Program-made: the position numbers and the translations under genes
Assembly: GCA_017506865.1 (NCBI GenBank)
Contig: JAFCMP010000201.1
Location: forward strand, 992,001 to 1,056,000
Source: Tribonema minus
Taxonomy: Eukaryota; Sar; Xanthophyceae; Tribonematales; Tribonemataceae
Direction of reading: 5' to 3'
DNA length: 64,000 nt
Part shown: positions 1-64,000 of the stretch, in pieces
Layout of the letters: every line of letters begins with the position of its first letter
Position numbering within the stretch: the first letter of the stretch is position 1
The notes under the pieces: generated by a model
What the model was told of the DNA's origin: nothing
Seen by the model: the letters and a program-made list of their open reading frames with translations, nothing else
The model's database searches: none

Positions 1-506
1 CTGACGCGGCACCCAGCGTACCTGATACAAATTGCCTTCGGGTGAGAACACGGCAGCGTCCATATCGTACATCCTTTGCGTCCTAGACACCGGCTTTTGC
101 CTGATTGCATGGCTGACAGCAAGCACGCGTTGCCAGTTGACGATCCCCACTGCCAAATGTAGTACTACTACTGCCATCCTTGCATGTCGTGCCATCCTTG
201 AGGGCATTCTGCGGATATAAGACAAATGCGCAGCTTGAATGTTTGCCTCCACGCACTTCAGCTGCTAATCTTATTCATCGCCGCCGTCCTGTCGACATGT
301 CTCCGGGTCCAAAGTCAGTTCCATTGTCGCACTTCAACTGGTAGTTGAACCCCAGACGCGCTCGAGCACTACACGCCACGCACGTGCTGGCCCGTTCAAG
401 ACGAGCAATTGGGAGTGGCGCTTGCAGCTTGCGACGCCTGGTAGCGATCATGTGTGGCGCGTCGGTCTTGTGAGTGAGGGCGCGTCAGAAGCAGCAAAGT
501 GACCAG
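1..506. other. No gene recognised; upstream region of the first gene
   Basis: No frame here looks like coding sequence. The stretch ends at the first ATG of the saccharopine dehydrogenase-like gene and presumably holds its promoter and 5' leader, but no specific element could be identified. Confidence 0.4.
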
Positions 507-3500
507 ATGCAGCTGCACCTGCTGCTGCTTGCATTTGTGAGCGTACTCAATGGCTCAACGAGCTTGATTACAGCCGCATTGCCTTGTGCGCAAGATGGCA
601 AGCTCTTGCAGAGGCAGGCATTGTCACCGCTGCAACATGGAAGATTGATCATGTCTGCTGCTGGGGCGTCCTCGAGAGTGCTAGTCATAGGCGGATCAGG
701 ACGCGTCGGCGGCAGCACCGTGCGTGCACTACACAAGTACTATGCGGGCAGTCCGGAGGCGTCAGGGCGACCAGCGGGGGCGAAGCTGGAGCTGCTGGTT
801 GGTGGCAGGAAAAGAGACAAGTTTGACAGAAGCATCAAGGTAGGCGCACTCCAGAATTCACCGACTTGTGTTGCCTTTGCAGCTTCTGCAGATGGAGGAT
901 CTGGTGTTGCAATCATAGCAAGCACATTGATCACTACCACTGTGATACAAGCCTGTGGTTGTGCGGACAGGCGACGCTGCCTGGCAAGCCGGGTGATGGC
1001 AACTGGAGTTGAACTCTGTTCTCATCTTCAGCTGTTCTCAGTTTTAGCTGTGTCAGTGTAATCATGGAATAGCATGGAATCGGCAACAACTCCTGAATCC
1101 TTCTGCCATTCATACGGTTGTTTTTTGAACGGCTGCTGTGCTGATGGTGTACATTCTGGACTGCTACCGCACTGCTGTTGTACTGCAGCGGTGGCGTACC
1201 CTAGAGCCTGCAGAGTCCTACGAGGACATCAGCTTTGTGCCACTGGACCTGACCAACCATGCATCGCTGGTAGCGGCGATGGCCGGGTGCGACCTGGTGG
1301 TGCACACTGCTGGCCCGTTCCAGGTATGTAGTCTAAGTACTTGAAGTATTTTTACTTACAAGTGTTATTGTGTGAAAGTGTTAAGTGCATGGGTGCTGAC
1401 ACTGTTTTCTGCCATGAGCATGTGACTGCCATATGCTCCAACGATACTTGTTGCGCGTATGGCACCCATGTCAGTCATGCAGAGGCGTGAGCTGCTGGTC
1501 AGACTGCACCAGCACCATCCATTTCGCTGATAGCGAATGTCAATGTCGCTGGTGTGGTGGCAGGGGAAGGACTCTGCTGAAGTGCTGGCCGCAGCACTGG
1601 AGGCAGGCGCCCACTACGTGGACGTCTGTGATGATGCCAAGGTAGGTAAGTATGGAGTCTGAGCGTGATTATGCCAAGGTAGGCAGGTATGGAGAGTGAA
1701 CGTGCGCGACTGTTTTGCCCGGCACACACGAGTACAGGATGACAGTGACACATGCTGAAGTGGGTAGTCGTGGTCATGAGAAGCAGCTGGTGTCTTCTAG
1801 AATCTGATTGCAAATTGAGGTTGGGCACATGCAATGTACATACCCCTGCAGTAAGACAATGGACGTCAGATGCACAGCAGCGGCGTGCAGTTAGTGTCGC
1901 TGTTGAAGTGCGTCCCAGCATCGTACTTCAAGCACCTGAAGTGCGCATCTGCATGGTGTACGCAAGTTGAGCAGTACTTAGTTCATACTTTGAAGTACAT
2001 GCATGCGAGAGAGTGCACACCTGTGTTGACCGCTAATGGCACGCTCCCGCCTTGCACTTGGGTCCCCGTGGTTAGCAGGTTGTGAATTCATGCTTCTATC
2101 AGACTTCATGTCTGTGCGGCGCATGGGTGAAAGCTTCTGTGTACTTTTTATTAATTCTCGCTCAGGGCGCGAAACAGCCCAGATGAATGGCATCTAACTT
2201 GAAGCTTGCTGTACGGAGTCTACATGACATTGTCGTGTGACAGTCTGAAAGTGTCTCAACGACAGCCACTCAAACGCCACCGCCGCCAAATGGCTTCTGT
2301 GTACATGTCGTTCGTCATGTACACATAAGTATGAGAGCACAGGTAGTACATGGTAATCGCACAAGCCCCGCATGTGCACCTGGATGCTACAGTACTCCTG
2401 CAGCAACGCGTGATTACAGCAAGCACAGCAGCACATGTGTGCCCAGAACCACAAACTGCACCATGATATGATGAGATATATCATTGCTTTCCTGCCCTCT
2501 TGTTTGTCAAACAGGTGGCCAGGAGTGCCAAGGCACTGGAGCCACAAGCGAGGTATGCCATAAACCTCTTCACACCACCTGCTGCGCACAGCATGGAGTC
2601 CTGAAATAAATGAATCACAAATGACTAGTGGTACGGTGGCAGGTAGTGCCATGCATTTGCTGCTCTGTGCACCAAGCGGTGTACTTGCTTTCGAGTACTT
2701 TAAATTACAGCAGCCATATCAATATTTGCGCCATGATTGCCGACCGCTGTTGAGCGCTGTTGTCATGTTGCCACACTCGCTAATTGCCGGGACACCATCC
2801 TGTACGATAGGAAAGCGTCATCTCAATGCCGTTGCTGCTTTCTATGGAAGCAATAGATGCGGCAGTAGATCAGCATGTGTTTGTCAGTGTACCTTCTTCT
2901 GATTGCAGTGGTGGGGCAGGACCCATTTCTTTATTGTGGGAGCGCTTTGTGCCCTTGGAGTTAGGGTTCAGGGTAGTGTTAGGGTTAGGGGTGGGATTAG
3001 AATGTTCCAGCCTCACAAGCAGGCTGGTGGGGTAGCCAAGCTGCACATCGACTGCCCCGAGTTGAAGTATGCCGGATGCAGGTTCCATTTTCGTTTACAA
3101 CTTCCAGTGACTCGCTCGTGAACACGCTCATTAACGCCCGGCACAGCACTACATATGCGTTAGGGCTGGTGCCAGGAACACATGGCATTGCTCAGGCCCT
3201 GCTTGTACTTCAAGTATTGCATTTCAACATTGCATAGTGTTGATGCCAGAAACCATGGTGCATGCCTCCATTGCACTTCAACATTGCACAAAATTGATGC
3301 CGAGAATCAAATGGCATTTGCTCAGGCCATGGCCGTACTGCAAGTAATGCACTTCAAAGCTGCACAACACCGCCAACATGTTGGTACTGGGTGTACTTCA
3401 GTGTTGCATCTCCACAGTGCACTGTATGACGTAGCACTGCTCAGCCCTGGTTGTACTTGAAGTATATCACTTCAATATTGAAATTGGTTACTTCAATACT

Positions 3501-6500
3501 GAACTTGATGACAGATCTGCGGGACTCTCCGCCACCATCTCTGCGGGCATCTGGCCCGGCGTTGACCAGCTGATGGCCCTCAACTGCTGCACCCTGCTGG
3601 GTGGTGCCTCTAACGTGGACTCCGTTGACTTCTCCGCATTCACGGCGGGGACTGGCAATGCCGGCACGACAATCCTCAGGTACCTTTTGAGTTACACGCT
3701 TGTCTACCATTGCGTGTTGCTGGAGTGTAAGATGCGGTTCACAGGTCGCTTGCATTCAGAGGCTGTTGCCTGTAGATGCAGGTATTGGTCTGATTCTCAT
3801 GGTCTCCTTCTGCAGTCCTGTGTCATCTGACATGTATACGCTATGTACACGCTTGCAGTCTCCAGATGAACAATGGCTCCAACAGGGGCACGGGGCTTTG
3901 AACTGGGGTGCTCCCGTGGCTTGCTACTGAGAGTCCAGTGTATGACTGAACATGGCCTGCTTTACAGGGCAACTCTCACCGCAATTTTACCCTTCACCCT
4001 AAGCTTGATGTCTTCCGGTTGTCCGCCAGAAGGAAACACACATGACGCTTCGAGAATGGCCGTGACCGTGAGCTGGGTTAGGTTACGGTTAGGGTTACGG
4101 TTCGGCTTAGGGGTGAATGAGATGTGACTGGAGCAACGCAAACCTTTTTTTTTGCATTAACTCTCTGTAAACTACTCCGGAGTCTATGACATACTTCAGA
4201 AGTACTAGGGGATACGTGGGCCAATACCTTATGGTAGTTTGTTGCAGTGCCGTGTGGCCATGGCCGGCCTGGGTGAGTGCGCATTGAGCGCTTAGCAATT
4301 GCTGATGCCCTTCCCCCCCTCCTTGTCCTTGTTTTTTTGTTGCGCCAGTGCCACATTCCTGATACTGGCAGAGCAGGCGCTGAGCTACCGGGACGGCAAC
4401 CCCGCCTACTTCCCTGCAGCTAGCGACTTCAAGAAGGTCAACTTTGGCCAAGCGCTTGGAGACCGTACCGTGTTCCGCATGAACATCATTGAAGCTGTGT
4501 CGTGTCACGAGGTACTGGGGGTGCCCAACATAGACACGTGAGTGCAAAATCACTGGTATGTAGATATGCTACACTGCATATATATACCTGTCACTCCACT
4601 CACTGGGCTGAGGTGTATTAATCTAGTATACGTGTCAGTCAATTTTCATATGTCATGTGTACGGTCAAGGAATTTGTTGCATGTCTGCCATTGTTGTTGG
4701 TATGTCGCGCATATGTAGAGACGCCAGAGACACGTGCGAAGTGTGCAAATTGGTTGGTCCTGAGGCGCTTGCAAAAAGAACTGGCTTCAGCCGCAGGCAT
4801 GGGCAATATCAGCCGAGCGCTACATCACAAACTTCAGAATTACGACTACTGTGGATATGATGGCACTGTTTGACTCGTGACCAATGACGGCAGCAGCGGC
4901 GACCACGGTTATTGGTGGAAGGCATTACATTTGACGGCGGCTAACCACACGTTGTCACCTATGTAAAGCTCCACGATCTTCTGATTCACTTCCATATATA
5001 TGTTGGTGATGCTTGTAAGAGGCAGCTTATGTGGAGGCACCGCCGGCTGTAGCAGTAGTCCTGGAGCCCCTGTGGCTGCAGCAGTGTCGCACTCGCTTGA
5101 GCAGCATAGGATGGTTCCGCATGCTCGCCCTCAAGATGCGGAGGAGGCCATCTCCACCACGTTTCTGGCTCATGACCTGCAACGTCCTATAGCAGAGGAC
5201 GTTGTCAGTTTCTGGCCCACGACCGGCGACGTCCTCTGCTAGACGGGCAACGTCCTGTAAGTAGCAGAGGACGTTGCCCGTCAAGGGCTGCTAAACCCGT
5301 GGGCTGCTAGACTGGCAGCGTCCTCTGCTAGGACGCTGCCAGTCATGTGCAAGGAATGTGGTGAAAATGGCCTTATCCGCATCTTGAAGGCGAGCATGCG
5401 GAACCAACCTGCCATCACCATCCTGCTCAAGCCAGTCCGACACTGCTGCAGCCAAAGGGGCTCCAGGACCACTGCCACAGCCATACACAAAAGATCACAC
5501 AGGCATGCACACGGTGATGTAATCCTTAACTCATTTGCACAAATCGATGGCTTTTCCAATAGCCATGCTGAGACATGCTGTGTGCTGCGACTTTTTTCTG
5601 TTCTCTTCTTGCTGGCCAGGTACTTTGGCACAGCGCCAGAGGGCTGGAACTACCTGCTCAAGGCAATGACGCTGCTGCCGCAGTGGCTACTGAGGGACAG
5701 GGACCTCATGCAGGCACTCGCAGTGTTCTCTGAACCTGTTGTGAGGCTCACTGACATGCTGGTACGTGCATACATACGGTATGTGTGCCTACCTGAGCTG
5801 TGAAACTTCAACGACTGCACGGCACCTCAAAGTTGCTCAGTACTGGCGCGAATTCACACTTGCTGGTGCATGTATAGCATGTATACCTATTGAGCAAGCC
5901 ATGTACTTTCGTAGTTGAATGCCTGGGTAGTAACACACACGCATCTTGATGAAATGAGATATGTTACTGATCAGCATTCCTCGCAACAAACACTGAGTAT
6001 GGAACTCAAGGGAAATGAAATGCTCATGTTGGCATGGTGGCCTGCGTGTGTATGTCAGGTGGGATCTGCCAACGCAATGAAGGTAACAGCGACCGCAAAG
6101 GATGGAAGCACAGCGGTGGTAAGCCCATGTCTGCCGTGCTTTGTTGGGCGTATGAACCGCCGATGCATGCTCTGGCACCTGATGTGTTGATATTAGAGTC
6201 GATTTGACATTGAGGCAGAGCCCCCTTAGAGGCGACCGCATTATGTCATGTCAACACTGACTCAAATTACAGTATTGTCTGTTTAGTACAAACAGCTGAA
6301 TAAGCTTCAAGTGCCCAAGCGTTATGAGTTCAAGTTGATGTTTGAGGCTGACCTGACCGATGCGTGCGGTGCGCACTTGCAACACCCGGCGCTAACGATG
6401 CAAGCGCGTACCGCCAAGTCCATGTTTGAGGTAGCACGCAGCTGCAACTTTGTACCATTGTGCGATTTGCATGGGCATGCAAACTTGAAGTCCACTTCAA

Positions 6501-7901
6501 CTTGCCAATCCAACAGACGCACAAGTCACATACAGTATGCGGTCTGGGATCAAAAGGTGCAATATCATCTACATCAGCGCTCAGAAGGGTATACAAATGT
6601 ACTTTCTCTCCCTGCTGTACATAGATGACGTATGCGCACAAGGATCTGGAGGAGTGCGTTGGCATTGCAACGGCCGCGTTTGCAGCGGCAGCTCTACGAG
6701 GTGGGTCGGCATTAACTAGGGCTAGGGTTAGGGACATAGGGTCAGGGTTAGGACACAGGTGCTACTGTACCATTTGGCACGTCCCATCGCCTCTTAGAGC
6801 GAAACAAACTTGGTGGCGTAACAGGGTCGCGCGAGCCAAACAACTGACACTTGCCTGATTGTGGTGGTCTAAGGTGGGTTGCCTTAGTATGCATGTGTAG
6901 CAGCAGTTGCCGCCATTCGCAATGCAGCGGTCAGTGTCAGGGATCAGAGCTAAGGTGAGGTGTCGACGATAGGATAGCGTAACGCCGCACTCGGGCTGGT
7001 ACGGCCAGTGCGGCGCATGATGCTGTCGTTCTCACGTGGCCCGATGGTAATCTGTTGTCATGAAAAACGAATCAAAAGATCGCAAAGCGCTACCTACTTG
7101 CATTCTGGCAATCGCACACAGATGATGTTGAGAAGCGGCTACGCACATTCTGCAAGGCCTGTGTAGCTGCGTGAGAGCATTCATGCTTGTGCCAAAAACC
7201 TGAAGATTCACACGCTATACCTGTAAGGACATGGCACAAAACCGTGTTCGCAAAAGATACGCTGTTTTCGCATGTCACCAAGGAGAGGAGGACACGTCAT
7301 GGTCACATGCATACACACATGCATACATACACACTGCCATACTCACACACGTAGATCTGTATAAGGACAAACACTTTTTATAGGTTGCTGAAGCTAGTTG
7401 TTTCTGTCTTCACATTTGTGCTTCCCGTAGGAATTGAACTCGCGTTCAAGGCCGTGTCAGCCCCACAAGTGCGTAGCTTAAACCACTCAGCTGTCAGGCT
7501 TACCTATTAGAGGTGCACTCACTGCTGCGCAAGTGTCCCTTGACCTCCAGACAGGGCTCGTGCATGCTGCCACTTGATGACACGCTGTTCAAGCGAATTG
7601 TCTGCCTGGGCTTATTGAATCGACTGTTAAGTAGTGCTTGTTACGACAAAATGACTCGTTTGCGGACTCGACAGCACCTATCAGAGTACCTTCATGGCTC
7701 GTTTATTCTGTTGTTGAGGTTCAAATTTCCGTCTTGGTGCCGGCTGCATGGCTTCATTCTGCAGGCGACATCAAGACTGGCATCTGGTACCCAGAGGAGG
7801 CACTGCGCGACGAAGCAGCGCGGGAAAGACTTTTAGCGGAGGCAACAAGAGGGGCTTTCTTGTGGGAGCAGCACGTCACACCGGGATTAAAAAACAAATG
7901 A
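507..7901 (+). CDS. Saccharopine dehydrogenase-like oxidoreductase, 10 exons, 450 aa
   Basis: Exons: 507-839, 1189-1323, 1564-1641, 2515-2552, 3515-3679, 4349-4537, 5620-5761, 6059-6118, 6625-6700, 7765-7901. All joins are GT-AG with matching phase and give 450 aa. The N-terminus (MQLHLLLLAFVSVL) is hydrophobic, suggesting a targeting peptide. It is followed by a Rossmann nucleotide-binding loop GGSGRVGG at about residues 62-69, then LVVHTAGPFQ, YVDVCDDAK, GIWPGVDQLM, TAGTGNAGTTIL, VLGVPNIDT, FGTAPEGWNYLL and GIWYPEEAL. The order and length match the plant chloroplast saccharopine-dehydrogenase-like family (Arabidopsis At1g50450 type). Members probably bind NAD(P), but I know of no settled substrate, so lysine metabolism should not be assumed. 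The start is the first ATG in frame with the Rossmann motif; a GTG 33 bases upstream was not used. A possible extra cassette exon at 6296-6430 is discussed separately. Introns hold a fold-back element, one copy of a dispersed repeat and telomere-like repeats. Confidence 0.88.
1642..1694 (+). repeat. Tandem copy of the exon 3 donor edge
   Basis: The exon 3 end and donor (ATGCCAAG then GTAGGT, donor at 1641/1642) recurs 37 bases downstream as TTATGCCAAG then GTAGGC at 1678/1679. The following GTATGGAG is also repeated. The copy is a plausible alternative donor. Confidence 0.7.
4873..4995 (+). repeat. Dispersed ~115-bp repeat family, copy A
   Basis: It begins GACTCGTGACCAAT, continues through CGACCACGGTTATTGGTGGA and AAGGCATT, and ends near CTCCACGATCTTCTGATTC. 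Three further copies of the same order of blocks lie at 16009-16124 (+), 31319-31425 (-) and 34914-34993 (+, partial). There are no obvious terminal inverted repeats and no ORF, so a SINE-like or non-autonomous element is likely. Confidence 0.8.
5045..5482. repeat. Fold-back (long inverted repeat) element with nested hairpins
   Basis: The left arm starts at about 5045 (CTGGAGCCCC, GGCTGCAGCAGTGTCG, TTCCGCATGCTCGCC, AAGATGCGGA). It returns as an imperfect reverse complement ending at 5482. Between the arms lie three shorter palindromes: 5180-5188/5196-5204 (CAACGTCCT), 5242-5256/5268-5282 (GACGGGCAACGTCCT) and 5310-5324/5330-5344 (GACTGGCAGCGTCCT). Each has a perfect 9- to 15-base stem and shares the core CGTCCT...AGGACG. 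It sits inside intron 6 of the dehydrogenase gene. It resembles a fold-back/MITE-type transposon, but no target-site duplication was established. Confidence 0.8.
7428..7505 (-). repeat. Degenerate tRNA-like sequence (possible SINE head or tRNA pseudogene)
   Basis: Read on the minus strand there is a D-arm/A-box-like stretch AGCTGAGTGGTTTAAGCT. About 45 bases later comes a B-box-like GAGTTCAATTC. The T stem has two mismatches and no clean acceptor stem forms, so this is not called as a functional tRNA. Confidence 0.35.
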
Positions 7902-8541
7902 CCTCGACACTAACCCTTCGGGACAAAAAAACATGGCTCCAGTGGGTTCTTGGCAGGTTCTCAGGGGCACAAGCTGAGCGCTGTCGCTTCCCCCCTCCTA
8001 ACCCCCCCTGATCTGAAGATGGTGTGAAAGGTCGGCCCGCAGTGTTTATGCTAGGGTACCTTTATTGACAGTTATTAGTTGGAGGCAACATATGTGACAT
8101 TTCAATACATGCCACCCCTTAAGTCATCACATCTCCAACGCAACACACACCCAAGAGGTGAGGGGCGCAATAGTCACAGGGCTCTAAATGGACCAGTGAG
8201 CGGCTCCTCCATTTCGTTACAGTTGCAGCCCGGCGTCCTTTGTTAACAAGCATTTGCTCCTGGCACACTGTTTCCCAACCACTGCTTGTTTCAACTTCAA
8301 AGCATGCTGACAAGGATGTTGCATGCCAAGAATTAACTGGTGGAGCCAGTTACCACTGCATGCACTTCGTGAAAGGGGGTGAGGGGGGGGGGGGGGTGAT
8401 TGTCCGACGGACGCTCACATCGCTAACTCATCGAATTTGTGCTGCCTTTCACACCTTGTGCCTTTCAGTGAACGGGCTCGAACTCAAACCCTATGCAGAT
8501 GCGAGATCGCTGGGGCGGGCGCGCCGGACGCGACGCAGACA
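7902..8541. other. Intergenic, no gene recognised
   Basis: This is the downstream flank of the dehydrogenase gene. It contains a 14-base G run at 8383-8396 and nothing else I could identify before the left 302-bp repeat. Confidence 0.5.
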
Positions 8542-8843
8542 CTCGGAGATCAATCGATCTTACTCGACTGCAGGCGACTAGGGACGCAGATCGAACGGCA
8601 CTGTTTTTATTCAGCCAATAAACTTTGATGATAGCGGGGCCGTCTGCTCCGCTTCTCAGGCTGCCGAGAAGACGACGGTAGCTGCATAGTGCAGGACCTG
8701 CATCTGTAGCTGTTTGTGGAGCGCGCGCCGTGCCGCCTACGCCGCCGGGGTTGAGCGGGAGGCCAGGAGAAAAGGCAAGGCGCGGCGCACGGCGTGTGGG
8801 ACAATGAGGGACACCGTGGCGAAGCTCGACCACAAGCTGGCTG
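8542..8843 (+). repeat. Left copy of a 302-bp direct repeat
   Basis: It runs from CTCGGAGATCAATCGATC to CCACAAGCTGGCTG and matches 13012-13315 with only two substitutions and one 2-base length change that I could see. Both copies are in the same orientation and contain CAGCCAATAAACTTTGATGA. In the right copy the last 40 bases are coding (start of the 535-aa gene). In the left copy the same frame runs into a stop just past the repeat, so it is a truncated duplicate. Confidence 0.9.
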
Positions 8844-9834
8844 AATATTGAAGTCCACTTGAAGTATTTGGTTTTTTATTGCAAATTCGGTTTTGGGACC
8901 TCGAAGCACTGCACATTGAGGCGCGCCGAGTGGCTCGCCGGCAAGGCAGCCTTACAAATGGCCGAATCTGAAGTCGATGACGTGTGGATTGTTGAACGGC
9001 GTGAGTAGACCACGCGAAGTGTGCAACTTCAACCTTCATCAGCCGCTGATGATCAGCGACGTCACTCGAACAAAGGCACTACAAAGGGGGTTGAACGTGC
9101 GTCAAATGCTGCTTTGCCTTGACCATGTGAGCAATAAAATACGTACACCTTGCGAGCATGGTTTCTGCCTTCCTTTGAGACGGTGCTATTGTCAAGATCC
9201 TGCAACTTTTTCCAGCAACTTCAAAGCCGTTACGCACAACTTCACTTCCTCAGACGGAAAACTTGGCGACTGAGCGAGGCGCCCTGCAGGCCGTGAAGCG
9301 TGGCCGCAGGCTTGAGACTGCAGCACGATACGTGCCAAGCGTCACTGCGCTGCAGCGGTCAGCGCCGCCTGTGCAGCAACACCGCACGCGCTGGAGAGCC
9401 AGCGCCAGAATAAGCTCGAGGCTTCAGGCTTCCCTGGGTGTTCCTGCTGGGAGCGGCAACTCGACCCCAGCGCGCTGATTGGTGAACGGTTGCAGCGATA
9501 CGCACGTACGCATTATCCGGCACCGCAAAAATTAGCAAGCCCAGCGGTAGTGTGCGCGCCGAAATACCTAAGAAGGCTCGCGCCCTGAAGGGTCCCTCGC
9601 CTACAACAGCAGTTCGTCGACAGGCGTACAAGGTGATGGCGATCGGTTCGGTGCTGGTGCCGTTCCTGTTGACGCTCCAAGCGGCAGCAGCGATGTACTT
9701 CAGTCTATTTTAGCTATGGGGCCGTTTCCGGTGTACAGCCTGCCAAGCACGCAGAGGTAGACGTCGGGACCTGGAGCCCATTAGGCCCCAGTGTCAGCGA
9801 GTCAGCAGCACTCAACCGTTATGAACATGAGCGC

Positions 9835-12800
9835 TTGTTGGATTGCATTGAAGACGACACAACGCAGCGGGCTCTTCGGCGGTCTGAAGTCCTGCAGCGA
9901 CTGCGCGACCGCAGGTCGCAAACAGGCGATGCAGATCACGAAGCTGGTGCAGGTGTTCCTGCAGGTGCAACGGCGACGGATGTTCGAAGGGCAGAACATG
10001 CAGCAGAGGAGGCGATGCAGCAGGCAGCATCTGCTCGCAGGGATGGCGTATGGGCAGCTTTGAGCCATGGTGCATCCAACCGCTCTGCAGCTGAAGCCAG
10101 CGTGGAGGCAGCTGCAGTGGCTCGAGCTGCGGCAGTTACAGCTCAAGAGGCGTTGTGCGGCGATCAGCCCGACAAGCAGCTCGTGCTGCGGATCGTGAGG
10201 CTGCGGAAACTGCAAGACGTGAAGCACGCGTTGAGCAACGGCAAGCGGGAATGCGTGCTGCCAGACGTACGCAACGCGCTCAACTTCAGCGAGCGGAGAC
10301 GGCAGCGAGGTCGACAATAGCTTCAATGCGAACATCAGAAGGTGGAGGCAGCGATGTGTTATCACAATAGGAGGCAGCAGCAGAGGCATCAGCCAGGGGG
10401 GCGATAGCAGCGGTGCGGCAGGCGGAGAGTGGAGCATGTTGGGCAGTGAGCGTACTGCGCCATGCATCACAGCAGGTGATTGCAGCAAGTGAACATGCTG
10501 TCACCATTGCATGGCAAACAATTGCAGCAGTGCGGCAAACGCCGCCATCTGTTGCTGCAGTTCCACGCAACGATGACAGTGATGTACCTGACAGTGAAGT
10601 GGACGAAGTGGTTGCTGCAAATCAGCGTGGTGCAGCGCGATTAAGCAGGCCCCGTGTGAATCTACGACGGTTGCGACGACCACTTCGTTCTGGGCAGTAG
10701 ACCTGCATGGCCCGAGCCAGATTATGCATCCACCGAAATGAGCAGGGCAATAGCTGCAAGTGATGCGCTGTATAAAATTCTGTTTGAATTGTCCGCTGAT
10801 GGGAGGTGGGGCCGCAGGGATGATGGTGCTAACAACAGAGATGGCATTGGTGTGAGGATGAGGTCTTCTTATCCAGTTTGCCCCAGGTCAGCATATGAGG
10901 TAAACGTGAGCAGCAGCAGCAGCTCACAAAGTCATAGTGCATCTGAACGTGGAGGGGGAAACAGCAATGGTGATGTAAGTAGTGGCGGTGGTGCCGGTGT
11001 TGGTGAGCGTACTCGTGGGGTTGCAGATGGTCGCGGTATTGGTTCTGATGGTATGGTGACTTTGATGTTGGTGGTGTTGCAAATGTTGTTCGTGGAAATG
11101 GTTGTGATAGTAGTCATGGTGTTCGTGGTCGTGGCAGAGTCAATGGTGGTAATGGTCACCGGGGTAACAGTGGTGATGGTGGTGGCAATGGTCATGGCGG
11201 TGGAGGCGGTGGTGGTGGCAGAAGTGGTGGTGGCGGCGGCAGTGCTGGCAGTGCGCGTGACTTTGGTGGTGATGATGGTATGTTTGACCCAATTGATGGA
11301 GCACAACCCACTGGTGCAGGAGCAGATGGCCAACTTCTTTGATGACCTATATAGTTATGAGACAGTGCATTGCCCAGTCTGCCAGGAGTATGGCCACTGC
11401 CAACAGCGCATGACACAGTGACCAGTGAGAATGCAGCACGTTTTCGCGCCGGCAGAGTGGTGGCGGAGCGGGTGACGTCAATGTATTCATGTGATCATGT
11501 GCCTGTGGCGAGAGCTGCAGGCAGACCAGATAGCTCACCACTCAGTGGTGGGCCCCATAGCCAGACCCATAGCCATGACCATAGCCACAACCAAAGCCAG
11601 ACACATGACCAAACACACACACATGGCCCATCACATTTGTCCCATGACCACATCATTGATGAAGTCAATCACCAGTCACATGGCCAACACAATAATCAGC
11701 GTTTTACCAGCCATACTATAGGCCTAAACAATGGCAATGATGAGCATGAGAGCAGTAATGACAATGACACAAGACAAGGAGAGCCAACGCTTGTGCAATG
11801 TACTGGGCATAGTGGTGAGGTGTGCGTGCTCCATGGTGGTGTCCCTTAGGGTTAGGGTTAGGTTGTTGGCCAGAAGCTGTTGAGTATGAGGGTGCACTTC
11901 ATAGCGGATTAGATCACATTACGCCACCTCTGCTCAGTGCTGCTAATCACATGGCACTAGATTTATGCCGCCAGAGTTGCAAGGGCTGACACAGCTGGAA
12001 CGCATTTGTATTGCGCGATACGTACCGGTGATGAAAGTGTATAGGTTGCGTGGAGGTGCATGGGGCTATACAGGACATGTGTCCGCTAATGATAATTGGC
12101 ATGGTATTTCTCTGTTGGTGAATGTTCTGCCACGTCGTTTCAATGACCTTTCAGTGGTAATTCTAGATCATTCTGGATCAGAGGTCTGGGGCAGAGGTGA
12201 ATTTGTGGTATGCGCAGGCAATATACGTGCAGCACTGGAGTGGTTAGTAGCGCACAATCCTGCATACAGAGATGTCCAAGTGTCTGAGCCTGCTATGGCT
12301 ACATTTCCAGAACATGCAGATGTTGAGCAACATGTCACGCATGTACGAATAGGATCTCTCCTGCTGATGGTAGTGCACGGAATGGTCACAGTGGTGCACG
12401 ACAGGCAGTTGATATAGACCCAGAATCTGACCGCTTAGAACATATAGCGTGAGGCAGTACGAACGGTATTTCATGATGCTAGTTCTGGCGGTGACACCCA
12501 TGAGGCGCATGCAGCACAGGCAGAGAGTGTTTCGGATACAGGCCAGCCTCGCACACTGCTCAGCTATGTTGCCATTGACTTGACTGCAGATGGTGAACTT
12601 GAGGCGCTTCGCAACAGACTTGGAAATAATCCAGACCGTGTACATCATGTGCCAATGCCATCAGCGACTGAACCTGTCAGTGAGTACGGCACACCATGGT
12701 TGTTTGCAGGCGCTCATCCACATATTTCCGTATGGCAATGGCGACCCTACATCACCATCATAGTTGAAGAAGCCAGGTGTTGCTGAGGGTTTCGCTCATC

Positions 12801-12985
12801 TCATGCGCGTAGGGCTGCTGCCTGACCACTTGGGCAGGGTGACAAAAATAGTGTACCCATTTGGACAGGATGTATATGCCAGATATCATGCCCTCAACAT
12901 TCGTGACACAGCATCTGAACAGGCAACTTACGACCACTGAAGACCCGAGCCACCCACTTTCTTCAGGAATACCCAGAGTGGGACT
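9835..12985 (+). pseudogene. Helitron Rep/helicase N-terminal remnant, frameshifted
   Basis: Alanine/arginine-rich frames at 9835-10370, split by a frameshift, resemble the repetitive basic start of Helitron proteins (RRSARQAARAADREA). At about 11330 there is YETVHCPVCQEYG, followed by His-rich low-complexity sequence at 11540-11700. At 11965-12417 the frame MPPELQGLTQLERICIARYV, then VYRLRGGAWGYTGHV and VLPRRFNDLSVVIL, matches the conserved domain ahead of the Helitron helicase. After a stop and frame changes, SEYGTPWLFAGAHP and FPYGNGDPT (about 12680-12760), then RVGLLPDHLGRV (12800-12840), continue the family order. The protein is disrupted by several stops and frameshifts and ends before the Rep catalytic and helicase motifs. 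The family assignment comes from motif order and is not based on a search. Confidence 0.65.
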
Positions 12986-13011
12986 TGATGTAAATGCATG
13001 CGGGCGCGACG

Positions 13012-13315
13012 CTCGGAGATCAATCGATCTTACTCGACTGCAGGCGACTAGGGACGCAGAACGAACGGCACTTTTTTTATTCAGCCAATAAACTTTGATG
13101 ATAGCGCGGGGCCGTCTGCTCCGCTTCTCAGGCTGCCGAGAAGACGACGGTAGCTGCATAGTGCAGGACCTGCATCTGTAGCTGTTTGTGGAGCGCGCGC
13201 CGTGCCGCCTACGCCGCCGGGGTTGAGCGGGAGGCCAGGAGAAAAGGCAAGGCGCGGCGCACGGCGTGTGGGACAATGAGGGACACCGTGGCGAAGCTCG
13301 ACCACAAGCTGGCTG
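13012..13315 (+). repeat. Right copy of the 302-bp direct repeat
   Basis: This is the partner of 8542-8843, 4.47 kb downstream and in the same orientation. The repeat ends inside exon 1 of the 535-aa gene: its final 40 bases encode MRDTVAKLDHKLA. It therefore supplies that gene's start codon and probably its promoter. Confidence 0.9.
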
Positions 13316-16300
13316 CGGTGGTGGGTATGCTGAACAGGGGAAGCGAGTGGGAGAGCGTGCCGGAGGTGGTCATGATGACTCTCATCGAGGTGCGTGATTT
13401 CTCGCTTCTTGCGCTGCCAACAACACGCGGTGTACAACAGCTGCTGCTGGTACCGAGCAGGAGAGGTTATTATTTGTGTGGCTTGCGACACAGCGTGGCT
13501 ACAAGCCATGCCCTCGAAGCAGTGGAGGACATCCCGCAAGGCCGCTTCCTGCACCGGTTCCGCGTTCTGCACCTTCACGTAGCTAAGCAGCTCCTGAACG
13601 TGCTCGTCAATGTGCTGGTGCTGGTGTTCAAAGAGTATCTTGAGCTCACCAGATGTGATACGAATCGTTAACGTCTTTGAAGGTGCTGCGTTTCCAGTCA
13701 GGCGCGTAGGAGCTACCGACAAACTCGAGCTTTTCATGGTTCCCGCTGCATTTACCTCACATGCACACCTCGCCGCGCCACTCCTGCGATGGTTCCAGGT
13801 TACCGCTTTGCTGCGTGATCAAAACAAGGCGATGCGGGAGATGGCCGCTGAGATCACGCAATTAAAGCGTCACGTTGCGAGGTATGTGTGTGAACGCTCG
13901 CTGTATTTGTTGCAGCATTCCTGCTCGCAAATCGGCTGAGGCTGCTGCTTGTCCGAATGCGCAAGGCTCAATGCAAACGGTACTCGATTAATCTGAAGTT
14001 ATTCGCTGTGCTGTGATTGAATGTGACAGCGGCTTTGCCACATTCGAATGGAGCGCCTCTCTCGTCGAAAAAGTGTCGGTTGGATAGGCGACATGCAACC
14101 ACATCAATACTCAAGCGCATGAACTGAGCTTGCAATCAATATCTCATCAGTTCCACATTTCTTAGAGGAGTTAGCCCTGCAGCTTCAGGTTCAAAATGCA
14201 TCTGCTTTGTACAGTGATGGCCGAGTTCAACTTTCACCTCTTTGAACTCCCAGTGCTGCAACACTGTGCTTTCATCACAGAACCATCCGCTGCCTGAGGC
14301 TATTGTATGCAGTGGTTTCATGCTATAAGCAAGAGCATGCCATCATGCACAGGCCAATTCAAAAAAAGTGGGTTACGCCGTTCAGGTTGGCAACGCCAGC
14401 ACTGGGTGCTCCTGTAGCCAGGGTGGGATCAGTACCCTTTGTCAGGTCAGAATTGCTTGTGGGTGCTAGGATCTAAACCTCCGCCTAACACTAGGGGTCT
14501 CAAACCCTAACCCTACATAGCTCAAGGGCATCACCATGCTCATACAGCAGAGCGTTGACAATGTCATAAATGTGCACATGCGTGCCCTTGCAGCAAAAGC
14601 GGCACCTCTGGGCGGGTGAAGGTGGATAAATCAATGATTGATCATCTGGCGGAGATGCAGCGGCAGGGGCATGCAGGATATAAGACGGCGTACACGCGCG
14701 CGGCCATTGCAGAACTCAAGGTGAGTGAGCACTCACACTGTAATATTGCGTGGCTGAACTTGAAGTTGTTGATAAAACTTGATGTGATAAAAGCATGGGG
14801 GCTATAAGACGGCGCATACGCGTGCGGCCATTGCAGAACTCAAGGTGAGTGAGTACTCATACATGCGGTATCACGCAGCCGAACTTGAAGTTATCATATT
14901 TTGACAAAAAGAGGCAACTCAACACATCTTCCGTCCATGGGTGTCCCGAACTCACAGCAGCGATGCGTGTCTATTCTTCACTCACAGTGACTTGATTGCG
15001 CATGTAGGCGTGCCCAAGCTTACGAAGGTCCTGTATCTGAATTTGGGCCTTTCTTTTGTTGTGAAGTCATCATGATTGAAATGACCCTTGTCATCCTATG
15101 AACATGGTAATTGATGATGATGCCACCAGCACGTTCTTTCATTGATTGTCACCATGCAAGATCGGAAGACCTGGATACATGAGCCCTTGGTGCACTGTAG
15201 GCAGGTTTTGACCAATTGCGTTGCTTTGAATCGCAAGAGTTTGAGTGTGTTTTTTCTTATAAATCAAGGCTACATGTCATTGAAGGTCTTCAAAGGTCAA
15301 AGCCCTGCTCACATGTGTGTCCATTTAATGTGCCGCTGTCAACAGCTCCCATGCAACAAAAGTTCATGAAGTGCTGTTGAAGTATAGCAGATGGACCACG
15401 TGTCAAGTTTCGTCCCATGCAAGTACAGGGCGTTATATCAACCCGACTCATCAACCCAAGTGATCATCAATTTGCTCCACCATTGCCATGGTCGGGTAGG
15501 TCGCTGACATCTTGACCTAGTGTCTGCAACCTCAACTTCGAGTGCCATCTGGTGAAGTTGATGTTCAACTAAGCAAATGTGAATGAGCGCTGCCGCACCA
15601 CGTAAGCACTGCTGCCACTTGAGCACTTTGAAATGCACTGAGCATGTGCTTCACTTGCTTGCCCAACACTTTGTGACTCACGCGATCTGAGTCGACTTAG
15701 CTGAGGAATCTGCGGCTTTAACTTCAACTTGTGCCCGCATTTGTCGCTACATGTATAATGTCAAGGATTGTGAAAGCCCCACTCATGTCTGTGCTGTCAC
15801 TTTGTCATGGCATCTGTCCTTCATCACACAGTCTGTGTTGACAGTGCAATTCATCGCCATACACCCTAAAAGTCGAGGTTTTGACATGTGCACTGCTGCT
15901 GCCACTGCTCGTGTGCGCACAGAACGAGGAGGCAGATGCAGGGGACGCAGCCTCAGTCACTTCCCACAGATCAGGTGAGTGACTGCTAACATAAACAGGC
16001 ACAGTTTGAGTCGTGGCCAATTGCTGCAGCAGCGGCGACCACGGTTATTGGTGGAAGGCATTCAATTGGACGCCTAACCACACTTTGTCACTTAGAGCTC
16101 TACGATCTGTTGATTCGTTTTACAGAGCAGCTGTAAAGCCACGACGCTTGACTTCTGCTAGTTCTAGTGTTTGCTTAGGGTTCGGGTTTAGGGTTAGGGT
16201 GTAGGGTTAGGGTTTCAGTTAAGGTGTGGCGTGCACTGGGCGGCTGTGATAGGGCTAGTGTTAGGGTAGGGGATGCTACATCATGCGTCAGTACTTCGCA

Positions 16301-19300
16301 CAAATCAGGTGAGAGACTGCTTGTAGTGGTGCACACAGCATACTAGAATGCTGGTAGGGAATCCTCATCAAGATGCAGTAGTACAGAAGGTTTAGATAGG
16401 GCTAGTTGAGTGATTATTCGGCTTAACCTGATCAAGTGTCTGTCATCGATATGTCCTGAAAAGGGCCACCTGCTCCTGGCCATACTCAGAGTTAGGGCCA
16501 GGGTTAGGGGTAGGGTTAGGGTCAGAGTAGGGTTGGGAACAACCCAACTCCAACCCTGATCCTGGTCGTGTGTTCGCGTGCGTGCATGCAGGAACACATC
16601 GGGTGCCTTTATACATACCTGCTCAAATGAGCAGCACTGGGCGCTGTCTCATGTACAAACACGAGTTCACTTACATAGCCTCCCCATGCTCAGCAACTCA
16701 GCATTGCCTCTGCCCTTGCCCCTCATACATACATGCCCCTGTCAGACAAGAGCACGTCGTCTCGTGGCTCAAAGGCCTCCACTGAGCCAGAGCATGGCGC
16801 GGATACGGGAGATGATGCTTCTGTGACATCATTGGGCTCTACGTCAACGGCGGTGAGTCAACTTCAACTTACTCATCTTCTAACAGGTTCTCTCAGTACT
16901 TCTTGTGATCGGTATCGCCACTTAAAGACATGCGTTATCCAGATTGACGGAGTTCACAAACTAATTTCTTGTGATCGGTATCGCCACTTAAAGACATGCG
17001 TTATCCAGATTGACGGAGTACACAAACTAATAGAAGTACTTGTTATGAAGCGTCAACTGAATACGATGCCTACATGCTGTGCTGAGCACTGGTGTGACAG
17101 TACAGGACACGTCACCCCCCCACTCCTGTAGCCGGTGATTTGCTTCTCTTTGCAGACCACAGTATCACGCACCGTAGTCATTTTCCCAACCCTACCCCTA
17201 ACCTCACCCTAATCAAACCCTCATCTTAACCTGTGCTTATCTGCCATTCCATGCCATTGAGCGTGCTCAATTGTGCATCACATTTCAAGCTGCTGCTCAT
17301 ACTTGCATAGCCATTGCCCCATCCATTTCGCTGCCGACTCGGAATCGCCCTTCATCTTCTACTCTGAGTCTTCTGACAGACCGCTCCAGAGCCTTCGAGC
17401 AGACGATACCTTTCACCCGATCCATTTCCACATATCACTTCGCACACATTGACATGATGTTGTTGTTGTGTGTGATGTTGTTGCTGTAGGGATCTCTGCT
17501 GAGCATGCCACTTGAGGGCGGAATTCTTTCAGCCAAGGGCAGCTTGAAGGGCAGCAGAAAGAGCGGGAAGGGAGTGAGGTTTGCAGAGGAGGATGCGGTG
17601 TATGTCTACACTGTCAACCTCGCTGACTTTGACGAAGTCGCTGTGGCAGACAGGGTGAGTCTATGTAGACTTTGTATGCACTGTCAACCGTGCTGACTTT
17701 GCAATGGCCGTTTGGTTGCGGTGTGTGCATGTATGTACACTGTCGACGTCACTGACTCTGGTAATGTTGCAGTGGCCGATAGGGTGGTTATGTGTGGTGT
17801 ATGTATGTTTGTTTACACTGTCAATCTCGCTGACTTTGATGAAGTCGCTGTGGCAGGCAGGGTGAGTGAATGCAGTCTCTGCAGACAATACCTTTTGATT
17901 GTCATTTGACACCATGTACAGGATGGGAGCGTAACCTAACCCTAACCCTAACCCTAAGGAGGTCAGAGATGTGTAAGTTTGTTGCCTCACTTTGATTGCT
18001 ACTCACAGCTCCCGCCCTCAGTATATCGTACTTGTATTTATTGCCAACTGCAGGATGATGCCAACTGCAGGACAATCTCCAGTCTTTCTGACTCTCCTCT
18101 AACACGCTGCATTTATTATTCTTTGCCGTACACAACCGCCAGATGGGAGCGTAAAAGATGTGACTGCTCAGTCGATGAGTTACAGTACAGTACTTGCGGC
18201 ACAGTACAGTGTGTAATTGCTGTAGAAGTTTGCTGCTCACCGCTCACTCCTCTGTGTTTCTTGTCTTCAACGCCACCTACAGGATGGAAGCGTGAAGAAG
18301 ATTTGCTGTGTATCGTCTCCTCTGCTTGCTACTCGCAGCTTCCACATCGTGCTTGTATCTGCTGCCAGTTACAGGCTGGTCTTTTGTGGCAAACTTCTCA
18401 CACGCTGCATACCGCGTTCATTGCCAATTACAACTTACAGGATGGGAGCGTAAAGGAGGTGACTAGGCGCGGTCACGGCAAGAAGCGCCATGCCAAGGAC
18501 GAGAATAAGGAGCTGGTCTTTGTGTTTGAGAATGCAGACGACGGTGAGCTTCAACAATTCAGTTGTTTGAGCAAACACACATACAGACTGGCAGCGCGTA
18601 CCGTCAGAAGTCAGAAATGTGGTGTGTGCGACTGAACGCGTGCATGACTCAATGCTCATTTCAAAGAGTCATTTGTGGTTGCAGTGTTCATGTGAAATGG
18701 AAGTTGAAGCGTCTGCTAACATACGCGACACAACTGTGCTCTGACAAGCTCTATGAGCTGAGCGTCATGGAACACCTGGCTCGGCCAAAACGGCGCATAG
18801 CAACATCCATTCTGAGTTATTTTTCAGTCACAACTTCAACTTGATGATGCTTGAACACGCTACCTGCCTGGTGTCTTGCACATTGCAACTGTCTTCACCT
18901 TCTTTACGTACACCCCATTGGCCCGGCATCACAACAAGCCACCAATCTATACCTTGCACAGCGCAACACATATCACATAGATACATGTAGTCTATAAATT
19001 GCATAATGCAGCAGACCTCACCTACTGTACCGCGGTGGTGTTGCTGGATTTTGCAGGTTCTATTGGCTCTGCAGTGGATTCGGATGCCAGCGATCTGGGC
19101 TCTGTGGGATCTGCGGGCTCGTTGTCATTAGAGAAGTCACCGGAGCAGGCGCAAGCGTATGCAGACATACGCGCGCTTCGCAAGCAGGTATGTATATTCC
19201 CATTTTTGTGAAAAAGTCGCAGTATGGTTGTATCATATGTATGTTCCCCTTTTCAAGCAAGACGTAGTATGGTGGTATCATCAATATGTATGTACATATA

Positions 19301-22054
19301 ATTGTGCATTTTGCGCAGTACTGGAGCTGGTCAGCGCTTTTTATGTGTAGGAAGGTGAACTTTATGCATAGGTGCTTACCTCAGTGGAGTCGCGCAGCCC
19401 TTCAAACGAGCGTCTTCAACGTACCGGAATAATGGGCGGGCGCTTTGTTATGATGTTGAATTTCGGGGTTGAATTGTGGAATGCAAGCACACAGGCGGTA
19501 CAATCAGTGCTTCGCAAGCATTGTCACCTGAAGGCCAAAACACTGCGCATGATATGATAGCTCTATTACCTGCAGTAGCATCAATGGTGGTCATCTCATG
19601 TGCTGCAACGTTCCGCAACCGCTGTCGCAGAGTAAGCTGAAGAAGGCCACGCTTGAAGTTAGTCACTTGAAGTTAGTCACTCGAAGTAGCATCAACCAGT
19701 GCTAATGTGTGCTGGGACGTCTTGCAACCGCTGTTGCAGAGTAAGCTGAAGAAGGCGCAGGCGAAGGCCCGGGAGGAAGCAGAGCTACGCCGCGCATTTG
19801 AGGCCAGGCGTTACAACGGCGGCATTGACGCATTGGAAGATGCTTCCGATTCTGGCAAGGTATGCAAAGCAATCCTGTGTCTCCTTGCTCTGAATTTTTC
19901 AGTATTCTACAGTGATTTGGGTGGCGTTGAGTGTAGGGTGATTCGAGACAGAGTACTTCGTACGTATATCTGATTGCTCTGCGCTCGCAGGCGCTATTTA
20001 GTGATGTGTGGGTGAGTTGATGGAAGTGAGAGATTTCTCAGACTCAGAGAGTTTTTTGCGCAGTTCACGATGCACAATGACAGGCTTGACTTCTTGGCTT
20101 GACAATGCTCATGGCTTTCAAACGAACATGTGCTGCCATTTGGCGTGTCTCAAGTGCACTCTGAACGAGTAGAGGGCGAGCGAGTGACTCGTCTGAAGTG
20201 AGTGACTTGTCTAAAGTGAGTGACTTGATTGAAACCCCAGCCCACAAACAAGCGACTGCGCCTCTCTCTTCCCAAGAAGCAGACAAACAGACAAATTAAC
20301 AGCACATATACGCAACTTCATGTTTCGGCAAGTCACCCCCGCCTCGGCGTGAGCGCAATTGTCCCCTACCACCACGGACGCAACTTTGTGTTTTAGCACG
20401 TCACTCGAACTTCATGTTTGGGCAACGTCACCCCCCGTTTCTTCGCAAGCACAGCTGTCCCCCCAGACCAGCACCTTGACACACAACTTGATGTGTTCTG
20501 ATCCGTCATCCGAACTTCAAGTTCTGGCATGTCACCTTCTTTCGCATGCGCAGCAGCTGTCCCCGGACCAGCACCTGGGCACACAAACTTAATGTTCTGG
20601 TACGTCAACTGAACTTCATGTTCTTGCACGTCACCTCCTCCCACGTGCGCAGCTGTCCCCGCACCAGCACCTTGCACACAAACTTAATGTTCTGGCACGT
20701 CAACTGAACTTCATGTTCTGGCACGTCACATCCTCCCACGTGCGCAGCTGTGTCCCCGCACCAGCACCTTGACACACAACTTCATGTTCTGACCTGTACT
20801 GAACTTCAAGTTCTGGCACGTCACCTCCTCCTGCGTGCGCAGCTGTCCCCGGACGAAACTCGCACGCACAACTCGCCGGAGCTGAGCGACGCGGCGTCAC
20901 CTGAGAGGGGAGTCACCGCCATTGACACTTCAAAACTTCAGCACTCGATGGCAAACGTTGTGAGGCATCAGCAGCGCGAGAAGGGCGCTGCGGAACGCGC
21001 GCCGCGCTCAGGTACGTTCTAGGGGTATGATAGGTATCATTGCGCGTTGTAATGGCGGGTATGTCAGGTATCATATTGTGTGTGTCGTGCTGTGTGCGTG
21101 TATGTGTCATTGCGCGTGTGTGCTGCGCAGCGTGCATGTATGCACGATGTTGCTTGTGCATTCTGACTTAGCTCAGGTGCGATGGGTATGATGAGAATCA
21201 TTTCGCGTGTGTGTGTGCTGCAGTGTGCACGTATGCAACTGTGCTGATATTTGACCGTGACTTGAGCTCATGTGCAATGAGTATAGTAGGCATCTTTGTG
21301 CGTGTGTGTGCGTTGCAGTGTGCGTGCATGCAACGTTGCTGGTATCTGATCGTGACTTGGCGCAGGTGCGATGCGTATGATAAGTATCTTGTGCGTTGTG
21401 TGTGCATTGCAGTGATTGCGTACGCACAATGTTGCTTGTGCATCCTACCATGACTTAGCACTGGCACATGGCAGTTACATTGTCGTCGTCAGACGTGACA
21501 GACTCTCAAAAACTGGCCGCCCTTTGTTCCCACTCCGAACATTCACACACTCCCAAATCACATGTCTTTTCTCATCTGTACCTGCCCAACTCCGCCTGTT
21601 TTCTCCTCACCACCCAGGCGGCGAAGTTCCCGAGTCTGGCAAGCCAGAGGCCCACGCACCCTCCTCCGCCGCTGCCGCCGCCGCAGCAGCAGCAGCAGCG
21701 CGCCCCGCCGCCGCCGCCGCAACCGCAATCAGCGTCGACACCGTTGACAGCAGCACCGATCTGAGCGTGAGCACTGACGCGGGGTCACGCGTAACTGCCC
21801 CCGCGCCCCCCTGCCCTGCGAGCCCCGAGCACCCCCCTACGCGCAAGGTGGTCAAGGTGCCGCCGGGCAAGCGCTTGCTGCGCGTGTTCATGCGCGGCGC
21901 CGCGGACAGGGACGCGGGCGACAGTTACAGCGCGTCTGGGTCCGAGTCGGGGTCCCTGGGCGTGGTCGATGACGGCAACGTGACGGACGAGGACGATGAC
22001 GTGGAGATGTCGCCAGAAATGGCCATGCTCGTCAACGCGCTCGCGCGCACCTGA
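13276..22054 (+). CDS. Unrecognised 535-aa coiled-coil and low-complexity protein, 11 exons
   Basis: Exons: 13276-13389, 13799-13881, 14594-14720, 15923-15974, 16746-16852, 17490-17654, 18441-18543, 19057-19187, 19740-19859, 20843-21011, 21618-22054. Every junction is GT-AG with matching phase, and the sum is 536 codons including the stop. Residues 1-108 look helical or coiled (LLRDQNKAMREMAAEITQLK, MIDHLAEMQRQ). Residues 109-161 are Ser/Asp-rich (SSRGSKASTEPEHG). Residues 162-230 are basic (KGSLKGSRKSGKGVRFAEED, RRGHGKKRHAKDE). Residues 295-334 form a charged helix (LKKAQAKAREEAELRRAFEA). A polyalanine run follows at about 408-430, and the C-terminus is acidic (NVTDEDDDVEMSPEMAMLV). No catalytic domain was recognised; a cytoskeletal or scaffold role is only a guess. 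Other small exons could have been missed. The start codon lies in the duplicated 302-bp repeat. Many introns carry tandem copies of exon edges. Confidence 0.7.
14797..14858 (+). repeat. Ghost copy of the exon 3 donor edge (535-aa gene)
   Basis: The 3' end of exon 3 (ATAAGACGGCG...GCAGAACTCAAG then GTGAGTGAG, donor at 14720/14721) is repeated 124 bases downstream with a few substitutions and an intact donor at 14844/14845. Confidence 0.85.
16009..16124 (+). repeat. Dispersed ~115-bp repeat family, copy B
   Basis: The most complete plus-strand copy: GAGTCGTGGCCAATTGCTGC, CGACCACGGTTATTGGTGGA, TAACCACACTTTGTCAC, AGCTCTACGATCTGTTGATT. It lies in an intron of the 535-aa gene, 35 bases after the exon 4 donor. 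Confidence 0.85.
16268..16320 (+). repeat. Ghost copy of exon 4 with donor
   Basis: GATGCTACATC...CACAAATCAG then GTGAGAGACTGCT resembles the end of exon 4 (GACGCAGCCTC...CACAGATCAG then GTGAGTGACTGCT, donor at 15974/15975). The copy lies 334 bases downstream, with a telomere-like tract (16177-16270) just upstream. Confidence 0.6.
16900..17031 (+). repeat. 66-bp tandem duplication in an intron
   Basis: TTCTTGTGATCGGTATCGCC and the following bases to CACAAACTAAT occur twice head to tail at 16900 and 16966, with one visible mismatch. The near identity implies a recent duplication. Confidence 0.95.
17668..17880 (+). repeat. Tandem ghost copies of the exon 6 donor edge
   Basis: Exon 6 ends TACACTGTCAACCTCGCTGA...GTGGCAGACAGG then GTGAGT at 17654/17655. 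Diverged copies follow at about 17678, 17728-17790 and 17812-17862. The last again has TGACTTTGATGAAGTCGCTG and a full donor (GGCAGG then GTGAGT at 17861/17862). Confidence 0.85.
17912..18440 (+). repeat. Tandem ghost copies of the exon 7 acceptor edge
   Basis: Exon 7 starts ...ACAG then GATGGGAGCGTAAAGGAGGT at 18441. Copies of the acceptor plus exon start precede it at 17922 (GATGGGAGCGTAA), about 18054 (diverged), 18142 (ATGGGAGCGTAAAAGATG) and 18283 (GATGGAAGCGTGAAGAAG). All have an upstream AG. Confidence 0.88.
17935..17957 (+). repeat. Interstitial telomere-repeat insertion in a ghost exon
   Basis: About four C-strand units of CCCTAA sit between GCGTAA and GGAGGT of the first ghost copy of exon 7. 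In the real exon the sequence is GCGTAAAGGAGGT, so the insertion point is within the TAA. Confidence 0.85.
19610..19655 (+). repeat. Ghost copy of the exon 9 acceptor edge
   Basis: CAACCGCTGTCGCAG then AGTAAGCTGAAGAAGGC at 19631 duplicates the real acceptor and exon start at 19740, 109 bases downstream. The acceptor is intact. Confidence 0.9.
20335..20842 (+). repeat. Tandem array built on the exon 10 acceptor edge
   Basis: About six units of roughly 95-105 bases repeat GAACTTCATGTTCTGGCACG, then TCACCTCCTCC, then GTGCGCAG and CTGTCCCC. The last unit contains the real acceptor (exon 10 starts CTGTCCCCGGACGAAAC at 20843). The other units keep CAGCTGTCCCC but diverge after it. Confidence 0.9.
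21005..21440 (+). repeat. Tandem array built on the exon 10 donor edge
   Basis: Exon 10 ends GCTCAG then GTACGTTCTAGGGGTATGAT at 21011/21012. Units with CTCAGGTGCGATGGGTATGA (about 21174), CTCATGTGCAATGAGTATAG (about 21267) and CGCAGGTGCGATGCGTATGA (about 21360) follow at about 93-base spacing, joined by TGTG-rich sequence. Confidence 0.8.
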
Positions 22055-24868
22055 GGCGCCGCTGCTGCTGCTGCTGCCGCCGCTGGTGCTGCTGCCGCCG
22101 CTGCTGCCACCGCTGGTGCTGCCGCCGGTGCTGCTGCTGCTGCTGCTGCGGCTGCTTCTGGCACTGTCAGGGCCCCAATTAAGCTGCTGGAGGGCAGGGA
22201 GGGGCAGCGACTGCGGTGGGGCCGCTGCGCAGCGACGGCGTTGTGCCACGGACGGCGGCAGTATGTGCACGGCGCAGCAGCAATAGCGTGCAGTGGTGGG
22301 TAGGGCCAGCAGCGGCACGGTGCGTGAGTGGTGCTGCTGCGGCATTGGCACTCGGCCGACGTGAGGCTGCTGCATGGTGACGCTGCTGCCTGTGGGGCCT
22401 CCTCACGTTTTGCCAACAAAGGTGCAAGTAGGGGTATGTAGGTATGCCTGAGCTGTGTGCAGCGGGCCAGGGCCGCTGCACCACAGCAGTCCGCTGCTGC
22501 TGCTGCTGCTGCTGCCGCTTGGGGCAGCGCTGTTGTCGCTGGTGAGGCTTGCAGCGCGTCCGATGGAGTGCGTTTGTGGCAACAACAGCTGCAATGGCGG
22601 CGGCTCCAATGCTGCTGCTGTCGCAGGCCGGTTGCGGCGACGGCAGCGGCCAGTGTTATGGGGGAGTGCTGCCGCTGCTGTTGCTGGTACGCAGCTGTGC
22701 GACTCGCTAGATCTTCAGGAGGTGGCGGCGCGCGGTGGCGTCTTGGCTTGTCAGTGTATTGCGGATGTGTGGGGTGCACATTGACATGGCATATCGCCAT
22801 TCCACGGTGTACAAGTGGCATCTTCTGAAGCCGACTCAGACTCTGACTCAGATGTGCAGCCTTCGCATCCTCACACTCGCTCGCACCTGCCGCTGCCGGC
22901 TCTCAGCAGCCCAGAGCACTAGCCAGCACATAGGGCACAGGCCGCGTTAGAGCCATCACAACCGGAGTGTGAATTAGGAACAAATGGAGTGTTATTTAAA
23001 AAACTAGGTCTGGATGTGGGGCGGGGGCGATCGTGGACAGAATGCGTGCACCCATTAAGGGGCCTGCAATGCTATCGTAATCCGTGGGTGCGTTGTGCAA
23101 ACATGCGGGGATTGTGGAGATCAATTATTGTGTGGTCCAGTCTCCCGAGCAGTTTATTCACAAATTTCGGCCCGTAGGTGCACTGAATTCGCACCAGCCA
23201 ATATTGACACGTGTGTGCCCCTGCTTAGAATGTTTCTTCTTTTCTTCTTTCAATGATCTGTTGCTGCTGTGACGCTTTTTGGCATGGGATGTTTGCACAA
23301 TGCAATGGCAATGACATTCCGGATATATTGTGGTGATCTGAAGGGTCAGTGCACCGGAGCTTGCCGTTGTGTAAGAGTAGTGCATTGCGTTAAAAGCCCA
23401 ACCCAGTTCAACTTCAACTTGAACCCCTCATAAAGTGGGTCACCCACTACACAACAGAAAGCCCGACCAAGCTGGAACAGCGAGGCGGCGCTGTAACTCC
23501 AGATGTGCAGCAAAGCATGCTTGCGTTGACCGCTGCGCCCACACCTTAGCTGAACAAACAATGATCATGTTCAGTGATCATGTTCACTAGCTTAAGTATG
23601 TCAAATTGAAGTTTATGCCTTGATCGCAGTGAATAGAGTAGATGAGAACTTGGCCGCCCAGGACAGTGCCATACGAGCCCAGGTGCTGCCTGCGTGCAGA
23701 CTCTGCAGAAGAATGCCGCCGCCTTGTGTGCATATTTCATCATTATTGAAACCCATTTGAAATTGCACATCATGTTGACAATGAGTCACTTCATCACAAG
23801 TGTATATGCTGATACCGAGGGCAAATGCAATGACGACGCGTCTCTGTTGGCACTTTGATGTCATTGCTGCCTGTGCTGGTACTATGGACACCATCGATTC
23901 GGACTCTTCTTTACACGCATGCTGATGCGGCATGGCGGCTGCATTTCCAAGGAGATGTGGACTGCCTGCCCAGGGCAGTGTGTCAACTTTCGTCAGTGTG
24001 TAGCATTTTGCAGAACACAGCAAAATCAGCTGCATCAAGCGCAAGAGCGAATGTGGCTCAACAGGGTTAATTGGCTCCCATGCATTCCCCTTGTTTTTGT
24101 GCTGCTGCCGCCCGCTGTGCCTCCTCCGCTGTTTCTGTTCGTGGTGCGGCCTTGTTCCCGCCATGTCCGTTATTGTGCAGGGCGCCACCGCTGCTTTGTG
24201 ACGTGCCGCCGCCGCCGCAACAGCAGTGCTCAACTCCCCAAGAGTAATATATGTTTGGAGGTGCGTGTGTGGGTGCTGGCTGAGCTGCATTGCATGCAGC
24301 AGCACCAGTTCCTGGCAGTGATGGAGGCTTGGGCAGTCAACGAGCACTCTGCTTGCTCGTGCCTCCTTTCGGCACTGAGCCGCTTTTTTTGTAGGCATCT
24401 CGCCACTATCTCACGTACGCACCGCCGTTCCATCGCACCACAATCCACGCGCGCGCGCGTCCGCGTCCGCACATCAGAGCAAGCGCCAGAGCAAGCTGCG
24501 CCTTCTGCGGAAAACGGCGGAGTTGAACAAACCTCCGGAGAGTCCGGCGGAGACCTTCAACTACAACTTGCCTTTCTGAGGTTTTGTGGTGAGGAGAATC
24601 CACTGGAGATTCACGGCTGTGGGGCACTTGACGCGCGGATTAGCACGCAGCACTTCGCGATCTATACTGTTGGAATCCAAGGAGGAGTTGGCGTGCGGTT
24701 GGCGGTCGAGTGAACTAGCACTTGTCACACCAAAGGGCGTGCTTTGGCATAGACACACACACATACGCGTTGAAGGCGACCGACCACAGACGACTCGTTG
24801 ATGCAGTGATGGCTGCAGTAGCAGCACGGCGCACTGCCTGAACTTTTTGCAATGATTCGCCGACAAGC
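22055..24868. other. Low-complexity and unassigned region
   Basis: 22055-22180 and 22490-22520 are CTG/GCC repeats, probably the 3' untranslated part of the preceding gene. A short Ser/Asp-rich frame (SSEADSDSDSDVQPS) lies at about 22816-22924 and an unrecognised open stretch at 22936-23178. I could not attach either to a gene model. Long frames of both strands at 23600-24700 lack family resemblance. No structured element was recognised. Confidence 0.4.
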
Positions 24869-27329
24869 ATGCGGCCAGCAGAACTAGGCGGCAGAGCTGG
24901 CTCCTCAGCCATCACCTCCCCGCCTGCGGAAGAGCGCAGGTCATCGGGAACACGCGGGGCCACTGGCGGCGTTATTGCGGGCGCCAGCGCAGGCGGTGGT
25001 GGCAACGGAACCTACACCTCTCCTTCCCATCATGGCACGGAACCCGACTTGAATGCGAACGTGGCGTTCACTCTTGACGTGAGCCCTGGACCCCCATCGT
25101 CACAACACAAAAAGCGAGCCATCAAAAGAGCGCCACCTGTGCAGCACACCGCCTCCATCGCTCCATCTTCTGCCAGTAGCAGCAGCGGTGCTGGCGAAAG
25201 CAGCATGTGCAAGGCAAGCCCCCTCGCCGCCTACAAGACCGCCGCTGCCACCCCGCACAGCGCGCCGCCGCTGCCCTCGGGTCAAGAAGAGATGCTTCAC
25301 AGCAGCGGCAGCTCTGGCGGTGCTGCCGCCCACGCCATCAGCACTAGCATCAGCGGCGGCGGCAGCAACGGCCTGGACGACATCATGGCACGCGCCAAGA
25401 AGGCCGCCAACCACATCCTGCTGCTGACGCACGCGCGCGGCTGCAGCGGCGCCTGCGGCCTCCACAGCTGCGGCGCCGCGCGGCTGCTGCTGCGCCACGT
25501 GGACGCGTGCCGCAGCCCGCGCTGCACGCCCTCCTGCATGCAGGCGCGCAAGCTGCTGCACCACCACGCCGTCTGCCGCTCCGCAGCGCGCGGCGGCGGC
25601 AGCAGCGGCGGCGGCGGCAGCGGCGGCGGTAGCATCCTGGGCACCAGCGCCCCGCAGCAGCAGCAGGAGCCGGCACGGCTGTGCCTGGTGTGCAGCCTGG
25701 TGGCGCGCTTCAGCAGCCAGAACTCAACGAGTGCGCGTCACGGTGGCAGTGGCCAGTCACATGCGGGGTCACACTCGCGTGCGGGGGGCAGAAGGGGGGG
25801 CCAGTCGGGAGGGGAGGGGGTGCATGGAGTGGGGGGTGCGGGGCAGCCAGCGGCGGCGACAGGGCTGGAGCACAAGCGGAAGGTGGGGGTTGGTGGCTGC
25901 TGCTGCTGCTGCTGCGGGTCACAATGCATTGCCTGCTGCGTCATTGCTTCCATGCTTGTGGAGGCCTTGAGTATGCGCGCTTGCCCACTGCGACGGTAAG
26001 TGTCTGTCTGGAGCGCATGATGCAGTTGGATGTACACACATATGGAGGGGAGTGGCTCTTTGACCGAAGAGTGTCACCATGACAGCGCAGCGCTTGAACT
26101 TGTAACTTCACCGTGACCTTGTCTACTTTGTGCAGGCCAGGGCCCTGTCGCTGCGGTAGGTGTTCAATTGCCGTGCCATCTTTGTGCACTTGTGTATGCC
26201 AACGAACGCACTCATAAGGACTGCCAGCATCCCCCAAGAGCACTTTGCTGTCAAAAGTGCGTACTTCAACATACTTGTCTGCTTTTTTCTGCGTTTTCCT
26301 GGTGTACAGGTGCCAGCTGCTCTGTGGGACAGAGATGTTGATGGGTTCATCAAACCTATACCCAGGCCGCGAAGCGTCAGCTGGAACGGGCACGACAGGA
26401 GGTCGTTTCAACAACGATCCAGGTACGTATATGCGCTCATCAGACTTCCCATACATACCCTCAAGTGCAGTACCGATGCTTGGTGTATACGCAGGCACTG
26501 TGGCGTAGATTATTAGACGTACAATCACGCCCAGTTGAGTTGATGTATGTAGCAGAGTGCGTTGTGCACAGGTCGTGACCATTACTGCTTTGCCGAGCAT
26601 GCTCGAGGTCCTATTGCACTTTGTCACAGCGCCGGAGCCACATCCGTCACCGCCAAGCCTTTACAAACGTAACAATGGCGGAAGAAGCAGCAAACCACTT
26701 TCGAGGCGTGGTGTCCATCACAAAGACCACGCGTACTTTGCTGCTGCCCCAGCAGCAACTGCTGCGGCGCAGAGCACAACATTCGTTGCATGAGCAGTTA
26801 CTATGATCAGTCACATCTCATGCGCAGCCTCTGAGCACTGTTGCGCTGCAGCCCCCTTCCTCCCCCGTTGTCCTGCTCGCTCTAAACTCCACGATCCCCT
26901 GTCCCTCCCCAACCCTCACCCTAACCCTCCCTAAACAGATTTGACAGCATTCCCGAGGAGCCCTCGGTAGAGTGCGATCGCGACAGCGAAGCGGGCGGCA
27001 GCTGCGGCAGCGAGCCCAGTCGCGGCAGCAGCAGCAGCGCACAGGGCGCGCGCGCCGCTGCCGCCGCTGCTGCCGGCGCAAGCGCGGCGGCGCGGCGCAT
27101 TGCAGCGCGCGAAGAGCGCGACAGCACGCGCTCTCTGTCCACCATCAGCAGCACCAGCGCTGGCAGCGCGTGCAGCGGCGGGGACACGAGTGGCAGCAGT
27201 GGCGGCGCTGATGCGGCTGGCGCTGCTGCTGCTGCCACCGCAGCTGCTGCTGCTGCCTCTGCTGCTGCTGGGGACGGCAGCGTCGCTGATGAAAGTTCAC
27301 CACCAGCAGTGCCAATCGTCACTGGATGA
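24869..27329 (+). CDS. TAZ-type zinc-finger protein, 6 exons, 547 aa
   Basis: Exons: 24869-25742, 25847-25995, 26136-26155, 26310-26422, 26572-26668, 26939-27329. Phases agree throughout and the total is 548 codons. The 25742/25847 intron has a weak donor and is the least certain join. Residues 184-280 carry the TAZ pattern of His/Cys triplets: LTHARGCSGACGLHSC (H188, C192, C196, C201), RHVDACRSPRCTPSC (H210, C214, C219, C223), then HHHAVC (C236) and CLVC (C272, C275). TAZ domains bind activation peptides of transcription factors in CBP/p300/HAC acetyltransferases and plant BTB-TAZ proteins. No BTB, KAT11, PHD or ZZ domain is visible here. The flanks are Ser/Gly/Ala-rich, and the last exon has an acidic start (FDSIPEEPSVECDRDSE). 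The 3' splice site of the last exon lies in CCCTAA-like repeats. A nuclear adaptor role is inferred. Confidence 0.72.
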
Positions 27330-29447
27330 TCGAATCTAGCGGCGAGGCTGGCGGCAGCAGTCAGTGCTCAGCAGTGTTGCGCGCGCCTCGGCCTGGTTTG
27401 CCAGCAGCGGCACCGGCAGCATGTTGTGTGTAAGTGTGCAGCATGCGTGCCTTCAGTCCTTGAAATCTGCCTGCCGTGCTGGCGGTTGCTGCAGTGGAAG
27501 GTGTGGAGCACGTTCTTTTTTATTTTCGTTCCCGGCTGCTGAACATTGTACGCAGCGCAGTTCACCTGTACTCAGCACAGTTCAACTGTACTCAGCGCAG
27601 TTCAGCTGTACTCAGCGCAGTTTGGCTGTACTGCTGCACAGCAGCTTTGGGCGGGCAGTTGTGCGGGGACCGTTGTGTGTAGTGACGATAGCAAATCATG
27701 ACAACGTGGCAAAGATTTGGCGGCCCCATGTGTCAGAGCCCAACGGCAACACATTCAGGACTCCGTGTTCAAATGGGGCCTGAAGGCGAAGCTTTGCAAG
27801 CAACAGCGCAGCGAGACGCTGGGGAGTGGTTCTCGGGTTGCGCTTTCGCTGACGTCTCCTGACGCAGCGCGCCGCACCAAATTTGCACACGCCAGCGCTT
27901 CCGCAGCAACCAGGCACACACCAGCAATCACTCACAGCGCCGGGCCGTTACTTTTCCTTTGCTCACTGTGTGCGGCGACTAAGGTGTATGCGGATACATA
28001 CATACCATAGTATCTATGTAACGCCAGCGGATCCCCACATCCGCTTTTATACACGTCCCATGCCATTCCCCCACTGTTCAATACATCCCCATCCCATCCC
28101 CGCCTGTGTTCTTGTCAGCGGAGCTGGTGCTCTTCGCTCCATGTCAAAATGCTTTGTGAGCCTCTCTGCTGCCTAGTTGTATCATCTTTAGTGGATCAAG
28201 AATTAGATGGCCTGCCTACTCTATGCATACAGACATGCTGCTGCCTGCGTGCATGCGTCAACGCATAAATGTGTAGTGGGTTGCAGCACGCACAGGCTCA
28301 ACACCTGGATGTGGTTTTGTGGATGAGAGCGCCACAGACATTGCAGCGATGTAATTCTGCCCTCCTGTGTCGTGTTCATTGTGTGATCCTTCTATAGGAA
28401 CACACTGGACAAGCAGGGTTAATGACGTAATGACGCCAAATTACGTCAGAGTAAGCAAGCAAGTAAGTTACTGCAAACTTCTCAAGTACGGTAAATGACG
28501 GCAGACTTGAAGTTGAGCTTAAGCGCTTTGACGTACTTCAACACCAGTATATGTTGATGTTCTGGTCAAGCATGACTGTAAGAGGCAGGAAAAGTGACAC
28601 TTCGTGCTCATACAATGTGCTTAGCAGTTGCTGTTACTGTGCATGGCCGAGGGCATGCGGTCGCGCTTAATAGTTGAGCGTTAGTCTGCACCTCTGTAGG
28701 AACAGCACATCATCATTGTTGCAGATCTCAAAAGCATATTGAATGCTTTCTGCAAGTACTTATGAAGGGTATCTGCAAGCCACCTCAGCGAAGTGCGCAG
28801 CCCACCTCCGAGAGTGCTTGCACAGAACTTGCGTCCCCACGCCAGCTGCAGCTACAGTCACGGTGTACGCATGCCAGATACTGATTCTATTGCTATCCGC
28901 AGACAACCGAGTGTAATGAGGCCTTAAGCAACACAAGAGCAGAAGTGCCTGACTCAAGCAGACAGTTGCACAAACTGGTAGCCCTTGGAAACTTTGGAAG
29001 TGCGCATGCACAATCTTCAACTTCAACTTGAACCAAAGGGCGATCATACTTGTATTAGTCGAAAGACTGCAGGAGTCAAGCAACAAATTGCGCGCATCAA
29101 GGACTTGGAATCTGTCATGCATGATTTTGAACCTCAACTAGAACGAAAGGGGCAATCCATGCACGTTAGGAATCGTGCAACAAACTGTGCCCGCAAGATG
29201 AGTCCAAATTGTGTGCCCACGCTTGCGCACAACACAGTGAGCGCCAAACATGTGTCACAGGTGACTCAAAATAGATGATGTTGGTACCAAAAAAAGGGGT
29301 CCGCCCCTCAAATGGCAGTAAAAAAATAAGAACAAGCGAAATCAACTCAAGTACAAGAAGACCACACTTCACATTAAGTGTGCGACAACATCACGAAATG
29401 CATGCCCCAGACTACAGTAGCAGCATCGTGATCGCTCAGCGAGGGGT
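27330..29447. other. Intergenic between convergent genes
   Basis: No gene was recognised between the TAZ gene (+) and the end of SDA1 (-). At 27555-27632 there are four head-to-tail units of about 20 bases (GCGCAGTTCAACTGTACTCA type). TTGAAGTTGAAG-like motifs recur around 28500 and 29015. Confidence 0.5.
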
Positions 29448-32400
29448 TTATGTGCGGCGCTTCTTGCGCTTGTCGTGTTTGAGCTGGACCTTCTTCTGCT
29501 GCTGCCCCTTGGCCCCCTTGGGACCGCGCTTCGCGACCCCCCCCCGCACCTGCTCCTTCTGTTTCTCGCGCAGATTGCGGCCCTTCCGCACCATCAAAAA
29601 GTTCTTCTTGCGCTGCTTCTCCGTGTTGGTGAGACCGCCACCATGAGTGTTCTGCTCGAATTTCTCGCGCCCCTTGAGAACGCTCTCCAGACGCTCTTCG
29701 AGAGTCGCCCTTCGGCGCTTCTTGTAGCCTTCCAAGTCTGCTGCGTTCACCGCCAGGGAGGGGTTGGTGTCCATTTCTTCTTCGTCGTCGCTGTTGAGGG
29801 GGGTGAGGAGGGGGTGGGCAGCAAAGGGGAGGGAGGGGGGGTGGGGGGGGTTAGCAAGTACAGGCGAGCAGCTGTGAGCACATGATGAGTGGATGAAATG
29901 AACCGTGCACCTCGTGCTATGAATTCAGAGCCTTTCAAGTAGAGATGCTACAGGGGTCACTGAAAGACTAGAGTCACCCCCAGCGCTTCAACATCGCTGC
30001 AATGAGAAGGACCGGCGAGGGGGGTTGGTACAACCCTAACCCTTATCCTAAACCTAACCCTAAACCCTACCCCTAACCTTAGGAGCAAGCTACACGAGCA
30101 AGAATGAGAGCAATAATGCGGCTTGTTGAGGCTTGACACCTCAAAGGAGCACGCATGCAGAGTATGTGCATCCAGACACCAGCAGCAGCAGTCCCCCCTC
30201 GCAGCAGGGCAGCCATACACCACTGAATTAGGGCCAATGTACAGTACCAGCACGATGCCTCTTCAAGAGAAAGCAGGGCTCAACCCTCAATCAAAGGCCA
30301 ACCCTGGCACCCAGAGTTTGGGAAACGTTACCGGTGTGAAGAAAGCAGTTTACATTTTTAAGATCAGTGTGAAGATTGCTGTAGCGCTGGTTGCAACAAG
30401 CGGCACAATCTCCTACCTCGCAATGACTTGCAGTAGTGTTGATGATGGGAATAGTGGCAGCACCAGAAGGCATCATTCCGTACACAGGTGGGCATGAACT
30501 TGAAGTTTAACTTGAAGTGCTTCACACCGCCATGACCGGTGCACAGGAATGTGTGGGGGCGTCACAATGCTTCAACTTTAACATTGGCATTGACTTTGTT
30601 GATTTAAAGTCACGTACCTGAGCACATCTTGTGCGGTGCTCTTGCGCTTCCGCCGAAAGCGTGGGTCTAACCGCTGCTCTGCAGCCTTAGCCTTTAACTT
30701 CTTGATCTTGTCAAAGTCCTGCACACGAGGGGAGGGGGGGGGGGGGGGGGGGCGGTGATGAAAAGAGGAGCATGTGATGCCAGGCGTTGCTGCTTCAACA
30801 ACGACATTGGGGTGCAAGTACTGTCCAAGGTGCAATGGCAATGCGTTCAAAACACTGCGCCACATGAGATGTGATGCAGGTGCCATTGTCAAGTCTAGTC
30901 CAAGTACTGTCCCAGGTGCAATGGCAATACACTCAAAGCACTCCACAGGTGCAACGTTGACTTTCACCACGAACGGTCAATGGTCAACTTGAAGGTGCGC
31001 ACATGGAGGAATTGAGCGATCCCTTCTGACAGTTCCTTCAACTACCAAACAAGCAATCCCAATGTCTTCAGCCATTCAAGCTGACAAGCCCTGATTTTGA
31101 CCTTGACCCTGACTGAAGGGCACTCACTACTGAAGCCCGGCACCGCACTTGGAGCAACCTGCAATGCTCTCCTGCTACTCTGAGTAACTCACCACCTGTG
31201 TCAAAATGCACAACAGCTCTAACCTCAACCCTGACTGCGCACTGACTTGCTCCAAGTACATGGTCAGGCCCGAAACCGCAATTTCACAGTAAGCGTTGCT
31301 CTCCTGCTACACAGAAGTGAATCGAAAGATCGTAGAGCTCTAGGTGACACGGTGTGGCTAGCCGCAAATGCCTTCCACCAATAACCGTTGTCATCGCTGC
31401 CGCGGCAATTGGCCACGAGTCAAACATAGTCTTCTGAGCACTGACCCCGACTCACCACCTCGTCCATATGAACAACAGCCCTAACTTCAACCCTGACTAC
31501 GCACTGACTTGCGTTAAGTACATGGCGAAGCCTAGATCTGACATAGCACATTTGAGCGTGTTGCTCTCCTGCTACTTCAGTAGTCTTCTGAGCACTGCCC
31601 CTTGCCTCACCTCCTGCGTCAAAATGCGCGTGGCATCAGCGCGCATGGTCTGTATGACCTGGATCTTCCTCAGATCCATCTCCATGCCATCCTCCTCCTC
31701 CTTCTCCCCCTCATCAGCCCCCTGCTTGCCCAGCTTACGCTCCCTTCGCTTCTGCTGCCGTGACATCGTCTTTTCCTCGCCAGCAGCAGTGTCATCATCG
31801 CCGTTCGTGCGCGCACGCGCGCCGCTTGCGTCGCCTGCCGCTGATTCTTGAAGTTCATGTTGAAGTTCATCATCATCCTCATCCCCGTCAGAGTCGCTGT
31901 CGGAAGCTGCTCTGTCGTCGTCGTCGTCGTCGCTGTCGACTTCGACTTCCTCCTCGCCATCCTCAACTTCCACCCCCTCTTCCTCCTCAACTTCAACGTC
32001 ACTGTCCCCCCCCTCCCCCTCCCCCTCACTATCGCTCTCCTCGTCACCGCCCTCCTGGTCTGAGGCCTCCTCCCAGCCGTCGCTTTCGTCCCCCTGGTTG
32101 TCCCCCTTTTCCCCCTCTTCCCCCTCTTCAACGTCCATCCAGCCGTCCTCGCTGTCGCTGTCGTCGTCGCTGCTATCGACCTGTCGTGATAGCGCCACAA
32201 TAGCAACAGCGTGTGATGACAAACCTTTGGCATAAGCTCATATATATATATACTCCCATACATACCGCATCTGACTGCACGGAGACATAGAAAAGCTGCC
32301 TTGAAGGGACGTGGCATATATGCTGCGGGCCAGATGCACTGCAGAATGTTTTCTCATGGCGTTGTCGTTAAAGTATTCTGTTTACACATGCTTTTGGCCG

Positions 32401-34439
32401 CCAGCTCAGGGTTGCCCCTTGCTTGCACTGACCCTGACCGTAATTCATACATCTATTTGAGCACATTGTTGAGCAGATGCTAGCAATGGTGGTGGCAGCA
32501 GTAGCGCACAGCATCAACTTCACCACGCATGCGCAAACACACAAACCCTCAAGAGCCGATGCCCCCCCAACGCACCAGCGTTAAAGCTCCACATCACAAT
32601 CTCCATATCAACCGCGTGGGTCCAACTTTACAAATTTGACTTTTCAAATTCACCTTTGTGACTTCGACCCACCACAGCCACAATCTGAAACTCAACGTCA
32701 CACGGTTCAAACTTCAGAACTTCAACTTCAACATCAGAACTTCAACTTCACCTGCAGGATGCCCGCGTCCGCCAGCGTCAGCAGCTCCGCACCGTCCACC
32801 CCCTCCAACACCTTCTGCTCGCCGTACTGCGCTGGCTGAGCACTGATGTCGTGGTGCTTGCCCCTGTCACGCGCACGCAGCAGCCGCGGGTGCACCTCGC
32901 GAACCAGGTTCGTGAAGCCGCGCGCCGCTATCACCACGCTCTTGTCACGGGACTTTGCGTATGCGGCAATGTCCTGGGCGAATGCGTCCATACCGTCCTC
33001 TGATAGGGTAGCGGGGACGCGCCGTATGATCTCTTTGATGGAGTTGATGCCGACCGCCATGACGTCGCCGCTGCAGCGCTCTGTGACCATGTTGTGCGCG
33101 ATGGCCTTTATGATGGGGAGGATGTCATCGGGGGGGACCAGGGGGTGGCACGCTTGCACCAGGTACGCCAGGATGTGCGTCACCTCCCTCTGTAACAGTT
33201 GAACAAGGGCAGGTAGGTATTGCACAGTGTTTTGAGTACTGGACTACAGCCAGGATGTGTGTACACTGTGTTGTTGAGAGTAGTAGTAGTCTACAGCCGG
33301 GATGTGCGTAACCTCCTTCTGTGACAGAAGGCACGGGCAGGTGAGTTAAAACTTGAGTATTACACAGTATTTAGAGGAAGACAGCCCGAATGTGTATATA
33401 CTGTTGAGAGTACTTGTGAACTGCGTGATCTCCCTCTGTACCAGATGAACACGGGGCAGGTATGCGTTTATGTACTGTGGTGGGAGTACTGTAGCACAAT
33501 CAGGATGTAAGTAACACAGACCCCCCTGTTGTATAAGTACGCAAAGCAGCGACGTGTAGAACGAGTTGGACACTGCTTCCAGGCGAACGTTCGCAGCAGC
33601 AATAATGGTGGTGATGACCAGGTGGCGCGCAGCGCAAGTTGGTGTTTTAACTTAAAAGGCGTGCATAACTGCTATTGCAGGCACGAGACCCTGTGTGCTC
33701 TAGCTTCAGGAACAGGCCTATTTACGCGCACTTATCTAGCCTGTTGAAGTTGCCTCGACTGCCGCGCACACACAGCAGGCGGTTGCAGTACAACAAGCAC
33801 CACATCAACTTTGATCCAATACACTAAACTGATGATAGCCACTATGCTTACGCCCTAGTTCAGAGTTCTGATCTTAAGCACACAATTGGTGAGTGATCAT
33901 GTACAAACATATTATTATGGTTGCAATCACGAGTGGATGGCCTCACCTGATGGCTCTGTATGTACCGCTGCAGGAAGCTGTAGAAGGGCAGCATGAGCAG
34001 CTGATGAGCGCTGATGATGCGGCTGATGAAGTTCATCATCAGCAGCTTAACTTCAAACCTCTCGCTGCTCCCGCGCAGCCTCTTGAACACCTTTTCCGCC
34101 GTGCCCTGCGGGTCGTTGAGAAGGTTGATGGCGGGAAAGAGGCCTGCCTTCTCCTCGTCCACCGCATTCAGTTTCTTTCTGCAACAAACGATGAGGGGGT
34201 CAACAGGGGGTGCAATGAGTGTCTATGTAGGCTCTGAGGTAACCGTGTGAAACGTTGGAAGGAAATTCAGTTGTCTCTTGCAATAGACACTTCAGCAAAC
34301 AGAGAGGATTCACAAGCGCTAGTTCAAGCCAGACCGCAGGACATTGGTGAACTGCGGTGAGGCACCGGACGGCTTACCGGTATAAGTTGCTGTGCAGCGT
34401 GGCCGTTTGCCAACTTCCATGGTGACGCAAACACATGCG

Positions 34440-34511
<72 letters not shown>

Positions 34512-37500
34512 CGCAAACACATACACACACATACACACAAGAGCAGCAACTTACTTGCGCTCCTTGACCTGCTTCTTGATTTTGCGCGCAATAGCACTCG
34601 TCTTCTTAGCATGCTGATGCATCTCCACCTCCGGTGCCCTCTTCCCCTCTGCCTCATCCGCATCCTCCTCCTCTTCCATCTTTGCATCGATGCTCAGAAA
34701 GAAGTTGAGCGCAGTGGTAACCAGTTTTGTGACGCTGCTGTCGAGCGCTGCTGCGATGACGTTTACGGTTCGCGCATCGGTCCAGACGCGGCGCTTGTAG
34801 AGCTCCACCATGACGTCGAGAGACTTTTTTGCCGCGGTTTCGCTCTCGTCCTGGAGCATGGTGTACATGAACGCCTGCACAGACAAAACGAGCATGCAGT
34901 CTACGAGGTTAGTGTTGGAAGGCATTCAATTTGACGGCTAACCACACCTTGTCACCTGGAGCTCTACGATCTGTTGATTCGTTTTCATACATCAGTTGAG
35001 CTTAATACTAGAAGTGTGCGGTGTATGCTCCCTTAACGCCTGCACAGCGGAAACAAGCACACGGTATACAACATATGATCTTTGCTACTAGATGTGTGTT
35101 GTGTGTGCTGGTGTACATGAAAGCCTGCGCAGCGGAATATACGCAGAGGTGTTTGATATTTGAGCTTGAACGTAGGGGTATGCACATGTGTGCGAACTTC
35201 GCCACGGTGTGTATGAACGCCTGCACAGCGCAATGCGTAGAGGGTGTATGACACTTACAGCTTGATCCCAGGGGTATGTATATGTATGCGTACTTCGCCA
35301 CGGTGTACATGAACGCCTGCGCAGCGCATTCATGCAAAGGGTAAAATGTACGTGGAGGATGTGAAGGTTCCCTCACTTTGCCACGGTGTATATGAACAAC
35401 TTCGCAGCAACATCGCGCGCAGGTTTACGCAGTTAGATGCTCACATTGGTAATATACACGTGGACTTCTTCACATTCAACTTGCAGTTTCTCACCTGCAG
35501 CGTGCGGTTCATCTTCTCATTGCGTGCCTTGAGGTTGATGGCGCGAATGTCGCTGACTGTGTGGTCAAACAGCAACTGCCTCAGCGACTGCAAGAATGCA
35601 CAAGCGCAGAGGAGACAAGAGCAGCACACAAAGACAGCAGCTGATCAGCAACGCGTCTGTGTCGTGGGTCATGATGCAAATGAGGGGGTCTGAGTAGGAA
35701 GTCAGTGCTACATGCCAAGATGCAAACCAAGGGTGCGAAGAGAGTGTCAAACGGAGGGGCTCTACGGAGACAAGTCCGCTAACGGCGCACACAGACAAAC
35801 CAACAGAGAGTGCAATATGCTGCTAGAGATGGGCACTGCGCACACTCTTGAGTCAAAGGTAATTTGCGGATGATCCGCTGCTGTGATTCACAATGAGCGC
35901 AAGTACTTGACTGACAGATAGATATGTGTGCGGGACGTGCTGCACTTTTTGCAGCGTTCTCGTTAGGATTTGCGTCATGTGCCACTGTTCAAGTGGCCTC
36001 CGGAAGTGCTTCTGGTTGGCGACCTGACCTGACCAAGCCCTAACCCTAACCCATCCCCTGACTGTCCTGTCCCCACAACGCACGACAAGGTGGCGGTTGC
36101 GCAATGCCTGGCAGGTGCAAATAAGTACTACATAAGATGCAAAGTCAGGAAAAGATAGGGTCAGCGCTTCGCGATGCATAAGTGTGTCATCGCGACAGTC
36201 GGTCTTGATTGTGCTGATGCCCAAGGGCAGTGCCGCAGCAGCCATCTGTGCCTGGATGTCTAGCACAAGGAAGCCAAAGCGTAGAGTATGTATAGAATCG
36301 CTTAATGCGCACGTCTGACTGTGTCTTGAAGGTGCCCATGCGAAGTTGACCCCGCCTTAACTTGACCATGACACAAGCAACGCAGCTCATGTGCATTGTG
36401 GCATCAGTGCGCTACACTTTTCAAGTTAACGCCCCCAAAGTTGCACATTACACAACACCGCAGCTAGTCATTGTGGCATCACTGCCATCCTCTAGGCACT
36501 ATGCAAGTCCTGCCGTCGAATGGCGCCAGCTTATTGGGTGCAACGGTGAAACTTCAAATCGGACTCAACTGCTGGCACGTCCTGGACAACTTGAACTTTA
36601 TGCATGCATACTTCAACTTCATACACTGTTTTCAACAACCCCCCCACATTCCCGTAATCAACACTTCAACATCCGCGCAGCTCTCGGGATTGGGATTACA
36701 GTTACCTCAAACTCTAGGTCTCCCTGAAGCTTGAGTACTGGCGAGTGCCGTCGTGTACTGTTTGAAGTACAGCACAACAACGCCAGAGAGTGACATTCGT
36801 CCACGTACTCAGGCGGACACGACCGCGAACTCATGACAGCTCATGCCAAATTTCATCATTAAAGTAGTGTGTAATTTCATCAACAGCAAATCTACTTTAA
36901 GGGCAGGTATCATGTGCCGGCGCATAGTGGTTTGTATACGTCTTTAGCTGCCCGTTATTCAATGTCCATCATGCAAACCACTGCAATCGATGAAGGTGCA
37001 GAGCACCCTATATACGACCCTTGATGATCTTGTAAGGCAGCCTGTTTGTCTGGATGCAGCAGGAGCTAAAACCAATCAAAGTCATCTCTGGGTCAGCCAC
37101 CACACAAACGCTGCCACTGCCAAAACCTCACAACTGTGCTGTTGAAACCTACATAGCGTTAGCGTTGCCATTTCAAAGCCTGGTTGGGCGCTTCTTCGCT
37201 GCGCACCTTGTCCTGTATCCTGAACAGCTTGAAGAACAGCTGCAGGAGGTCCGTCGAATTCAGCAGCCCCCTATTCCGCATCAGCACCAGCGCCTGCACG
37301 AGCTTTATCCGCAGTGCAGGATCGATGATGGCTCCATGCTCCTCCAACAGCGCCATAAGCTCCTGCGGCAGCATCTTGCAGTCTTCCTTGTAGCACGGCG
37401 CAACGTGGCTGAGGAACGTTACCAGTTCCGCGAACCGTTCCGCGTCGCGCCCCGGCTTCAACTTGAAGATCTCCAGCTCGCTCATGTAGTTGCTGTGGTG

Positions 37501-39405
37501 GGTAGGGGTGGGGTGATGCGCAGTCAGTGGGTGCAGGCTCAGATGTGCATGAATGAATTGACACACAATGAGGCAGTGACGGCTGTTATAGGAGGCTTCA
37601 TGGCACGCCATGTTGGAGTTGACAAAGGGTCGCAGGTGCGTCTGTGCTAACCCCCGGCTTGAAGGGAAATGAACGAAGTGCATCAGAATAAAGTTGAAGT
37701 ACAGAACCTGTTGAAACTGGTCCAGCAGCACTCGTGCTGGTAGCGATGCATAACCATGAGTACAGTTTCAAATGCGGCAGAAATGCGTTTTGAGACACCA
37801 TGTGCGATATGCGGCTGATTGCATAGCGCATCTTGCCGGAATTGCAAGTACAATGGGCGTGCTTCAACTTCGACTTGTTGCAGCCATCATCAGCTCAGCT
37901 ACCAGGACACCTGGCGGTGCACAGACCATGCGGCGCACCGTCTTTTCTAAAACAACTGACTCTGTCCAGCATTTGCGGCAGCACTTAGCAGTAGAAAGGG
38001 GGCGTTACCAGCAGTAGAAAGGGGGCGTTACCAGAAAGTTGGGATAGCCACCGAAAGACTGACAGACAGTTGCAGAGTGACCTTGAAAACACACACATAG
38101 GGGATTTGTGGTAGGATTTCGACCCAGGCGCAAAGCCACAGCAGCCAAAAAGTTATACCTCAACTCTTACAACCTCAACAACTTTGGCGAGGGCTCCCCT
38201 AGACAATTGCTTTTGCTGAAAGGACGACGGGATGTCAACTCGAAAAGCACCACGGAAGGCTGAGAGAAAAGCTCTCGGGCAGGCCAAGCACACTAAGCTT
38301 ATATTGCCTTAAGTTGTGCAATCGTGGTGGTGCCGGCAGTGGTCGTGACAGTGATAGTCCTGCAGCAAACTGCCACTGACCAACATTTGAAGTTTTCCTT
38401 ACACAGGCACAACCTGCAATTCAATCACACCGAATTCAGTTACACTGGGCGCAAATGGCGGACAGCTGTCCATTGTCTCAAATAAAATGGTACTGTTGCT
38501 TGAGTCTGTGAGCATCGAAATGTATTAGTCAAAAGATTTCATCAGTCTGCGTAACGTTGAGCTGTCAACGGCGTGGCTGCTGCGACGCTATGCTATCTCA
38601 GTGCATTGCAACAACTGCAAAGAAATTGAGTTTTTAGTTTTAGGACTGTTTTTGTGAAACTTGCAAGATGGCAGGTGTCAGACTATGCACAGTTGATAGC
38701 GCAGTCATCTTCCCAACAACACCTGCCTGCCGCTATTCAGCTAGAGGGCAACAGCCATGTCAACCCCAACACGTCAGTTTTTATGCAAAACTTCGTCATG
38801 CTTATAGCTCCCTGTCGTCACAATATACTGCAGCGAATTTCTCATTGACTGCATCAGCTAATGAATCTTATTCCGACAAAGCAGACCTTATGTTGCGAAT
38901 TATTAAATGTAGCTTCAAACAGAAGATTGGACCAACAGGCTTGGGCTGCGGCTTTGCAGGCGTGTATGGCTGGCGTCTGCAAGCAGTTTGCGTGTGATTG
39001 CAGGCTAATAACAAGACTGCCTGAACGAAATCATTATATTGCTTATGTTGATCAATTTCACTACCAGTTGGAGCCCTTTGTCACATGTGCTACATTACAA
39101 TACCAACAGACATATAGCTTGTGAAGTGTGAAGGGTGACAACAGCAGAAAAGGAACACAGTGCTGCAAGGGTGAGGGCAAAGGCTGCGGAGTCTAGGCGC
39201 ACATATTTACTTCAACCGTCAACTCAGCGCACTTGCAGTGCACAAAAGGCGCTCGTCCGTGAAGCTGCGGTGGGTGGACTCACCGATGCTGCTGTCTGAA
39301 CTCCTCCTTGTAACCAGCCGCATCCCTCTTGATGAGGTTCTGCAACTGCGGCAGCTTAAGCACCAGCTCCACGCGCTTGTGACTGGCTCCTTTCTGCCCG
39401 CCCAT
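29448..39405 (-). CDS. SDA1: SDA1 homologue, 60S ribosomal subunit biogenesis/export factor, 9 exons, 834 aa
   Basis: Exons in transcript order: 39284-39405, 37207-37492, 35495-35587, 34555-34874, 33947-34178, 32752-33189, 31611-32180, 30618-30718, 29448-29790. All are GT-AG with consistent phase, and the sum is exactly 835 codons. Family blocks appear in order: [15 protein letters not shown] and [10 protein letters not shown] (N-terminus), [99 protein letters not shown], then an acidic Asp/Glu/Ser stretch (about 498-687), [14 protein letters not shown] and a Lys/Arg-rich tail ending [14 protein letters not shown]1 is a nucleolar/nuclear protein needed for maturation and export of the large ribosomal subunit. 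The length is close to plant homologues. The start is the ATG at 39405, giving [20 protein letters not shown]. Introns 1 and 2 exceed 1.6 kb and carry repeats. Confidence 0.95.
30734..30752. repeat. 19-base G run (C tract at an SDA1 3' splice site)
   Basis: On the SDA1 strand this is an uninterrupted C tract ending 15 bases before the exon 8 acceptor AG (30719-30720). It probably serves as the polypyrimidine tract. Confidence 0.85.
31319..31425 (-). repeat. Dispersed ~115-bp repeat family, copy D
   Basis: The reverse complement reads TTTGACTCGTGGCCAATTGC, AACGGTTATTGGTGGAAGGC, CTAGAGCTCTACGATCTTTC. It matches copies A and B over the whole length and lies in SDA1 intron 7. Confidence 0.85.
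33225..33520 (-). repeat. Ghost copies of the SDA1 exon 6 acceptor edge
   Basis: The real acceptor (plus strand GGATGTGCGTCACCTCCCTC then TGTAACAG; exon starts at 33189) is echoed at 33298-33327 (GGGATGTGCGTAACCTCCTT then CTGTGACAG) and 33420-33445 (GCGTGATCTCCCTCTGTACC). Linking sequence (GGGCAGGT, GAGAGTA, CAGGATGT) is also repeated, giving roughly 120-base units. Confidence 0.85.
34443..34506. repeat. (AC)32 microsatellite
   Basis: Sixty-four uninterrupted bases of AC in SDA1 intron 4, about 45 bases past the exon 4 donor. Confidence 0.98.
34914..34993 (+). repeat. Dispersed ~115-bp repeat family, copy C (5' truncated)
   Basis: It starts within TTGGAAGGCATTCAATTTGA and continues TAACCACACCTTGTCACC, AGCTCTACGATCTGTTGATT. 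The first third of the family sequence is missing. It lies directly upstream (in SDA1 sense) of exon 4. Confidence 0.85.
35021..35406 (-). repeat. Ghost copies of the SDA1 exon 4 acceptor edge
   Basis: The real edge on the plus strand is GTGTACATGAACGCCTGCAC at 34861-34880 (exon starts at 34874). Five diverged units follow in the intron: TTAACGCCTGCACAGCGGAA (about 35034), GTGTACATGAAAGCCTGCGC (35110), GTGTGTATGAACGCCTGCAC (35207), GTGTACATGAACGCCTGCGC (35302) and GTGTATATGAACAACTTCGC (35385). Several also repeat the upstream TTCGCCACG. Spacing is about 75-97 bases. Confidence 0.9.
37990..38035. repeat. 23-bp tandem duplication in SDA1 intron 1
   Basis: CAGTAGAAAGGGGGCGTTAC plus CAG occurs twice head to tail. 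Confidence 0.9.
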
Positions 39406-41494
39406 TGCTGCTCCTGCTATCACAAACGCGTTCTCTCCCTTCGCCAGCAAGTGAAGTTGAGCTTGTGGTGGCGAACAGTTGAAGTTTTCGTGCAAAAAAA
39501 GAAGAAGCGGCCGGAGTAGTGTAGAACCCTTTGCTAGCACTGTGGCACAGGCGGTCCCCAGGTGCCATGAGTGGAAGCTTAAGAAGGGAGTGTGGACCTA
39601 GGATGTGTGGCGCGTCCGCCAGGTGACCATGGGCATCACCACCAGAACGGCTTCACCCCAGGCACCACAACTCACACAAAATAAATTCAGGATCAGTGTC
39701 ATGCGCAGTTCAAGACAATGAACACACCACTCATGGTGCGAGTCATGGTGCTTGGGGTGAAGCCGTTGGAGGTGCTGGCTACGCTTAGTGATGCTTGGGT
39801 GAAGTTTGTCACATCTGTGGCATGGCTGTGGGCAACCGTTTTGCAATAATGGCAGGGCTGCTTCCATTAGTGTGGAAGTAGGCTGGTGCTGATTTGTGCT
39901 TGAAGTGGTAAAGATGCAGCAATTAGGCAGCGCCGTTGAGTCCATGCTGCGCTGTACCTCAGCGACCTCTTTCAGCAGCACCACAACGACCTGGCAACGG
40001 TTGATGCAGCCCTCTGCCCACAGTTTGACCTGCAAAGTATGTTCTTCCAGACCTCACGATGAGCAGCTTGTCGCTTGCTCGACCAATGTCAATCGTGTCA
40101 TTTGCCTTGTGCAATAACGCGGTCGTAGTGGCAGAGGGCCCCCTACATCAGCAGATGCATCATTGGCCAGTGCCATCATGCTCTTTGACAGAATGTTCAT
40201 TCATCTTGCACAGTGTATGGAAAACCTCTACCTACGTAATGTCGTAAAGACCACGCTGACTGCCGCATTCAATTTAAGCACCATTGCACAGACTAGGCTG
40301 CATAGAGAGTAACCCCTAAGTAGGTATGCATAGCACACCTGGCCTCCCTTGGGGCCGGTATGAACACAAGTCCATAAGCACAAGTGCATGCAACAAATGT
40401 GTGAACACTAGCACCAAAGTCTTTAGGCCGTCCACCGTGCAGCCGATAGCTTTGATGATCCCACTGTTGCAACTCAACATCACTTGCATATGCTGATGCT
40501 GCCACAGCTGGAGGCCAAATTTGTTAACGCAACAACATGCACAGTAGCAACTTTCATTGTGACAGTCTCTACTGGACCAACATTCATTCAGCATGTACTA
40601 GTGGGTGCATCACTGTTTGGCCGCGTGGCCGTGACCAACTCTTGACAATCTAGCACCATGAAGCACCTTCATGGACACAAACAGGCTGCAGTCAAACAGT
40701 GCGGCCGCAGAAATTCTGCCATCACATTGCAAACCATATGGCAGATCAACGGACGCAAAAACAACGCAGCAACACCGTGGAGTGATTCTGTCAATTGGTG
40801 GCTGACGTGCACTGCTGGTAGCAGTATTGCATTTGAGCTGTTGCTGCATGTGTTTTGTATTGACACATGAAGATTGCGTGCTACTACGGCTCGCATACGT
40901 ATCAGCAATGTGCAGCTTTAGCTAGATGTGCAGCCACACGAGCCACCCACATTAATACATTATGTACTTCTGTCTGTACTTCTGTCTTCCTACGTGCATG
41001 CATTGCTACAGCATGTATGTACCCAAACCTGCACGCTTGACAAGCTTAGCGTCTTAGTGCGTCAGGCCACCCACCCTATGAAGCCTGCATGAAATACAAA
41101 TGATGCGCTCTCCAGCTGATCCATGCTATGACACACACTTTCACATGCTAGCAATAACTGGCTGCGTTGTAGTGTGTGAAACTATGTACCTCACTTTTTG
41201 ACAGGCAGCGCTGCTGAATAGCCCTGTACATGGAGCAGCCAGCATCCCATACATACATGCCCCTACTCTGACTCTGAACCTTTGAATGCTATAGTGCATG
41301 CTTGTGAGCGCTTATTGCAATGATCCCCCTCCCCCTTCGTAGCTGTTCACTTACTGCAAGTTCGAGGGTGAACAACTCCTGTGCTGCGTCGCACTGCACA
41401 CACGCATGCAACTTCAACAGCACCCCTCCTGCAGGGTCTGAACTTGGCGCTGACCGCCACTACCCCACAGTCACCTCAAACATGTAGGGTGGGT
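39406..41494. other. Intergenic between SDA1 and the PARP-type zinc-finger gene
   Basis: The main open frame (minus, 39598-40035) includes one stretch with C2H2 finger spacing (CHRCDKLHPSITKRSQHLQR then LH) at about 39750-39815. No splice-consistent model or neighbouring exons were found, so it is not called a gene. The rest shows nothing recognisable. Confidence 0.4.
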
Positions 41495-44024
41495 TCACGA
41501 GGCAGCCTTCCTCTTCCCGCGTGACCGCGATGGCCTCCTAGCCGCTGCCGCCTGGCTCCTTGTCATGGTGGTGCGCGCTGCCGGCTGCTTCTTCCTAGTG
41601 CCAACTTCAACTTCAACAGCGCTCGACGATGCTTTGCGCGCGCGCACCCCCTTCTCTGCAGCACCTTTCCCGGAGCGAGCCCGAGATCTGGCTCCGGCAG
41701 TGCGCTTCGAAGCCCCCTCATCTGCAGAGCCCTTTTCGGGTTCAGCTGGTGCTTTGCGCTTACGTGTTGCCTTCTCTGCGGAACCAGCCTCTTTGGACTC
41801 TGCTTGCGCCTGCTGCTCCTCCCTCTTGGCAGCTGCCTTGAGGCGTCGCTTCTCTTGCGTGGACGGGTACCGCTGTTCCAGGGCTGGCAGCAGGGCGGGG
41901 TCAAGCTCTTGGCCCTGTTGAAGTTCCATGTTGAAGTTTTGCCGCATCGAAGGAAGGGTGCGGTCGATTGCTGTTAGTGCCAGTGCAGGTCAAAGTGTGA
42001 CGTGCAGCAGTGCTCGTTCTGGCCACGTCCTTGACGCAAGTGTCAGTTGAAAATGATGGCATGTTTCACACGCCTGGCGAAACGCGGTAACTCGGGCTGT
42101 GTCGCAATGGTAGCATCTTCACAAAGAATGCTGTATGTACTGCATGCGGCGATGATAGTGCTAAACACTCGTTTGACATCATCAAATTCAAGGTAAGTTG
42201 GATGTAAGCAGGGTTACGGCAGGGTTAGGCACTTACATCCTTCATGCACTGGAAGCACTTGACAGCCGCATCTCTCATGTCGTCGGGCAGCTGAGACATG
42301 CCCGGAATGTCTGCAAAAGATGTGTATTTGCCGCTGTTCAGCACGTTCTGCACAACATAGCACCAATGAAGTCAGGGTCAGAACAGCATCATCTGTAGGC
42401 AAGGCTGACGAGCTCTAAGCAGCATAGAGTCGATGTGAGAATGTGGAAGATGTGTTGGACGCAACTCAGCACAGAACAGCTATCCCGCTACAGCTATCGC
42501 ATGAAGACTTGGGATAACGTTCGGGACTCCAGCTCAACGTTGCCATCTGCCATCATGAAAGGTACAACATACTCATGATCCCACATGCAACCTTCTACAT
42601 CGAACATGCAGATTGGCACACTTTGCAGGAATGCAAGTCGGCATCAGCAGCTCTAAATGAAATGATACAAAGCACAGACTGCAGCACTGAATGGAACAGC
42701 ACAAGGCATTATATGCTCTACGTGCAGACGTTGCACATCGCTCATGCATCGACTCAACAACTGACGTGCAGTACGTGCATGAAAGCATGGATACATGAGA
42801 GGCGCAGGGCATGCCTTCCAGATCATCTTGTACGCAGCAGCTGCATGCTTACAAAGTGATGAGTTGTGAACTTGAACTTGATTCATGATATGGGTCATTA
42901 CTTCGAAGTCGGTAGGTTTGTTGAAAAGTGGGGAGTTGTAAACGTTGAACTTGATTGCAGATTTGTAGGTGAGTTCATTGAAAGACCGCGCATTGCAGAC
43001 AGCTGATGATGCACCACCGCAGTGCACTTGTGCCAACACAGCGGGCATTCTCGTACACACTCACACAGATCATGTAACAGATGGCCACGTGCACTTATAG
43101 GTCTGCTTCGTATATCAGCTAAAAACATACAAAGCTTCAAACCACCTCACCTCTGCGTGTGCCTTGCTTATGCATCCCGGCCGTAGGCAGTAGAACTGGT
43201 TGATACTGCAAGCGAGGACAGAAGGAGTTTATCAAAGATAGTGATATTCCTGCTAGGTCATGGTGACCTATCTGGAACTGCGATGTAAGTTCGCAACACC
43301 CTCTACCCCAGTCATGAGCATCAGAGTGAGCTACAAATAATCATGTAGATCAGAAATGAGTTGCACAAGCTTCACTTGCGTTAGCTACCAGCTTCTGTAT
43401 GCTGGCATGAACTCACAAACAGGGCATGTGGCTATCTGCACTGCTGGCATCAAATGCCTGATCACCCAGTGACGCCATGACTGTATGCACAGAGTACCAA
43501 ACTCAAAGCGGCACAATTTGCTGTGCGCGTTCCCGCGTGCACAGTGGAGCAGAAATGATGAATGTGTGTTTGCGCAAGCCGTGCTCTTTTCTTGTGGCTG
43601 ACTGTGGTCTATATTGACAGCCACATGGCTTGCACAGAGCATGTGTCGATGTGGAGGAAGCGCCGCACTCTCTGCAGAATGAATGCATCTGGAAACTCAC
43701 TTTTCCTCTGGTATCTTCACAGCAAAGCGAGCCACCCCAGCAGGAATGAACTTGCCATGCTTCCTCGACCTCTCGCAGGGCATCCTGGGTTGGGGTGAGC
43801 ACCATGACGAAGATGTGAGGACAAAGCTATGGCGCAAATGCTGTAGAGCTGCAACAATAGCCACTGCCAATCAGACGCTGTCATGGCAGCTGTACATCTT
43901 GGTCGCCGACTGAAGGCGGAACAGCATCCTGCCTTTACCTGAAGCAGTGAGCTCTGCTTGACTTCGCTCTGTCCACAGCAAAGTCATATCTCTGAAGCTC
44001 TTCCACCGGAGGGTATTCCGCCAT
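41495..44024 (-). CDS. Small PARP-type zinc-finger nuclear protein, 5 exons, 251 aa
   Basis: Exons in transcript order: 43939-44024, 43701-43784, 43151-43205, 42237-42347, 41495-41914. Phases agree and the sum is 252 codons. The N-terminus MAEYPPVEELQRYDFAVDRA then KSSRAHC resembles the start of the PARP-type finger (zf-PARP, a DNA-break-binding fold). It continues with GKFIPAGVARFAVKIPEE, FYCLRPGC and ADIPGMSQLPDD, the last matching the family's C-terminal signature. The putative zinc ligands are C27, C32, C63 or H73, and C68. The first pair is C-x4-C, whereas the family normally has C-x2-C. The usual H-x2-C reads R-x2-C with an extra Cys two residues upstream of the Arg. Residues 113-251 are Lys/Arg/Ala-rich with several nuclear-localisation-like clusters (KRKAP, SRGKRKAAS). 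There is no poly(ADP-ribose) polymerase catalytic domain. A DNA or chromatin role is inferred. Confidence 0.78.
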
Positions 44025-44637
44025 GCGTCACCACGGTCATGCACACCAGGAGCTTGCTCAGAGACACAGTTGAAGTTGATGTTCAAAACAGGAGAGGTTA
44101 TGTGTTAAAACGAACCACTAGCGAAGCATGCAGCTTTGCCTGTGTTACTTATAACGAGCCTGCTCTGGGAGCAGCGCCGGGCTTGCTCATGCCCGCAGCA
44201 AGCCGGCAACGCCGAGAAGCATACATCATACACACCCGCCCGCGCAACGAGTTTATAAGTTGCAGGCAAACACTTGAAAACATGCCATCTTGTGGTGGAG
44301 GCGGCATTCTTCTGCTACAGTCAAGTTTTGCTCCCCATCTGCGGCTCAGAAGACGAACATTTGCAATCACTGCAACACTCTGCAATACGACATTGGATGA
44401 GGCATGGCTGTGTAGCTTACCAACATTCAGAACCGGTCCTGGTGGGTCGTATGAACACTGCGGAGTGTTGAACTGGGCTGCACCTTCCCAAGGCAAGGCA
44501 GGGTGTGTGTTTCTACGTGTGAGGTGACTCAACTCTGCAACGTCCGATGCTACGTCACAGCTGCACAACTTCTGTACTTTTATTATATTCCACTTGTGGC
44601 TGTGGAAATGCCATGTTGTAGGTGTGTCGCCTTGTTC

Positions 44638-45603
44638 TCACTCTTGGATGTAGCATGCAAAGCTTGCACGCCACACCCCGCCCCCCACATCACCCCCAAC
44701 AAAGCACCCGCAAGCGACTGTCCCCCACATACTAGCAGGAATACCAAACAAAGCTACAAGACTCTCCCCCCACAGACAGACCCGTCTTAGGGCCACCCAG
44801 CTCCACGCAGACTCCATCTCAAAGTTTTCATGCAGGCCAAGGTCACCGTAATGGGCCCTGAACTGGAGATTGTGGCTATCTACGTGAACCCCGATATCAT
44901 AAAGATAAGCAGAGGGAGTCACTGGGCGCCAGGCGCTGACGCTAGAAAGAAAGGCTATATAACTAAGCAAAGCATCGCCTCCTTGATGAGCGGGACGGTG
45001 GTTCACCGGGCCTCCCATATCACCCCCAACAAAGCATCCGCAAGCGACTGTCCCCCACACACTAGCAGGGATACCAAACAAAGCTGCAAGACTCTCCCCC
45101 CACAGACAGACCCTTTTAAGGGCCACCCAGCTCCACGCAGACTCCATCTCAAAGTTTTCATGCAGGCCAAGGTCACCATGATGGGCCCTGAACTGGGGAT
45201 TGTGGCTATCTACGTGAACCCCGATATCATAGAGATAAGCAGAGGGAGTCACTGGGCGCCAGGCGCTGACGCTAGAGAGAAAGGCTATATAACTCAGTAA
45301 AGCATCGCCTCCTTGATGAGCGAGGTCACGGCTCACCGCAGGCTGCAAGCCTGACAAGATATTGCCATTTACCGCTGCGAGTAACTTGTGGTTGGTGCCG
45401 TGGCGTGCAGCCGACTCCGCTTGCTCTCCAAGCACGCCAAGCCGCTGCCTGTCCCTCCTCCGCACGCCAGCCAGGGCTTCCGAGACACCACCACACGTTT
45501 GAAGTTCTCTCGAACGGGCTACGCACGCTGGCATCACCTGAGGGCCGCTGGTGCTAGCTCCTGCAAGCCCTGCAGCCCAGCCCACCCACCAAACCAGCCG
45601 CAT
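44638..45603 (-). CDS. Uncertain 321-aa ORF with two internal 110-aa repeats
   Basis: Starting at ATG 45603, the frame stays open through both 330-bp units (each with LLSYIAFLSSVSAWRPVTPS and CLWGESL). No family resemblance was found, and the opposite strand is also largely open, so this may be a shadow of a mobile-element fragment. It is recorded because it is one of the longest unexplained ORFs. Confidence 0.25.
   Translation of the reverse strand: MRLVWWVGWAAGLAGASTSGPQVMPACVARSRELQTCGGVSEALAGVRRRDRQRLGVLGEQAESAARHGTNHKLLAAVNGNILSGLQPAVSRDLAHQGGDALLSYIAFLSSVSAWRPVTPSAYLYDIGVHVDSHNPQFRAHHGDLGLHENFEMESAWSWVALKRVCLWGESLAALFGIPASVWGTVACGCFVGGDMGGPVNHRPAHQGGDALLSYIAFLSSVSAWRPVTPSAYLYDIGVHVDSHNLQFRAHYGDLGLHENFEMESAWSWVALRRVCLWGESLVALFGIPASMWGTVACGCFVGGDVGGGVWRASFACYIQE
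44690..45349. repeat. Two head-to-tail 330-bp units
   Basis: CATCACCCCCAACAAAGCA...CCTTGATGAGCG begins at 44690 and again at 45020. The units differ by a few percent. 330 is a multiple of three, so frames run through both copies. On the plus strand each unit encodes LHLKVFMQAKV then PELEIVAIYVNPDII, which faintly recalls the core strand of LINE-type endonucleases, without the downstream catalytic motifs. Confidence 0.92.
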
Positions 45604-46904
45604 TCGCTGCCACGCCTTTCGGCGTTAACGAGCTTGGACGCTGCACACTTCTGTACTACTTGCTCTCAAAGCAGCATGCAGTTTGAGGGAGCCGTAAGTG
45701 TGCTGGTAGGTCTGGACATCAGCAGAATTTGTGTCTAAGATCTCTTAAGCGGCACAGTAGCAACCTACTCCGCTACCCGTCAGCAAAGTTCAGCACATCT
45801 GATACTGAGAGTTGCAGTTGACACAATCGACAATCAAGATCACCGCGTGCTGGTCCAATGCTGGCTTGCAATTTGCGCAACATGTTCGGCATCTACAGTA
45901 CGTTCACTTTGTTGATGTTAATGTTAATGATTGTCATGTGCGGCTCAAACCAGGGTAGGGCTATCTGGTGTACGTAGTATGTGCACCATATGTACCTACT
46001 GCATGTGTGGCTTGCCCAACAGCAGGCCGTTCTGGCAGCGCGCTGCCCGGACAGACTCTGTCGGGCAAGCAACCATGGACAAAAACATGCAACACCCAAG
46101 GATGGCTTTGCACTGCCCCAGGATGATCTCACTTCATTCAGGGCACACCGCAAGCTTGCCTCTGCTTAAACCTTGCCGGCCGACCACAGCAGTTGCTGAC
46201 GTGCCAATAGGCCAGCTGAGGCTGCCTGACTGGACTCGTGCTGGTGGCACATGCCGCCCGCGCTTTGCCACAGGTGGAGAGTGATTGGCCCTGAGGCTGA
46301 CATAGTGTAGTGGACGGCAATCGAAGTTGCGAGGAGGAGTGCTCCTCTCTGCTCATGCTTATTCGAGGAGCGCAAGTGCCGAGCCCTGACTCCAAGGTAG
46401 CCATGCTACACAATCGGCCCCGACTCAGCCATGTTGAACGTTGCTGCTGCTGCGGCGGCGGCGGCGGCGGCGGACTTGATGCCACCTCGTTGAACTGACT
46501 GTCGTGGCGTCAGCATGTTGGGGATAGGTAAGACAAAAGCAGGCTGGTAGGAACCGGGCGTGTGTCAGGGTTGTTCACAATTGCCTCGCCATAAGCAAGC
46601 AACCACGGAGTGCTTGCCGGAAACATCTCCGCGCGCTTCGTTGCAGGAACCTCGCTGCGCTAAGTAGTTGAGTGCCAAAGAACTCATTCGCGGCCGCTCG
46701 TCTGGCTCTTCGCGCGCGCGACCCAAAGCCGTTTTGCAGCAGTGGCCATTTTGACGAGGGTCTTCATTTCCCGGGAGCAACACAAAGCACACAGGCAGTA
46801 ACATTGACGGGCGTAGCTGACGCCGACAGTAAAACCACCGCGTGGATTGGCGATTCAGTAGTTCGCGTATCACACCAGTGAACACAGCACAGCGTCGGCG
46901 CCAG

Positions 46905-46918
46905 GCCCAGGCCATATA
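46905..46918 (+). repeat. 14-bp direct repeat, left of the intronless ORF
   Basis: GCCCAGGCCATATA lies 27 bases before the ATG at 46946. An identical copy is at 48226-48239, 11 bases after the stop. Confidence 0.9.
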
Positions 46919-46945
46919 TCCAACTCAGCTACTTCAAGCATCGTG

Positions 46946-48214
46946 ATGATACCACAGAACAGCTACCTGCCCCCAGCCTCCGCCAAGCCCACACTAAGAG
47001 CAGTGTTTGTAGACTGTAGACCAGATGTCGACGCCTGGGCTGCAAGCCAGGCTCTCTCTGTCGTGGGCTGTGCGGCACTACCACAGGGAGTGCACGTGTC
47101 TGTGGTATGCAGCAACTTTGCGGCGATCGAGGCACTAGCTAGCAGCAACGTGGCAGCGGTTTTCTTGAGCAGCGACGACGAGTACATACCGGCAGCTTTC
47201 GCCTCCACATTCATCAAAAGCATGTATCCTGAGGTGAAAACGGTGCTGATCCGAGGCGACAGCGAATTCGAGAGCGGCGGGATGGTGTGCACCGATAGCG
47301 CTGTTGGTGACGATCTAGTCGACATGAACGCCGTGCTGCAGATGCCTTTTTCCGACCAGTCCCTCGTCGACGTGTTGGCGGCGGTCTTAGAGGAGGCGGT
47401 GGAGCTTTTCAAGGAAGCTCAGCGGGAGGCGTTGGCCATCACGGAAGGGCAACATTCACAGTTGCTGCGGGGGTCCCAGCGCAAGCGCCAAGACGAGGAT
47501 GCGGACGCAGCGGCAGACAAACAGGTCGCCAAGCGGGCAAGAATGGAGGCGCCGGCGGCAGCTGGAGACATCAAACAGCCTCAGCCTCTGCCGCCTACTG
47601 CGGCACCAGTGCAGCTCTACTTGAGCGCCCTCAAGGCGGCAATGGCGACGACGGCAGCGCGCGGCGGCGGCAGCACCAACGCCGCCATCGGCAGAGCTCA
47701 GGGCTTCCTGGACGTCATGAAGAAGTTTGGCTTCGTCAACACTCTGCCGGTGCACCTCTTCGCGTCTCCTTCGGCTCGGCTCCTGCCCGCCCCCCCTTGC
47801 CAGACACCGCCACCGCCCCCGCACCAACTTCAACTTTCGCAGCAGGGCACTGCCGTCTCTCAGGTACTGCTGCCGGCGCCCGCGAAAGCCTCGCCTGTGA
47901 CTCTCCCTGTCAGTTCAAGCCCCGCGCCACCGCAGCAGCCCAATCCGTTTTCACAGCAGCAGGTGCAGGTACTCCCGCAGTCCGCCTATGTGTCGCCCAA
48001 TAACACTCACGAGCAGGCGACGAGCGCAGCAACGCACACAGGTGCACACATGCTCACAGCGCCCTCGCCAGTCCAGCCGCTGTACGGATTTCCGGCTCCG
48101 AACGGCTTCGCATCAGTGCTCAACAACGACCTCATGAATACGGGGTTGGGTGTAGGGTTTCTCAAGATGTCCCACATCAACGAGCTCACCTACTCGCGCC
48201 AGACCGTTGCGTAG
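46946..48214 (+). CDS. Intronless 422-aa ORF, receiver-like N-terminus with NLS and Pro/Gln-rich tail
   Basis: This is a single uninterrupted frame from ATG 46946 to TAG 48214; an in-frame stop at 46859 bounds it upstream. Residues about 16-160 alternate predicted strands and helices like a response-regulator receiver fold: LRAVFVDCRPDVDAW, AAVFLSSDDEY, VKTVLIRGD, and LQMPFSDQSLVDVLAAVLEE, where receivers usually have KPF. The conserved Asp and Lys are not clearly in place, so at best it is a pseudo-receiver. A basic cluster with NLS character follows (RKRQDED...KRARME, about 170-200), then a Pro/Gln/Ser-rich region. It is the only long intronless ORF in a window of intron-rich genes and is bracketed by an identical 14-bp repeat. 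The function is unknown; a nuclear regulatory role is a guess. Confidence 0.6.
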   Translation: MIPQNSYLPPASAKPTLRAVFVDCRPDVDAWAASQALSVVGCAALPQGVHVSVVCSNFAAIEALASSNVAAVFLSSDDEYIPAAFASTFIKSMYPEVKTVLIRGDSEFESGGMVCTDSAVGDDLVDMNAVLQMPFSDQSLVDVLAAVLEEAVELFKEAQREALAITEGQHSQLLRGSQRKRQDEDADAAADKQVAKRARMEAPAAAGDIKQPQPLPPTAAPVQLYLSALKAAMATTAARGGGSTNAAIGRAQGFLDVMKKFGFVNTLPVHLFASPSARLLPAPPCQTPPPPPHQLQLSQQGTAVSQVLLPAPAKASPVTLPVSSSPAPPQQPNPFSQQQVQVLPQSAYVSPNNTHEQATSAATHTGAHMLTAPSPVQPLYGFPAPNGFASVLNNDLMNTGLGVGFLKMSHINELTYSRQTVA

Positions 48215-48225
48215 TCTACAGTAAA

Positions 48226-48239
48226 GCCCAGGCCATATA
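48226..48239 (+). repeat. 14-bp direct repeat, right of the intronless ORF
   Basis: GCCCAGGCCATATA, identical to 46905-46918, begins 11 bases after the stop codon. Confidence 0.9.
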
Positions 48240-49420
48240 CGCGTAGCCATGTATGCGCAGGTGATCCGCGCCGACTTTCGCGCGTACGGCCTGCCCCTCA
48301 GTTTTAAACTTCAAATGTGAGGTTTTTTGGCGCGTCATCACATGCGCACCTGAGGTTTGGGGGCATGCATATGTACCAGAGCCTTGTGGTTGTCCAAACA
48401 GGCCTATATTTGTGAGTGACGGCCATTTCTTTGACGTACAATCGCTTTAGTAGCTATCCGTTGCTGCCGCTGCTAGGTACCATCGACTCGCAGTGGCACC
48501 GGTGCTTTGACACCGCTGTGTTGCGTACATGTATAAAGTGTTCGCCTATGCATAATACCAAGACAGATGGCCATGCATGTCTTTCATGAACATACGGTGC
48601 GCCTCTCCCCCTTTGTTCTGCTTTGCTGCTCTGTTGAACTCATGGGCAGCTTGCTGATGAAAGTGCATATGATCGCACCTGCTTGCGTGGCTACGCACGC
48701 TGCCTTTTAATGCCATGAGATGTTGCTGCAGACGCACCACTTGATCAACATGTGCATTAGCAATCAAAGATGTGTGCGTTGATAGCGTGGCTGCATGTAC
48801 ATACGTGTAGGAACTGATAGCACTTGAGCGTCCCTGCTTGCCAATCGCTTTATCGGTACGCACACACGCATGCACTGGCCACACGACATATATGCAAGGT
48901 ACGTGTGTATGGAAAGTGATGGCACCTGAGCATCCTGCTTGCATATTGCACTGTCTTTGTGCATATATGCATGCAGTGACCATATGTCGTACATACGTTG
49001 CACCAGGCGGCATGGCATGCTTGAGCCAGCAATGTGAAGATCATGTCTATGTTACCAACACTGCCAAGATCACACTGTGCTTTGCGATCAGCACTGCATG
49101 CAGGCATCTCACTGAAGTTTGCCTGCTTTCATCGACAATGACTAAGCCTGCAGGACACAGCCCCACAGACTCCTGTCCAAAGCCACCACCCGGTGCAAGT
49201 GCAATAATCATACAGGAGTGGCCTGCTGACATCCAAGGCAAGCGATGACTGTGATGCAAGCCATACACTGCTGCGTAATTTACCACATGCCAGCCATGCC
49301 GGCGGCAGTCAACACCAACTGAACCAGGGGCGACACTGAATGGAAAAGGCAAAGGAGCAATGCAGGCACAGCAACCTCAGATTCGGTTCCAACGAGATAT
49401 GTACATTATATGTCTGCCTC
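48240..49420. other. Intergenic, no gene recognised
   Basis: Short frames only. Several related GCATATATGC/TGCATGCA-rich stretches occur at 48770-49010, apparently diverged repeats of about 100 bases (ACACGCATGCACTGGCCA, TATGCATGCAGTGACCATAT). Nothing could be assigned. Confidence 0.4.
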
Positions 49421-50832
49421 TTATCCGCCGCTGATTGGAGGTATCAATGCAACTTCATCCCCGTCCTGCGAAGAATCGCAACGCAGCAGCATTGACAGTT
49501 ACATTGCCAGTTACGCAACGCCTGGCCAATTCTGCAGGTTTACGCAGCGCATGAACAACTACTACTTCAAGAATTATCGGTGCTACGCTTGTTGGCTTCA
49601 TGACAACGTTGAATAGCTCGTGAGAAAACTGGGTGTTTGTGCAGAGCATACAGGCTGCCCATGAAACTTTGGTTCCGATGCACAGCCAACAGGAACACTG
49701 ACAGCCTGGTATACTACTCAGAATGTAGTCACAAGCTCCATGGTGACAGGTGCTTGCAGATGCACACGTCACAATTGCGCCAACCCTGGGTCAGGCTCAG
49801 CTTGGAGGCATGTATGTATGAGGCCCTCAATCGGTGGCGTCCACCGCTGTGCTGCAGCAAGCTGAGCACTGTCACTGAAGGCGTAACCGTCCACTGATGA
49901 CAATGAGTACGCAGGGGTTTCCTACTTCCTCACCCTTGTTCAAGCTCTAGTTCATTGATTTGAACGATGTGTGAATGATCATGGATGTGAATGAAGATGA
50001 GGCGGTCACGAGCGCTGCTACATGTGAGCTGACATCAGCCGCATCTCTGTTTGCGCCTTACATGTCGCTGCATAATCCTGTATGGTGCACAGAGCACTCT
50101 GCCGACTGGTGCCTGTCAAGCAGCTTGGCAGCGCACCATGGATAGAGCTTTAGTTCAACTACTGAGTAGTAGTACAGTAAAGTTTCAATAGTGCACATCA
50201 GACGCTGCTAGCGAACTTGCAGCGGCTTTTGTCTGGGCCACTGCTGTACTCCAGTCAGCACACATCTCTTTCCGTTGGCTTGGCTCCCTTGGCGCTACCA
50301 CTTTCGTATGTGCCGATAGACTGTCACACTGACGCTTAATCTTGCAAAAGCTCCATGTACAAGCGGTACAGTAACAGAGCGTCATCAGCTGACATGCTCT
50401 GTATGGTCCAGTGTACATTGGTGCTGCGCAAATACATCATGTATTATCCCTGATCATGGAAGGTTCTTGAAAACTTTGCGTGCAGCAGAGTTTACACATG
50501 GGGTCAGTTCTTTGCTTGCAGCATACCTTACATATTGGGTCAGTTTTGTTTTGGGAAATGTGAACAGATGCTCACGAAAGCTTGCAGCATCACAATCAAG
50601 TTGAAGTACTCCTGTTGCTCACCTTTAATTGAACGTTCTGTCCGGGATCAGTGTATTCATGGTTCACAGCAAGAGTAATGCCCCATGCCACGGGCTCCAG
50701 TGCCGGCAGCAGTTCCACTAGCTTTTTCCTGAGCGCCTCCGTGCTGTTCTCCGCGCCCTCAAGCGTCACAGCTATCTCCTTGGTGCCTGCTAATTCTCGA
50801 CATGAGGCGAAAAACAGCACTTTCACCTTCAT
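49421..50832 (-). CDS. CNX7: Molybdopterin synthase small subunit (CNX7/MoaD/MOCS2A type), 2 exons, 84 aa
   Basis: Exons 50623-50832 and 49421-49465, joined in phase, give 84 aa. The N-terminus MKVKVLFFASCRELAGTKEI is the typical MoaD beta-grasp start. LAVNHEYTD and DGDEVALIPPISGG complete the fold, and the essential C-terminal Gly-Gly is encoded by the tiny second exon. In the molybdenum cofactor pathway the C-terminal glycine is thiocarboxylated and the protein pairs with the large subunit (CNX6/MoaE) to convert cyclic pyranopterin monophosphate to molybdopterin in the cytosol. Start alternatives are ATG 50832 (chosen, canonical length) and an in-frame ATG at 50874 adding 14 residues. The 1.16-kb intron separates the last 14 codons. 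RidA is divergent and close by. Confidence 0.93.
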
Positions 50833-50907
50833 GCACACAGGGACCACTTTCAAAAGTGCAACTTCAAGCGACATGTGAAACTTCAAGCGGTTCACTTCTG
50901 CAAGTGC
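50833..50907. promoter_or_regulatory. Putative bidirectional promoter / overlapping leaders of CNX7 and RidA
   Basis: Only 75 bases separate the chosen CNX7 start (50832, minus) and the first RidA ATG (50908, plus). If the downstream RidA ATG (51037) is used the gap is 204 bases. No TATA box was seen. Transcription starts may lie inside the opposite gene. Confidence 0.5.
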
Positions 50908-53390
50908 ATGTTTCGGCTGACGTTGCGTCAATCCTTGAAGGCGTGCGCAGTCCAGGCTCACTGCGTGACACAGCAGCTCGGCAGCAGGGCATCACTGGCT
51001 CAGAGTATCCCACCGATCGCGCAGCAGCAGCGCAGTATGGCTTCGGAGGCTCTGATACAGCGCTTCGACATGGGCAAACGCCTGAGCGAAATGGCTGTGC
51101 ACAATGGCGTGGCGTATCTGGCGGGGCAGGTGATTCTGCAATGCGTGCTTCTCGCCCATGACAGCGCATTGAAGGCAAACTTCAACTTGATATCTGATCT
51201 TCACACCCTCGGACCGTCTGGACTTGCTTTGCAATGGTCCGTACTTGTGGCTGCAATCTGGACTCTAGGGACAGGGCGTGTTGCTGCTACACCTGAGCTG
51301 AGTTGCAGATCATGATCCTCACTGCGGTGCTAGGTGGCTGATGACGCTAGCAAGGATATTGTGGGACAGACGGAGGAGGTTCTGAAGATGGTGGATGACC
51401 TTCTGCAAGTGAGTTCAACAGCATCCTGCTTTGCTGCGTCCAACGTTGAGTTAGCCAATCGCCTTTGAAGTCGTTGGCATGTACAAAGTCTACCCTACAC
51501 CTTCAGACTCGCTGACAAACATGAAAGTACATCACCTACCTGTACACCTTCAGCCTCGATTACAACGTGTAACTGCATCACCTACCTAGGTATTCTCAGG
51601 AGAAGTTTGCATGTGCCGAAGTTCGCTCGCCGAGAATGCTAGCAGGTTCGAATACTCATGGATCTACAGCCACTGCAGACCAGTTTGACAGAGCCCCACC
51701 AACAGCGTTTGAATCCAGTGTGCACCTCAAGAACAGCAGCTGTATAGGCGAGGCAACAGGCGTGCGCAGCGCCTGTCCCTGTATACGCTGGCACAGCATT
51801 ATGCGATGCTTGAATGCTTTTTGCTTCGCGGTCAGCAGCCACGCGTGCCTACTGCTTAGCATGCGTTGAAGCCGAATGTTCCCACGTACATATGCATTGA
51901 GATATTCAAAGGCGTTGTATTGAAAGTTGCCTTATCACTCATCTGCTATCATCAATCTACTGCAGTGCAGCTAGTCTTGTGCAAACCATTGCACTCTCAG
52001 CGCAGCTTAAAACAGCAAGGTCAGTGTGTGCTTCAGACTATGAGTTTGGAATTGTGTACAGCATGTTGCACAGGTGTTGTTGAGCACTGAGCACTGACAA
52101 GGGCTCCACTGGCAGCACCGCAGTGCCATAGCAGTACTGCCAAGAAAGGCACTGTGAGGCGGTGCTTTTTTTTTTTTCTTTCCTGCCACACCTTGAACCG
52201 TCAAGAGCCACGGCCATTCTTTGCTGCCCCTAACTCTAACCCTAAGCTTCCCTTGAAAGCCTAAATGTTCTAGCTTTATCTTGCCACTGTAGCCAGGTGA
52301 CAGGACCATACAGAGCTGGTGACGTGCGCATGCTATCTCACCCTGCGCATCGCAAAAGCCTCAGGTCCCTTGTTGCAGTGACTTTGCCATGAGCGAGCCT
52401 TGCCCTAGATCTAGCGACAACGCATTGTTCATTGGCACATGTGACCAGCGTCGTTACAACCATGTAGGCGTTGCGGCCGGGCACATGAGGCATGGTAGTA
52501 GGTAAATGTTAGGTGCACAATGCATACCTTACTCACGCGGGCAATGACTCATGTGCCGTATGTACTACATGTATTGATTATGTACTATGAAGGTCGCGAA
52601 AAGTATCGTCATCAGGAACTCAGCTCCTCAGCTCATTGGACCAGTTGACTTACACCTCATGCTTTGCCAACATTCATCGGTCAATTGATGCACCCCACAA
52701 TACACAGTACTCAGTGCACAACAGTACAGTGCACCCTGCATGGATCATTATCTGCAGCACCTCGCACACTTGTGCAAAGTCGAGTCAGGTGCTGCAGCTG
52801 CCATTCACACAGGCGCTATACTGTCGTGCATGATGTGTCGCCATTGTCTGTGTGACAGCCAGCACCACGACTCACCACCCGCTGAGATGCTGCTGCTTGA
52901 CAAGCCTTAAAATCATGCTTTCCGATGACCCGTGTGATGTACATGCTGTACCCTAGCTCTTACCAGATAGTTACATCCTGTTGCCCTGCTTGGCTATGAG
53001 GCCTTGATGCCAGCAGATCTAATGCCAACCCCAAAATTCCCATTCAACAACGCAAGACCACAATCGATGACGAGTGGAAGGATTACCTCAAAAACTGCAC
53101 TCAGTAGTGTCACCTGCCATCCTGTCTTTCTCATGCATGACGCGACACACACCATGCAAATGTTGTTTGTTCTTTTGCTGCGCACTGTGCTTCAGCGCGC
53201 CGGGACAGACAAGTCCAAGATCCTCATGGCTCAAATCCACCTGGTCGATCTCAGTGACTTTGATGGCATGAACAGCGTATGGGATGCCTGGGTAACACCT
53301 GACCATGCACCACCTAGGGCCACCGTTCAGAGCAAGCTTGCGGATCCTGGGTGGAGGGTGGAGGTGGTGGTCACTGCTGCTGTCAACTGA
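50908..53390 (+). CDS. RidA (YjgF/YER057c/UK114) family enamine/imine deaminase, 3 exons, 163 aa
   Basis: Exons 50908-51129, 51334-51408 and 53196-53390 join in phase 0 throughout. Residues 1-43 are basic and Ser/Ala/Gln-rich and resemble an organelle transit peptide; the core begins MASEALIQRFDMG at ATG 51037, which could be an alternative cytosolic start. The family core follows: VAYLAGQVADD, AQIHLVDLSDFDGMNSVWDA, then PPRATVQSKLADPGW with the conserved Arg (R140), and the ending VEVVVTAAVN. RidA proteins hydrolyse reactive enamines such as 2-aminoacrylate produced by PLP enzymes, protecting those enzymes in plastid or mitochondrion. The second intron is 1.8 kb. It is divergent from CNX7. 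Confidence 0.92.
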
Positions 53391-53677
53391 GCGTTGTGGC
53401 GTCTGCGGTTGAGCATTGTCACATTACATCACATCAATAATGATACTTTGAAGCACATGTTCTTTGGGCAGAGATGGTGTGTTGGAAGGAGGTGTCAGCT
53501 GAGGGTTGCTTTGCTTGCGCATGTGTTGAGCTTGTGTCGCATTGCGTGATGTGGGGGTGACACAGATATGTTCACTCCCTGAGCACAGCGCGTACACTGT
53601 TGAATGCTGAATGCCACATCCAAGAGCAATTGCCCAGTACAACTTTCAGCTGCAGTAGTCGCTTTGTGTACTTGCAG
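53391..53677. other. Downstream of RidA, nothing recognised
   Basis: No coding frame or element was identified in this short interval. Confidence 0.4.
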
Positions 53678-55184
53678 CGACCAGAGGAACCAGACAGAAG
53701 CACATCATCAAAATGCAATGTAGTGCATGATCCTTCCTGGCCGCAAGTATTCATCCTTCTGGTGACCTGTTTCTGCTTGTGAAATGCTGACTAGTAAATA
53801 CATCTGGGATTGCTAACTAGTTTCCTTATGCATTACTGCATTCTCCATGTTCCAGCAGAAATGTGACTACTGTACTGTGCCTGTCCACTCTGCAAGGCTT
53901 TGCTGGCTTCTTGCAGTATCCTGCTAACGTGACTTTATGGTGGCACCTTCTGTCCATCAAAACCGCAAGGTAACTCTCCTGATGAAGTTGAAGGTTTAGT
54001 AATCAGCAAAGTCATGCGATCACCACAGATCACCACAAATCTTAGCTTCCCAAAAAACAAGCAGAGGATGAAAAGCACTGTAGCATGGTCCAGAATGCAG
54101 TCCACATGTGCTCGATCAAGTGCTGAACCACATGCTGTACCCACACTGTGCTGTACACAGCACTTCATCAAGACACCAATGTAAGGCACACAAGTCAGGC
54201 ACAGGGCTTCATGGCCACCTAACGCTAACCCTAAGCTAGCAAAACCGTCAAGCCCTTGCGCTCAATTGCTTGGGTGCTACAGCATCTCACAGGCAAATGC
54301 ACCGAGAAAACCCCATGTCAGCTGAAAAGTTCTCAGGAAGCAGCCAAAAATGAACAGGAACATTTCAGCATGCACATTGGCAACAGATGTGCAATCAGCG
54401 CAGAGCACCAAAAACACAAAACAGCGAAGAATGCACAGGTGTGTATAGGTAAACACAATTCGTGACATATAGAGACGAAAATGGAACCTCCAAGGAGAGG
54501 CCCAGTCTGTGCAAACTGAGGCTGCAATGCAACCTCACCCTGCGAAGGAACCCTGCACAGCAACCGACGCCGCATTGCTGCCTCAAAGGCCAGCTGCCCA
54601 CGATTGGCATAAAGTACGCAAGGCAGAGAGGATATTCCTGCACTGATGTGCCCCTGCCTTTCAAGAGAGAAAGAGAGAGAGAGTACTCGCTTGCCAGGCC
54701 AAAGTATCTTTCGGCCGACAGCCGACTAGCTACTGGCCACACACTCTACACACAGAAAACACACATGGGAGGGCGCGTGTGTGTGGTCCTTTAGGCTCTC
54801 TCTCTCGCCAAACCTCCTTTGGAAAGACCCAACATAAAATGAGTGACGGGTAGATCAGTACACTTCAACCTGTACTTCATCTTGTGTCCTGCTTTGCGGC
54901 AGGCGGGCGGCAGCAGCGCAACGCGCAAGCCGTCGCACCAGAGCCGAGGGCTGGTACGTATAGCTACAAACTACAGCCATGCACCGGGGAATGTACACAG
55001 AGTGCCCCCTTCCCCCCCAATGCCCTCCCCCCTGCACCGCCGCCCGTGCTGCAACTGTTTTCTTTTCTCTTCTTTTTACATGCGGAGCTGCTGCTAAATA
55101 CACTTTCTCTCTCCGCAGCGCCGCTTTGTGGGGGTATTTGAATGGATCCTGGAGACGAGTGACTCATTGTGGACGGATGAGTGA
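53678..55184 (+). CDS. Possible 3' exons of an unidentified plus-strand gene
   Basis: Three short open segments have acceptable splice sites and mutually consistent phase 0: 53678-53746 (RPEEPDRSTSSKC), 54903-54953 (AGGSSATRKPSHQSRGL) and 55119-55184 (RRFVGVFEWILETSDSLWTD, then stop). The last looks genuinely coding. No start exon or family was recognised. It would end tail-to-tail with the Rieske-PAP gene. Confidence 0.28.
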
Positions 55185-55314
55185 CTCGTTGCGTACGAGT
55201 GACTCATTGTTGCATGAGTATGTGTGTGCGCCACACTGCTGGCCACGTAGATACATGGGGGTGTTGTTCGTCTTGGCAGCTGGTGTGTGCGTGTGTGGTT
55301 TTGTTTTGTTGAAG

Positions 55315-58300
55315 TTACTCTGTGGTTTTGTTGAAGTTTGACGGGCCCTTGGCAGCAGTGCCGTTGATGGAAGGCGTACGCGTAAGCACAAAGATGGACC
55401 TGAGGAAGGCAGGTAGATAGGGGAACGTAGTGTAAGTAAGACACATGGCTGAAATGGGCTTGCAGAGGTGTACACTCATTGTGCTGACGCTGTAGAGATG
55501 CCAGCGTAAAGCTGCATGCATGACCGTGGTGTTGAAGTACTCTCAGTAGACCCCTAACCCTAGTCCTAAACCTGAACCCTAAGCTTAACCAGAATCAGGG
55601 GTGCAGGTCATAAACATTGAGGCAACCGTTGGCGCTGAGCACATGTGTGAGCATCATGCTACACTTCATGTAGATGCTGTCCTGTTGGGGCTTGAGGTCA
55701 CAAGTGACACAGTGAAAGAACGCAACAAACAGCAGCGCTCAACTCACCCCTTGTTGCCGCGTGCGATGCGCAGATGATCATTCACATTGCAGCAACCCTG
55801 TCCTGAACCAACGCAGCTTAGGTTCAGAGCGAGGGTCTACAACCAGGGTTGAAGCAGCGCTCGACTCACCGCTTCTTGCCGCGTGCGATGCGCAGGAAGC
55901 CGTCACCATTACAGCAACCGTATCTATAGAAGATCACTATCTATAAAGTAATCACAGAATTATGTTCACGGCAGAAGGTCTACTACAAGGGTTACACGAT
56001 GACGAACAGCATTGCCAACTCACCCCTTGTTGCCGCGAGCGATGCGCAGGTGATCATTCACATACGTCGTCTCCAGCCACCCACGCGGGCTGAATCGCGA
56101 CAGGTGTGGGAAGCTCAGCTTGAGGCCGCCAATGTCCACTGCAGCACGCCTAAACTCAATGAGCAGGCGGTTGGCGTTCTCCTCACAGGCCTTGAAGATG
56201 GCATCGAGTTGTACGGTGGTGCGCAGGCCTGACCAGCCGCGGTAGCTCGCGCGGTTGGAGATGATCTGAGGCAGCAGGCGTACAAAGAGTGAGTGAGTGA
56301 GTGAGTGAGTGAGTGAGTAAGTAAATCAGCAAGTGGGAGAGGCAAAAATGTTAGGGAAGGCCTGATTGGAGATATGACACATGGGTGAGGCAGCAGGGGG
56401 GGGGGAGGGGGGGACAAGATGCAGACGACAGAACCAGTAATGACACGAATGCGCGCCAGCCTAAGCAATCGTACAAAGCGGTGTCTATGATGCTGCACAA
56501 AACCTCACAGCACGCAGACACACAGAAATGCCTACCCATGACAACACAACAATGCACGCAGTGCCTACCTGCGAGTCGGTGTCTATGATCTGGACGCTCT
56601 CCTCGGTGTCCGCCCAAAGCGGACGCCCATTCTGGTTCCAGTCGAGCAGGTAGGCCTCACCGCCGGCCTGCTGCAGCACCTGGCCATCAACAGCCGACAG
56701 CACCGCATCTGCAACTTCAGCTGAAACTTCAGGATCACTGTTGGCGCCCGCATCACCCCCGCCCTTGGGCTCCGCCATGTACTGCAGGTGCCATTCGCCA
56801 CCTACAGACTCAGCGGCAACTTCCGCCGCCGCCGCCTCAGTCACGGCAGCAGCGGCAGCAGCAGCGGCGGCGGCAGGGACCTGCGGCACGGCCGTGGCCA
56901 CTACAGCGGCAGCGTCGGCGGCAGCAGGGGCAGCATCTGCTGCGGCGGCGGAGGTGGCTGCGGCGGGCGGCGACACCGTCTCGAGCTGCTCAATAAGGCG
57001 GAGAATGGCGCGGCGGTCGGAGGTCGACTGAGCGTTGCCACGACGCGTGCCGGCGATGCGAGCGAGGAGCTCCATCTGGAGGGCAGACTCGAGTTGAGTG
57101 GAGGAACGTGCTGCGGAGACCTCCTGGAAGCGGTCGTAGGCCTTGCGCCAGAAGAGGACCTGCTTGTCGAACTTGGCGTTCATGTAGCCGCGCTGGTAGC
57201 CAGGGTAGATGGCCTCAATGATGTCCTGGGAGAGGGGGAAGGGGGGGGAGGCACACAGTGGCAGCGATCAGTGCAACTGCAGGGCTCAACAATTTGCCTG
57301 TCACCATGGCAGCTTGGTAGCAAAGCGTGAGATGCAGTGCCAGTGACACAACCACCACATAAGACCACGTTGGAAATACAGGTTTCCCAATGCGAAACAC
57401 GCACAGCGTCTGCCAAACCACTAAAATGTGCTGCCGTGCCGAGTACTGACACAGCCAAACAACGGCAAGCGCTACCTGCGCACCTTGTCCTCCTGAAGCG
57501 TGACGCGCATCATCTGGCGGAACAGGAGGTCCGCCGCGGCGTTGAGCGGCCCCTGGTCCATGGGGTGCGTCATGAAGAAGTTGCGGTACAACTTCCAGTG
57601 GAGCGTTGTCTTGCCCTCCTCGCTGGGCACTGCCGCGGCGTGAATGGTCTTGATGCAGTCCTCGCCAAAGAAGACGCGGATGACTGCGTGGTAGGGGAGG
57701 TGGTACTCGTTGCGAACAACCACCTCGGGGCTCTTGCCCACCACCTTGCTGAAGGACTTGGGGCCACTCTTGTACCTGGGAGGGGGGGGGGGGGGGGGGG
57801 GGGGGAGTGGTGAGTCACCAGTTGAGGTTGGGGGGCACACAAGGCGCACAAGTTCATAGGGTTCGAGGGCGGTGCAGAGTGAGTGGTGATCCAGCAGAGG
57901 GAACATGCCAGAGGCGAAGCAGCGAGCTTGATCGACGAACACAATATACTGGTGTCAGATGCTAGGATAACATCATGCGTACACCACCAAATTGGATACT
58001 GTAGTGATAAACGGCACATGTAGCCACCATCAACCTTACCTGAAAGTGACAGAGGTGCTAGCCAGAGCGCCATTGGCGTCATCGTAGGAGTGGTTGTAGT
58101 CAACTTCAAATGGGACGGGGCTGTTGAGGTTGCCAAAGCTGTGCACGTAGGAGATGTGAAGGAGATCCAGCATGTTCTCCATGCAGGCAGCGGCATCGCC
58201 ACCAATCTCTACGCTGCCCTGTGTGTGCGGATGCACCGGTGAGGGAGGGAGGGGAACAAGGGTCAGCACCAAGAGGGACGCAGGCAAGTGACGAGTTGAA

Positions 58301-61115
58301 AAATAGCTAAAGTTCAAAGACAGGCACAGACAGTAAGTTCAACTCAAAGACAGGTGCAAGCAAGGAGAGTCGATCGATGACTGAAGCATGCAAAATTGTG
58401 CAGTGCTATGGATGACCTCATATGACACCACAACAGCCTTTTAGTATATGCAGACAACGTGCAAACTTCAACTACGCACCTCAACGTAGCGGAACCGGGG
58501 GTCGCTGGCCTCAGCAATAGTGAATGGCTCGGAATACTGCTCAATGGCACCAGGGCGAGCAGCATCGGGGAAGAGGTAGATCCAGCCATTCTTCTCACGC
58601 ACGAGGTAGGCTTGCGTCTTGCGGCCGCTGCCGCTGCAGCCCTGGAGGGTGAGAAAGTGAGAAGTCAACACGGAAAGAAAGCAGAGAGAAGTGAGTCAGT
58701 TGAGGGGCAATGTGATGCGGCCGGGTTAGTCAATATGCGGAGGGCATGCAAGCCATGTATACGCAGGTCGTGATGTGTTGAACAAATCGTCGACACGTGG
58801 TGTACCTGTAGCGACATGGACTGAGTGACAAACACGAGCACACACTCCGCGTCTTTGATAGGACTGGCCATGCATCCAATATACTTCACAACAGCGTTGA
58901 CAGCGTTTCACCCCAACAATCTTCTGAAGGCAACCATTGACACGCCGAGCAGTGCATAATCCTGACCCTACATACTGCATGCCAGCAGCATTCTATACTA
59001 ATAAGAGTATGATACAAGTTTGTAAGCCAGCATCGATGCGCGAGTGCTGCCTAACCCTAGCCCTACTAAACGCGGCCCTACATACATACCTGCTTGGTGA
59101 CGCCCTCCTTGGTGACCCCGAGCATGTACTGCAGCTGCCTAACCCTAGCCCTACTAAACGCAGCGCTACATACATACATACCTGCTTGGTGACGCCCTCC
59201 TTGGTAACCCCGGGCATGTACTGCAGTGTACCGTGGCCATCGAACTCAAAGCCGTGGTAGGGGCACACGAGCCTGTCTTGGTGCAGCCAGCCCTTTGCGA
59301 GCGATGCTCCGCGGTGGATGCAGATGTCGGAGATGGCCTTGAGCTCGCCAGTTGAAGTGCGCCAGATGGCAATGGGCTTGCCGTCAACGGTGACTTTGAG
59401 AACCTGTGCGTGGTTAATATGCATGGGCGATGTGTGCTGTGTGAGCCAGTGACAGCATGAATGTAGAAGTACATGGTATACCTGCGTGGTAGTGCCTGGA
59501 CGTATGCAGGGCGGTTGTCGTGTTGTTCTGAACCACCAAGACGATGGGTCGGCTGACCCAAACCCTACGCATAGCCCTACACATGAGAGACGCGCGCACA
59601 CACTCGCATGGTGGTGATGGATGCTACTTCAAACTGAGGACTGCACTAGTAGCAACGCCACAAGACGACATGGGGGCCACGCAGTGCAGAATTCATTTGC
59701 CTCATCACAGGAACCCATCCATGTACTGACCTTCTTGCCCTTAAGAGAGGACATGTGGCCAACCGCGAGCCACAGATTAGGCACGCTGTCGGTGCACACG
59801 TTAGGCGGCATGCTGTCAGGCTTGCGCGCTTTGTTCACACGCTGCGCTGCCGCCGCTGCCGGCGCCGCCGCCGCAACCTCGGGCTTACTGAGCACTGGCT
59901 GCTCTGCTACAGGCCGCATCTGATCAGGCCCCATGAAAGATTGCGTGTCGAACTCGGCGGTGATGGGGGACGGGGGCCCCGAGGCGTCAGTTCGCGGCAG
60001 CACCGCCTGAGCGATGGTACGGCGCACGGCGGCGACCCACGCTTCGCCGCTGCTGCGAAGCGTCGCGGGTTGAAGTTCGGCGGTGTCTGCGTCGGTGCTT
60101 GGGGGGATGGCTGCGACGTCGAGCCATTGGTACTGGGGAGCGGTGCCGTCCGGGGAGGGGGATGCTTGGGGGATGATGGAAGGGGGGGTGAGCAGGTTCT
60201 GAGAGCCAGACAGGGGAGAGAGAGAGAGGGTGGCAGGCAGAGGTTGGGTAAGTTTGTGGCGAAGGTCGTGATGAAAGCATTGAACAGAGGATGCAATCTG
60301 TGCACCATCATGACATTTGAACAATTTGGCCACTTGGCAATTTCTGATTGGCAAAAACAATTCTCACCACAGAATACTGGGTTTTCAAATAAAACACCGT
60401 GCTGCCAGCGCACCAAGTGTGCAGGAGAGCGACTCTGGCACATAAGGAAACACTGTGAAGGATCAACACGTCGAATTCACACATAGTTGAGCTGTTGCTA
60501 GTGAGCACTTGCGAAACGCGCCAAAACTCGGATACCGTAACATCACGGTGCCACAGTACAGCCTCCAGGCACTGGCTTCCATATGAGATCAAGAACAACA
60601 CATAACTGACGTACTAGAAATAGTTGAATACCTCCAAAGAGTGCCCAAGAGTAAGTGACAGTTGACAAGCACTAAAATGTTACCGTCTTCCGACTCCGCA
60701 GATCCAGAGATCGTGTTTTATTTGTAGTTGATCGAAAGAGAAACTACATTGACACGAATAACAACAGATGCAGATATAGTTCCCACGCCTGCAGCCGAAG
60801 CCTTCTGGCTTTTTGGAACAAGCTGCCAAGACCGCTCGTTTCAGATCAAACACGTGTAAAACGTACCTCTCCAGCCTTCTGCTGTTGTCGCTGCTCGTCA
60901 TCAAACATCACTAGCCGCTCGCTGCTGCTGCTGTAAACCGGCCTCCCTGAGCAAGATCCCACGCCCTGACCCGTGAAGGCTGACCGGAGTGACGGGTAAG
61001 CCGTTAGCTGCCTGACTGGATACATCGAGAAAGAACTGACGCTGGCGCTGTGCAGCAGCGCCAGCGATGGGAGTAGCAGCCTCTTGGCACTGCATGGTGT
61101 TCGGCTCCTCCTCAT
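55315..61115 (-). CDS. Rieske non-heme iron oxygenase fused to a PAP/fibrillin domain, 9 exons, 851 aa
   Basis: Exons in transcript order: 60867-61115, 59731-60198, 59182-59403, 58480-58641, 58040-58218, 57484-57775, 56569-57225, 56024-56265, 55315-55399. All phases agree, totalling 852 codons. Residues 1-60 (MRRSRTPCSAKRLLLPSLAL) look like a plastid transit peptide. The Rieske [2Fe-2S] site is CIHRG...CPYHG (C267, H269, C286, H289). The mononuclear iron site NMLDLLHISYVH gives D385, H388, H393 in D-x2-H-x4-H spacing. From about residue 560 a plastid-lipid-associated/fibrillin domain follows: ELLARIAGTRRG, ILRLIEQLE, WHLQYMAEP, VDIGGLKLSFP, GWLETTYVNDHLRIARGNKG, IFVLTRT. It is interrupted by a long polyalanine/Glu stretch after IEQLE. 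Rieske oxygenases of this size in plastids oxidise chlorophyll derivatives or lipids, and fibrillins bind lipids or prenylquinones. A membrane-associated plastid oxygenase acting on a lipophilic substrate is inferred; the substrate is unknown. Confidence 0.9.
55741..55897 (-). repeat. Ghost copies of the Rieske-PAP exon 8 donor edge
   Basis: The real edge on the plus strand is AACTCACCCCTTGTTGCCGC then GAGCGATGCGCAGGTGATCA (exon ends at 56024). Copies are AACTCACCCCTTGTTGCCGC then GTGCGATGCGCAGATGATCA (55741) and GACTCACCGCTTCTTGCCGC then GTGCGATGCGCAGGAAGCC (55863). Both keep the donor. They lie in the intron before the last exon, about 120-160 bases apart. Confidence 0.93.
56287..56325. repeat. 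GTGA tetranucleotide repeat next to the exon 8 acceptor
   Basis: About nine GTGA/GTAA units. On the gene strand these read TCAC and lie 20-60 bases before the exon 8 acceptor, in the branch-point zone. Confidence 0.95.
57782..57806. repeat. G run of about 25 (C tract at a Rieske-PAP 3' splice site)
   Basis: On the gene strand this is a homopolymeric C tract ending just upstream of the TCCCAG acceptor of exon 6 (exon starts at 57775). Confidence 0.9.
59044..59229 (-). repeat. Tandem duplication of the Rieske-PAP exon 3 donor edge
   Basis: Two about 92-base units begin CTGCCTAACCCTAGCCCTAC (59046 and 59137) and continue TACATACATACCTGCTTGGT, GACGCCCTCCTTGGT, GCATGTACTGCAG. The right unit holds the real donor (exon ends at 59182). 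The left unit has an equally good donor at 59090. The units include telomere-like CCTAACCCTAGCCCT. Confidence 0.95.
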
Positions 61116-62961
61116 GGTGTTCAGAGCTGTGTGAACAGCGTGTAAGGCACGTGTGAGGCTGTGAGAGCACTCGTCAAGTTGCAGCTGCCTTGCTTCCACT
61201 CTCTGTTGAGAGCTTTACGCCTGCTGACGCTGAGAACACCAGGTGGCCTTGTTTCTTCGGAGATCGGCTACAGCTGACCTCCTCTGTGCTGACGACAGCA
61301 ATGTAGTGTGTGTGCGTGGTGTGGAATGACGAGCTCTGAGCTGGTCATTCGTGATGCTCTCTGCTTCAGAACGAGGAGAGGCACCAAACCGTTTGAAACG
61401 TCAACGTCAACTTGAACCCGCGCGGAAAGCCGAAGAGGAGGACACGCCAAGCAGAAGCTGTGAGAGACATCAGTGAATATCTCTCTGTCCTGGCTATGTA
61501 TTGCTATGCGTGTTCCTTTCTCACGCTCGCCGCCGCCGCCGTTCACTCCTCGCCGCCAAAGAGAACTGAATTTTGAACTGCGTTTGGCGCGCTCGATGGG
61601 TTGGTTTCCAATGATGATCGCATGGTACACTGCTGAGACAGCACAGGCTGCCTCTACTAGTAGACGAACCACATGCGTCAGCTGGCCTCGAGGCATAGCG
61701 TTGGAACGCGGCCGCTCTGGCGACTGCTGGCTGGTGGAACTGAAGCTGACAGCGTGACCGCCGCCGACTTGCTGCTTGGCCTTTTATGCTGTGGTAAATG
61801 ATACAACGACATGTCTGTGTCAGATGGGATGCTGCAAATCATGCAACACATTTTCAGAAGACACACTCGACCAATAACGTCCTCTCCAAAGTGTTGCTTG
61901 TGGTCACAAGGTGGACTTGCTTTTCTGGTGTGAAAAAAATGGGGGGGATGGTGTCTCCGCCGCAGCCTCTTGGAGCAGACAGAGACACGAGGCATAACAC
62001 GTTGTTGAAGTGCATGTGTGCCATGCTTTGCCCTCTTCTACAGAGCTGGCTGCTCCAGCGGACATCCGGCTTTGGTTTCTGCACCATCAGCGCCAAACAG
62101 CGTCCGCCCCTGCGCCCCATCGCAATGCCACCCACGTGTATGGCTGCAGAGTACAAATTTGTCACATTGATATCGTGAATGCGTGCAGGGATGCTGATGT
62201 GTGTTCTTGGCTGTTTGATGTTTCACCCATTGCAGGCACCCAAGGCACTTAAGTGACCTTAGGTAATAGCCTCAAGCTGCTAGAAACTAACCTCATTGAC
62301 GCCCCTAAAGTGTCCTGGAGTTTTTCCAAGTATGGCGCATAACCTGATATTGTACAGACTGGCATGCTCGCGTATACATTGGTGTACATTTGTACATGTC
62401 GACGCACAAGGGGGGTCACATGCCCTCATTCGCAACGCCGGGGCCCCCCGTTCATCTCTATGGTTTGGCCCCGCAATCGAATGCGTCTGTAGCAGCTACA
62501 GAGTCGTGTAGATGTAGGAGTGGTCGCTACTATTGCGCGTCCTTCCCAAGTGACCCTCAATACCCGTAATTTACCATATGATAGGCAGGAAAGTCACGTT
62601 GCAGAGGTGCAGATTCGTCTCACGTGTGCTCCAATGCCCTCCTCGTGTGACTCTCAAAGCCCCTTTTTGTATCAGTACAGAGAGTTTTATATGAATTTGG
62701 AGCTTGTGTGGACAATGTTTCAAGCAAGCCTATCCTGTACGGTTCATCTCTGTTCTCATATGATCATGGAGGGCGCGTCACCGGCGTGAACTACCCAACT
62801 TGAAGCCCCAAAATCATATCCCCAGCGAAAGCAGGTCTGCTTGAGAGCCTTCGCCATTGCAGACCTGATTCAGTGTCCGGGGTTCAGAATGATGACTGTC
62901 GCTGCGTGCGTTGAGGGATGGCGGTATGTGTTGTTGAGAACACAACAAGCTGCAAGAGGAC
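61116..62961. other. Intergenic between divergent genes
   Basis: This lies between the start of the Rieske-PAP gene (-) and the secreted-protein gene (+). Several short frames exist (e.g. 62520-62789 +) but none has recognisable family features or splice partners. Confidence 0.45.
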
Positions 62962-64000
62962 ATGAGGACGGTCGGCCTCGGCCTCGCGTTGTTCGTGTGC
63001 CTGCAAGCGGTGGTTCATGCCAGTGTGTCATCGTCGGTCATCAGCTCTCAGGTGCGTCAGTTGCCTACGCAGCGATGCTGCACCCGGTCGTCTCCCCTTT
63101 CGGTCATGCAGTGCTGCCCATTCCTGTCACTGTCCCTCACTACATTGCACCTCTGGAGGTTTGCGCTGGCATGCACGCCGACGCTGATTTAATTCTGCAC
63201 TGCAGCGCCGATTCACCACGGCCCTGATAATTTCGCCTTTGTCACAGCCCATTTCTGCACTCCACTTAGAGCCATCATGTCGATCATGTGGAATGACCTG
63301 AAGACTGCTAACATGGTGCTAGAAGCACAGTGCAAATGTTGAACTCATGTGATGAGTCATTGAAGCCTGACAGCGTTTTTTGCCATGCCTGCGGCCAGAC
63401 CGACCCTGGTCCTGTAGCCCCTTATGGCTACGGCTTCGCCAGCGACCGCCTTGTGAATGGAGGCTTTGAAGTGGAGGATCCCCTCGGTTGGGAGACAACA
63501 TGCGCTGATCCCTCAAGTGGGCGTGTAACGGGCGGGGAGGTGCCCGGTGGTCCTGACAGCGCCAAAAGCGGCGATTGGATGTTCTACTTCAAGGCTGCAG
63601 ACAGCTGCCCGGAAACGATCAAGCTGTCGCAGACGATCACGCTTGAGCCCAACACGCCTTATCACGTCATGGTAAGTGTGTGCCATTCGGCCAAGCGCAT
63701 TACCACAGCATGCTGCTTTTTGAATAGTCTGTGCGTATGACATGATGTGGTGAGACATAAACAGTGCCTGCGATCTGAACTGCATATTGAATTGTGTTTG
63801 CATAGGCGTGGCGTACAGTAGTGCCTATGTACCTACATGCCTGTTTGCTCATCCATTTTAATGTTGTTTGCTGTGACTGCAAGTGCGCGTCATGCTACTG
63901 TAGCTTTGAACCTGAACGCAAGACATGTGTAAGTCATACGCCCTGAATGGGGGCAAACACTGCCTTTGCATAGCACGCGTTCCAATACCACCTGTCTTGG
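62962..64000 (+). CDS. Start of a secreted protein with a galactose-binding-like domain (partial)
   Basis: Exon 1 (62962-63051) encodes a classic signal peptide, MRTVGLGLALFVCLQAVVHA. Exon 2 (63399-63671) joins in phase 0 and encodes RLVNGGFEVEDPLGWE, GDWMFYFKAADSC and KLSQTITLEPNTPYHVM, ending in a GTAAGT donor. The NGGFE...GW start and L-Q-x-x-x-L-x-P-x-x-x-Y pattern are typical of jelly-roll carbohydrate-binding (DUF642/CBM-like) modules in extracellular proteins. The gene continues past the window end, so the total architecture is unknown. A cell-wall or extracellular-matrix role is inferred. Confidence 0.6.

Follow-up and report, generated by a model that had tools for sequence, protein, structure and literature searches.

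Among the reviewed routes of intron gain is tandem genomic duplication (PMC3443670). In the Rogers model of this route, as set out in that review, a short intragenic tandem duplication involving AG|GT has its unit within an exon, and donor and acceptor are similar in register. An intron of the potato RdRp gene was made by a tandem duplication crossing the intron-exon boundary (PMC4974935). Internal gene duplication was described as ubiquitous by Gao and Lynch (2009), as cited in both papers (PMC3443670, PMC4974935). Break repair also gives rise to small tandem duplications in human and mouse cells (PMC8355091).

In this study, a stretch of 64,000 nucleotides from Tribonema minus (hereafter the window; G000:C201:992001-1056000, in an assembly of 158 Mb and 554 contigs) was analyzed together with other loci of the same genome. 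Intronic copies of an exon edge and its splice site, present besides the true junction, are termed ghosts. As in the potato RdRp gene, the repeated unit spans the border of intron and exon and brings the parental splice signals along; units hold exon, splice site and intron, although many pairs (14 of 33) have an intron part that is short or cannot be aligned. The potato case is one event that produced a new intron, whereas here many arrays, some of them multi-copy, lie within existing introns and no intron gain was detected. These duplications resemble those of the Rogers model in being short, intragenic, tandem and involving AG|GT, but they straddle an existing junction. Similarity of donor and acceptor flanks in register was found in 0 of 232 introns of at least 100 bp and in 0 of 1160 controls, a test that addresses recent events and that old ones would escape; it lends no support to the link with intron origin across AG|GT drawn in a preliminary description of this DNA. 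Frequent internal duplication is shared with the system of Gao and Lynch, and small size, local tandem arrangement and abundance are shared with the break-repair duplications, the mechanism of which was described for human and mouse cells. Boundary-crossing tandem duplication is already known; what is new, within a literature covered in part, is its density, since no description was found there of dense junction duplication, affecting roughly every sixth junction across several genes.

Junction copies in the window and in other loci

Local direct repeats were sought by self-BLAST (offset 20-1500 bp, low complexity masked out). Genes were predicted with an HMM that was trained only on sequence of this genome (the window, a further 250 kb and eight kinase loci) and converged on the donor CAG|GTGAGT and the acceptor TGCAG|G; junctions outside homologous genes rest on this self-trained model. 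The window, which had been chosen in the preliminary description for its junction repeats, contains 16 arrays of local direct repeats and 3 inverted arrays; self-BLAST of one Markov-shuffled copy of the window gave no such arrays. Twelve junctions had been listed as duplicated in tandem, and at all 12, in agreement with that description, diverged copies of exon edge and splice site lie in the adjoining intron (Table 1). The copies are local and mostly in tandem, and are found in unrelated genes and on both strands, as had been claimed. The HMM placed 10 of the 12 junctions unprompted. At the other two we prefer the sites first listed to the HMM choices, and donor 56024 is favored because PAP_fibrillin proteins run on past RGNKG. 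The weakest cases are 21011, whose best copy includes about 6 exon bp, 1641, where the copy is just 37 bp off, and 34874, where the match spans 24-26 bp.

Table 1. Duplicated exon-intron junctions of the window (window coordinates) and their ghosts
Junction	Coordinates	Strand	Placed by HMM unprompted	Copies and remarks
Donor 1641, saccharopine-dehydrogenase-like gene	1641..1694	+	yes	copy 1665-1694; Pfam Sacchrp_dh_NADP match
Donor 14720	14669..14892	+	yes	copy 14793-14892, 83% over 100 bp; ghost GTGAGT intact
Donor 15974	15950..16321	+	yes	38-bp match, copy 16285-16321
Donor 17654	17599..17881	+	yes	units ~76 bp (56 exon + 20 intron); copies 17730-17793, 17806-17881
Acceptor 18441	17895..18441	+	no; HMM picked 18375 (same frame)	copies 17895-17934, 18119-18165, 18275-18300
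Acceptor 19740	19574..19756	+	yes	copy 19574-19647
Acceptor 20843	20314..20854	+	yes	period ~95 bp; four ghosts aligned, AG changed to AA in one
Donor 21011	21006..21459	+	yes	mostly intronic copies 21057-21074, 21171-21212, 21375-21399; intron array period ~91-95 bp
SDA1 donor 31611 (additional to the listed junctions)	31188..31626	-		copies 31427-31470, 31188-31209; predicted junction
SDA1 acceptor 33189	33167..33508	-	yes	copies 33292-33342, 33422-33462; alignment to solved SDA1 spans junction
SDA1 acceptor 34874	34874..35328	-	yes	copies 35109-35132, 35203-35228, 35299-35324 (24-26 bp); 96-bp-period intron array
Donor 56024, Rieske/PAP_fibrillin gene	55725..56063	-	no; HMM picked stop at 56020	copies 55725-55787, 55864-55896
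Donor 59182, Rieske/PAP_fibrillin gene	59046..59226	-	yes	copy 59046-59134

Two gene pieces match SDA1_HEAT (2e-90 and 3e-35) over profile ranges 1-103 and 104-363, which supports the SDA1 gene; these ranges abut at the 34874 junction. The Rieske/PAP_fibrillin and saccharopine-dehydrogenase-like genes are also backed by homology; the former, at 56020-60198, is a single predicted gene that unites a Rieske/VanA_C oxygenase with a PAP_fibrillin domain. No clear family was found for the gene at 14-27 kb. Triplet-repeat runs encoding alanine-rich or similar stretches occur in one predicted gene at 22061-22160, 25590-25634 and 27207-27270.

Other arrays of the window, at 3167, 16900, 30812 and 44674, fit ordinary intronic minisatellites. 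An array of this kind is unrelated to the exon, whereas the copies at the 12 junctions contain exon bases. The array of 330-bp units at 44674-45322 (two copies, 94% identical) is not located at a junction and lies outside any confident exon's vicinity, inside a long minus-strand ORF or predicted intron. That at 16900-17031 is a 66-bp tandem duplication, 98.5% identical, within a predicted intron; no microhomology is visible at its ends, because the array is exactly two units long. Short telomere-like TTAGGG/CCCTAA tracts are present in introns at 16175-16215, ~17936-17961 and 30032-30078; such motifs number 3.1 and 3.6 per 10 kb in the window and are fewer in contigs C112 and C544.

The other loci comprised a VPS13-like gene on contig C544 (VPS13_VAB match of 8.9e-14 in one of two scanned stretches), kinase genes on contigs C135 (L035) and C120 (L004), and 200 kb of contig C112. 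Junction copies were also found in the VPS13-like gene and in both kinase genes; in L035 they occur at nine predicted junctions, and at three of these the adjoining predicted exon is itself a ghost. Control queries of 30 exon and 20 intron bases were compared with their own intron and with other introns. At a score of at least 30, own introns were matched in 10/86 cases in the window, 6/75 in C544 and 1/306 in C112, against 0/430, 2/375 and 0/1530 for other introns; at a score of at least 34 the counts were 10/86, 5/75 and 1/306, against 0/430, 1/375 and 0/1530. Chance and the common splice consensus do not explain the junction copies. Local repeat pairs are far more often direct than inverted (27 vs 4 in the window, 78 vs 8 in C112, 43 vs 0 in C544), and shuffled sequence yields no local direct pairs.

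For further comparisons, the window, C544, L035 and L004 were combined as a repeat-rich set (39 introns without the window), and C112, L034 and L037 as a poor group. L004 and L035 were drawn from a kinase search blind to repeats; the assignment of L004 and L035 to the rich set and of L034 and L037 to the poor group was post hoc, made once their repeats were known. Of the eight kinase loci and four later loci scanned, the recurrence profiles took in L004, L034, L035 and L037 only, and omitted L007 (1 repeat pair), L008 (5 pairs), L001, L002, L005 and L006 (0 pairs), L036 and L003. L036 (G000:C334:1052501-1057500; GC 0.68) is a GC-rich kinase locus that bears 15 local repeat pairs, most of them within or close to predicted exons. 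L003 (G000:C40:407475-411242; GC 0.75, 3 pairs) has a signature unlike the rest and perhaps belongs to a bacterial contig in the assembly.

Junction windows recur in 27/162 cases in the rich set and in 0/259 in the 200 kb of C112 (Fisher p = 1.5e-12), or in 0/263 when L034 and L037 are added to C112. Intron bases inside a local repeat copy make up 9.4% in the window, 10.8% in C544 and 1.5% in C112. Junction duplication thus looks patchy within one genome, rather than genome-wide as had been proposed. Mixing of two organisms in the assembly was considered as the source of this patchiness and rejected: codon usage of the window, C112 and C544 correlates at 0.95-0.98, tetranucleotide signatures overlap among contigs, and SDA1 matches are confined to C201. 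The RuBisCO small subunit gave no match, in a search whose control responded only in Synechococcus, and neither did PF12499, for which no control responded; the intronic TTAGGG tracts and the Rieske gene allow at most a guess at an alga with a red-lineage plastid, and the Amorphochlora genome (PMC12730881), with a GC content of 27%, does not fit. Equal or near-equal kinase matches on C90/C179 and on C144/C223/C278 point to haplotigs or to recent segmental copies, a possible source of polymorphic duplications. C112 carries intergenic satellite-like arrays at 300001-310000 (L009), and C544 carries repeat-bearing ORFs at 1027000-1041000, which we take to be retroelement-like in appearance.

Recurrence at junctions and in intron and exon interiors

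Windows of 40 bp were slid over junctions and their recurrence was sought in the next 700 bp; introns shorter than 200 bp, windows of low complexity and those with under 700 bp of target were excluded, and 17 predicted exons were dropped as ghost copies or as shorter than 12 bp. In the rich set, the [-20,20) windows recurred in 27/162 cases against 302/5724 intron interiors, a 3.16-fold excess (95% bootstrap interval 2.1-4.6). Recurrence formed a narrow peak from -30 to +20 that leaned exonward: it reached 19/156 at [-40,0), and there was no enrichment just within the introns of the rich set, at [0,40) (9/163, 1.05-fold) and [20,60) (8/161, 0.94-fold). The background against unrelated sequence was 0/162 at [-20,20), 6/156 at [-40,0) and 79/5724 in interiors. 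Donors (16/80) and acceptors (11/82) both carry duplicated junctions, as had been stated for the window. The excess is 3.6-fold (2.3-5.1) in C544, L035 and L004 without the window, and falls to about 2 (27/421 vs 368/11257) when C112 is added. In C112, interiors recur in 66/5533 cases and junctions in 0/259; junction copies are absent where intron repeats are rare.

The preliminary description had set exon edges against segments from inside exons, and its expectation holds in the window, where junction windows recur more often (11/86) than exon interiors (5/205), but not cleanly in C544, L035 and L004, where exon interiors also recur often (21/197). In C544, 24% of exon bases lie within a repeat copy, with the retroelement-like genes counted in. 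Its proposal that introns are lengthened in this way found no support, as no significant gain in length is seen in introns whose junction is duplicated (medians 757 vs 606, p = 0.33; 710 vs 704, p = 0.53).

The junction excess stays at about 3-fold across scores of 34 to 58. The raw ratio drops to 2.3, 1.7 and 0 at scores of 62, 66 and 70, where 4, 2 and 0 of the 162 junction windows are left. Under a worst-case correction for a frozen copy, applied at three settings, the comparisons become 11/162 vs 302/5724 (1.3), 7/162 vs 185/5724 (1.3) and 2/162 vs 111/5724 (0.6). With duplication simulated as uniform, the junction/interior ratio came to 0.83-1.25 when ages were young or uniform, and to 1.4, 2.3 and 3.9 at ghost divergences of 0.14, 0.18 and 0.24, with detected pairs at 10-12%. 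At a score of 54, C544, L035 and L004 together showed 10 windows at [-40,0) and 0 at [0,40), and the window showed 3 and 2.

Whole arrays straddle junctions in 15/42 cases when pooled, against 16.1 expected at random and 11.8 under a rule of tolerated placement. In the window alone the count is 8/15, against 3.4 with that rule (p = 0.007) or 5.1 without it (p = 0.085); in C544 it is 6/17 against 7.1 or 4.8, and in C112 1/10 against 3.9 or 3.6.

Divergence of ghost splice sites

From the window, C544, L035 and L004, 33 junction/ghost pairs were examined. As had been noted, ghosts often keep the splice dinucleotide (30/33; GT in 14/16, AG in 16/17) and look usable by score: 14/16 ghost donors and 13/17 acceptors (27/33 in all) reach at least the 10th percentile of functional sites, compared with 16% and 21% of background GT and AG. 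This retention is biased upward because ghosts were detected by similarity around the splice site. Where the intron side aligns, mismatches amount to 154/822 (18.7%) there and to 130/1258 (10.3%) on the exon side, a ratio of 0.55. In 14 of the 33 pairs the intron side is unalignable from the junction onward, which indicates that the true asymmetry is stronger than 0.55, beyond what a frozen copy alone would give.

By codon position, mismatches number 71/35/74 of 500/504/496, second positions being altered half as often as first, and nonsynonymous changes stand to synonymous ones as 116:63. This pattern is roughly neutral, close to our rough expectation where a constrained exon is paired with a freely drifting ghost. 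A post hoc selection of well-preserved ghosts, counted by hand, gave 19/9/36 and leans to third positions. Ghost offsets are not divisible by three in 20/33 cases, near the two thirds expected by chance. The HMM read several ghosts as exons: an extra in-frame exon of 45 bp at 59090-59134, within the copy of donor 59182, two of 66 bp in C544 (1329-1394 and 1718-1783) and one of 45 bp in L035 (1954-1998). At the nine junctions with at least two ghosts, ghost-to-ghost identity is 0.84 over exon positions 1-20 bp and 0.72 over intron positions 7-20 bp; as a sign of selection on ghosts this comparison was set aside as uninformative, because the ghosts were located by their likeness to the exon. Anchored identity profiles count as weak evidence, with a gapped-random baseline near 0.58 (0.48-0.60).

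Origin of the junction copies

The explanation to which we give about an even chance is that local tandem duplication is frequent, is tolerated outside coding sequence, and is seen for longer at junctions through one constrained copy. Parts of the genome would undergo frequent short local tandem duplication, with units of mostly ~40-450 bp, probably by break repair with fill-in and end joining. Copies disrupting coding sequence would tend to be lost by selection, and those in introns or straddling junctions could survive because splicing can keep using the original site. In units that straddle a junction, purifying selection would act on the exon-side copy, and the intronic ghost would drift along with the GT or AG it carries. 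Junction pairs, having one constrained member, would then stay recognizable for longer than wholly intronic pairs, and arrays may appear to cluster at exon edges because of this longer recognition. The outcome would be a passive supply of intron sequence and decoy splice sites, the ghosts themselves probably not being used in splicing.

The lower mismatch on the exon side fits such preservation and would follow from an almost frozen exon copy. The lack of enrichment just inside introns, the roughly neutral codon pattern, the predominance of direct over inverted repeats, the local nature of the units in the one stretch queried (17300-21700), the pooled array placement, the worst-case-corrected ratios, the drop of the raw ratio at the highest scores and the pattern in C112 support it. 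The steadiness of the excess over scores of 34 to 58 counts against it, since a bias from preservation should fade in young pairs, and so do the array count of the window alone and the smaller number of changes at second codon positions. The frequent recurrence of exon interiors in C544, L035 and L004 and the share of C544 exon bases in repeat copies fit poorly with a clean loss of coding copies. Preservation is further weakened by the unalignable intron sides and by highly similar copies that stop at the junction in C544, L035 and L004. Tandem duplications might instead form more readily at exon-intron junctions, for instance where breaks are favored, making the excess mutational; we hold this as a tentative alternative, with the smaller chance of being right. 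The sharp peak, the excess over interiors and the absence of [-20,20) matches in unrelated sequence agree with it, as do the excess outside the window, the copies at nine L035 junctions and the window-only array test, significant with the tolerated-placement rule. The excess also lies above uniform-duplication simulations at the observed divergence, and these reach it in full only if most duplications are old, which leaves room for a mutational preference for boundaries. However, units of 70-200 bp should reach into the introns, where no enrichment is seen; pooled arrays straddle junctions about as at random, with unsupportive counts in C544 and C112; junction copies are almost lacking in C112, and the excess shrinks when C112 is pooled; and membership of the rich set was decided with the repeats already known. 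We therefore lean towards preservation over a hotspot. That junctions are true hotspots of tandem duplication, about one in six bearing mostly intact ghosts, with some in-frame ghosts becoming new small exons, seems unlikely; if true, such junctions would be a running source of alternative splicing and of change in gene structure.

Judged from the DNA, ghosts might also serve as alternative splice sites or be small in-frame exons that selection maintains, as the retained and mostly strong GT and AG, the exon calls of the HMM and exon parts sometimes far better kept than intron parts would suggest; the roughly neutral codon pattern and the near-chance offsets argue against this reading, which we consider improbable. 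The birth of new introns, by duplication of an AGGT-bearing exon segment as in the Rogers model or by introner elements, has a precedent in the potato RdRp intron (PMC4974935), but is very improbable here, given the lack of in-register similarity. Nor do the units behave as introners: a single 4.4-kb query (17300-21700), in a search that skipped very common words, found them to be local, the matches elsewhere in the assembly being simple-sequence or telomere-like apart from one of 69 bp (81%). Assemblies are known to be prone to error at tandem repeats. An assembly or sequencing artefact is nevertheless scarcely credible, as the window copies are 67-98% identical rather than near-identical, exon and intron sides decay differently, and the pattern is present on four contigs (C201, C544, C135 and C120).

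In practical terms, these loci are a warning to gene predictors, as a trained HMM took ghosts for exons. If about one junction in six carries decoys in some loci of this genome, these would form a natural test bed for how the spliceosome chooses between near-identical sites, and also for the growth of introns and small exons by local duplication.
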